Below, one piece after another: positions 1 through 36,627 of a stretch of DNA of 36,627 nucleotides; the first letter of the stretch is position 1, and the number at the start of each line of letters is the position of its first letter. Below the pieces are notes generated by a model. That model worked only from the letters and a program-made list of their open reading frames with translations. It did no database searches and had not been told where the DNA came from. A program made the translations under genes and the position numbers. Origin of the DNA: Quinella sp. 2Q5 (GTDB lineage Bacteria; Bacillota; Negativicutes; Selenomonadales; Selenomonadaceae); assembly GCA_015206785.1 (NCBI GenBank), contig JADEZQ010000015.1, positions 1 to 36,627 on the forward strand, written 5' to 3'.

Positions 1-50
1 AGCGAACTTCGTCGTGCGTTCAAATCACAATCAGTCATGGAGGAATATTC

Positions 51-491
51 ATGAAAGATACGTACATGGCCAAAGCGGGCGACGTTGAGCGCAAATGGTA
101 CATCGTCGACGCAGAAGGCAAAACCGTCGGGCGTATGGCGGCGCAAATTGCCAACGTCCTGCGCGGCAAAAACAAACCCGTCTTCACGCCGCACGTGGAC
201 ACGGGAGACTTCGTTATCGTCATCAACGCGGCAAAGGCTGTCTTCACCGGCAAGAAACTGCGCAAGAAGATTTACTTCCATCACAGCGGCTACCTCGGCG
301 GCGACAAATACGCTACCGCCGGCGAATGGATGCAAAAGTTCCCCGAACGCGTCATCGAACACGCCGTGCGCGGCATGTTGCCCAAGAACAAACTCGGCGC
401 GGATTTGTTCAGAAAGCTTCACGTCTTCGCCGACGGCAAGCACCCCTATGCCGCCCAGAAGCCCGAAGAACTCAAAATCGAATCGCGCTAA
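51..491 (+). CDS. rplM: 50S ribosomal protein L13
   Basis: This is the large-subunit protein L13, which binds 23S rRNA early in 50S assembly. The 146-residue product has the family's usual length. It shows the typical N-terminal block around [17 protein letters not shown] and the C-terminal region with GMLPKNKLG and HPYAAQKPE. The start at 51 fits the usual Firmicutes L13 N-terminus, with a second Met six residues in, and a GGAGGA ribosome site lies at 39-44. rpsI begins 12 bases after the stop, giving the standard rplM-rpsI pair. Positions 1-50 hold only the leader and ribosome site; any upstream gene lies outside the window. Confidence 0.98.
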
Positions 492-503
492 GGAGAGGAT
501 ACT

Positions 504-896
504 ATGGCACAAGTCAGTTACTATGGCACCGGCCGCCGCAAAAGCTCTGTCGCACGCGTGCGCCTCGTCCCCGGCGACGGCAAAGTCGTCATCAATAACC
601 GTGCAATGGAAGAATATTTCGGCTTGAAGACTTTGGAGCTGATCGTTCGTCAGCCGCTCGTCCTCACCGAAATGAACGATAAATACGACGTCATCGCGTC
701 CGTCAAAGGCGGCGGCACCACCGGTCAAGCCGGCGCAATCCGCCACGGCATCACCCGTGCGCTGATGGAACTCGACGCCGACCTTCGCCCCGCGCTCAAA
801 CGGGCAGGTTTCGTCACCCGCGACCCTCGCGAAAAGGAACGCCGCAAGTACGGCCTCAAAAAAGCTCGCAAGGCGTCCCAGTTCTCCAAACGTTAA
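504..896 (+). CDS. rpsI: 30S ribosomal protein S9
   Basis: This is the small-subunit protein S9, whose basic C-terminal tail reaches the P-site tRNA. The 130-residue product starts with the family pattern [16 protein letters not shown]. It ends in the conserved basic tail with [12 protein letters not shown], where the last Lys-Arg pair is characteristic. An AGGAGAGG ribosome site overlaps the end of rplM, and the two genes are evidently co-transcribed. A rho-independent terminator follows 15 bases after the stop, so this is the end of the ribosomal operon. Confidence 0.98.
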
Positions 897-910
897 TCAG
901 AAAAAATCGG

Positions 911-938
911 CTCCTCGACCAACCGTCGGGGAGTTTTT
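911..938 (+). terminator. Rho-independent terminator after rpsI
   Basis: A 9-bp stem (ctcctcgac, 911-919, with gtcggggag, 925-933, one G-U pair) has a 5-base loop and is followed by five T. It closes the rplM-rpsI operon. Confidence 0.9.
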
Positions 939-942
939 CTTA

Positions 943-971
943 TGGACAGTGACAGGCTTTTTGGTTATAAT
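943..971 (+). promoter_or_regulatory. Sigma-70 promoter for the pyrophosphatase gene
   Basis: TGGACA at 943-948 (one mismatch to the -35 consensus) is followed by a 17-base spacer and a perfect TATAAT at 966-971. It lies just after the rpsI terminator, 49 bases before the pyrophosphatase start. Confidence 0.8.
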
Positions 972-1019
972 CGCCCCGTGGAAGTTACAACTTTTCGACA
1001 GATTTGAGGGGGTCTTCTA

Positions 1020-2672
1020 ATGAAAGGCGGCAACAAACCGATTTACGTCATCGGGCACCGAAATCCCGACACCGACTCCATTTGCTCGGCTATCGGCTAC
1101 GCGCACCTTAAGCAGGCAATGGGCGAGAACGCTGTGCCCGCTCGTTGCGGCAAAGTCAACAACGAAACCAAATACGCGCTGGAATATTTCAAGGTCGAAC
1201 AGCCCCTGCTACTGACCGATCTGTATCCGCGCGTCAAAGACGTTGCGCTCGAATGCAAAACCGTCGTCCGCCAACACGACACGCTGCGCCACCTGGGCGA
1301 AGTCATGCGCAAGAGCGAACTGCAGTCCGTGCCCGTCACCGACTCCAACGGCGAACTCGTCGGCATCGTCACCGTCGGGGATTTGGCTAAACGCTACTTC
1401 CTTGAGCTCGGTCTTCAGAGCCTGGTCGATTTGCGCGTTCGCTATCGCGATATCATTCAGGCGACCGAAGCTAAGGTTCTGGTCAGCGGCGACGAAAACG
1501 CCCTCATCGAAGGCAACATCATCATCGCATCGGGCAGCGCATTCTCAACCGTCAGCATCCTCAACAAGAAGGACATCGTCCTCGTCGGCGACAGAAGCCC
1601 CGAAACTCTTATGAAGTTCCTCGAATGCGACATCGCCTGTCTCGTCGTCACTCAGAACAGCCGCATCGCCCCCGAAGTTTTGGAGGAGGCTGAACGCCGC
1701 AAAGTCTTCGTGCTGCTCACTCCGTTCGACACTTACACCGTCGGGCGACTCATCAACCAGTGCGTGCCCATTCGCCGCATAATGAAGGCAGACCCCGTCT
1801 GTTTCCGCCCAATGGATTTGCTCAGCGACATCAAGGGCATCATGGACGAACACCGCTACCGCAGCTACCCCGTCGTTGAAAACGGCAAGCTCGTCGGTCT
1901 GGTCAGCGCGGACGAAATCATGTTGCCCGAACGTGAACGCGTTATCCTCGTCGACCACAACGAACGCGGTCAGGCTGTCGAAGGCATCGAAGACGCCAAG
2001 ATTATGGAGATTATCGACCACCACAGATTGGGCGGCATTCAGACTTCCGAACCGATTTACACGCACCAAGAGCCCGTCGGTTGCACCTGCACAATCGTGG
2101 CGAACATGCATTGGCACCGCGACATCGATATCCCGCCGTCCATTGCCGGACTTTTGATGAGCGCGATTATCTCTGACACCGTGCTGTTCAAGTCGCCGAC
2201 CTGTACGCCCTACGACAAGAAGACCGCCGAAAAGCTCGCCGACATCGCGGGCGTCGACCTCAAGGAATACGGCTTGGCAATGCTCAGAGCCGGCGCGGGC
2301 ATCGGCGACAAGACCCCCGCCGAAATCGCTAAGAACGACCTCAAGGAATTCAACATCGGCGACTACCGCATAATCGTCAGCCAAATCTCCGTCATGGATC
2401 CGAAAGAAATCCTCGACATGGAAGACCAGCTCATCGCCTTCATGAAAGAGAACATCGAACGCGAAGGCTTTGACATGCACCTGTTGATGGCGACCGACAT
2501 TCTCGAAGAGGCGACCTATCTGCTGTTCGCCGGCTCACCCAGAACGCTCATCGGTGAAGCCTTCAAGAAGGACGCCAGCGGCACGCACGTCTTCCTGCCC
2601 GGCGTAATGAGCCGCAAGAAGCAAGTCATCCCGCCGCTCAGCGAAGCAGTCAAACGCATCAAACCGCAGTAA
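1020..2672 (+). CDS. ppaC: CBS/DRTGG-domain manganese-dependent inorganic pyrophosphatase (family II)
   Basis: This cytosolic enzyme hydrolyses pyrophosphate to two phosphates and so drives biosynthetic reactions. The 550-residue protein is the long, regulated form of family II pyrophosphatase. A DHH N-terminal part carries GHRNPDTDSIC, with likely metal ligands His13, Asp17 and Asp19. A first CBS domain (about 75-130), a DRTGG-like region (about 140-240) and a second CBS domain (about 250-300) follow. The rest of the DHH domain has IIDHHRLGG, and the DHHA2 domain ends with SRKKQ, the substrate-binding motif. In characterised relatives the CBS pair makes activity respond to adenine nucleotides; here that is inferred from domain content. 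The gene has its own promoter, a GAGGGGG ribosome site and a terminator, so it is probably monocistronic. Confidence 0.95.
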   Translation: MKGGNKPIYVIGHRNPDTDSICSAIGYAHLKQAMGENAVPARCGKVNNETKYALEYFKVEQPLLLTDLYPRVKDVALECKTVVRQHDTLRHLGEVMRKSELQSVPVTDSNGELVGIVTVGDLAKRYFLELGLQSLVDLRVRYRDIIQATEAKVLVSGDENALIEGNIIIASGSAFSTVSILNKKDIVLVGDRSPETLMKFLECDIACLVVTQNSRIAPEVLEEAERRKVFVLLTPFDTYTVGRLINQCVPIRRIMKADPVCFRPMDLLSDIKGIMDEHRYRSYPVVENGKLVGLVSADEIMLPERERVILVDHNERGQAVEGIEDAKIMEIIDHHRLGGIQTSEPIYTHQEPVGCTCTIVANMHWHRDIDIPPSIAGLLMSAIISDTVLFKSPTCTPYDKKTAEKLADIAGVDLKEYGLAMLRAGAGIGDKTPAEIAKNDLKEFNIGDYRIIVSQISVMDPKEILDMEDQLIAFMKENIEREGFDMHLLMATDILEEATYLLFAGSPRTLIGEAFKKDASGTHVFLPGVMSRKKQVIPPLSEAVKRIKPQ

Positions 2673-2695
2673 TCGCGACGACCATAAAAAATTTT

Positions 2696-2721
2696 CCCCC
2701 GTCAACACGGCGGGGGTTTTT
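2696..2721 (+). terminator. Rho-independent terminator after the pyrophosphatase gene
   Basis: cccccgtc (2696-2703) pairs with ggcggggg (2709-2716) around a 5-base loop, followed by TTTTT. Confidence 0.9.
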
Positions 2722-2784
2722 GCTTGACTTGAAGTTGACTCGACGTTTTAGCATGTGCGCTAAAAATTTTTTGGAGGACGCGGC

Positions 2785-3795
2785 ATGAACCGACGAGAAT
2801 TTTTGAAACTCGGATTGACCGTGACGATTGGAGGCTTGGCAATGACGGCGCACGCGGAAAATTTTTCGGCGCGGACGGTGGACTTTCACGCGCACGCAAT
2901 CCTTCCGGCATACGTCGACGCGCTGAAACGATTGGACATCGACGCCACCGCAGAAGAAGGTTTCCCGTTGCCAAAGTGGTCGGCGGCGGAGCATTTGCAG
3001 TTCATGGACGCGGCGGGCATAGATTTTACCGTGCTGTCAATGGCGACACCGCATATCCCCGACAGAGCGGCGGTCCGCGCAATCAACGGGGAGTTCGCTG
3101 AGCTTTGTCGACGTTTCCCGAAGCGTTTCGGTTTCGTGGCGACGCTGCCCCTGCCCGACGTTGACGGCTCAATCGAAGAATTTCACTACGCCACGGAAAA
3201 ACTCGGCGCACTCGGCGTCAAAGTCGCCAGCAACTCAAACGGCGTTTACCTCGGCGACGAGAGGCTTGATCCGATTTTCGCCGCGCTCAACGAAAAAAAT
3301 TCCCTCGCGATAATTCATCCGAGCCCCGCGCGTGAATTGCCGCGTTCAGTCGTCACGGGCAAGGTTATGGCGTTGTACGAGTATCCCGCCGATACGACCC
3401 GCGCAGTGCTCAACATGTTGGCGAACGGCACGCTCGAAAAATTTCCGCGGCTGAAAGTCGTCGTGCCTCATTGCGGCTCGTTCCTGCCGTACATGAAGCA
3501 GCGGGCGGCGGCGATGTTCCAAATGCTCGCGGCGATGAACATGATGGCACCCGTCGACATTGCGGCGAGCGTCGGAAAATTTTTCTTCGACACGGCGGGC
3601 GACCCAATGCCCGAACAACTCGACATGCTGCTGAAAATCACAACGCTCGACCAAATCGTCTTCGGCACCGATTATCCGTACGTGCCCGCGCAGGTTGTCT
3701 TGCACAAGAAAAAACTTTTCGACACGGAAATTTTGCAGCGCGGTTGGTCAGAAAAAATTTATGTCGACAACGCACGACGACTGATGGGAGATTGA
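2785..3795 (+). CDS. Tat-exported amidohydrolase of the ACMSD-like (amidohydrolase 2) family
   Basis: This is a metal-dependent hydrolase or decarboxylase of the amidohydrolase superfamily, close to the ACMSD/resorcylate decarboxylase branch. The 336-residue product begins with a twin-arginine signal (NRREFLK, hydrophobic core, then AHA), so export of a folded metalloprotein is predicted. The active-site pattern is complete: HxH at His35 and His37, His178 (IIHPSP), His229 (VPHCGS) and Asp296 (FGTDYPY). The substrate cannot be read from sequence; the family decarboxylates or hydrolyses aromatic and heterocyclic acids. A GGAGG site precedes the ATG. It is the first gene of a tight five-gene operon, with three bases to the next gene. 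TTGACT boxes at 2724 and 2735 may belong to its promoter, but no good -10 is seen. Confidence 0.85.
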   Translation: MNRREFLKLGLTVTIGGLAMTAHAENFSARTVDFHAHAILPAYVDALKRLDIDATAEEGFPLPKWSAAEHLQFMDAAGIDFTVLSMATPHIPDRAAVRAINGEFAELCRRFPKRFGFVATLPLPDVDGSIEEFHYATEKLGALGVKVASNSNGVYLGDERLDPIFAALNEKNSLAIIHPSPARELPRSVVTGKVMALYEYPADTTRAVLNMLANGTLEKFPRLKVVVPHCGSFLPYMKQRAAAMFQMLAAMNMMAPVDIAASVGKFFFDTAGDPMPEQLDMLLKITTLDQIVFGTDYPYVPAQVVLHKKKLFDTEILQRGWSEKIYVDNARRLMGD

Positions 3796-3798
3796 GCT

Positions 3799-4512
3799 AT
3801 GAGAAAAATTTTTTTGCTGATGTTGGGAGCGATGGTTATGCTGACGTCTTTGGCAAGCGCGAAATCAATCCGCACGCCCGAAGGAAATATGCCGCGCGTG
3901 CAATGGGCTGTCGTTGAATCAACCGCCGGCACAATGCCGCAGATGATTGAAATCGGCGCAAGAGTTTTGGCACCGACCACGGCGAAGGAATCGGGAACGT
4001 ACGCGCTGTACGGCGTGATCGAACGCGACAACCCGAACCTGATGCGGCTGCTTGAGATTTACGAGAGCGACGAGGCTTACCGAATCCACAGCACGAGCGA
4101 AGCTTTCCAACAGTATCGCGCCGAACGTCTGCCGATTCTCGCCGGCTTGAAACTTTTGCCCGTCAACGGAATTGTCCTTGAGCAGAAGCCGCGCGGCGTC
4201 GGCACCGTCGTTAAGACCTACCGCTTCGAGATTGCGCCGGAAAATTTGGCGGCGTTCCAAAAAATTATTTCCGACGAGGCAACTCGCGCCGTCCGTGAGG
4301 ATTTGGGCGTCATGGGCGCGTTCGTCACCGCCGAACAGCCGCACCCGAACATCTTGCACACGATGATAATCTTCAGCGACGACACGGCGGCTCAAAAATA
4401 TTTTGCGTCGGGCGCGTACAAAAGTTATCGTCGGCAAGCCGAACCGCTAATTGAGACCGAGCACGCGATTGACTACCAACCGACGACGATTCAGCTGTCG
4501 GAGAAATTCTAA
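3799..4512 (+). CDS. Secreted protein with two ABM (antibiotic biosynthesis monooxygenase-like) domains
   Basis: The 237-residue product has an N-terminal signal peptide (MRKIF, hydrophobic core, SLASA). Two similar alpha-beta domains follow, at about residues 45-125 and 137-225. Each resembles the ABM ferredoxin-like fold: the first has LYGVIERDNPN and LLEIYESDEAYRIHSTSEAFQQY, and the second has TYRFEIAP, MGAFVTAEQPHPN and SGAYKSYRRQAEPL. ABM proteins include small quinone monooxygenases and haem-degrading enzymes, but many have no known activity. The tandem copy plus export is unusual, since most ABM proteins are single-domain cytosolic dimers; here one chain may form the dimer. It sits between the exported amidohydrolase and a DJ-1-like gene, suggesting a shared substrate. 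Confidence 0.7.
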   Translation: MRKIFLLMLGAMVMLTSLASAKSIRTPEGNMPRVQWAVVESTAGTMPQMIEIGARVLAPTTAKESGTYALYGVIERDNPNLMRLLEIYESDEAYRIHSTSEAFQQYRAERLPILAGLKLLPVNGIVLEQKPRGVGTVVKTYRFEIAPENLAAFQKIISDEATRAVREDLGVMGAFVTAEQPHPNILHTMIIFSDDTAAQKYFASGAYKSYRRQAEPLIETEHAIDYQPTTIQLSEKF

Positions 4513-4527
4513 CAGGAGATGTTGCAC

Positions 4528-5202
4528 ATGAAAAAAATTTTGTGCGTGGTGACGAGCAACAACGTCAAAGGCGCGACCGGAATCCCGACGGGTTTTTGGC
4601 TCAGCGAACTGACTCACCCGCTGGAAAAATTTTCTGCGGCGGGCATTGAATTCGCATTGGCGTCGATTAAGGGCGGCAAACCTCCCATTGACGGCGACAG
4701 CCTCGACCTCAACGACGCGGTCAACAAAAAATTTTGGGACGACGAAAATTTTCAAGCAAAGCTCGCCGACACGCTCAAGCTCGCAGACGTGAACGCCGCT
4801 GACTTCGACGCGATCTTCTTTGCGGGCGGACACGGCGTCATGTGGGATTTTGCCGACAGCCCCGCCGTCGACAGAGTTACCCGCGAAATTTACGAACGCG
4901 GCGGCGTCGTCTCGGCGGTCTGTCATGGTCCTGCGGCTCTGGTCAACGTCAAGCTTAGTGACGGAAAATTTCTCGTCGACGGAAAAAATCTCACGGCGTT
5001 CACCAATGGCGAGGAAGTTGCCGTTCAAGCGACGTACATCGTGCCGTTTCTGCTGGAGACTGCGCTCAAGAACCACGGAGCAATTCATCACGCCGCGGCG
5101 AACTGGAGCAATCACGTCGTCGAAGATGGGCGGCTCGTCACCGGTCAAAACCCCGCGTCCGCGGCCGGTGTCGGTGAAGCCGTCGTTAAACTGTTAGCCT
5201 GA
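4528..5202 (+). CDS. DJ-1/PfpI family protein (type 1 glutamine amidotransferase-like, Hsp31-like branch)
   Basis: This 224-residue cytosolic protein has the class I glutamine amidotransferase-like fold. The nucleophile elbow is visible as AVCHGPAAL with Cys132, and an upstream FFAGGHGVMWDF block is typical of the Hsp31/HchA-like branch. Family members act as glyoxalase III/deglycase-type enzymes or chaperones against reactive carbonyls; which applies cannot be decided. The ATG at 4519 overlaps the CAGGAG ribosome site at 4513-4518, so the ATG at 4528 with nine bases of spacing is the better start. The stop at 5200-5202 overlaps the ribosome site of the next gene, which suggests translational coupling. 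Confidence 0.85.
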   Translation: MKKILCVVTSNNVKGATGIPTGFWLSELTHPLEKFSAAGIEFALASIKGGKPPIDGDSLDLNDAVNKKFWDDENFQAKLADTLKLADVNAADFDAIFFAGGHGVMWDFADSPAVDRVTREIYERGGVVSAVCHGPAALVNVKLSDGKFLVDGKNLTAFTNGEEVAVQATYIVPFLLETALKNHGAIHHAAANWSNHVVEDGRLVTGQNPASAAGVGEAVVKLLA

Positions 5203-5214
5203 GGAGGAATTGTT

Positions 5215-5415
5215 ATGCCGTTAATTTCAATCGATGCCGTTCACCCGACCAAAGAGCAGAAGGAAAAGCTCATTGCCGGACTGACGAAAACCGCGTCCGA
5301 GATTCTTGGCGTGGACGAAAAATTTTTCTACGTCCTCGTCAAAGAAAACGACCTTGACAACTGGGGCGTGGGCGGCAAGACGTTGACGCAGTTCTTCGCC
5401 GAACAGAAGAAATGA
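5215..5415 (+). CDS. 4-oxalocrotonate tautomerase family protein
   Basis: This small tautomerase has 66 residues and starts Met-Pro. Removal of Met exposes Pro1, the catalytic base of the superfamily. The body (LISIDAVHPTKEQKEKLIAGLTKTASEILG) matches the beta-alpha-beta subunit that assembles into hexamers. In aromatic meta-cleavage pathways these enzymes isomerise 2-oxo-acid dienols, but many stand-alone copies have no known substrate. GAGGAGGA gives a strong ribosome site. Its stop overlaps the next start as ATGA. Being next to an ACMSD-like protein makes a role in unsaturated oxo-acid or aromatic chemistry plausible. Confidence 0.88.
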   Translation: MPLISIDAVHPTKEQKEKLIAGLTKTASEILGVDEKFFYVLVKENDLDNWGVGGKTLTQFFAEQKK

Positions 5416-6131
5416 TGGACAGCATCATCGCCGGTCACATCAAGCTGACCAATCACCCCGTTGCCGTCGTGCAAAGCGACGCCCGTCCCGTCAAAGCTCT
5501 GGAGTTCAGCGCGAATCGTTGGGGCTGTGTCGTGGCGATGTTGGCGGCGGCCGCCCGCGGTAATGTCGCCGCCTTCAGCGCGGAAACCACGCCGTGCCTC
5601 GGCGGACGCGCCGGACTCGGCTTCGCGAAGTATCCGCTCGGTTGGATTGAATACTTCCTCTCGTGCGGCGGAAACGGCGTCGACCGCTGCGAACGCTACA
5701 AAAAATCTCCCGACGCCGCCCGCGACTTCATCTGCAACGTGCCGAACGCGCTGATTGAAAAACTTCCGCCGCGGAAAAAATTTCTGCTGTTCAAGCCGCT
5801 CGACCTCGTTGCTGACGACGAAACGCCCGACGTCATAATCTTCCTCGTCAACGCCGACCAACTGTCAGGGCTCATCACGCTGGCGAACTACGACGGCGAC
5901 TGCGGCGCGAAAATTTCTTTCGGGGCGGGCTGTGCGCAGACGGTGCTCTACCCCATGAGCGAGAGAGACGTTTGCTTCGTTGGGCTGACTGATCCTTCCG
6001 CGCGCAAGTTCATCGGCAAAGACCTGTTGGCGGTGAGCATGTCGCACGAAAAATTTTTGCAGCTCGAAGCCGTTGCCGAAGAGAGTTTCCTGACCGCCGA
6101 TGCCTGGCAAAAAATTTTCCGCCGCATTTGA
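5412..6131 (+). CDS. DUF169 family protein
   Basis: The 239-residue product fits the uncharacterised DUF169 family. It has HPVAVVQSDARP near the N-terminus, the RWGCVVAMLAAAARGNVAAFS block, the Cys/Gly-rich segment ETTPCLGGRAGLGF and a late SFGAGCAQTVLYP. Several cysteines lie in conserved-looking positions, which would allow metal or cofactor binding, but no function is established. No signal peptide is seen. The start overlaps the tautomerase stop by four bases, with a second Met immediately after; either could be used. It is the last gene of the 2785-6131 operon and ends at a bidirectional terminator. Confidence 0.75.
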   Translation: MMDSIIAGHIKLTNHPVAVVQSDARPVKALEFSANRWGCVVAMLAAAARGNVAAFSAETTPCLGGRAGLGFAKYPLGWIEYFLSCGGNGVDRCERYKKSPDAARDFICNVPNALIEKLPPRKKFLLFKPLDLVADDETPDVIIFLVNADQLSGLITLANYDGDCGAKISFGAGCAQTVLYPMSERDVCFVGLTDPSARKFIGKDLLAVSMSHEKFLQLEAVAEESFLTADAWQKIFRRI

Positions 6132-6144
6132 TTGCGACGATGGC

Positions 6145-6180
6145 AAAAAAAATTCCCGTCACTCGACGGGATTTTTTTTT
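6145..6180. terminator. Bidirectional terminator between convergent genes
   Basis: cccgtc (6155-6160) and gacggg (6165-6170) form a stem with a 4-base loop. Eight A lie on the left and nine T on the right, so it can stop transcripts from both directions. Confidence 0.9.
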
Positions 6181-6182
6181 GG

Positions 6183-7358
6183 TCACGGAAGTTCGGGGAC
6201 ATTGCGCGCGACGGCTGAGTTGTGAATGATTTCTTCGACGCGCTGATCGATGACAAGCTCCTGTTTGTGAAGACCCGCCGCCGTATCCAAATCCGCCGCG
6301 CTGTTTTCGGTGATGCCTTTGATGTACGACTGCCACGCCTGAATCGTTATGCGCGTCGACTCTTGACGCAGGCCCGCCAGAAATTGTGCGCCCTGGGGAA
6401 CGGGAACTTGGTCTAGCTCTTCTTGTCGGGCCTCAAGCGCGGCGATGACGGTGTCGGTGATGAACGCGGCGGTCTCGGTGCGCTGGTTGGTCGTCATGAT
6501 TCCATACGGCGAACGTTGCAGGGAGATGAACACGTCCTGCGCGTTGGCGAACGTTGCGTTGTAGCGGCGAACAATTTCGTCGGTGGCGTCGATGTACTCG
6601 GCAAGGTTCTTGCGAAGGATGGGGCTGACGGCGTCGAGATATTCGCGGTAGTTGTCGACGCTGACGACTTTCCAATCGCTGCCGCTCAAGTTGAACGTGA
6701 TCCCCGGGAACTTGAACGTGCGCCCGAAGATATCGAATTCCTTGCCGCCGATGTTGAAGCTCTCGTTCGCCTGATCTTTGAGCGTGACTTTCAACACGAA
6801 CGGTGCTTGCGAATATTCTTCGACGATGCTGAACGAGGCGGTTGCTTCGTCGCCGTGATGTTCGACGCCTTCCAAATCGATGAGTGCCGTGTGGCGAATC
6901 AGGCTGCGGTCAAGCAGAAGGTCGTAGTCGATGCCAAGCTGCCTGCCCTTGAGAATTCCGCCCGGCAAAATCCATTCGCGCTCGTCGATGTAGTGGTTGA
7001 GGACTTCGACGGCACCTTCGCACATCTGCCGCCGAATGAGCACGTAAAAATTTTCGAACAGGCTGCGTTCGCGGTCGGTCAGGTTCGTGTCGTACTTGAA
7101 CAGGTCGCTCGTCAGGTCGTCGTAGGCTTTGGGCGTGATGGAATTTAAGTCGATGTGACGGCGGAAAGTTTCAGCGTCGCCCTCGCGATAGGCACTGATC
7201 ATCTGGCGCATGGCATATTCGGGCGTTTTAGTGTAGACAGCGAAATAGAGGAACAGCCCCGTCATAACGGCGACAAACACGCCGAGCATGAACAGCCTTT
7301 CGTTGCGGCGGCGGCGGCGTCTGGCGGCAAGCCTTCGCCTCCAAGTGTAATCGTCCAT
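6183..7358 (-). CDS. Membrane-anchored protein, possibly DUF2939-like
   Basis: The function of this 391-residue protein is not recognised. The N-terminus is very arginine-rich (about residues 7-18) and is followed by one transmembrane helix at about 22-43, so it should be a type II membrane protein with a large extracytoplasmic part. After the helix, TPEYAMRQMISAYREGDAETFRRHID resembles the DUF2939 pattern, in which a small repeat links residue loss to a helical pair. The remainder has a beta-rich middle and a long helical C-terminal region (about 255-390). The start follows the surE stop by six bases on the same strand, so the two are probably co-transcribed. The ribosome site (GAGGTTG) is moderate. 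Confidence 0.65.
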   Translation of the reverse strand: MDDYTWRRRLAARRRRRRNERLFMLGVFVAVMTGLFLYFAVYTKTPEYAMRQMISAYREGDAETFRRHIDLNSITPKAYDDLTSDLFKYDTNLTDRERSLFENFYVLIRRQMCEGAVEVLNHYIDEREWILPGGILKGRQLGIDYDLLLDRSLIRHTALIDLEGVEHHGDEATASFSIVEEYSQAPFVLKVTLKDQANESFNIGGKEFDIFGRTFKFPGITFNLSGSDWKVVSVDNYREYLDAVSPILRKNLAEYIDATDEIVRRYNATFANAQDVFISLQRSPYGIMTTNQRTETAAFITDTVIAALEARQEELDQVPVPQGAQFLAGLRQESTRITIQAWQSYIKGITENSAADLDTAAGLHKQELVIDQRVEEIIHNSAVARNVPELP

Positions 7359-7364
7359 AAAACT

Positions 7365-8114
7365 TCAACCTCGGAAAATTTTTTGCAGGCGAGCAACGGC
7401 GTCGTGGTCGGCAGCGTCGGCGTGCAGTGGCGTGACGGAAACGAGCCCGCTGTTGACGGCGTGAATGTCGGTGCCCTCCGCGTCGTTCAGGTCGACAGCC
7501 GTGCCGCCGATGTGGAAAAAAGTTCTGCCCGCCTCGTCGGTGCGGCTGGTGAAAGCGTTGACGTAGTCGCGTTGACCCAGGTGCGTGCTGACGAATTTGG
7601 GAACGGAACCGCGGAAATTTTTCGGGAAGTTGACGTTGTGCAAGAAGGGAGCGTCGGCGGTGCGCAAAATTTTTTCCAGATAGTCAACGGTCGCTTGAGC
7701 CGCCGCGTCCACGGGAATGGTCGACGCCTTGTCAATCGAGACCGCCAGCGACGGTATGGCGTGCAAGAAACCTTCCAGAGCCGCGCCCACCGTGCCGGAG
7801 TAGATGACGTCGGTGGCAAGGTTCGCGCCGTCGTTTATGCCGCTTATGAGCGCGTCGAACGTCTCGGTCGCCATACCCTCCAGAAAAATTTTCACGCAGT
7901 CGGTCGGCGTCCCATCAAACGCCCAAGCCTCGCAGTCGGCGTCGAAACGTTTGTACTCCACTTCGCGCAAAACACTCAGGGCGTGAGCCATGCCGCTCTG
8001 CTGATTGAACGGCGCGGCAACCGTCACGTCGTGCCCGCCAAGCTTCAACGCCTCCGCCAGAGCCCACAGATGACGGCTTCCAATTCCGTCGTCGTTCGTC
8101 AATAAAACTCTCAA
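7365..8114 (-). CDS. surE: 5'-nucleotidase SurE
   Basis: SurE is a metal-dependent nucleoside monophosphate phosphatase implicated in stress and stationary-phase survival. The family motifs are in order: RVLLTNDDGIGS at the N-terminus, NQQSGMAHALS, FDGTPTDCVK, LISGINDGANLA with SGTVGAALEG, and NVNFP. The TTG at 8112-8114 is preferred as start because the GGGGTGA site lies directly upstream and SurE proteins normally begin with this LLTNDDG strand. That gives 249 residues, close to the usual 250. An upstream in-frame extension would run into the promoter region of the divergent pagL-like gene. Confidence 0.92.
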   Translation of the reverse strand: MRVLLTNDDGIGSRHLWALAEALKLGGHDVTVAAPFNQQSGMAHALSVLREVEYKRFDADCEAWAFDGTPTDCVKIFLEGMATETFDALISGINDGANLATDVIYSGTVGAALEGFLHAIPSLAVSIDKASTIPVDAAAQATVDYLEKILRTADAPFLHNVNFPKNFRGSVPKFVSTHLGQRDYVNAFTSRTDEAGRTFFHIGGTAVDLNDAEGTDIHAVNSGLVSVTPLHADAADHDAVARLQKIFRG

Positions 8115-8136
8115 GTTATCACCCCGTATGCCGCCG

Positions 8137-8165
8137 TTGCCAAAAAATTTTCGCTGTGATAAATT
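8137..8165 (+). promoter_or_regulatory. Possible promoter of the pagL-like gene
   Basis: TTGCCA at 8137-8142 and TAAATT at 8160-8165 are spaced by 17 bases, with a TG just before the -10. The match is moderate. Confidence 0.35.
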
Positions 8166-8193
8166 GACGGAAAACTTTTGGAGGCGGCGACGC

Positions 8194-8754
8194 ATGAAAA
8201 AATTTTTGTCGATGCTTGCAATTTGTCTGATGCTGAGCGGCGCGGCTCATGCTCAAGTTCCCGAAGACGCCAACGAGATTCAGCTGGAGTATCTGTCGGG
8301 CAACTCGTTCAATCAACGCCACGTCAACAACTACAACGTTCACTACTTCGAAAAAGTCACCGACAACGGCGTCATAAGCTATTGGCGCGGGCTGACCTTC
8401 ACGCGCGCTGTCGGCTACACCAACCCCAAACGTGACGGCGGCGTTCACCACGACAGCCAAGGCGTCGGCTTCGGTCCGGCGTTCATGCTCCGTTGGGACA
8501 AAAAAGTTTCCGGCAAACTCCACGGCGGCGCGGACTTCACGGGCTCGTTCATGTTCTACAATAAAGCTCATCCTTACGACGGCCGTGCTTACGGTTTCCT
8601 GTGGAGGTTGGGACCGCGGCTGACGTGGCAGTTCACCGACAGCGATTCGATGAGCGTCGGCTATTCCATCAGCCACTTCTCCAACGGACTGCGCAAGCAC
8701 AATCCCGGCTACAACACTCTGGGCTTTTCCGTCGGCTACACGCACAGCTGGTGA
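8194..8754 (+). CDS. PagL-like lipid A 3-O-deacylase (acyloxyacyl hydrolase family)
   Basis: PagL is an outer-membrane beta-barrel that removes the 3-O acyl chain of lipid A. The 186-residue product has a Sec signal peptide (MKKFLSMLAICLMLSGAAHA). Amphipathic strands follow, ending in the family signature ISHFSNG with His161 and Ser163, and an aromatic C-terminus (GYTHSW) of the type seen in outer-membrane barrels. In the third catalytic position, where Pseudomonas PagL has Glu as I recall, the Asn at about 174 seems to stand; this may be a family variant. The ATG at 8194 has a GGAGG site eight bases upstream. The gene implies an LPS outer membrane. It converges on ftsY across repeat copy A. 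Confidence 0.78.
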   Translation: MKKFLSMLAICLMLSGAAHAQVPEDANEIQLEYLSGNSFNQRHVNNYNVHYFEKVTDNGVISYWRGLTFTRAVGYTNPKRDGGVHHDSQGVGFGPAFMLRWDKKVSGKLHGGADFTGSFMFYNKAHPYDGRAYGFLWRLGPRLTWQFTDSDSMSVGYSISHFSNGLRKHNPGYNTLGFSVGYTHSW

Positions 8755-8760
8755 CAACAC

Positions 8761-8937
8761 CCGCACCCGTCTCCTTAGCCGGCAACACGACCGCCCAAGG
8801 ATGGGCGGTCGCCGCCGTTGAACGCGTGATGCGTTCTCAGGCGGGCGGAGCGTCTTTTCTTTTGCTTACTTTTCTTTTGACGCAACAAAAGAAAAGTAAG
8901 AGCCATCCGTCTCGCGGATAAAGAGCCGACGCAGTCA
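8761..8937 (+). repeat. Multi-hairpin intergenic repeat, copy A
   Basis: This is copy A of a five-copy family. It starts ccgcacccgtctccttagcc and ends gacgcagtca. Inside are three hairpins: gaccgccc/gggcggtc around aaggat (8789-8810), gaacgc/gcgttc around gtgat (8820-8836), and a 15-bp stem cttacttttcttttg/caaaagaaaagtaag around acgcaa (8865-8900). It fills the gap between the converging pagL-like and ftsY genes. No protein is encoded. Confidence 0.85.
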
Positions 8938-8942
8938 ACGAG

Positions 8943-9854
8943 TCACAGCCCGAAGAGCGCGTCGGCAAATTCTTTCGCGTTGAAAGGTCGCAGGTCGTCG
9001 AGCCGTTCGCCAACGCCCACCCACTTGACGGGAATGTCGAGTTGCTCCTTTATGCCGATGATCATGCCGCCCTTGGCAGTGCCGTCCAACTTCGTGAGCA
9101 CGATGCCGGTGATATCCGCCGACTGCGAAAACAATTCCGCCTGCCTAAGAGCGTTCTGACCGGTCGTCGCGTCCAACACGAGCAAAACTTCATGCGGCGC
9201 GCCGTGAATTCCCTTGCCAAGGATGCGGTTGATTTTCTTGAGCTCTTCCATAAGGTTGAACTTGTTCTGCAGACGACCCGCCGTGTCCACAAGCAAGACG
9301 TCGATGTTCTGCGCGGCTGCCGAGCGTGCGGCGTCGAGTGCAACGCTTGAGGGGTTCGAGCCTTCGGAATGTTTGACGAAAGCCGAGTCGGTACGCTGAG
9401 CCCAAATCTCCAGCTGATCAATCGCTCCCGCGCGGAAGGTGTCGGCGGCCGCCATCATCACGGACTTTCCCTGCGCCCGATAATACGCGGCGAGCTTGCC
9501 GATTGTCGTGGTCTTGCCCGCGCCGTTGACGCCAATCATCAAAATCACATGCGGCGGCGTCACGCTCACGAGCGAACTTTCCTCTTCGGTCAGTATCTCG
9601 CGGATTTGGTTCGACAGAAAAATTTTCACGTCGGCGGGCGAATTTATTTCCGCACGACGCACGCCCTTTCGCAAACCGGCAATGAGCTTCTCCGTCGTCT
9701 GCAAGCCCACGTCGGAAGTTATCAAAGTCTCCTCAAGCTCGTCTATCAGCTCGTCGTCGATTTTGGCGGAGCCGTGGAGAATCTCGTCAATCTTGTCAAT
9801 GAATCGCTCGCGGGTCTTGGTCAATCCCGCTTTCAGTCTATCAAAGAATCCCAT
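8943..9854 (-). CDS. ftsY: Signal recognition particle receptor FtsY
   Basis: FtsY is the SRP receptor GTPase that docks ribosome-SRP complexes at the membrane for co-translational insertion. The 303-residue protein is the short form lacking the long acidic A domain. It has a helical N domain (about 1-95) and a G domain with GVNGAGKTTTIGKLA (P-loop), the DTFRAGAIDQL box, LLVDTAGRLQNKFNLMEEL, LTKLDGTAKGG and the closing GVGERLDDLRPF. A GAGGAGGT ribosome site precedes the ATG. A promoter is visible upstream, divergent from the fumarase operon. The stop lies just beyond the end of repeat copy A. Confidence 0.96.
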   Translation of the reverse strand: MGFFDRLKAGLTKTRERFIDKIDEILHGSAKIDDELIDELEETLITSDVGLQTTEKLIAGLRKGVRRAEINSPADVKIFLSNQIREILTEEESSLVSVTPPHVILMIGVNGAGKTTTIGKLAAYYRAQGKSVMMAAADTFRAGAIDQLEIWAQRTDSAFVKHSEGSNPSSVALDAARSAAAQNIDVLLVDTAGRLQNKFNLMEELKKINRILGKGIHGAPHEVLLVLDATTGQNALRQAELFSQSADITGIVLTKLDGTAKGGMIIGIKEQLDIPVKWVGVGERLDDLRPFNAKEFADALFGL

Positions 9855-9875
9855 GTTAAGACCTCCTCGGCGGCT

Positions 9876-9905
9876 ATTCTATCAGATTGGCAAGCTTGCC
9901 TGCAA
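9876..9905 (-). promoter_or_regulatory. Promoter of ftsY
   Basis: On the minus strand TTGCAG (9900-9905) and TAGAAT (9876-9881) are spaced 18 bases, with an extended -10 TG. They lie 22 bases upstream of the ftsY start. Confidence 0.5.
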
Positions 9906-10034
9906 CCACAAACTGATTGACGCGGCGGCGGGGATTTTTTATCCGACGTTGCAGGATTTTCAAACGGTGCGGCAAATAAGCAACGCATATCACGAAAAAT
10001 TTTTGACCGCAATTATATTTCAGGAGGGATTACT

Positions 10035-10877
10035 TTGAGAGAGCTGGACGTCAAACTCATCACCGAGAACGTCGCTGAGATGTGCAAGGAGGCGGCGTAT
10101 TATCTGCCCGACGATGTCTACCGTGCACTTAAGCGCGGACGTGAGACCGAACAGTCGCCCGTTGGGCAAATCGTCCTCGACCAGATCATCAAGAACGCCG
10201 AAATTGCACGCGCGGAAGACCGTCCCTATTGCCAAGATACGGGCATGACGATTGTCTTCCTTGAAGTCGGGCAGGACTTGCACATCGTCGGCGGGGATCT
10301 GGAAGAGGCAGTCAACGCGGGCATTGCCAAGGGCTACACCGAGGGCTACCTGCGCAAGTCCGTCGTCAGCGAGCCGCTGTTCAATCGCGTCAACACCAAA
10401 AACAACACGCCTGGCGTCATCTACACCAAAATCGTCCCCGGCGACAAGCTGAGCATCACCGTCGCGCCCAAAGGCTTCGGCTCCGAGAACAAGTCGGGCG
10501 TCGAAATGCTCGTTCCCGCTGACGGCGTGCGCGGCGTCAAACGTGCGGTGATGGAAATTATCTTGCACGCGAGCATGAATCCTTGCCCGCCGATGGTCGT
10601 GGGCGTCGGCATTGGCGGCACAATGGACAGGGCGGCTTTGCTGTCGAAGAAGGCTCTGACCCGTTCAATTGACGAGCGCAATCCTATGCCCGAATACGCC
10701 AAGCTTGAGCAAGAGCTTCTCGATATGATTAATTCGACGGGCATTGGTCCGCAGCTCGGCGGCACCACCTCGGCTTTGGCAGTGAACATCGAATGGGCAC
10801 CGACGCACATCGCAGGACTTCCCGTTGCAGTTACTATCTGTTGCCACGCAATGCGCCACGCTCATCGGGTGCTTTAA
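10035..10877 (+). CDS. Class I fumarate hydratase, alpha subunit (FumA/TtdA N-terminal type)
   Basis: This is the catalytic [4Fe-4S] subunit of the two-subunit, oxygen-sensitive fumarase, which interconverts malate and fumarate. The 280 residues match the family's length. Likely cluster cysteines are in PYCQDTGMT, MNPCPPMV and the C-terminal TICCHAMRHA. GIGGTMDRAALLSKKAL and GIGPQLGGTTSALAVNIE are also typical. The start is a TTG preceded by GGAGGG. The beta-subunit gene lies 206 bases downstream, with repeat copy B between them. L(+)-tartrate dehydratase alpha is the main alternative, but the sdh and pckA genes nearby support fumarase. Confidence 0.9.
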   Translation: MRELDVKLITENVAEMCKEAAYYLPDDVYRALKRGRETEQSPVGQIVLDQIIKNAEIARAEDRPYCQDTGMTIVFLEVGQDLHIVGGDLEEAVNAGIAKGYTEGYLRKSVVSEPLFNRVNTKNNTPGVIYTKIVPGDKLSITVAPKGFGSENKSGVEMLVPADGVRGVKRAVMEIILHASMNPCPPMVVGVGIGGTMDRAALLSKKALTRSIDERNPMPEYAKLEQELLDMINSTGIGPQLGGTTSALAVNIEWAPTHIAGLPVAVTICCHAMRHAHRVL

Positions 10878-10879
10878 GT

Positions 10880-11034
10880 TTTTTCGCCCGTGACACGGGC
10901 GGCGGTCTTACTTTTCTTTGCCGGTCCAAAGAAAAGTAAGCAAAAGAAAGGACCTTCCCCCGCCTGAGAACGCATCCGGCGTTCTACGGCGGCGACCGCG
11001 CGTCCATGCGCGGTCGTGTATTCGCTGCCCGCAA
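10880..11034 (-). repeat. Multi-hairpin intergenic repeat, copy B (reverse orientation)
   Basis: Read on the minus strand it has the family order: gaccgcgc/gcgcggtc (10994-11015), gaacgc/gcgttc (10968-10984) and a 14-bp pyrimidine/purine stem cttacttttctttg/caaagaaaagtaag (10907-10940). An extra gcccg/cgggc hairpin (10886-10900) lies at its far end, where the gacgcagtca end is not conserved. The first stem has base changes on both sides that keep pairing compared with copies A, C and D. It separates the two fumarase subunit genes. Confidence 0.8.
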
Positions 11035-11083
11035 CAGGTACGGTTGCACGTTGAAAATTTTTTCGCAAAGGAGAGATTGCTCA

Positions 11084-11656
11084 ATGGCAGAAAGCATTAG
11101 AATTACGACGCCGTTCACCGAGGAGATGTCGCGCAAGTTGAAGGCCGGCGACAGCGTCCTCATCACCGGCACGATTATCAGCGCACGCGACGCCGCGCAT
11201 AAAGTTATGACTGAGGCTCTGGCTCGCGGCGAAAAACTTCCCGTCGACTGGACGAACCAAATCGTTTATTATCTGGGTCCCACGCCCGCCAAACCGGGCG
11301 ACCCGATTGGCTCGTGCGGTCCGACCACGTCCGGCAGAATGGACGCTTACACGCCGACGATGTTGGATCAGGGCATAAAGGGCATGGTCGGCAAAGGCTC
11401 GCGCACTCCGGAAGTCGTCGAAGCCATGAAGAAGAACGGCGCAACTTATTTCGCAGCCGTGGGCGGAGCCGCCGCGCTTATCGCCAAGTCCGTCAAGAGC
11501 TACACCGTGCTGGCTTACCCCGAACTCGGTCCCGAAGCCGTCGCCGCGCTTGAGGTCGTCGACTTCCCCGCAATCGTCGTCATCGACTGCGAAGGCAACA
11601 ACTTCTACGAGATCGGGCAGAAGAACTATCGCCACTTCGACATCAATCAAATCTAG
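11084..11656 (+). CDS. Class I fumarate hydratase, beta subunit (FumA/TtdB C-terminal type)
   Basis: This is the small subunit of the two-component fumarase, 190 residues, as usual for the family. Characteristic blocks are LKAGDSVLITGTIISARDAAHK, YYLGPTPAKPGDPIGSCGPTTSGRMD, MVGKGSR, the GATYFAAVGGAAALIAKSVK stretch and PAIVVIDCEGNNFYE. The ATG at 11084 has an AAAGGAGAG site eight bases upstream; an in-frame extension to 11006 would be encoded by the repeat and is rejected. A perfect 10-bp hairpin follows the stop before sdhC. With the alpha subunit and sdhCAB it forms the malate-to-succinate segment. Confidence 0.9.
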   Translation: MAESIRITTPFTEEMSRKLKAGDSVLITGTIISARDAAHKVMTEALARGEKLPVDWTNQIVYYLGPTPAKPGDPIGSCGPTTSGRMDAYTPTMLDQGIKGMVGKGSRTPEVVEAMKKNGATYFAAVGGAAALIAKSVKSYTVLAYPELGPEAVAALEVVDFPAIVVIDCEGNNFYEIGQKNYRHFDINQI

Positions 11657-11662
11657 GGTAAA

Positions 11663-11698
11663 CAGAAGGCTCGCGTACAATATCCGTTGAGCCTTCTG
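11663..11698 (+). promoter_or_regulatory. Hairpin between the fumarase and sdhC genes
   Basis: cagaaggctc (11663-11672) and gagccttctg (11689-11698) form a perfect 10-bp inverted repeat with a 16-base loop. No T-run follows, so it is not an obvious terminator. It may be an mRNA processing or stability element, or an operator. Confidence 0.55.
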
Positions 11699-11723
11699 CG
11701 CCCCTCAAACCAAGGAGGCCACA

Positions 11724-12347
11724 ATGTTTCACACAACCTTTTATCTGCGGCGACTGCATTCTATCTGCGGCTTGCTCGTCTTGGGTATGGTGCTGTTCGA
11801 ACACATCTTCACCAACTCAATGGCGATCTTCGGTCCGGAAGGATTGAACACCGCGCTCGAAATGATGGAGCTCATCCCCAAGCCGATATTCTACGGGCTC
11901 GAAATCGGCGGCATCGCTGTCCCGTTGCTCTTCCATGGCATTTATGGTATCTACATCGCCCTTCAGGCAAAGAACAACCCCGGCAATTACGGCTACGTGC
12001 GCAATATCAACTTCGCCATCCAGCGTTGGACGGCGTGGTTCCTCGTCGTCTTCCTCGTCTGGCACGTGGGCTATCTGCGTTGCTACGTCAAAGGCGTGAC
12101 CGGCACCCCGATATCGTTTGAGCTACTGCAGAATTTCTTCCAAAACCCGATTGTCGTCATCCTCTATATCCTCGGCATGTGGGCGGCAATCTTCCACTTC
12201 TGCAACGGCATCACGACCTTCTGCATGACGTGGGGCATCACCAAGGGTCCGCGCGCGCAGAAAGCCGTCGGTTGCATCAGCATGATGCTCTGCGCGGCAC
12301 TTTGCGCCGTCACGGTCATCTTCATGGCGAGCTACTTCATGTACTGA
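11724..12347 (+). CDS. sdhC: Succinate dehydrogenase/fumarate reductase cytochrome b558 subunit
   Basis: This is the dihaem membrane anchor that links quinone to the flavoprotein/iron-sulphur pair. The 207-residue protein has five transmembrane helices. Histidines at positions 27, 71, 114 and 158 lie in successive helices, nearly the spacing of the haem ligands of Bacillus SdhC (28, 70, 113 and 155 from memory). This is the single-subunit cytochrome b558 type, common in Firmicutes and in menaquinone users. AAGGAGG precedes the ATG. sdhA follows 15 bases after the stop, so sdhCAB is one operon. Confidence 0.92.
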   Translation: MFHTTFYLRRLHSICGLLVLGMVLFEHIFTNSMAIFGPEGLNTALEMMELIPKPIFYGLEIGGIAVPLLFHGIYGIYIALQAKNNPGNYGYVRNINFAIQRWTAWFLVVFLVWHVGYLRCYVKGVTGTPISFELLQNFFQNPIVVILYILGMWAAIFHFCNGITTFCMTWGITKGPRAQKAVGCISMMLCAALCAVTVIFMASYFMY

Positions 12348-12362
12348 TTAGGAGATTCGGTT

Positions 12363-14192
12363 ATGGCGAAAGATATGACTAAGAAAAAAATCGCAATCGT
12401 CGGCGGCGGCATAAGCGGTCTGCTCGCCACGATTAAGGTTTGCGAACTCGGCGGCGAAGTTGACCTGTTCAGCTATTGCCCCGTCAAACGTTCGCATTCC
12501 CTTTGCGCTCAGGGCGGTATAAACGCCTGCATGGACACCAAAGGCGAACACGACAGCATTTACGAACACTTCGACGACACGGTCTACGGCGGCGACTTCC
12601 TCGCTGACCAAATCGCCGTCAAGGGCATGGTCGAAGCCGCACCCAAGCTCATCAAGATGTTCGACCGCATGGGCGTCCCCTTCACCCGCACACCCGAAGG
12701 CGTCCTCGACCTTCGCAACTTCGGCGGGCAAAAGAATAAGCGCACGTGCTTTGCCGGCTCAACAACCGGTCAGCAGATTCTCTACGCGCTTGACGAACAG
12801 GTTCGTCGTTGGGAAGTCAAAGGCTCGGTCACCAAGTACGAGTTCTGGGAATTCATCCGCATCATCAAGAACAAGGAAGGCATCTGCCGCGGACTCGTGG
12901 CGCAGAACATGAACACGATGGAGATTCGCGCCTTCCGTGCCGATACCGTCATCCTCGCTACCGGCGGTCCCGGTCAAGTCTTCGGGCGGTGCACGGCGTC
13001 GACAATCTGCAACGGCTCGGCAGTCAGCGCGGTTTATCAGCAGGGCGCGGAAATTGCCAACCCCGAATTCATTCAGATTCACCCGACGGCAATCCCAGGC
13101 TCCGACAAGAATCGTCTGATGTCGGAGGCATGCCGCGGCGAAGGCGGACGCGTCTGGGTCTGGCGCAATAATCCTCAGACGGGCGAACGTGAACGTTGGT
13201 ATTTCCTCGAAGACATGTATCCCGCTTACGGCAACCTTGTCCCCCGCGACGTGGCAAGCCGCGCCATCTACAAAGTCTGCGAACACATGGGGCTGGGCAT
13301 CAACGGCGAACACCGCGTCTACCTCGACCTGTCGCACATCGACGGCAACTATCTGCTGCGCAAGCTCGGCGGCATTTTGGAAATGTACAGCGAATTCGTC
13401 GGCAAAGACCCGCGCGAAGTCCCGATGGAAATTTTCCCCAGCGTCCACTACTCAATGGGCGGCATTTGGGTTGACAGACTGCACAACACCAATATCCCCG
13501 GCTTGATGGCGTCCGGCGAATGCGATTACCAATACCACGGCGCAAATCGTCTCGGCGCAAACTCCCTGCTCAGCGCGGCATATTCGGGCACAGTCAGCGG
13601 CCCCGAAGCAATGAAGTGGGCTAAGACCGGCAACAAAGGCTCCGAACTCACCAACGAGGAATTGGAAGCGGCGCGTCGCGAAGTCCAGAACGAGTACGAA
13701 AAGATTCTGCAGATGAACGGCTCCGAGAACGCGCACAAACTTCATCACGAGATGGGCGACCTGATGTACAAATACGTCGCCATTGAACGCGACAACAACG
13801 GTTTGGACACTTGCCTCGTCGAGCTGAAAAAAATCCTCAAGCGTTGGGACGACATCGGCATCACCGACCGCGGCAACGTTGCCAACCAGGAAGCAATGTT
13901 CGTTCGCCAGCTGCGCAACATGATTCTTTACGCAATGGCTATCACCAAGGGTGCCCGCATGCGCGATGAATCTCGCGGTGCTCACGCCAAAATCGTCCTC
14001 GAAAACGGCAAGCAGAAACACGACGAAGACGGCGAACTCGTCTTCATGGGGCGCGACGACAAAAACTTCATGCGCGTGACAATCGTCAACTACGACACCA
14101 AGACCGAAGAGCCCATCGTCACCTACCGCGAGTTCGATCATTCGCTGATTAAGCCGCGCGCCCGCAACTACGCCGTCGCCAAGAAAGAGTAA
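12363..14192 (+). CDS. sdhA: Succinate dehydrogenase/fumarate reductase flavoprotein subunit
   Basis: This is the catalytic FAD subunit interconverting succinate and fumarate at the inner face of the membrane. The 609 residues include the dinucleotide fold IAIVGGGISGL, the covalent FAD site RSHSLCAQGGINA (His45), HPTAIPG, SEACRGEGGRVW, and HYSMGGIWVD. FAD-binding GANRLGANSLLSAAY and a C-terminal helical domain with RDESRGAH complete it. The b558-linked type can work in either direction. In an anaerobe with nearby fumarase and PEP carboxykinase, fumarate reduction is the likelier flux, but that is inference. A second in-frame ATG four codons in is also possible. Confidence 0.95.
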   Translation: MAKDMTKKKIAIVGGGISGLLATIKVCELGGEVDLFSYCPVKRSHSLCAQGGINACMDTKGEHDSIYEHFDDTVYGGDFLADQIAVKGMVEAAPKLIKMFDRMGVPFTRTPEGVLDLRNFGGQKNKRTCFAGSTTGQQILYALDEQVRRWEVKGSVTKYEFWEFIRIIKNKEGICRGLVAQNMNTMEIRAFRADTVILATGGPGQVFGRCTASTICNGSAVSAVYQQGAEIANPEFIQIHPTAIPGSDKNRLMSEACRGEGGRVWVWRNNPQTGERERWYFLEDMYPAYGNLVPRDVASRAIYKVCEHMGLGINGEHRVYLDLSHIDGNYLLRKLGGILEMYSEFVGKDPREVPMEIFPSVHYSMGGIWVDRLHNTNIPGLMASGECDYQYHGANRLGANSLLSAAYSGTVSGPEAMKWAKTGNKGSELTNEELEAARREVQNEYEKILQMNGSENAHKLHHEMGDLMYKYVAIERDNNGLDTCLVELKKILKRWDDIGITDRGNVANQEAMFVRQLRNMILYAMAITKGARMRDESRGAHAKIVLENGKQKHDEDGELVFMGRDDKNFMRVTIVNYDTKTEEPIVTYREFDHSLIKPRARNYAVAKKE

Positions 14193-14205
14193 AGGAGCGT
14201 TTCCT

Positions 14206-14952
14206 ATGGCTGATAAAGTCAGATTCATTATCGAGCGACAGGACGGCCCCAACGACAAGCCCTACACGCAGGAATTCGACGTGGATTATCGCCCAGGCTT
14301 GAACGTCGTCGCCTCGCTCATGGAGATACAGAAAAACCCCGTCACCGTCGACGGCAAAAAAGTTCCGCCCGTCGTTTGGGAATGCAACTGTCTGGAAAAA
14401 GTTTGCGGCGCGTGCATGATGGTCATCAACGGTCGCGCTCAGCAGGCGTGTTGCGCATTGATTGACAACCTCAAGCAGCCGATCAAACTTCAGCCCGCGC
14501 GGACGTTCCCCGTTATCCGTGACCTGCTCATCGATCGTTCGCGCATGTTCGAGGCTCTCAAGCGCATTCAGGGTTGGGTTGAACTTGACGGCTCGTGGGA
14601 AGTCAAAGACGCGCCGATTCAGAACCCTTACACCGCCGCGACTGCCTACGAAATTTCGCACTGCATGACCTGCGGCTGTTGTCTGGAAGCTTGCCCGAAC
14701 GTCGGTCCGCAATCGGATTTCATCGGACCCGCGCCGACCGTTCAAGCTTATCTGTTCAACCTGCACCCGCTCGGAAAATTCGACGCGCCCAAACGTCTCA
14801 ATGCCCTCATGGAGAAGGGCGGCATCACCAGCTGCGGCAACAGCCAAAACTGCGTCGAAGTCTGCCCGAAATCAATTAAGCTCACCACGTATCTGGCGCA
14901 ACTCAACCGCGACGTCAACATTCAGGCGTTGCGCAACATCTTCGACAACTGA
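14206..14952 (+). CDS. sdhB: Succinate dehydrogenase/fumarate reductase iron-sulphur subunit
   Basis: This subunit carries electrons between FAD and quinone through three clusters. The 248 residues show the [2Fe-2S] ligand set [24 protein letters not shown] near residues 64-86. The two ferredoxin-type motifs follow: [12 protein letters not shown] and [13 protein letters not shown]. These supply the ligands of the [4Fe-4S] and [3Fe-4S] centres. It follows sdhA by 13 bases with an AAAGGAG site. A strong terminator 22 bases after the stop ends the operon. Confidence 0.95.
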
Positions 14953-14974
14953 ACACCGTCCGACAAAATCATCG

Positions 14975-15009
14975 GGACGCCGTTCAATTCGCGGCGTCCG
15001 ATTTTTTTT
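14975..15009 (+). terminator. Rho-independent terminator after sdhB
   Basis: ggacgccg (14975-14982) pairs perfectly with cggcgtcc (14992-14999), followed by eight T (15002-15009). Confidence 0.92.
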
Positions 15010-15032
15010 GCCGACGCAGAGCCGCGCAATCG

Positions 15033-15061
15033 TTGACAATCAATTTTCTATGGGGTATTAT
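15033..15061 (+). promoter_or_regulatory. Sigma-70 promoter of pckA
   Basis: A perfect TTGACA (15033-15038) and TATTAT (15056-15061, one mismatch) are spaced exactly 17 bases, 41 bases before the pckA ATG. It is the strongest promoter in the window, fitting a highly expressed central enzyme. Confidence 0.88.
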
Positions 15062-15101
15062 CGCCGCAGTGATTAACACAGAGTTTATGGAGGTATATAT
15101 T

Positions 15102-16718
15102 ATGCCAATGATGGATCTCACCAAGTACGGCATCACCGGCACCACCGAAGTGATTTACAACCCGACTTACGAAGTGCTCTTCAACGAGGAGACCAAGCCG
15201 GGGCTTACGGGCTACGACGTCGCGCAGGAAACGGAACTCGGCGCACTCAACGTTATGACCGGCATCTACACCGGCCGCAGCCCCAAGGACAAGTTCATCG
15301 TCTATGACGACACGACCAAGGAAGGCGCACCGGGCGAAATTTGGTGGACGACGCCCGAATATCCCAACGACAACAAGAAATGCTCCGTCGAAAGCTGGAA
15401 GGTTCTTAAGCAGCTGGCGATTGAAGAACTCAGCAACAAACGCCTCTTCGTCGTCGACGGCTTCTGCGGCACGCACCACGATACCCGCATGAAGATCCGC
15501 TTCATTCTGGAAGTTGCGTGGCAGGCTCACTTCGTCACCAACATGTTCATCCGCCCGAAGAATCAAGCCGAATTCGACCAGGAGCCCGACTTCGTCGTCT
15601 TCAACGCGTCCAAAGCCAAAGTCACCAACTTCAAGGAGCTCGGTCTCAATTCCGAAACGGCGACCGTCTTCAACCTCACGACTAAGGAACAGGTCATCCT
15701 CAACACGTGGTACGGCGGCGAAATGAAGAAGGGTCTCTTCAGCATGATGAACTACTTCCTGCCGCTCAAAGGTATCGCCGCGATGCACTGCTCCGCCAAC
15801 ACCGACATGAACGGCGAGAACACTGCGATCTTCTTCGGGCTCAGCGGCACGGGCAAGACCACGCTCAGCACCGACCCGAAACGCTTGCTCATCGGCGACG
15901 ACGAACACGGCTGGGACGACACCGGCGTCTTCAACTTCGAGGGCGGTTGCTATGCCAAAGTCATCAACCTTGACCCCGTTGCCGAACCCGACATCTACGG
16001 CGCAATCCGCCGCGACGCCCTGCTTGAGAACGTCACCGTCGACAAGAACGGCAAGATTGACTTTGCCGATAAATCCGTCACCGAAAACACGCGCGTCAGC
16101 TACCCGATCTACCACATCAAAAACATCGTCCGCCCCGACAGCCACGGTCCCGCCGCGCAGTCAGTCATCTTCCTCAGCGCGGACGCCTTCGGTGTATTGC
16201 CGCCCGTTTCGATTTTGACGAGCGAGCAGTGCAAATATTACTTCCTCAGCGGCTTCACGGCTAAGCTTGCCGGCACCGAACGCGGCATCACCGAGCCGAC
16301 CCCGACCTTCAGCGCGTGCTTCGGTCAGGCGTTCCTTGAACTGCACCCGACCAAATACGCCGAAGAACTCGTCAAACGCATGGAGAAGAGCGGCGCGAAG
16401 GCTTATCTCGTCAACACCGGCTGGAACGGCACCGGCAAACGCATCTCCATCAAAGATACCCGCGGCATCATCGACGCTATCCTCGGCGGCGCAATCAAGA
16501 ACGCCCCGACCAAGAAGATCGCCATCTTCGACCTGGAAGTTCCCACCGAACTTGAAGGCGTCGCAACCAACATCCTTGACCCGCGCAACACCTACGCCGA
16601 CCCGACCGAATGGGATCGCCGCGCACAGGATTTGGCAGCGCGCTTCATCAAGAACTTCAAGAAGTACGAATACAACGCCGCGGGCAAAGCTCTCGTCTCC
16701 GCAGGGCCGCACCTCTAA
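15102..16718 (+). CDS. pckA: ATP-dependent phosphoenolpyruvate carboxykinase
   Basis: PckA interconverts oxaloacetate + ATP and PEP + CO2 + ADP. In succinate-forming anaerobes it runs in the carboxylating direction. The 538 residues match the ATP-dependent bacterial type in length. It has [13 protein letters not shown] near the N-terminus, the P-loop [11 protein letters not shown] at about residue 247, the kinase-2/metal region GDDEHGWDD followed by [10 protein letters not shown], and [13 protein letters not shown] towards the C-terminus. The ATG at 15102 follows GGAGGT; an in-frame TTG at 15033 is rejected because it lies in the promoter. Its own promoter and terminator suggest a single-gene transcript. 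Confidence 0.97.
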
Positions 16719-16747
16719 GAAATTTCCAGCAATATTGACCGAAAATC

Positions 16748-16786
16748 AAACGACCTCGCTCGTATCGACGGGCGGGGTTGTTTTTT
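16748..16786 (+). terminator. Rho-independent terminator after pckA, abutting the larC ribosome site
   Basis: Bases 16748-16762 pair with 16769-16783 (15 pairs including G-U) around the loop tatcga, ending in six T (16781-16786). The larC GGAGGG site begins at the very next base. Confidence 0.85.
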
Positions 16787-16799
16787 GGAGGGAATCGAC

Positions 16800-18038
16800 T
16801 TGAAAGCTCTGTACTTGGACTGCGCCGCGGGTATCAGCGGCAACATGTTCTTGGGCGCGTGCATTCAGCTGGGCGTGCCCGAAAAATATCTGCGCGGGGA
16901 ACTTGGCAAGCTCCGTCTGCCGCACGAATTCGACATGGAAATTTCCAACGCCATCAAGAACGGAATCGGCGCGGTGTATGTCGACGTCAAGCCCGCGAAA
17001 ATTTTTGACAGCGAAGGCGACCGCCCCAACGTCCGCCGCCTGCACCGACACGAGCACGCCGTCAATCACACGCACCGGACGTTTGCCGACATCAAAAAAA
17101 TTATCGACGCCGCTGAACTTTCCGACGCCGTCAAGAATCGTGCGCTTGCCGTGTTCAACGTCATTGCCCACGCGGAAGGCAAAGTTCATCAACGCCCCGC
17201 CGAAGCCGTCACCTTCCACGAGGTCGGCGCGATTGATTCCATCGTTGATATCGTCGGCTGCGCCATCTGTCTGGATTGGCTGGACGTGGAAAAAATTTTT
17301 GTCTCGCGAATCAACACCGGCAGCGGCTTCGTCAAATGTGCTCACGGTCTAATGCCGATACCTGCGCCCGCAACCGCCGAGCTGCTGAAAAATTTTCGGA
17401 CGTATCATTTCGGCGCGGAACGTGAGCTGACGACTCCGACGGGTGGAGCGATTGTCAACGCCCTCGCCGAATTCAGCGACGACCTGCCCGAAGATTTTAC
17501 GGCGGAGAAAATCGGCTACGGCGCGGGCACCTGGGACTTGGACATCGCCAACGTCCTGCGCGTGTATCTGGGCGAATACGGCGGGCGCGGCTCGCGTCAT
17601 CTCGTCAAGCTCGAAGCCAACATCGACGACATGAACCCGCAGATTTATGGCTGGCTCTATGAGCGGCTCTTCAATGCCGGTGCTCTGGACGTTTGGACGA
17701 CGCCCATCTACATGAAGAAGAATCGTCCCGCGCAGATGCTGAGCGTTTTGGTTGACGGCGAACACCGCGACATTTGCACGAAAATTATTTTCGAGGAGAC
17801 GACGACGATCGGTCTGCGCGTGATTGAGATTGCTCGCCGTGTGGAGGCTGTGCGGCGTATGGCGACGGTCACCACGAGCTTCGGCGACGTGCAATGCAAG
17901 GTCAGCGCGTTCGACGGCAAGATTGTTTCCATCACGCCCGAATACGAGGACTGCCGCCGCCTTGCCGAAAAAAATTCCGTGCCGCTCAAAGCCGTTTGGT
18001 TGGAGGCTCTGACGCGACTGGAAGCGCGGTTGGGTTGA
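16800..18038 (+). CDS. larC: Nickel-pincer cofactor biosynthesis protein LarC
   Basis: LarC inserts nickel, in a CTP-dependent step, into the pyridinium pincer cofactor used by lactate racemase and other LarA-type enzymes. The 412-residue product covers both LarC1 and LarC2 regions. It has LYLDCAAGISGNMFLGA at the N-terminus, a His-rich stretch RRLHRHEHAVNHTHRTF, FHEVGAIDSIVDIVG, PIPAPATAELL, LTTPTGGAI and IDDMNPQIYGWLYERL. It is one uninterrupted frame, whereas some LarC proteins need a ribosomal frameshift. The TTG at 16800 is preferred, with GGAGGG seven bases upstream. No larA, larB or larE is in the window. No promoter is obvious, so expression may depend on read-through of the pckA terminator. 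Confidence 0.9.
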   Translation: MKALYLDCAAGISGNMFLGACIQLGVPEKYLRGELGKLRLPHEFDMEISNAIKNGIGAVYVDVKPAKIFDSEGDRPNVRRLHRHEHAVNHTHRTFADIKKIIDAAELSDAVKNRALAVFNVIAHAEGKVHQRPAEAVTFHEVGAIDSIVDIVGCAICLDWLDVEKIFVSRINTGSGFVKCAHGLMPIPAPATAELLKNFRTYHFGAERELTTPTGGAIVNALAEFSDDLPEDFTAEKIGYGAGTWDLDIANVLRVYLGEYGGRGSRHLVKLEANIDDMNPQIYGWLYERLFNAGALDVWTTPIYMKKNRPAQMLSVLVDGEHRDICTKIIFEETTTIGLRVIEIARRVEAVRRMATVTTSFGDVQCKVSAFDGKIVSITPEYEDCRRLAEKNSVPLKAVWLEALTRLEARLG

Positions 18039-18063
18039 AAAATTTTTTGTCGTCGGGCATAAT
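18035..18063 (+). promoter_or_regulatory. Promoter of the ridA-ecfA1-ecfA2 operon
   Basis: TTGAAA (18035-18040) and CATAAT (18058-18063) are spaced 17 bases. The -35 overlaps the larC stop codon, and the ridA ATG lies 33 bases downstream. Confidence 0.65.
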
Positions 18064-18096
18064 GGCGGCGACACCATAAGAAACGAGGAATGCTCA

Positions 18097-18468
18097 ATGA
18101 GAACTATCCACACGAACAACGCGCCCGCGGCAGTCGGTCCCTACAGCCAGGCGATCAAGGTCAACGGCTTGCTCTACACGTCGGGGCAGATTGCAATCGA
18201 TCCGACCGTCGGCAAAATCGTCGCCACGACCATCGAAGGTCAAGCCGAGCAGTGTTGCAAAAATTTGGCGGCGATATTGGAGGCGGCGGGCTATGACTTC
18301 AGCGAGGTCTTCAAGACGACGTGCTTCCTTGCCGACATCGCAGACTTCGCCGCGTTCAATGCCGTCTACGAAAAATATTTCGTCAGCCGACCCGCGCGTT
18401 CATGCGTCGCCGTGAAAGATTTGCCTGCGGGCGCACTGTGCGAGATTGAGCTTATCGCGGCAAAATGA
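18097..18468 (+). CDS. ridA: RidA family enamine/imine deaminase
   Basis: RidA hydrolyses reactive 2-aminoacrylate and related enamines released by PLP enzymes, protecting metabolism. The 123-residue product has NAPAAVGPYSQAIKVNGLLYTSGQI at the N-terminus. The ligand-binding RPARSCVAVKDLP carries the key Arg, and the C-terminal CEIELIA carries the conserved Glu. Family members form trimers with active sites between subunits. An ACGAGGA site precedes the ATG. The stop overlaps the ecfA1 start as ATGA, so translation is coupled to the ABC ATPase genes, though no functional link is known. Confidence 0.93.
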   Translation: MRTIHTNNAPAAVGPYSQAIKVNGLLYTSGQIAIDPTVGKIVATTIEGQAEQCCKNLAAILEAAGYDFSEVFKTTCFLADIADFAAFNAVYEKYFVSRPARSCVAVKDLPAGALCEIELIAAK

Positions 18469-19277
18469 TTCGCGTTGAGGACGTTCGCCACGTTTACAAG
18501 ACGGCGGACGAGAGGGTTGCTCTTGACGGCGTGAGCTGCACGATTGACGACGGGGAGTTCGTCGCGATTATCGGCGTCAATGGTTCGGGCAAATCCACGC
18601 TGGCAAAACATTTCAACGCGCTGTTGCTGCCGACGTCGGGAAAAATTTTTGTCGACGGGCTCGACACTGCCGCCGCGGAAAACCTTTGGCACGTGCGCAA
18701 AAATATCGGCATGGTCTTCCAAAATCCCGACAGCGAGATTGTCGCCGCCATCGTGGAGGACGACGTCGCCTTCGGTCCGGAAAATCTCGGCATCGCGCCC
18801 GAAATGATCCGTCAGCGCGTGGACTTGGCTCTCGACGCCGTGAACATGAGCGGCTACAAAAATTTCGCGCCGAGCAAATTGAGCGGCGGGCAGAAGCAAC
18901 GCATCGCCATCGCCGGCGTGATTGCAATGCGCCCGAAAGTCATCGTCTTCGACGAACCGACGGCTATGCTCGACCCGCAAGGTCGCCGCGAAATTCTGCA
19001 GATGGTCAAACGTCTGCACGCGCAAGGTCTCACGATAATTTACATCACGCACTTCATGGAGGAGGCGGCGCAAGCTCAACGCGTGCTGGTCATGGACGGC
19101 GGGCGAATCGTTCGCGACGACACTCCGCGCGAAATTTTCACCGACACCAACGAAATGCGACGCCTCGGCTTCGACGTGCCCATCGCCGTTGAAATGTCGG
19201 ACAGACTTCGCAAGCGCGGCTTCAAGCTCCCGAAAAAAATTTTGACGGCGACAGAGCTGGCGGAGGCGTTGCAATGA
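18465..19277 (+). CDS. ecfA1: Energy-coupling factor transporter ATPase EcfA1 (CbiO family)
   Basis: This is one of two ATPases that power group II ECF vitamin/metal importers together with EcfT and exchangeable S subunits. The 270 residues contain the Walker A GVNGSGKST, the Q-loop GMVFQNPDSEIVA, the signature KLSGGQKQRIAIAG, the Walker B VIVFDEPTAMLD and the switch His in IIYITHF. The C-terminal extension (about 220-270) is typical of EcfA proteins. The stop overlaps the ecfA2 start by four bases, so the pair is made in equal amounts. Confidence 0.94.
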   Translation: MIRVEDVRHVYKTADERVALDGVSCTIDDGEFVAIIGVNGSGKSTLAKHFNALLLPTSGKIFVDGLDTAAAENLWHVRKNIGMVFQNPDSEIVAAIVEDDVAFGPENLGIAPEMIRQRVDLALDAVNMSGYKNFAPSKLSGGQKQRIAIAGVIAMRPKVIVFDEPTAMLDPQGRREILQMVKRLHAQGLTIIYITHFMEEAAQAQRVLVMDGGRIVRDDTPREIFTDTNEMRRLGFDVPIAVEMSDRLRKRGFKLPKKILTATELAEALQ

Positions 19278-20143
19278 TTTCGGTTCGGAACGTCGGCTAC
19301 ACTTACATGCGCGGCACGCCGTTCGAGAAGACCGCCCTGAAAAATATTTCGTTCGACGTGGCGGACGGTGAGGTCGTCGCGATTGCCGGGCACACGGGTT
19401 CGGGCAAGTCCACGCTGATTCAGCTTATGGCGGGGCTGATTGATTTGCAGAGCGGCGCGATTGAGATTGACGGCTTGAGCGTGGCGGACGGCGCGATTCG
19501 TCGCAAGGTCGGCATCGTCTTCCAATACCCTGAGCACCAGCTCTTCGAAGAGACCGTTGGTGACGACATCGCCTTCAGTCCGCGCAACTTCGGATTGAGC
19601 GACGAAGAAATTTCCGCGCGCGTGACTGAGGCAATGCGGCAAGTCGGGTTGGACGCGGCGTTGAAGTCGTCGTCACCGTTCGAGCTGTCGGGCGGTCAGC
19701 GGCGTCGCGTGGCAATCGCGGGAATCCTCGCGTTCAAGCCGAAGTATCTGATCCTCGACGAACCGACGGCAGGTTTGGATCCGCCCGCCAAAGAAAATCT
19801 CCTGCGCAATCTTTTCGACAAACCACGCGCCACGATAATTTTGGTCTCGCACAACATGGACGACATCGCACGCCTCGCCGACCGCGTCATCGTTTTGGCG
19901 CAGGGCGAAAACATTTTCACCGGCACGCCGCGCCAACTGTTTGCCCGCCAAGAAATTTTGCGCCGCGCAGGTCTTGAGCCGCCGCCCGTAATGAAACTGT
20001 TGCACGCGCTCGGAATAGACGCCGTTGCCCTGACAGCGGACGAAGCAGAAAAAATCATCGCCCGCAACCACCTTCCGCACCCGTTGAATCAGCCGATAAC
20101 ACGACCGCCCAAGGATGGGCGGTCGCCGGAGTTGGACGCGTGA
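19274..20143 (+). CDS. ecfA2: Energy-coupling factor transporter ATPase EcfA2, with a repeat-derived C-terminus
   Basis: This is the partner ATPase of EcfA1. The 289-residue frame shows Walker A GHTGSGKST, Q-loop GIVFQYPEHQLFE, signature ELSGGQRRRVAIAG, Walker B LILDEPTAGLD and the switch His in LVSHN. The last roughly 22 codons (from about 20075) and the stop lie inside repeat copy C: residues from about HPLNQPITRPPKDGRS onward are translated repeat, and the TGA sits in the loop of its second hairpin. The native C-terminus was therefore probably replaced or extended. The nucleotide-binding domain itself is complete. ecfT, which usually follows, is absent here. Confidence 0.92.
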   Translation: MISVRNVGYTYMRGTPFEKTALKNISFDVADGEVVAIAGHTGSGKSTLIQLMAGLIDLQSGAIEIDGLSVADGAIRRKVGIVFQYPEHQLFEETVGDDIAFSPRNFGLSDEEISARVTEAMRQVGLDAALKSSSPFELSGGQRRRVAIAGILAFKPKYLILDEPTAGLDPPAKENLLRNLFDKPRATIILVSHNMDDIARLADRVIVLAQGENIFTGTPRQLFARQEILRRAGLEPPPVMKLLHALGIDAVALTADEAEKIIARNHLPHPLNQPITRPPKDGRSPELDA

Positions 20144-20230
20144 TGCGTCCATCGACGGGGGAAGGCTCTTTTCTTTGCTACTTTCTTTTGAGCCGGCAAA
20201 AGAAAGTAGATCTAAACGCAAACGCAGTCA
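20075..20230 (+). repeat. Multi-hairpin intergenic repeat, copy C (overlaps the ecfA2 3' end)
   Basis: It starts ccgcacccgt and ends aacgcagtca. Hairpins: gaccgccc/gggcggtc around aaggat (20103-20124), ggacgc/gcgtcc around gtgat (20134-20150), and a 13-bp stem ctactttcttttg/caaaagaaagtag around agccgg (20178-20209). Compared with copy A the second and third stems carry paired changes that preserve pairing. The left third is inside the ecfA2 reading frame. Confidence 0.87.
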
Positions 20231-20323
20231 GACAGACATAACGACGTGAAGGCAACCGCCGTCGTCAACCGTCGCCCGCAACCGTCGCCCGTCAACAACA
20301 CTGAACAATCGGAGGAAAGTTTG

Positions 20324-21265
20324 ATGCCAAAAATTGCCGTGCTGATCCCCTGCTACAACGAAAGCCGCACCATTGCCAAGGTCGTGCGCGATTATCGCCA
20401 AGCCCTGCCCGATGCAACGATTTACGTCTACGACAACAATTCCACCGACGGCACTGACGAGATTGCCCGCCGCGCAGGAGCCGAAGTCCGCTACGAATAT
20501 CGCCAGGGCAAAGGCAATGTCATCCGCACGATGTTCCGCGAGATTGACGCCGACTGCTACCTCATGATTGACGGCGACGACACCTACCCCGCCGAGAACG
20601 CCCGCGAGATGTGTGATTTGGTCTTGAACGGCGCGGCAGATATGGTCATTGGCGACAGGCTCTCTTCCACGTACTTCACCGAGAACAAACGCCCCTTCCA
20701 CAACGTCGGCAATGTTATGGTGCGCAAATTCATCAATCTCTTCTGGCGGCCGAAGAATCCTATCCTGGACGTAATGACGGGTTATCGCGCCTTCAGCCCG
20801 CTGTTCGTGAAAACTTTTCCCGTGTTGAGCGAAGGCTTCGAGATTGAAACCGAAATGACGATTCACGCGCTGGACAAAAACTTTCTGCTCAAATCGTTGC
20901 CCGTGTCTTATCGCGACCGCCCCGCCGGTTCCGAAAGCAAGCTCAACACCTACGTCGACGGCGCGAAGGTTTTGCTGACGATCTTCAACCTTTACCGCGA
21001 CTATAAGCCGTTGCAATTCTTCGGCGTCGTTGCGGCTGTGCTGGCTATCGTCGCCTTTGGAATGTTTGTGCCCGTGCTGATGGACTATCTGCAAACGTCG
21101 CTGGTGCCGCGCTTCCCGACGCTCATCGTCAGCGGCTTCATGATGTCGGCTTCGCTGCTATCGTTCACTTGCGGGCTGATACTCGACACCATTGCCAAGG
21201 GCAACCGAAAAAATTTTGAGCTACAGATGAATCTGATCCGAATGACGTTGAGCGAGAGGAGCTGA
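20324..21265 (+). CDS. GT2 family polyprenyl-phosphate sugar transferase (DPM1/Ppm-like) with two C-terminal membrane helices
   Basis: This glycosyltransferase probably moves a sugar from a nucleotide donor to a lipid carrier at the inner face of the membrane. The 313 residues open with the GT-A fold (IAVLIPCYNE, VYDNNSTDGT). They carry the DxD-type metal site LMIDGDDTYPAE and the GEG-like EGFEIETEMTIHAL block typical of dolichyl-phosphate mannose/glucose synthases. Two hydrophobic segments (about 226-250 and 263-290) anchor the C-terminus. The ATG at 20324 has a GGAGGA site; an in-frame extension to 20246 begins just past the repeat and is not needed. The stop overlaps the next start (TGATG), showing translational coupling. 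Confidence 0.88.
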   Translation: MPKIAVLIPCYNESRTIAKVVRDYRQALPDATIYVYDNNSTDGTDEIARRAGAEVRYEYRQGKGNVIRTMFREIDADCYLMIDGDDTYPAENAREMCDLVLNGAADMVIGDRLSSTYFTENKRPFHNVGNVMVRKFINLFWRPKNPILDVMTGYRAFSPLFVKTFPVLSEGFEIETEMTIHALDKNFLLKSLPVSYRDRPAGSESKLNTYVDGAKVLLTIFNLYRDYKPLQFFGVVAAVLAIVAFGMFVPVLMDYLQTSLVPRFPTLIVSGFMMSASLLSFTCGLILDTIAKGNRKNFELQMNLIRMTLSERS

Positions 21266-23142
21266 TGACGATGCCGTTGATAGAATCAGGCGCGCCGGGC
21301 ATTCGCCCGATAGACCGACAGCAGATGCCGAGCGGGCCCGACAGTATTCACCGCAGGGACGACGGCTCATCGGGCGGCTTCCGTCCGCAGACGAACGTGA
21401 GCCTGCGCACGGCGATACGGGATATGGCGGCGACGCTCGGCAAGATCGGCGTGGAAGAACGCTTCGGTATACAGAAGTTGCCGCAGGAAGTCGGCGACGT
21501 CGTCCGAAATATTTTGCGCCAATCGCTGTCGGTGGAGGCGACGCTTGCCCGCGGTATCGGCTCGACAATCGAAAGCCAACGCTTCTCGGCGGATCAACTG
21601 ATGCTGTTCTCGCGGATGCTCATGCAGGTCGGCACGCTCGTCGAGAAGGGTTACTCGATGGAACTGAGCGACGAGACGCAGGCGTTGCTGTCGAACTTGA
21701 AGGCGTCACTTGTCGCCCGCGAAGGCGGCGAGGCTCTCGAACCCGTGTTGCTGTCGAAGGCGTCGTTCGAATTGCTCGATTCCAAAACCGCCGAACAACT
21801 TCCGCAGGCACTCTACGAAGTCTTATCTCAGCTGGCAACAGCACCTTCCGCCGCGCCACAAACTCAGCCGCCGACGTCGGACAGCTTCCAGTTCCTCAAG
21901 CAACTGGTGAAATTTTTCATGCCGCGTCCGGGCGTCGACATTCCGCCGACGGATCAACAGCCGCAACCGCAGTCGCCGACGCAGAGATTGTTGCAGTCGA
22001 TGTTCAAGAATTTTGGTGGACAACCAACGTCAACGCCTCAAGCTCAACCGCAATCACAACCGACATCAACGACGAACGTTCAGCCGCAAGCTCAGCAGAC
22101 GTCAACAACGACCGTTCAATCTCAAGCTCAGCCGCAATCACAACCGACATCAACGACGAACGTTCAGCCTCAAGCTCAGCCGACGTCAACGACCGTTCAG
22201 CCTCAAGCTCAACCGACGTCAACGAACGTTCAGCCGCAATCACAACCGACATCAACGACGACCGTTCAGCCGCAAGCTCAGCCGACGTCAACGAACGTTC
22301 AGCCTCAAGCTCAGCCGACGGCAGTGAACAGCGATTTCGTCGCGCGACAAATGGAAATACGCGAGCAGATGGATGTCGCAAAAACCACGCTCCTGCGCCA
22401 GCCGCTACAGAACACACCGCAGACGACCGACGCGCTCAAAGACCTGGCGCAATTCCTCCTGCGCAATTCGGAGATGTCACCGCGGGAAACCGTTATGTTG
22501 CAGAACTTCGTCAACAACACGCAGAAGATGATGCCCGAAGCTGAAGCCCGTCACCTGCAAAATCTCCTGCGGCTTTGCCAACAGAACGTGCCGCTCACCG
22601 TGCAACAGGCAGCCGTTCAACAGGATCTGCCGGACCTGCCGCGGCTGTGGGCGTTTATGCAGTTGTGCGATATGGCAAACCTCACGTCCAAGATGAATGC
22701 ACGAGCCTTCAAACGCGCAGGCAAAGACGTCGCCGACTTCGCAACCGCCATGACCAAGGCAATGAGCCCCGACAATTCCGTCGTGCAAAATCAGCGAACC
22801 TTCCAGATGATGATGCCGCTCTACATCGGCGAGAACGAACGCAGCTACCCGACCTACCTGAGCGTCTACGACGAAAAATCCCGCGACGCCGACGGCAACG
22901 AGAAGAAGGAAACTTGGTTGCGGCTGTGCGTGTTGACCGATCACATCGGCGCGGCAGAACTGATCTTCCGCATCTACGACAAATCCCAGCTGGACATGCG
23001 CTTCTACTTCTCGCGGCGCGATATCGCCCTGGAATTCGGCAACCTCTACGTCAATCAGCTCAAGCATTCGCTGAAGGATATGCCGCTCAACATCGGCGAG
23101 ATTCGCATCGGTGCCGTAGGCGAACGCATGGCAAGCGCGTGA
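21265..23142 (+). CDS. Large hypothetical protein with a Gln/Pro/Thr tandem-repeat linker
   Basis: The function of this 625-residue protein is not recognised. A helical N-terminal part (about 45-165) precedes a linker at about residues 253-352 made of roughly 11-residue units such as VQPQAQPTSTT. A C-terminal globular region (about 365-620) follows, with RSYPTYLSVYDEK, ETWLRLCVLTDHIGAAELIFRIYD and LRFYF-like strands before a final helix pair. The domain order (helical, Q/P-rich, C-terminal alpha-beta) recalls FliK hook-length control proteins, whose C-terminal domain has similar strand-helix spacing, but no flagellar gene is nearby. It is coupled to the glycosyltransferase by a TGATG overlap and ends at a terminator. 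There is no signal peptide. Confidence 0.7.
   Translation: MTMPLIESGAPGIRPIDRQQMPSGPDSIHRRDDGSSGGFRPQTNVSLRTAIRDMAATLGKIGVEERFGIQKLPQEVGDVVRNILRQSLSVEATLARGIGSTIESQRFSADQLMLFSRMLMQVGTLVEKGYSMELSDETQALLSNLKASLVAREGGEALEPVLLSKASFELLDSKTAEQLPQALYEVLSQLATAPSAAPQTQPPTSDSFQFLKQLVKFFMPRPGVDIPPTDQQPQPQSPTQRLLQSMFKNFGGQPTSTPQAQPQSQPTSTTNVQPQAQQTSTTTVQSQAQPQSQPTSTTNVQPQAQPTSTTVQPQAQPTSTNVQPQSQPTSTTTVQPQAQPTSTNVQPQAQPTAVNSDFVARQMEIREQMDVAKTTLLRQPLQNTPQTTDALKDLAQFLLRNSEMSPRETVMLQNFVNNTQKMMPEAEARHLQNLLRLCQQNVPLTVQQAAVQQDLPDLPRLWAFMQLCDMANLTSKMNARAFKRAGKDVADFATAMTKAMSPDNSVVQNQRTFQMMMPLYIGENERSYPTYLSVYDEKSRDADGNEKKETWLRLCVLTDHIGAAELIFRIYDKSQLDMRFYFSRRDIALEFGNLYVNQLKHSLKDMPLNIGEIRIGAVGERMASA
22021..22323 (+). 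repeat. In-frame coding tandem repeat (33-39 bp units)
   Basis: About eight imperfect units built around gttcagcctcaagctcagcc and gacgtcaacgac encode the Q/P/T/S linker. Unit lengths are multiples of three, so gain or loss keeps the frame. Longer near-identical blocks inside it suggest recent duplication. Confidence 0.88.
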
Positions 23143-23149
23143 ACATCTG

Positions 23150-23170
23150 CCCCCGCGACGGGGGTTTTTT
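23150..23170 (+). terminator. Rho-independent terminator
   Basis: cccccg (23150-23155) and cggggg (23159-23164) flank a 3-base loop, followed by six T. It ends the glycosyltransferase/repeat-protein operon. Confidence 0.88.
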
Positions 23171-23236
23171 GTTGGAGGAGAGCCGAAAAAATTTTTTCCT
23201 GCGCCGAAAATTTTCATGTCAAAGCTGAAATGAAAA

Positions 23237-23245
23237 TGATATAAT
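23237..23245 (+). promoter_or_regulatory. Extended -10 promoter of the 23272 cluster
   Basis: TGATATAAT contains a perfect TATAAT (23240-23245) with the TG extension. The -35 (tgtcaa, 23217-23222) is weak. It lies 26 bases before the first start codon. Confidence 0.6.
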
Positions 23246-23271
23246 TGCTCGAATGAAGGAGGCGGAAAATT

Positions 23272-23481
23272 TTGCTCAACATCTTGAAGAAAGCGTTTGA
23301 CAAATTCGACGGATTGATTATATTAGCGGCGGTGTTCCTGTTTGTGCATTTCGACTACGGGAACCTGTCGACCCTGGACAAGATTTACATCGCGTCGTTC
23401 GCGTTTTGGACGGTCACCAAACTGATTCGGCTCTACATCGTCTGTCGAAACGAGCGTGGTAAAAATAATTCGCGGGAGTGA
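23272..23481 (+). CDS. Small membrane protein, function unknown
   Basis: The 69-residue product has two hydrophobic segments (about 14-28 and 38-58) joined by a short loop with HFDYGNLSTLDK, and a basic C-terminus, suggesting a two-helix inner-membrane protein. No family is recognised. The start is a TTG with AAGGAGG nine bases upstream, directly behind a good -10 promoter. The downstream lipoprotein start lies five bases after the stop, so it is the first gene of the 23272-26389 cluster. Confidence 0.7.
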   Translation: MLNILKKAFDKFDGLIILAAVFLFVHFDYGNLSTLDKIYIASFAFWTVTKLIRLYIVCRNERGKNNSRE

Positions 23482-23485
23482 TTGA

Positions 23486-23647
23486 ATGAACAAATTTTTT
23501 CTGACGGTGCTCGTTGTGACGGCGTTTGTATTTGGCGGCTGCGGCGGTCAATCCGAACCCAAAGCTGACAGCGAGCCCGCAACCAACGCCGCCAAGACCG
23601 AGCGACATCGAAAACCGAAGCGACATCGAAGACCGGGGCGGCGGTAA
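23486..23647 (+). pseudogene. Lipoprotein leader, apparently frameshifted off the following metallo-beta-lactamase gene
   Basis: A 53-codon frame with a GGGAG site encodes a clear lipoprotein signal (MNKFFLTVLVVTAFVFGGC, lipobox Cys19) and a Ser/Pro/Ala linker, then turns into an Arg/His-rich tail and stops at 23645. The tail arises in a two-copy 18-bp repeat: the second unit (23611-23628) reads accgaagcg, while the first (23594-23610) reads accgagcg, one A short. Restoring one A at about 23601 makes both units read KTEATS or KTE-ATS-KTG and joins the leader in frame to the hydrolase at 23656. The intact gene would run 23486-24537. A sequencing or assembly error cannot be excluded. Confidence 0.8.
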
Positions 23648-23655
23648 ATGGCGAC

Positions 23656-24537
23656 TTGAAAATTTCTGTGCTCAACGTCGGGCAGGGCGACGCCATTCTG
23701 ATTCGCACGGGCAAGCAGACCGTTCTGGTGGACACATCAGACACCGATGAACGTGACCTGCTGGTAAACGAGCTGGAGAAATTTTCCGTCACCAAAATCG
23801 ACAAGCTGATCCTCACGCACCCGCACGCTGACCACATCGGCAGCGCAAAGGTGCTCATCGATCCAAGCAGCAAGGAGCTCAAGGCGAACCCGTATCTGGA
23901 AAAAATTTCCGTCGCGGAAATTTACGACAACGGCATCAACTCCACCAGCCCGCTGTACAAAAGCTACGTCAAGGCAGCCGACACCAAGAGCATCGCTCAC
24001 AAGGCGTTGAAGGCGGGTGACAGCCTCGACCTGGGCAACGGCGTCAAGTTTAACGTGCTCTATCCGCTGAAGGAAAATGTCGACGCTATCAACAACGGGC
24101 AAAAGTCCGATCCGAACAATGAAAGCGTCGTCGGCAAGCTCACGTACAAAAAATTTTCCATGATGTTCACGGGCGACGCCGAGAAGAAGGTTGAATCCGA
24201 GCTGTGGGCTGACAACGACGCCAAGGTTTTGAAGTGCGACGTGCTCAAGGCGGGTCATCACGGCTCAAAGACTTCGTCGAGTGAAAACTTCGTGGCGACC
24301 GTCGATCCGAGTTACGTGCTGATATCTTGCGGTCCCGACGAAGAACGCCGCAACACTTACGGTCACCCGCACAAGGAAGCCCTGCAAAACTACATCAAAC
24401 ACGGGCTCGACGCCAAACACATCTTTTGCACGCGCTGGAACGGAACCATCACCGTCACCAGCGACGGCGAAAATTTTTCTGTGGAACCGGAGAAATCGGA
24501 GGACTGGCTGGACAAATGGATAGCGCAAAAAAAATAA
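23656..24537 (+). CDS. ComEC/Rec2-like metallo-beta-lactamase domain protein (body of the frameshifted gene)
   Basis: This is a metal-dependent hydrolase related to the C-terminal domain of ComEC. The visible frame (293 codons from a TTG) has ISVLNVGQGDAILI at the N-terminus, the metal motif LTHPHADHIG, MFTGDAEKKVE, the AGHHGSKTS motif and YGHPHKEAL. Catalytic residues appear complete. The TTG at 23656 has no convincing ribosome site, while the lipoprotein leader upstream in another frame has one, so the true gene most likely starts at 23486 and is broken by a one-base deletion. Stand-alone exported relatives are common in Firmicutes and may be nucleases or phosphodiesterases; the substrate is unknown. 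The DUF3006 gene overlaps its 3' end. Confidence 0.85.
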   Translation: MKISVLNVGQGDAILIRTGKQTVLVDTSDTDERDLLVNELEKFSVTKIDKLILTHPHADHIGSAKVLIDPSSKELKANPYLEKISVAEIYDNGINSTSPLYKSYVKAADTKSIAHKALKAGDSLDLGNGVKFNVLYPLKENVDAINNGQKSDPNNESVVGKLTYKKFSMMFTGDAEKKVESELWADNDAKVLKCDVLKAGHHGSKTSSSENFVATVDPSYVLISCGPDEERRNTYGHPHKEALQNYIKHGLDAKHIFCTRWNGTITVTSDGENFSVEPEKSEDWLDKWIAQKK

Positions 24538-24704
24538 CCGCCTACCTTGACCGCATCGAACTTTGCCAAGACGACACGCGCACGGCGGTTTTCTATGTGG
24601 AGGACGAAGGCGACTTCCGTCAATTCGTTTTGCCCGCGGACTTCCTGCCCGAAGACGCGAGCGAAGGCGACTACCTGACATTGACCATCGGAAAAGAGGA
24701 ATGA
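24516..24704 (+). CDS. DUF3006 family small protein
   Basis: The 62-residue acidic protein (KITAYLDRIELCQDDTRTAVFYVEDEG, then LPADFLPEDASEGDYLTL) fits DUF3006, a small beta-barrel-like family with the pattern D-R-x-E near the start and G-D near the end. The ATG at 24516 lies inside the hydrolase gene, giving a 22-base overlap, and the frame is easily missed. DUF3006 genes are often found next to ComEC-like metallo-beta-lactamase genes, as here, which suggests a functional pair, although the role is unknown. Confidence 0.82.
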   Translation: MDSAKKITAYLDRIELCQDDTRTAVFYVEDEGDFRQFVLPADFLPEDASEGDYLTLTIGKEE

Positions 24705-24713
24705 GGAGTTAAT

Positions 24714-25760
24714 TTGCTGAAAAAAATTCTGACGTGTTTCAGTTTGATGCTCGTCGTTTTGTGCGCGGCGGCAGGGACGGTTTCTGCACGTGCGGCGGAG
24801 CTGACGGGCATTGAAGCGTTCGACAACGAAGAAAGCGTACGCATCGAAATTTCTTACGGCGGCGGCAAGCTCGACCTTAGCGACGTGGCGACGGAAATCA
24901 AGTCGGGCATTTTGTTCGTGGACATGGACAACACGTTGCCCGGCAGAGTGAGCCGCGTTTCGGGCACGAAGATTCAATCGGGCGCGCGTGACGTCATCGA
25001 AAAAATTTCCGCCAACAGGACGCAGGAACGTCATACGCGGATTCAGATTCATCTGCGCGGGAAGATTACGGCTCCCGACGTGAAAGTTTCCGTTGAGCCC
25101 GCCAATCGTTCCGAAAAAAAATCCGCACGTGTGGTCATCGACATCAGCACGGGCGGCGCGGATAATTGGACCGGCTTCGACGGCGGCGGACGCATCGTCG
25201 TCATTGACCCCGGTCACGGCGGCTCGGACGCGGGTGCCATCGGTCCTTCGGGCGTGACGGAAAAATCCGTTTCCCTCGCCGTGTCGTTGAAGGCGCAAAA
25301 ACTTTTGACGGAGGCGGGTTATCACGTGGTGATGACTCGCACGACCGACATCGACGTTGCCGCGCCGGGTGTGCCTGACGGCGTCGAACTTCAAGCCCGC
25401 GTCGACAAGGCACCGCCCAACGCCGACCTGTTCATCAGCGTCCACTGCAACGCATTTTCCAACAGCCACGCCAACGGCATGGAGACCTTCCACGCGCCCG
25501 GTGCCATCCGCGGCGAAAGGCTCGCCCGCCTGCTGAACGAGGAGCTGGAAAAACTCGGCGGGCTGAACAACCGCGGCGTCAAGGCGGCTCGCTTCTACGT
25601 GATGACCCATTCAAAATGCCCCGCCTCACTCATTGAGCTCGGCTTCATCACCAATTACCGCGAAGAACGTTTGTTGGCAAGCGGCGACTATCAGCAAAAA
25701 CTTGCGCAGGCAATTACCAACGCCGTCAACCGCTATTTCAGCCAAGGAGGATCTGATTAA
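24714..25760 (+). CDS. N-acetylmuramoyl-L-alanine amidase (Amidase_3) with N-terminal AMIN-like domain
   Basis: This exported zinc amidase cuts the bond between MurNAc and the stem peptide. The 348 residues start with a signal peptide (to about SARA, residue 27). A beta-rich AMIN-like targeting domain (about 30-145) follows. The catalytic domain (about 160-345) has VVIDPGHGGSDAGA (zinc His), GVTEKSVSL (zinc Glu), LFISVHCNAF (zinc His) and the catalytic Glu in SLIELGFITN. The TTG start has a GAGGAG site. It is tightly spaced with DUF3006 upstream and with the GerMN lipoprotein downstream; amidase-GerMN pairs are common in Firmicutes. Confidence 0.93.
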   Translation: MLKKILTCFSLMLVVLCAAAGTVSARAAELTGIEAFDNEESVRIEISYGGGKLDLSDVATEIKSGILFVDMDNTLPGRVSRVSGTKIQSGARDVIEKISANRTQERHTRIQIHLRGKITAPDVKVSVEPANRSEKKSARVVIDISTGGADNWTGFDGGGRIVVIDPGHGGSDAGAIGPSGVTEKSVSLAVSLKAQKLLTEAGYHVVMTRTTDIDVAAPGVPDGVELQARVDKAPPNADLFISVHCNAFSNSHANGMETFHAPGAIRGERLARLLNEELEKLGGLNNRGVKAARFYVMTHSKCPASLIELGFITNYREERLLASGDYQQKLAQAITNAVNRYFSQGGSD

Positions 25761-25762
25761 CC

Positions 25763-26389
25763 GTGAAAAATTTTTTCGTGCCGGCAATGCTCGCGCTGTT
25801 GTTGCTGACTGCAGGTTGTGATAAACCGCCCGCTAACCCGTCCGATAAACCCGAAACCACCAAGCCCGTCGATAAGCCCGCGCCCAAATCCGTCGATAAG
25901 CCCACCGCTCAACCCGAAGCCAAGCCCATCGACAAGAGCGCGACTCAACCCGTCGAAAGGACGCCCGAAGATCGCGTCGTCACCTTGCACGTCTACTACC
26001 CCGACGATTCGGGCATGCGCCTCGTCGAAGTCGAACGCGAAATCGTAATCGACGACAACACCGACAAATACACGGCCGCCGTCGAAATTCTGCGCGAAGA
26101 CCCCACTGAGGAGAACCTGACAAGAATCTTCCCCGACAACGCGTACATCCGCTCCGTCACCGTGCGCGACGGGCTGGCTCTCGTCGACTTTGACGGCAGC
26201 ATTTTGAAGGGCTTCGTCGGCGGCTCCACGGGCGAAGAATTTTTGATCGGCTCAATCGTCGAGACGCTGACAAACTTCCCCGAAGTCACCGCCGTGAAAT
26301 TTTTGGTCGACGGGCAGGAAATCGAAACGCTCTCCGGTCACATGGACTTGAGCACTCCGCTCGGACGCAAAGACATCTTGATTGAGTGA
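25763..26389 (+). CDS. GerMN-domain lipoprotein
   Basis: The 208-residue product begins with a lipoprotein signal ending LLLTAGC (Cys19). A linker of repeated DKP/Pro-Lys units follows (about 20-68), likely spanning the cell wall. The GerMN domain (about 72-205) starts VTLHVYYPDDSGMRLVEVEREI and has YTAAVEILREDP, VRDGLALVDFDGSI and VETLTNFPEVTAVKFLVDGQEI. In sporulators GerM acts in envelope remodelling; elsewhere such lipoproteins accompany amidases. The start is GTG with GGAGGA upstream, two bases after the amidase stop. Repeat copy D lies directly after the stop. Confidence 0.88.
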   Translation: MKNFFVPAMLALLLLTAGCDKPPANPSDKPETTKPVDKPAPKSVDKPTAQPEAKPIDKSATQPVERTPEDRVVTLHVYYPDDSGMRLVEVEREIVIDDNTDKYTAAVEILREDPTEENLTRIFPDNAYIRSVTVRDGLALVDFDGSILKGFVGGSTGEEFLIGSIVETLTNFPEVTAVKFLVDGQEIETLSGHMDLSTPLGRKDILIE

Positions 26390-26398
26390 CGCAATCGT

Positions 26399-26555
26399 CC
26401 GCACCCGTCTCCTTAGCCGACAACACGACCGCCCAAGGATGGGCGGTCGCCGGCATACGACGACGTGATGCGTCGTTGCCGGGGGGAAGGCTCTTTTCTT
26501 TGCTACTTTCTTTTGAGCCGGCAAAAGAAAGTAGATTTAACCGCAGACGCAGTCA
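26399..26555 (+). repeat. Multi-hairpin intergenic repeat, copy D
   Basis: It starts ccgcacccgtctccttagcc (identical to copy A) and ends gacgcagtca. Hairpins: gaccgccc/gggcggtc around aaggat (26427-26448), acgacg/cgtcgt around tgatg (26460-26476), and ctactttcttttg/caaaagaaagtag around agccgg (26503-26534). The middle stem differs completely from the other copies yet still pairs. It lies between convergent genes. Confidence 0.87.
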
Positions 26556-26565
26556 GCAGGCAACA

Positions 26566-28260
26566 TCAGCCGTTGAGTTCGCGCACGCGATAACCGCCAC
26601 TGCCGTCGAGATTTAGTTCCACGTCGTGCAGTTTGAACAGCGTCGACCGATGACCAACGCTCACCACGGTGACGGCGGGCAGTTGCTCGCGCAGGAGCTC
26701 GTACATTTCAATTTCGCGCGGCTCGTCCAAAGCTGATGTCGCTTCGTCCAGGAAGATGTAATCCGGCGCGGACAGGAGCACTCTCGCGAAGGCAAGCCGC
26801 TGTTGCTCGCCCAATGATAAAATCCGTGACCAATCGTCCGCCGTGTCGAGCTTGTCGACCAACGCGGGCAGATCAACCAATCGCAACGTCGCCTTGAGCT
26901 TTTCGTCGGGCGGCGATTTTTTTTCTGCGGAAGGATAGATCAACGCGCGGCGCAGCGTCCCCAGCGGCAAGTACGGCTTCTGCGGCAGGAACATCACTCG
27001 CGCGTTCGGCGGCAAAGAAATTTCGCCCGAAGCGTATGACCAGATGCCCGCCAAAGTTCTGAGCAACGTGGATTTGCCGCAACCCGACGCGCCGGTCACC
27101 AGAAGTGCCTTGGAGTTTTGAACCTCAAGCGAAAGTTTTTTCAACAGCTCGCGCCCCGTCGGCAACGAAACGTTCAGCTCCGTCAACTTCAGCTCGTCGG
27201 ACGCCGTCGATGACGTGACGGAACTTTGAATCTTGTGCGCCTCGTTCATGTGTTCGGTGAAGCCCGCCAGACGATTGATGACCGCCGCCAAAGTCGCCAG
27301 CGTGTCGTAAGCGTTGACGAAGAAACTCAGCGCGTCTTGAACTCTGCCGAACGCCGAAGATATTTGCATGAGCCCGCCGAGCTGAATTTCCTTGGCGAAG
27401 TAGCGCGGGGCCGCCATGACGAACGGAACCAGAACCGCCAGCTGCGCGTAGCCGTTGACGTAAAAATTCAGGTGCTTGGTCTTCTTCATGAGCTGCCAGT
27501 AATTTTTGATGACGTTGCTGAACTTCAGGTCGAAGCCTTCGCGCTCGGAAACTTCCCCGCGATAGAAAGCGATGCTCTCGGAATTTTCGCGGACGCGCAT
27601 CATGCTGAAACGGAAGTCCGCCTCGTACTTCTGCTGGTCGAAATTCAGATCGATGAGCTTGCGCCCGACCTTGTGTGCGAAGAACGTGCCGATACCCGAA
27701 TACGCCAGCGAGAACCAGAACATGTAGCCTGGAATGACGAGCCCAATGAATGTGACCGAGCCGCTCAAATTCCACAGCACCACGCCGAACGCCGCCAACG
27801 TCGTCAACTGCCGCAGGAAGTCGATTATCAGCTGCAACGTCAAGTTGACGAATTGCCCGATGTCTTCGGAGATACGCTGGTCAGGGTTATCTGCCGCGTC
27901 CTGCAGTTTGTAATACGTCTGCCCGTTCATCCATGCCGCCAGATAATTTTGCGTCATCCACGTGCGCCATTTGATCTGCAACATTTGCCGCAGATAGACC
28001 GCGTAGACCGCGATGATGATGTATATGAATGCCAGACCGGTGAATTGCCCGATGAGCGGCCAAAAACTTTCTGCCTCGTAATTTTGCAGCGCGTCGTAAA
28101 AAATTTGATACCACGAGTTAATTTGGACGAGCAGATAGACCATAGCGAAGTTCATCACAATGACCACAGCCAACAGAGAGCAAGCCTTCAACCTCTCCTC
28201 GGACTTCCAATAGCCTTTGAACAGCAGCAGGAAGCCGCGGAAAATTTTCTTCGCGTCCAA
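26566..28260 (-). CDS. SbmA/BacA/YddA-like ABC transporter (fused permease and ATPase)
   Basis: This is a half-size ABC transporter with an N-terminal membrane domain of the ABC_membrane_2/SbmA type and a C-terminal nucleotide-binding domain. The 564 residues show about six helices (roughly 1-330). FSMMRVRENSESIAFYRGEVSE near residue 230 is the conserved family loop. The ATPase follows: Walker A GASGCGKST, signature LSLGEQQRLAFAR, Walker B YIFLDEATSALD and switch VVSVGHR. Relatives move peptides, cobalamin or very-long-chain fatty acids; the cargo here is unknown. The TTG at 28258-28260 with GGAGGT eight bases upstream is preferred. It is divergent from rsmB and convergent with the GerMN gene across repeat D. 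Confidence 0.88.
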   Translation of the reverse strand: MDAKKIFRGFLLLFKGYWKSEERLKACSLLAVVIVMNFAMVYLLVQINSWYQIFYDALQNYEAESFWPLIGQFTGLAFIYIIIAVYAVYLRQMLQIKWRTWMTQNYLAAWMNGQTYYKLQDAADNPDQRISEDIGQFVNLTLQLIIDFLRQLTTLAAFGVVLWNLSGSVTFIGLVIPGYMFWFSLAYSGIGTFFAHKVGRKLIDLNFDQQKYEADFRFSMMRVRENSESIAFYRGEVSEREGFDLKFSNVIKNYWQLMKKTKHLNFYVNGYAQLAVLVPFVMAAPRYFAKEIQLGGLMQISSAFGRVQDALSFFVNAYDTLATLAAVINRLAGFTEHMNEAHKIQSSVTSSTASDELKLTELNVSLPTGRELLKKLSLEVQNSKALLVTGASGCGKSTLLRTLAGIWSYASGEISLPPNARVMFLPQKPYLPLGTLRRALIYPSAEKKSPPDEKLKATLRLVDLPALVDKLDTADDWSRILSLGEQQRLAFARVLLSAPDYIFLDEATSALDEPREIEMYELLREQLPAVTVVSVGHRSTLFKLHDVELNLDGSGGYRVRELNG

Positions 28261-28369
28261 TGAGCAACACCTCCGCGCGAAGTATATCCGCCGCGAAAAA
28301 TTTTTGCAACCTGCAGGAATTTCGTCGCGGCGCACGGTATATCCCGCAGAAAAACTTTGGAGGACGACA

Positions 28370-29653
28370 TTGGATACGGTACGACTGGCGGCGACGAAAA
28401 TTTTATACAACGTGGCGACGAAGGGCGCGTGGGCGAACGTCGAACTGGCACAGGCTCTGCGTCAGGGAAAGTTCACAGACCTCGACCGAAAATTTTGCAC
28501 GGAGCTGGTTTATGGCGCGGTGAAGGCGGGTGCGTCGCTCGACTGGAAGATCGCCAAGTATGTGAGCCGCCCGCTCTCGAAGGTCGACGCGAAACTTATG
28601 GCGGTGTTGCGCGTGGGCATGTATCAAATTTTTTTCCTGGATCGCGTGCCAAATTCCGCGGCGGTGAATGAATCGGTGGAGCTGGCGAAAAAATTCTGCG
28701 GGCTCGGCGAATCCAAATTCGTCAACGCCGTAATGCGTGCGGCGAACCGTGAGCCGCATAAGTCAGACTTCCCCGCGGACGACTCCGTTCAATCGCTGGC
28801 GCTGCGGACGTTTCACCCCGCGCGGATTGTCGAGCTGTTCATTGAGGAATTCGGCTCGGACGCGACGAAACTGCTCGCCTTCGACAACACAGACCCGCCG
28901 CTTTGCCTGCGCGTCAATCGGCTCAGGACCACGCGCGAAAATATTTTGACCGCGCTGAAAAATTTGGGCGTGCAAGCTCAACCGTCAGCCTTCGCGCCCG
29001 AAGGAATCATCTGCCGCGGGCACGGCTCGCTGGATAATTTCCAAGCACTGCGTCACGGGCTCTGTCAGGTGCAGGACGAAAGCTCCATGACCGCCGCGCA
29101 TCTGCTCGACCCCAAGCCAGGCGAATTCGTCATCGACAGCTGCGCGGCACCGGGCGGCAAGTCCACGCACATCGCCGAACTGATGGGCAACCGCGGGCGA
29201 ATCGTCGCCGCCGACATTCACGAGAGCAAGCTCAAACACATCGCGCAAAATGCTCGACGCCTCGGCATAACGATTATCGAACCGCTCGCCGCGGACGCTC
29301 GGAGCCTCGGAAAAAATTTTCCCGCGCAGGCTGACCGTGTCCTCGTCGACGCACCGTGTTCAGGATTGGGCGTGCTGCGTCGCAAGGCTGACGTCCGCTG
29401 GAAAAATTTGGACGACCTCGACGCTTTGCCGACGTTGCAGACGGAAATTCTCTCCGGCGCGTCCGAAGCTCTCAAGTCGGGCGGAACGCTCGTCTACAGC
29501 ACGTGCACAATCCTCCGCCGCGAAAACGAAGCCGTCATCGAAAAATTTCTGGCGTCGCACGAAAATTTCCGCCTCGTCCAAATGAAAACGCTCCTGCCGC
29601 ACGTTACGGGCACCGACGGATTCTTCGCGGCGAAACTGATTCGGACAAACTAA
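28370..29653 (+). CDS. rsmB: 16S rRNA (cytosine-967-C5)-methyltransferase RsmB
   Basis: RsmB methylates C967 of 16S rRNA using SAM. The 427 residues combine an N-terminal NusB-like RNA-binding domain (about 1-130, with FCTELVYGAVK and FVNAVMRA) and a Rossmann methyltransferase domain. The latter has DSCAAPGGKSTHIAELM (SAM loop), the catalytic motif VDAPCSGLGVLRRKADVRW and the second Cys in VYSTCTILRRENE. The TTG at 28370 has GGAGG six bases upstream, giving the normal length. A terminator overlaps the stop codon. Confidence 0.95.
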   Translation: MDTVRLAATKILYNVATKGAWANVELAQALRQGKFTDLDRKFCTELVYGAVKAGASLDWKIAKYVSRPLSKVDAKLMAVLRVGMYQIFFLDRVPNSAAVNESVELAKKFCGLGESKFVNAVMRAANREPHKSDFPADDSVQSLALRTFHPARIVELFIEEFGSDATKLLAFDNTDPPLCLRVNRLRTTRENILTALKNLGVQAQPSAFAPEGIICRGHGSLDNFQALRHGLCQVQDESSMTAAHLLDPKPGEFVIDSCAAPGGKSTHIAELMGNRGRIVAADIHESKLKHIAQNARRLGITIIEPLAADARSLGKNFPAQADRVLVDAPCSGLGVLRRKADVRWKNLDDLDALPTLQTEILSGASEALKSGGTLVYSTCTILRRENEAVIEKFLASHENFRLVQMKTLLPHVTGTDGFFAAKLIRTN

Positions 29654-29684
29654 ATCCCCGCTCAATGCGAACGGGGATTTTTTT
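29652..29684. terminator. Terminator between rsmB and the VWA gene
   Basis: aaatccccg (29652-29660) and cggggattt (29672-29680) form a perfect 9-bp stem followed by more T. It includes the last bases of the rsmB stop and may work in both directions. Confidence 0.82.
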
Positions 29685-29697
29685 CGGCGAGATGAAA

Positions 29698-30348
29698 TTA
29701 TTTGCGGCTGTTGAAGTCTTCGTCGAGATCCTCGCGCCAAGCGTCGTCGGGTGCAGAAGACCGGGACGAAGACCTGAACGCTTTGGCGAACCCCGCAATC
29801 GCCCCGAAGACTTTGCCGGTGCCGCGGCTGTCGGCGTGATAGTTGACGGCGCGTCGGGCGTCGATGCCGATGTTCCCCGCGACCTCAACCGCGTCGATGT
29901 TCGCGCCGAGGAAGACGAATTCCCAGCCGAGTTCCTTTTGCTGTTCGATGAGCTTCTTGATGTCGGCGTGGCTGAAACGTTCGCTGGCGTTCTCAATGCC
30001 GTCGGTTGTGATGACGAACAGCGTCTTGCTCGGACGGTCTTCCTCGCGGGCGTACTTGTGGACGTTCTTGATGTGTTTGACGGCGTCGCCCACGGCGTCG
30101 AGCAGGGCAGTCATTCCGCGCACCTGATAATCCTCGCGCGTGAGCGGCTTGACGTCTTCGAGAGGAACGCGGTCGTGCAGAACGATGGATTCATGATCGA
30201 ACAGCACCGTCGAGACCAGAGCCTTGCCGTCGGTCTGTTCCTGTTGCTTGCCGAGCATTGCGTTGAAGCCGCCGATGGTGTCGGATTCCAAGCCCGCCAT
30301 TGAGCCCGAACGATCCAAGATGAAAACGATTTCGGTGAGGTTTTCCAT
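29698..30348 (-). CDS. von Willebrand factor A (VWA) domain protein
   Basis: The 216-residue protein is almost entirely one VWA domain. The metal-ion adhesion site is visible as FILDRSGSM near the N-terminus, a Thr in VRGMTALLDAVGDAV and the Asp in FVITTDGIENAS. YADSRGTG and an acidic Ser/Arg tail follow. It has no signal peptide, so it is probably a cytosolic VWA protein of the type seen with AAA ATPases or phage-like stress systems, though no such partner is adjacent. The ATG at 30346-30348 has GGAGG upstream and begins directly at the first strand. It is divergent from mutS. Confidence 0.85.
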   Translation of the reverse strand: MENLTEIVFILDRSGSMAGLESDTIGGFNAMLGKQQEQTDGKALVSTVLFDHESIVLHDRVPLEDVKPLTREDYQVRGMTALLDAVGDAVKHIKNVHKYAREEDRPSKTLFVITTDGIENASERFSHADIKKLIEQQKELGWEFVFLGANIDAVEVAGNIGIDARRAVNYHADSRGTGKVFGAIAGFAKAFRSSSRSSAPDDAWREDLDEDFNSRK

Positions 30349-30371
30349 GATGATGCGCCTCCTTTGCGGCG

Positions 30372-30380
30372 ATTGTATCA
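30372..30380 (-). promoter_or_regulatory. Extended -10 promoter of the VWA gene
   Basis: On the minus strand TGATACAAT (30372-30380) is an extended -10 element 23 bases upstream of the start. No good -35 is seen. Confidence 0.4.
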
Positions 30381-30448
30381 CAGTTGCCACCGACGAAATA
30401 TACCGCGGCGCAAAAATTTTTTTCGGCGCGGCGCAGTCGACATTGCGG

Positions 30449-30477
30449 TTGCGATTGGGCGGCGAAGTTGATAAACT
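30449..30477 (+). promoter_or_regulatory. Possible promoter of mutS
   Basis: TTGCGA (30449-30454) and TAAACT (30472-30477) are spaced 17 bases, 25 bases before the start. The match is weak but resembles the proposed pagL-like promoter. Confidence 0.3.
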
Positions 30478-30502
30478 GCTTGCGATATTCGGAGGTGATG
30501 AA

Positions 30503-33058
30503 TTGGCTGACAAAACTTTGACGCCGATGATGGAGCAGTACGCCGCGCAAAAAGCTCAACACCCCGACGAGCTGCTGTTCTTCCGGCTCGGCGACTTCTT
30601 CGAGATGTTCAACGACGACGCGCTGACTGCCTCGCGGGAAATCGGGCTGACGCTCACTCATCGGCAACGGGTGCCCATGTGCGGAGTGCCCGCTCACGCT
30701 GTGGAAAGTTATCTGCAGAAACTCGTCGCCAAGGGCTATCGCGTGGCAGTCGTCGACCAAATCGGCGATCCCAAGGCGAAGGGTCTGACCGAGCGCGCGC
30801 TGACCAAAGTCGTCACGCCCGGCACGATCCTGACCGACGACGTGTTGACTGCCGCCGCGAACAACTATCTGGTGCTGACGATGGAAGGCGGCGCGGAAAT
30901 TTCTTTGGCGGGCGCGGATATCTCTACGGGCGAAATTTTTTACGCGATCTATGACGGCTCCGACCGCGAGCAAAATCTCTTCGACGAGCTTTATCGTCTG
31001 AGTCCGCACGAAATTTTGATTGTCGACGAACCGACGTTCTTGCGCAGGCTGAAACTCTTCGCCGATGCCAAACTCGACGGCTGCACTTTTACGACCGTTG
31101 AGGCGTCCGACGACGACGAAAATTTTTCCGCACAACACTTCCCCGAAGACGAGCTGCCCGCCGCCGAGCTTGCCGCGCGTGCCGTGGAAAATCTCCTGCG
31201 CTATATCCACGCCACCGTTCGCACCGACCTAAAGCACCTGTCGAAGCTCACGCGGCTGGACATGAGCAATCGCTTGATCCTCGACGCGACGGCTCTGCGC
31301 AATTTGGAAGTCGTGCGCAATCTTCGCGACGGCTCCAAGAAGAACACGCTGTTCGATGTGATTGACTGCACCAAGACCGCGCCGGGCAATCGGTTGCTGC
31401 GCCGCTGGTTGGAAAGCCCGCTCGTCGACGTCACCGCGATTAATCGACGCCTCGACGCCGTGGAGGAGCTGTTCAAAAATTTTCAGACGCGACGGAATTT
31501 GCGCGAGACCCTGCGCGACGTGCACGACCTTGAACGGCTCATGACCAAGATCGAAGTCGGCTCGGCGAACGCCAGAGACTTGACCGCGCTGAAGATTTCG
31601 TTGCGGACGTTGCCGAAGATCGCTGACATTCTGCGCGACGTGACGAGTGATATTTTGACGGCGTGCCGCGACGGGCTCGGCGACTTCAGCGACGAGACGA
31701 ACCTGATTGACGCCGCCATCAACGAGAACGCACCGCTGACCGTTCGCGACGGCGGAATCATCAACGGCGGCTACAGCGCGGAGCTCGACGAACTGCGCCG
31801 CATCTCCACCGACAGCCGCACCTTCCTGCAAGAGTTCGAAGAGCGCGAACGAAGTCGCACGGGGATTCGCACGCTCAAGGTCGGCTACAATCGCGTCTTC
31901 GGCTACTACATCGAAGTTCGCCACAGCGGCGCGAGCAAAGTTCCCGACAACTACGTCCGCAAGCAAACGCTAGTCAACGCCGAACGATATATCACCCACG
32001 AGCTGAAAGACTTCGAGACCAAGATTCTCGGTGCGCAGGAACGAATCGTAAATCTCGAATACAATCTGTTCAGCGACGTGCGCGACCGCGTGAACAATCG
32101 GCTCGCTGACATTCAAGACACTGCCAAGAGGCTCGCGCTGATTGACGTCGTCGCGTCTATGGCGGAGGCGGCTCACGTCAACAACTACACGCGCCCCGAG
32201 CTCAACATCAAAGGCGCAATCGACATCCGCGACGGTCGCCATCCACTCGTGGAAAAAATTTTGTTGGGCAGTCTCTTCGTTCCCAACGACACAAGCCTCG
32301 CGCCCAACCGTTGTTCGCTGATGATCGTCACGGGTCCGAACATGGCGGGCAAGTCGACTTACATGCGGCAAGTCGCGCTGATAACGCTGATGGCGCAGGC
32401 GGGCAGCTTCGTTCCGGCGGCGCGTGCCGATATCTGCCCCGTCGACAGGATTTTCACGCGCATCGGTGCCGGCGACGACATCGTCAGCGGGCAATCGACT
32501 TTCATGGTGGAGATGAACGAAGTCGCGCAGATTCTCAAGTTCGCCACGAGCCGCAGCCTGATAATTTTGGACGAGGTCGGGCGGGGAACTTCAACCTTCG
32601 ACGGAATGAGCATTGCCCGCGCAGTCATTGAGTTTATCGACAGGAAGATTCGAGCCAAGACGCTGTTTGCCACGCACTATCACGAGCTGACGGATCTGGC
32701 TGAAACTTCTGCGCGGATAGAAAATTTTTCCGTGGCAGTCAAGGAACGCGGCGGCTCCGTAATCTTTTTGCGGCGGATAAAACCCGGCGGCGCGGACAAA
32801 TCTTACGGCATACAGGTCGCCAAGCTGGCGGGGCTTCCCAAGTCCGTGATGCGTCGCGCGGAAGAAATTTTGCAGTCGATGGAGACAGCGACGCCCGTGC
32901 GCCCCGTCGTCAACAAAAAATCTCCGCCGCCGAGTTTGTTCATGGCTCAGGGGCTCAAAGATTTGTTGGAGCTGGACGTGCCGAGCCTGACGCCGATTGA
33001 AGCGATGAGCAAGCTCTACGAACTGCAACAGCAGGTGCGCAAGGAGTTCGGGCTCTGA
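30503..33058 (+). CDS. mutS: DNA mismatch repair protein MutS
   Basis: MutS recognises mismatches and small loops and starts mismatch repair. The 851-residue length is standard. The N-terminal domain has LFFRLGDFFEMFNDDA, with the mismatch-wedging Phe-x-Glu region. Connector, lever and clamp domains follow. The ATPase has Walker A TGPNMAGKSTYMRQ (about residue 609), SFMVEMNE, Walker B region LDEVGRGTSTFDG and ATHYHELTDL. The C-terminal helix ends ELQQQVRKEFGL. The TTG at 30503 with GGAGGTG upstream is preferred over longer in-frame options. mutL, often next to mutS, is not in the window; repeat copy E follows. Confidence 0.96.
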   Translation: MADKTLTPMMEQYAAQKAQHPDELLFFRLGDFFEMFNDDALTASREIGLTLTHRQRVPMCGVPAHAVESYLQKLVAKGYRVAVVDQIGDPKAKGLTERALTKVVTPGTILTDDVLTAAANNYLVLTMEGGAEISLAGADISTGEIFYAIYDGSDREQNLFDELYRLSPHEILIVDEPTFLRRLKLFADAKLDGCTFTTVEASDDDENFSAQHFPEDELPAAELAARAVENLLRYIHATVRTDLKHLSKLTRLDMSNRLILDATALRNLEVVRNLRDGSKKNTLFDVIDCTKTAPGNRLLRRWLESPLVDVTAINRRLDAVEELFKNFQTRRNLRETLRDVHDLERLMTKIEVGSANARDLTALKISLRTLPKIADILRDVTSDILTACRDGLGDFSDETNLIDAAINENAPLTVRDGGIINGGYSAELDELRRISTDSRTFLQEFEERERSRTGIRTLKVGYNRVFGYYIEVRHSGASKVPDNYVRKQTLVNAERYITHELKDFETKILGAQERIVNLEYNLFSDVRDRVNNRLADIQDTAKRLALIDVVASMAEAAHVNNYTRPELNIKGAIDIRDGRHPLVEKILLGSLFVPNDTSLAPNRCSLMIVTGPNMAGKSTYMRQVALITLMAQAGSFVPAARADICPVDRIFTRIGAGDDIVSGQSTFMVEMNEVAQILKFATSRSLIILDEVGRGTSTFDGMSIARAVIEFIDRKIRAKTLFATHYHELTDLAETSARIENFSVAVKERGGSVIFLRRIKPGGADKSYGIQVAKLAGLPKSVMRRAEEILQSMETATPVRPVVNKKSPPPSLFMAQGLKDLLELDVPSLTPIEAMSKLYELQQQVRKEFGL

Positions 33059-33067
33059 AAACTTTGG

Positions 33068-33274
33068 CGTCTACTTTGATGTTTTGTGATCTACTTTTAC
33101 GTTTCAGGATCTACTTTCTTTCACCGAGGAAAGAAAGTAGCAAAGAAACTCGCCACTGCGCGTGGAGCGGATACCGTCCACCGTTCCAACGTCCGCGCTT
33201 ACCCGAAACCGCTCGTGCCGCCTATGACGCCATCCTTGGCCGTCATACGGCGGCGGGCCGACATCACGTCGGCC
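33068..33274 (-). repeat. Multi-hairpin intergenic repeat, copy E (reverse, divergent)
   Basis: It begins with three 20-bp units (33068, 33088, 33108) starting cgtctacttt, gatctacttt and gatctacttt. These look like multiplied versions of the element's end seen in copies C and D. A 12-bp stem ctactttctttc/gaaagaaagtag (33111-33140), a small gtgga/tccac stem (33162-33181), an imperfect atgacg-cc/gg-cgtcat stem with the loop complementary to aaggat (33224-33246) and ggccgac/gtcggcc (33256-33274) follow. It fills most of the 288-base gap after mutS. Confidence 0.7.
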
Positions 33275-33287
33275 TCTACAAGTCACG

Positions 33288-33316
33288 TTGCCGCGCGGAA
33301 AAATTTCTGCTACAAT
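33288..33316 (+). promoter_or_regulatory. Promoter of the lipoprotein gene at 33347
   Basis: TTGCCG (33288-33293) and TACAAT (33311-33316) are spaced exactly 17 bases, starting 13 bases after repeat copy E. Confidence 0.6.
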
Positions 33317-33346
33317 TCGTGCGAACAGGAGGGAGGAATTTTTTTT

Positions 33347-33997
33347 ATGCTCAGGAAAATTTTTGTTGTCGCGCTGATAACGATGCTGATGGCTGGTTGC
33401 GGCGCAGATAAAATCGTAGGCACGCCCGACAAAGCCGTCCTTGCCTACGCTCAAATCAGCATGACCGGCGACAGCCCCAACATGCAGGCGGCGGGCTTCA
33501 CCGACGAAGACCGCAATGCAATCCGCAAAAATCTGTCGAACACGTTCGTCACGTCTATGGCGAACATCACCCCGATGAGCGACGCCGCCGCCGAGGAGAT
33601 CACCAACATTTACTTCGACAGGCTGAAGGGCGCGATGAACTTCAAGGTCACTCTTGCCAAGGACGACAGCGACCGCCCCGTTGTCGAAATCACAACCACA
33701 CCGATTGACCCCGCCGAATCCGCACGCACCGTCGCCGCGCAGAACGACGAGTTGTTCGCGCTCATTGGCATGGTCGGCAAGCTCAAGAGCGAGGGTGCCG
33801 ACGACGCCGCGTTGAAGGCGAATGATCAGGTTCAAGCTCTGGCAGTTGCCGCGCTGAAAAATTACATCGACAACATCAAGTTCGCGCCCGAAAAAACTTT
33901 CAGCGTACCCTGCGCCAAAGTCACCGGCTCCGACGGCAATGTTCATTGGGCACCCGCCGACGCCGATGCGTTCGTAAATTTCCTAACGGGTCGCTAA
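33347..33997 (+). CDS. Lipoprotein of unknown function (DUF5105-like layout)
   Basis: The 216-residue product starts with a lipoprotein signal ending LMAGC (Cys18). No family is firmly recognised. The mature part begins with a helix around GTPDKAVLAYAQ and has a long helical stretch (about 55-100). Beta strands (NFKVTLAK, RPVVEITTTPID) and another helical region follow, and it ends WAPADADAFVNFLTG. This order of helix, two strands and helices is like small NTF2/DUF5105-type lipoproteins. The ATG at 33347 has AGGAGGG upstream; a longer frame from 33086 would translate the repeat and is rejected. The clostripain-like gene follows 19 bases after the stop. Confidence 0.75.
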   Translation: MLRKIFVVALITMLMAGCGADKIVGTPDKAVLAYAQISMTGDSPNMQAAGFTDEDRNAIRKNLSNTFVTSMANITPMSDAAAEEITNIYFDRLKGAMNFKVTLAKDDSDRPVVEITTTPIDPAESARTVAAQNDELFALIGMVGKLKSEGADDAALKANDQVQALAVAALKNYIDNIKFAPEKTFSVPCAKVTGSDGNVHWAPADADAFVNFLTGR

Positions 33998-34016
33998 TCG
34001 GAAGGGAGTGGTTCGC

Positions 34017-36020
34017 GTGAAAAAATTTTTCCTGTTGGCAACGCTGCTGGTGACGATGTTGCTGGCGGGTTGCAGCGAAGTTTCTGACGGCTCCGCACCG
34101 CCGCGCGACGTCAAAACCGCCACCTTCGCCGACGCCTACAATTCCACCGACAGCTGGATTGTTTATTGGTACCTTTGCGGCACGGATCTGGAATCAAACA
34201 GCGGTGCTGCCTCGGCTGACTTGCAGGAGATGTTGGAGGTCAAGCTGCCCGCCAACGTCAAGGTGCTGATTATGACGGGCGGTGCCAATCAGTGGCGCAA
34301 CAACGTCGTCTCCAATGACGCGGCGGAATTTTATCTCTATGACAGCAACGGACTTCAGCGCATCGCTCAGGCGAACGATACCGACATGGGCAACGTCCGG
34401 ACGCTCACGGACTTCCTGCGCTATGGCAAAGAGAACTACGACGCCGACCACCGCGTCTTGGTCTTCTGGGATCACGGCGGCGGCTCGGCTGTCGGTGTCT
34501 GCTATGATGAGCGCACGGGAAATTTTTTGAGCCTCAATGATCTGCACGACGCCTTCAACGCCGTCTATGACGCTGACGCCGACAATCCGCCGTTCGAACT
34601 CATCGGCTTCGACGCCTGCTTGATGGCGACCTACGACACCGTCAATGCGCTCGAAGGCCTCTGCCGCTATGTCACCGCCTCTGAAGAGGTTGAGCCAGGA
34701 ATCGGCTGGAACTATACGGGCTGGCTCGGTGCTCTGGCTGAAAATCCTGCGCTCAGCGGCGGCGGGCTCGGCAAGGCAATCTGCGACAGCTACATGGACG
34801 ACTGCGAACGCTACAACGTCGCTGATACCGCCACGCTCTCCGTCGTCGACATGAGTAAGTTGCCCGTCCTTCGCAATGCTTATGAATCCTTCGGGCTCGA
34901 AGCTCTGCGTGCTGCCCGCGACAATCCCAGAAAGTTTTTTGCAAGCTTCGGACGCGGTGCCGCGCAAGCAGAAAATTACGGCGGCAACACCCGTCAGACC
35001 GGCTACACCAACATGGTTGACATCGTCGACCTGGCTCGCGCAAACAAATCCATCGTCCCCACCAACGCCGACAAAGTCATCGAAGCCGTTGACGCTGCCG
35101 TCGTCTACAAAGTGGCTGGCGGCTATCGCAATCGCGGCGGCGGTCTTTCCGGCTACTACACCTACAGCGGCGACGAAGGGCTCCTCGTCAAATATCTCAA
35201 CCTCAACAGCGCACCTACCCCGCAGAAAATTTTGTACTACTATCTGGTCTACGGCGAAATCCCCGCAGACGTCCTGCCTCTGCTCGACGGCGATTCATTG
35301 GTCACGCCCGTGCCCGAACCACCCGTTCAACGTCAGGACATCTTCCAAATCGCCCAGCTCAACGAAATGCCCGTCAAGCTCGACAGCGGCAACAACGCCT
35401 TCGTCCAACTCACCGCCGAGCAAATGGATCAAATCTCCTCCGTTCATTGCCAGCTCGTATACATGGGGCTTGAGGACGACTTGATCATCTATCTCGGCTC
35501 GGACGCCGACATCAACGCCGATTGGAACGCGGGCACCTTCACCGACAACTTCCGCGGCGTCTGGCCAATGCTCGACGGTCACCCCGTCTATGTCGAAATC
35601 ACCGAAGAGAACGACGGCTACAACCTCTACTCCATCCCCATCAAGCTAAACGGCGTCGAATGCAATCTGCAAGTCGCTTACGTCTACGCCGAACAGAAAT
35701 ATTACATTCTCGGCGCGCGCAAGGGTCTCGACTCCAACGGCATGAGCGACCGCGACCTCATCAAGCTCAAATCCGGCGACGAAATCACCACGCTCCATTA
35801 CGCAATGACAATCACCGGCGACGACGAGGACTTCACGCAGGTTGAAGCAGACACCTTCACCGTCGGCGACGACCCGCAAATTAAAGACGAACAGCTCGGC
35901 AACGGCAGCTACGGTTACGCCTTCGAGTTCCTCTCGCCAACCGAAGAAAGCGCAATGTCGAACTTCATCCTGTTTACGATTGACGACGGGCAAATCACAA
36001 CGAACATCGACGTCCAGTAA
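34017..36020 (+). CDS. Clostripain-family (C11) cysteine peptidase lipoprotein
   Basis: This is an extracytoplasmic protease of the C11 clostripain family, whose members usually cleave after Arg or Lys. The 667 residues begin with a lipoprotein signal ending LLAGC (Cys19). The catalytic dyad is visible: His153 in VLVFWDHGGG and Cys201 in IGFDACLMA. The core strand WIVYWYLCGTDLE and the NVKVLIMTGGA block are also typical. The C-terminal third (about 440-667) is a beta-rich region of unknown role. The GTG at 34017 sits nine bases after AAGGGAG; the GTG at 34008 touches that site and is less likely. It is probably co-transcribed with the upstream lipoprotein and ends at a terminator. Confidence 0.9.
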   Translation: MKKFFLLATLLVTMLLAGCSEVSDGSAPPRDVKTATFADAYNSTDSWIVYWYLCGTDLESNSGAASADLQEMLEVKLPANVKVLIMTGGANQWRNNVVSNDAAEFYLYDSNGLQRIAQANDTDMGNVRTLTDFLRYGKENYDADHRVLVFWDHGGGSAVGVCYDERTGNFLSLNDLHDAFNAVYDADADNPPFELIGFDACLMATYDTVNALEGLCRYVTASEEVEPGIGWNYTGWLGALAENPALSGGGLGKAICDSYMDDCERYNVADTATLSVVDMSKLPVLRNAYESFGLEALRAARDNPRKFFASFGRGAAQAENYGGNTRQTGYTNMVDIVDLARANKSIVPTNADKVIEAVDAAVVYKVAGGYRNRGGGLSGYYTYSGDEGLLVKYLNLNSAPTPQKILYYYLVYGEIPADVLPLLDGDSLVTPVPEPPVQRQDIFQIAQLNEMPVKLDSGNNAFVQLTAEQMDQISSVHCQLVYMGLEDDLIIYLGSDADINADWNAGTFTDNFRGVWPMLDGHPVYVEITEENDGYNLYSIPIKLNGVECNLQVAYVYAEQKYYILGARKGLDSNGMSDRDLIKLKSGDEITTLHYAMTITGDDEDFTQVEADTFTVGDDPQIKDEQLGNGSYGYAFEFLSPTEESAMSNFILFTIDDGQITTNIDVQ

Positions 36021-36042
36021 ATTTCCCGCCGAAAAAATTTTT

Positions 36043-36073
36043 GACCGCCCGATACGTCGAGCGGTCTTTTTTT
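36043..36073 (+). terminator. Rho-independent terminator after the clostripain gene
   Basis: gaccgc (36043-36048) and gcggtc (36061-36066) pair, with an inner cga/tcg stem, followed by seven T. Confidence 0.88.
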
Positions 36074-36383
36074 AGCTTTCATCAAGCGGAAGGTTTACAG
36101 CTTAAGTTTCGTGCCGTACGTATTTAACGAATTCTTGCAGACTTATTACCAAACGATTTTGGAAACGATGCTTGCGACGCTCGACACGATTTTAGAAGAT
36201 TACGAGCTTACTGCGGCTTCTGCTGAAACTTAATCAAAATTCCGACGTACCACGGGTTTATGACCGCGTAGATTATGCGACACTCGTCGAACATAAGCGG
36301 GTTTGGCAGTCATTGTAAGCAACCACTGAAAAAGGAAATTGGAATCCAGATGTTGAAATGCATAGCGCAAGGAGGTAAGCGAT
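36074..36383. other. Intergenic stretch with lower GC than its surroundings
   Basis: This 310-base gap has no intact gene, no repeat copy and no clear promoter. By eye it is about 43 % GC, well below the rest. It holds a start-less open frame (36078-36233) and the leader of the next gene. Confidence 0.6.
36078..36233 (+). pseudogene. Possible gene remnant
   Basis: An open frame without a start codon or ribosome site reads a protein-like helical segment (for example YSLSFVPYVFNEFLQTYYQ, then ETMLATLDTILEDYEL) and ends at a TAA at 36231. No family is recognised. It could be the tail of a decayed gene or chance. Confidence 0.25.
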
Positions 36384-36627
36384 ATGAAAGACATCACAAC
36401 TAAGACAGCTTCCCAATCACTTGACAGTTTCCTGTTCGACCTGCAACGCTTCGACAGCGTACTCGGCGGCACGAACAACGCCTTAGCTCTCGACGTGACC
36501 GACGGAGAATTTTCTTTCGACGAGACGACGAAAAAACTTTTCATCGCCGCGGGAACAAAAATTGCTATCGTCAGAGACGAGCAAACAATTTCGCTGACGG
36601 CCACCGAGGATATTTCCGCGCCTTACA
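36384..36627 (+). CDS. N-terminus of a protein with an FDLQRF motif (runs off the window)
   Basis: An open frame of 81 codons with no stop begins at an ATG eight bases after a near-perfect AAGGAGGT site. The N-terminus is Ser/Thr-rich and then has SFLFDLQRFDSVLGG (about residues 15-29). Strand-like segments follow: ALALDVTDGEFSFDETTKKLFIAAGTKIAIV and ISLTATEDISAP. There is no classical signal peptide in this part. I recall similar F-N/D-L-Q-R-F N-termini on large repeat-containing proteins of Selenomonas-type bacteria, but this cannot be checked here. The 5' flank is AT-richer than the rest, which would fit an acquired or variable gene. Confidence 0.7.
   Translation, partial: MKDITTKTASQSLDSFLFDLQRFDSVLGGTNNALALDVTDGEFSFDETTKKLFIAAGTKIAIVRDEQTISLTATEDISAPY

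Follow-up and report, generated by a model that had tools for sequence, protein, structure and literature searches.

REP and REPIN elements, ERIC sequences and MITEs are short, non-coding palindromic repeats of intergenic regions. The repeat described here resembles them in being short, intergenic, palindromic and non-coding, in forming divergent pairs in many Proteobacterial copies and in having empty sites, but it differs in sequence and fold, in that no Y1 transposase was found in its 79%-complete host genome and in that no target-site duplication could be read. The PIT, BoxC and TM_ECO repeats are likewise dispersed, multi-copy, patchy between related genomes and endowed with intrastrand-triplex potential (Hoyne et al. 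2000, cited in PMC4666352; Holder et al. 2015). However, the published TM_ECO pattern, as given in PMC4666352, is a G/C-rich purine motif of class II, which our A/T-rich Y-Y-R core does not match; the latter is a pyrimidine motif of class IV, accompanied by a pseudoknot and upstream hairpins, and the word 'pseudoknot' is absent from the main text of that article. The same source credits Hoyne with 21 PITs in H. influenzae. Since a Haemophilus aegyptius chromosome has only two places within three mismatches of the Pasteurellaceae version of our repeat, those 21 PITs are unlikely to be mainly the same element.

Two RNA systems also invite comparison. The SAM-V riboswitch, as described in PMC6061858, is an H-type pseudoknot with a major-groove third strand; it regulates in cis from a single copy and has a ligand pocket, whereas the present repeat is dispersed, has a longer, regular predicted triplex stretch, and in the window stands beside unrelated genes, with neither a constant downstream gene nor a ligand site. 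The CsrA-sponge RNAs CsrB and RsmZ, like the repeat, carry ANGGAX hexaloops that sit immediately on top of a stem, and csrA is present in the host genome; according to PMC4005645, however, each is one gene with many hairpins, whereas the repeat comprises dozens of dispersed copies with one or two such loops each, as predicted sites. These four kinds of system are the closest known, and membership is shown for none of them.

Five copies in the window

The window, the whole stretch of 36,627 nucleotides analysed, holds a real family of five intergenic repeat copies, each found where an earlier note had placed it. Copy A (8761..8937, + strand) belongs to the main subfamily and lies 3′ of a PagL-like gene. 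Its hairpin H1 (8789..8810) has the stem GACCGCCC/GGGCGGTC and the loop AAGGAT, of the CsrA type ANGGAN; H2 (8811..8844) has a GTGAT loop; and the predicted triplex pseudoknot (8850..8900) consists of S1 (GCGTC/GACGC), L1 (TTTTCTTTT) and S2 with AAAAGAAAA. Copy B (10880..11034, − strand) sits antisense between two fumarase-subunit genes (PF05681, PF05683), with H1 at 10994..11015 (stem GACCGCGC/GCGCGGTC, loop ATGGAC), H2 at 10960..10993 and the pseudoknot at 10907..10954 (S1 GGTCC/GGACC, L1 TTTCTTTT, S2 with AAAGAAAA). The upstream ABC-ATPase frame (19274-20143) terminates within copy C (20075..20230, + strand), whose parts are H1 at 20103..20124, H2 at 20125..20158 and a pseudoknot at 20164..20209 (S1 GGCTC/GAGCC, L1 TTTTCTTT, S2 with AAAAGAAA). 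Copy D (26399..26555, + strand) is flanked by two convergent genes and contains H1 at 26427..26448, H2 with an inner and an outer stem at 26449..26482, and a pseudoknot at 26489..26534, again with S1 GGCTC/GAGCC.

The hairpin layout that the earlier note gave for copies A to D could be located base by base: H1, of 8 bp and closed by the loop AAGGAT or ATGGAC, then H2, then the Y/R module. Its stems are all present, with two amendments: H2 also has an outer stem, and the supposed third stem belongs to a pseudoknot with an added third strand. The right end ACGCAGTCA is indeed common to A, C and D, which form one direct-repeat family, while A and B form an inverted pair (78 nt at 82%). The Y/R core was matched three times in the window at three or fewer mismatches, as against none in 100 shuffles. 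Copy E (33068..33274, − strand), downstream of mutS, is a genuine fifth copy, but of a second subfamily with the hairpin order reversed: a GTGATG hairpin comes first (33256..33274), then the AAGGAT-loop hairpin (33223..33247), then the pseudoknot (33111..33152; S1 CGAG/CTCG, L1 TTTCTTT, S2 with GAAAGAAA). Three further copies of this kind were retrieved. The genes around the five copies are unrelated from one to the next. The earlier note had recognised neither the exchanged hairpins of E nor the pseudoknot with its third strand, and it had missed the CsrA-type character of the loops and the cross-phylum spread.

A 3′ module with covarying strands

Comparison of copies showed that the upstream hairpins vary while the predicted 3′ module stays constant, in the order S1a - L1 - S2a - S1b - S2b. 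In the fold that covariation supports, the loop of S2 pairs with S1a to give an H-type pseudoknot, and the pyrimidine strand L1 would lie parallel to the purine strand of S2 as a Hoogsteen third strand of U·A-U and C·G-C triplets. The module sequence follows the class IV arrangement of intrastrand triplexes, in which a Hoogsteen pyrimidine strand at the 5′ side precedes a pyrimidine and then a purine strand, with triplets in register, and, judged by covariation, it has the S1-to-S2-loop pairing and the third strand along S2 that define a triplex pseudoknot. The end of the repeat appears built for a three-stranded fold-back helix.

Covariation was present in all three elements, S1, S2 and L1. 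Among 174 unique modules, picked for having an L1 match, 117 formed an S1 helix of at least 4 bp (200 permutations: mean 17.4, maximum 31), and these 117 used 77 different S1 helices; 35 of the 174 lacked even a 3-bp helix. The register of L1 agreed with the duplex in 25 of 27 parsed modules from the host genome and its genus and in 13 of 18 parsed off-pattern modules, and its free run agreed in 85 of 113 parsed pattern-selected modules and disagreed in 28; each agreement exceeded every permutation. These equal-run counts leave aside rows in which no single C could be set against a single G (4/31, 31/49 and 10/123 unique rows), and only 16 of the 49 off-pattern rows had a Hoogsteen match of at least 6, the remainder being by eye mainly the opposite module strand or chance hairpins, which the filter cannot separate. 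Fifteen distinct cores had an L1 that matched the purine strand over its whole core length. At the base of S2, G·U occurred 35 times and A·C three times; therefore the strand bearing L1 is the folded one and the one that has been kept foldable.

The earlier note had also claimed compensatory change between copies, and this was borne out in a control on the named structures with 26 copies chosen out of 61 unique host and genus segments. H1, S1 and the upper part of S2 were 100% paired, with 4/8, 4/5 and 2/8 pairs changed on both sides, and H2 was 78.9% paired, with 9/13 pairs so changed. Four of five whole-structure measures were attained by 0/500 shuffles and the fifth, further pair types, by 19/500. 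Natural genomic triplexes have usually been argued from sequence potential. Here the third strand covaries with the duplex, and triplex formation therefore becomes a phylogenetic inference with many sequence solutions, while the pseudoknot can be tested through ordinary compensatory mutation.

Copy number, spread and genomic position

The earlier note had staked its family on further copies in the genome. The host assembly, at 79% completeness, carries at least 63: 56 with the exact pattern and at least seven more whose cores are longer or displaced (A and B of the window, L010, L013, L020, L028 and L041). Three of its contigs end at copies. Beyond the host and other Selenomonadaceae, the module was found in Pseudomonadota, Bacteroidota, Fusobacteriota and other groups. 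Its distribution is patchy, many genomes hold tens to hundreds of copies, and one genome reaches 276 of the exact pattern. Such numbers and such a range therefore offer a sharp handle on the role and spread of short structured repeats.

The supposition that the family had no name also held. Rfam gave no match in the window at gathering score and none at copy C up to an E value of 1. One weak match to a human lncRNA (E 0.53) was discounted. Literature searches likewise yielded no paper recognised as describing the motif, although the Hoyne papers (2000, 2002 and a third) may contain an earlier notice. When 18 loci from other lineages were compared with Rfam, one (L067) matched RF02421, Bp1_684, on its 3′ flank; in the Caballeronia version the two ends of one pair scored 48.6 and 43.3 bits (cut-off 44). 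The RF02421 model begins in S2b and spans the 3′ flank of that version but, unlike the repeat module, holds no S1, L1 or S2a. Bp1_684 is given in PMC3521395 as a Burkholderia sRNA detected by RT-PCR.

The repeat is dispersed and intergenic, and comparison of relatives shows that it was acquired at individual sites. Two sites have empty counterparts; for example, at the site of copy C both flanking genes are adjacent without the repeat in relatives G012 and G015. The flanks were too diverged for the joints, or any target-site duplication, to be read, and a joined-flank comparison with five other Selenomonas genomes found that synteny was not kept. Many Burkholderiales and other Proteobacteria have the module at both ends of a long palindrome that would fold back on itself. 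There were 29 divergent pairs, with 272-596 nt between modules, and a constant end is joined to changing bodies across copies. Terminal inverted repeats occur in paired Proteobacterial copies, and the window copies are single-ended. The spacer of one locus, L175, contains an ORF.

Orientation relative to genes is lineage-specific. Selenomonadaceae copies lie mostly close to gene 3′ ends, and in the host genome 32 of 41 are sense to the upstream gene; in the G043 set all 14 of 14 are antisense between co-directional genes, and no other set has a significant strand bias, which contradicts a universal sense-strand 3′-UTR rule. Targeting of tRNA ends was similarly rejected as a rule: four of four copies in one Clostridium MAG adjoin tRNA 3′ ends, but a scan of 103 loci in other genomes gave a single copy, that of L128, with a tRNA closer than roughly 150 nt. 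A phage origin was set aside, the viral collection giving only 31 stretches. A 74-nt Proteobacterial version had no match in E. coli in the complete-genome collection.

Possible roles of the repeat

We put forward, at a confidence not far short of even, the reading that the repeat is mobile and that its transcript folds and terminates 3′ in the pseudoknot, RNA being the probable working form. In the host genome the element would be co-transcribed with the upstream same-strand gene, as expected because copies there lie mostly just 3′ of such a gene. The pseudoknot may then act as a mechanically strong 3′ end that blocks 3′-to-5′ exonucleases or docks a protein, the upstream hairpins would display protein-binding loops, and the spreading machinery probably recognises the same pseudoknot end. 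Counted for this reading are S1 pairing, the L1 register, the 26-copy control, the wobble polarity, ANGGAN loops on one strand, the sense bias in the host, the empty sites and the Burkholderia sRNA; counted against it are the lineage-specific strand, the long Proteobacterial palindromes, the modules without S1, the disagreeing L1 runs and the fact that no enzyme was identified. A selfish DNA element of MITE or REPIN type, in which single-stranded DNA would adopt the triplex pseudoknot, this end would be recognised in trans by a transposase and transcription would be incidental, is doubtful but a real possibility. High copy number with patchy spread, empty sites, divergent pairs, the variable strand and one constant end on changing bodies would all suit it; GGA loops restricted to one strand, however, have no purpose in DNA, target-site duplications could not be read and no consistent partner emerged among Y1 transposases, the family searched for. 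A Y1 transposase was found in 12 of 19 module-bearing genomes but neither in the host, whose genome is 79% complete, nor in the other seven, which include two with 44 and 65 copies, and a resident Y1 transposase of the REP/RAYT kind was rejected as a general requirement for dispersal. The earlier note's alternatives, MITE-like, REP/ERIC-like or structured RNA, were each right in part, empty sites and divergent pairs resembling MITEs and REPINs, and wobble polarity and one-strand GGA loops resembling RNA.

We consider it improbable that the repeat is kept because a DNA triplex disturbs replication and so promotes rearrangement, an effect that Holder et al. (2015) proposed for the triplex motif of E. 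coli. The class IV layout, in the terms of the available part of PMC4666352, and the contigs terminating at copies agree with this, but contig ends at repeats are expected in any case, and S1 covariation, wobble polarity and the GGA loops would go unexplained. Ordinary terminators or mRNA-stabilising hairpins, with L1 as a mere U-tract and no real third strand, are about as improbable, even though Selenomonadaceae copies favour gene 3′ ends and in some a T-rich L1 directly follows a G+C-rich hairpin. A U-tract needs no set position for C, yet the C of L1 follows the G of the purine strand and keeps this register across the 15 cores; moreover, S1 pairs across L1, and the G043 strand is antisense to the genes preceding its copies.

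Within the RNA reading, the upstream hairpins of the window family look like landing sites for the RNA-binding regulator CsrA. It is conceivable, though rather unlikely, that the Selenomonadaceae repeat serves as a mobile sponge for CsrA, its dozens of scattered copies combining CsrA-site hairpins with a 3′-protecting triple-helical pseudoknot, so that CsrA activity would be set by the genome-wide repeat population and not by one sRNA gene, and that many unrelated RNA repeats in different bacterial phyla share the triplex cap as a portable end. Eukaryotic nuclear and transposon RNAs have stabilising triplexes analogous to such a cap. If the loops do bind, a dispersed repeat would be tied to a global regulator. 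Across four Selenomonadaceae sets, CsrA-type ANGGAN hexaloops were present in 75 of 104 copies, and in none on the opposite strand; an ANGGAX hexaloop sits directly on a stem in 41/46 copies in the host genome, 15/18 in the genus, 17/20 in G043 and 2/20 in G044.

A dispersed repeat family in the Quinella genome

All five intergenic copies reported in the earlier note were located in the window, namely A (8761-8937), C (20075-20230) and D (26399-26555) on the forward strand and B (10880-11034) and E (33068-33274) on the reverse strand. Their treatment as a single family held for A-D, which form the main subfamily, but E belongs to a second one in which a GTGATG hairpin precedes an AAGGAT hairpin; three additional E-type copies were retrieved. 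In the main subfamily a leader, CACCCGT...AGCCGACAAC, is followed by two hairpins (H1 and H2), a short linker, a pyrimidine/purine (Y/R) module and the tail GTAGATCYTAAA. The expectation of more copies was borne out by 56 exact-pattern matches in the Quinella assembly (1.82 Mb, 79% complete) and by at least seven others with longer or shifted cores; tandem pairs, 175-194 nt apart, occur at no fewer than four places.

Short A/C-rich repeats such as CGCAAACGCAGTGAGCAAC lie 3′ of many copies (A, C and D in the window; loci L009-L044). Contigs C21, C25 and C35 of this assembly (loci L023, L027 and L037) each have an end about 80 nt or less from a copy, as repeats are expected to break assembly. 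A tandem repeat of 33-36 nt (family D1) lies within a long reading frame at 22044-22329 of the window.

Fold of the end module

Covariation identifies the module as a triplex pseudoknot. Its sequence in copy C is GGCTC-TTTTCTTT-G-CTACTTTCTTTT-GAGCC-GGC-AAAAGAAAGTAG, where GAGCC, in the loop of hairpin CTACTTTCTTTT/AAAAGAAAGTAG (stem S2), pairs with GGCTC (helix S1) to give an H-type pseudoknot. The first loop, L1, here TTTTCTTT, is a parallel Hoogsteen copy of AAAAGAAA, as a pyrimidine-motif third strand needs, and mirrors the hairpin's own pyrimidine arm rather than copying it directly.

The compensatory change first noticed among the five copies extends to the module, where S1 in the Quinella genome (GGTCC/GGACC, GGCTC/GAGCC, GCGTC/GACGC, GGCCC/GGGCC, CGAG/CTCG) and S2, its base included (GCTTAC/GTAAG, GGTTAC/GTAAC, GGATAC/GTATC, GCCTAC/GTAGG), both vary while pairing is kept. 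The 5′ strand of S1 was absent from every pattern that fetched loci, the exception being plasmid loci L183 and L184, fetched with a 74-nt query containing S1. Among 174 unique modules, all selected by an L1 match of at least 6, S1 comprised at least 4 Watson-Crick pairs in 117 (permutation mean 17.4, maximum 31; 200 permutations), and 77 different helices of 3 bp or more were seen; 35 modules had no S1 helix. When the named structure was scored on 26 copies picked out of 61 unique segments from this genome and its genus, 91.9% of cells were paired, 82 were doubly changed (shuffled mean 22.0) and covariation was 0.282 versus 0.111 in shuffles. None of 500 shuffles reached any of these three values and 19 reached that for further pair types; slid partners scored far lower.

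L1 also follows the S2 purine strand in register, again on sequence evidence. For Quinella and genus loci, which were fetched without regard to L1, the run after the L1 C equals the run after the purine-strand G in 25 of 27 parsed modules (31 unique; mean 12.8 and maximum 21 in 5000 permutations). Elsewhere, off-pattern modules agree in 13 of 18 parsed (49 unique; permutation mean 4.7, maximum 11). Since the search pattern fixed this run in pattern-selected modules, the other, free run was scored there, and it agrees in 85 of 113 parsed (123 unique; permutation mean 49.1, maximum 68). L1 matched the whole purine core, across 15 different cores including AAAGAGAAA/TTTCTCTTT, AAGAAAAA/TTCTTTTT and AAAAAGGAAA/TTTTTCCTTT, in 172 of 197 unique modules, a set confined to those in which an L1 match of 5 or more stands at the right distance.

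Non-Watson-Crick cells in the S2 base comprise 35 G·U, 3 A·C and 24 other non-pairs (G·U versus A·C, p 7e-8, shared descent ignored), and among S1 helices of 5 bp or more that contain a single internal non-Watson-Crick pair, that pair is G·U in 10, A·C in 2 and another in 16. Because G·U outnumbers A·C in both, the L1-bearing strand is the one that folds; a purine-motif triplex on the complementary strand would not account for this bias. The bias is compatible with both RNA and single-stranded DNA, since the latter tolerates G·T too.

Variable bodies, distribution and gain of copies

Across genomes the body of the repeat changes and the end module stays. H1 and H2 directly precede the module in the Quinella main subfamily, in one Selenomonadaceae set (G043) and in some copies of another (G044); other genus copies have different, longer spacers. 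Many Proteobacterial copies carry instead a hairpin with the conserved internal loop TGTYTGAG...GAGTT, apparently another structural motif conserved in that version: at 33 of 40 places (L065-L184) a same-strand module lies within 400 nt downstream, mostly at 55-78 nt, and one place had no module nearby. This loop encloses a variable inner hairpin and nearly always adjoins the module. A module stands at each end of a palindrome in many Burkholderiales and other Proteobacteria; the modules are separated by 272-596 nt in 29 divergent pairs and by 1427 nt in one (one artefact row left out), and the predicted fold of one such element has an energy of -520 kcal/mol (z -51, 20 shuffles). L067 (6100-6800) and other Caballeronia/Paraburkholderia loci hold palindromes, roughly 600-700 nt long, that are near-perfect and bear a module at both ends. 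Five copies, drawn from two subfamilies (L244, L246, L249 and L253 of G043, and L085), carry at an identical position in H2 a nested insert of about 158 nt, whose ends are GTGTCCCGCCTCGTTC / GAACGAGGTGGGACAC and which is probably a small mobile element targeting the repeat.

At least 118 stretches matched in a scan of a species collection. Among the matches listed were Burkholderiales, Pseudomonas, Xanthomonas, Pasteurellaceae, Neisseriaceae, Bacteroidota, Spirochaetota, Clostridia, Lentisphaerae, Desulfuromonas, Arcobacter and Selenomonadaceae including Quinella. Isolated odd phyla may be misbinned because many records are MAGs; named isolates with the repeat belong to Pseudomonadota and Bacteroidota, and an Ilyobacter plasmid to Fusobacteriota. 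Hairpins unrelated to the repeat may account for matches that lack S1 and have 3-nt loops. Exact-pattern counts, from genomes picked because they had a match, reached 276 in Burkholderia sp. Ac-20365, 111 in Caballeronia, 65 in a Clostridia MAG and 44 in each of two Selenomonadaceae. In even samples, centre genomes included, 1 of 299 genomes of the own phylum and 10 of 299 Pseudomonadota matched, and a reversed control pattern matched in neither; an S2 pattern was found in 6 of 31 genus and class genomes. Such patchy spread resembles that of a mobile or horizontally acquired repeat. In the incomplete gene table, the five matching plasmid records have no feature annotated beneath the match.

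Gain of the repeat is the simplest reading of the sequences at the following sites. Among 16 relatives' loci compared at copy C, two (G012 and G015) have its flanking genes adjacent with the repeat absent and 14 have a different next gene; the ABC-ATPase frame that precedes copy C in the window now terminates within the repeat. Copy B lies between the genes of the two fumarase subunits. A Caballeronia jiangsuensis module pair sits between convergent genes, with a match in 45 of 58 genomes and 30 loci obtained; of 29 with both flanks, one is the same genome, 20 have 55-169 nt and no module, and 8 have longer, likewise module-free intervals.

Most copies in the three Selenomonadaceae sets are close to gene 3′ ends. 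By a simple in-house gene caller, 32 of 43 Quinella copies share the strand of their upstream gene, 9 are opposite to it (p 0.0004) and 2 have none in view; of those flanked by co-directional genes, 22 run sense and 6 antisense (p 0.004). G044 is similar (11 sense, 3 antisense, p 0.06), whereas G043 is reversed (0 sense, 14 antisense); bias was not significant in the remaining sets. Strand relative to genes is lineage-specific, the main result against a simple 3′-UTR role. In a Clostridium MAG (G042, L256-L258) all four copies adjoin the 3′ end of different tRNA genes (Arg, Tyr, Gly, Glu), on the opposite strand.

Working form and comparison with known systems

Sequence comparison establishes the family, its fold by covariation, the folded strand and gain at sites; what goes beyond this is inferred, namely that RNA is the working form, that the module blocks an exonuclease or docks a protein, that the upstream loops bind CsrA, and how the repeat spreads. 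GGA loops on one strand and the sense bias in Quinella favour RNA. A-N-G-G-A is kept in H1 of all 26 aligned copies while four stem pairs changed on both sides, and the high-affinity CsrA/RsmE consensus given in PMC4005645 is an ANGGAX hexaloop directly on a stem. Scored strictly, as ANGGAN closed directly by at least 4 Watson-Crick pairs, the loop occurs in 41 of 46 Quinella-genome copies, 15 of 18 from the genus, 17 of 20 in G043 and 2 of 20 in G044, and on the opposite strand in 0 of 104. csrA was present in 11 of 19 genomes tested (Quinella, 6 of 8 genus members, G043, G044, G041 and a Haemophilus); the two genus members without a match are 60 and 68% complete, and the search gave no csrA for the Burkholderia, Caballeronia, Dechloromonas, Mucilaginibacter, Lentisphaerae and Clostridium genomes among the 19. 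The link is not general, because Quinella H2 usually carries GTGATG, not a CsrA site, in place of ANGGAN, and Haemophilus has csrA with ANGGAN-type loops absent in the copies seen. Bp1_Cand684, a Burkholderia sRNA detected by RT-PCR (PMC3521395), also favours RNA through one tie, an Rfam model that begins in the 3′ strand of S2. DNA as the working form is favoured in turn by the divergent module pairs and the lineage-specific strand.

The repeat appears to be a new family of dispersed repeats, which we assign to none of PIT/BoxC, REP, ERIC/MITE, riboswitch or CsrB. Its sequence has the layout that both a class IV triplex motif and a triplex pseudoknot require. Class IV is one of four intrastrand triplex classes set out by Holder 2015 and makes up 4% of matches there (PMC4666352); the motif studied in that work is class II and G/C-rich, unlike the repeat, and the word 'pseudoknot' is absent from its main text. 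Strand topology is the same as in SAM-V, where it was seen in a crystal (PMC6061858).
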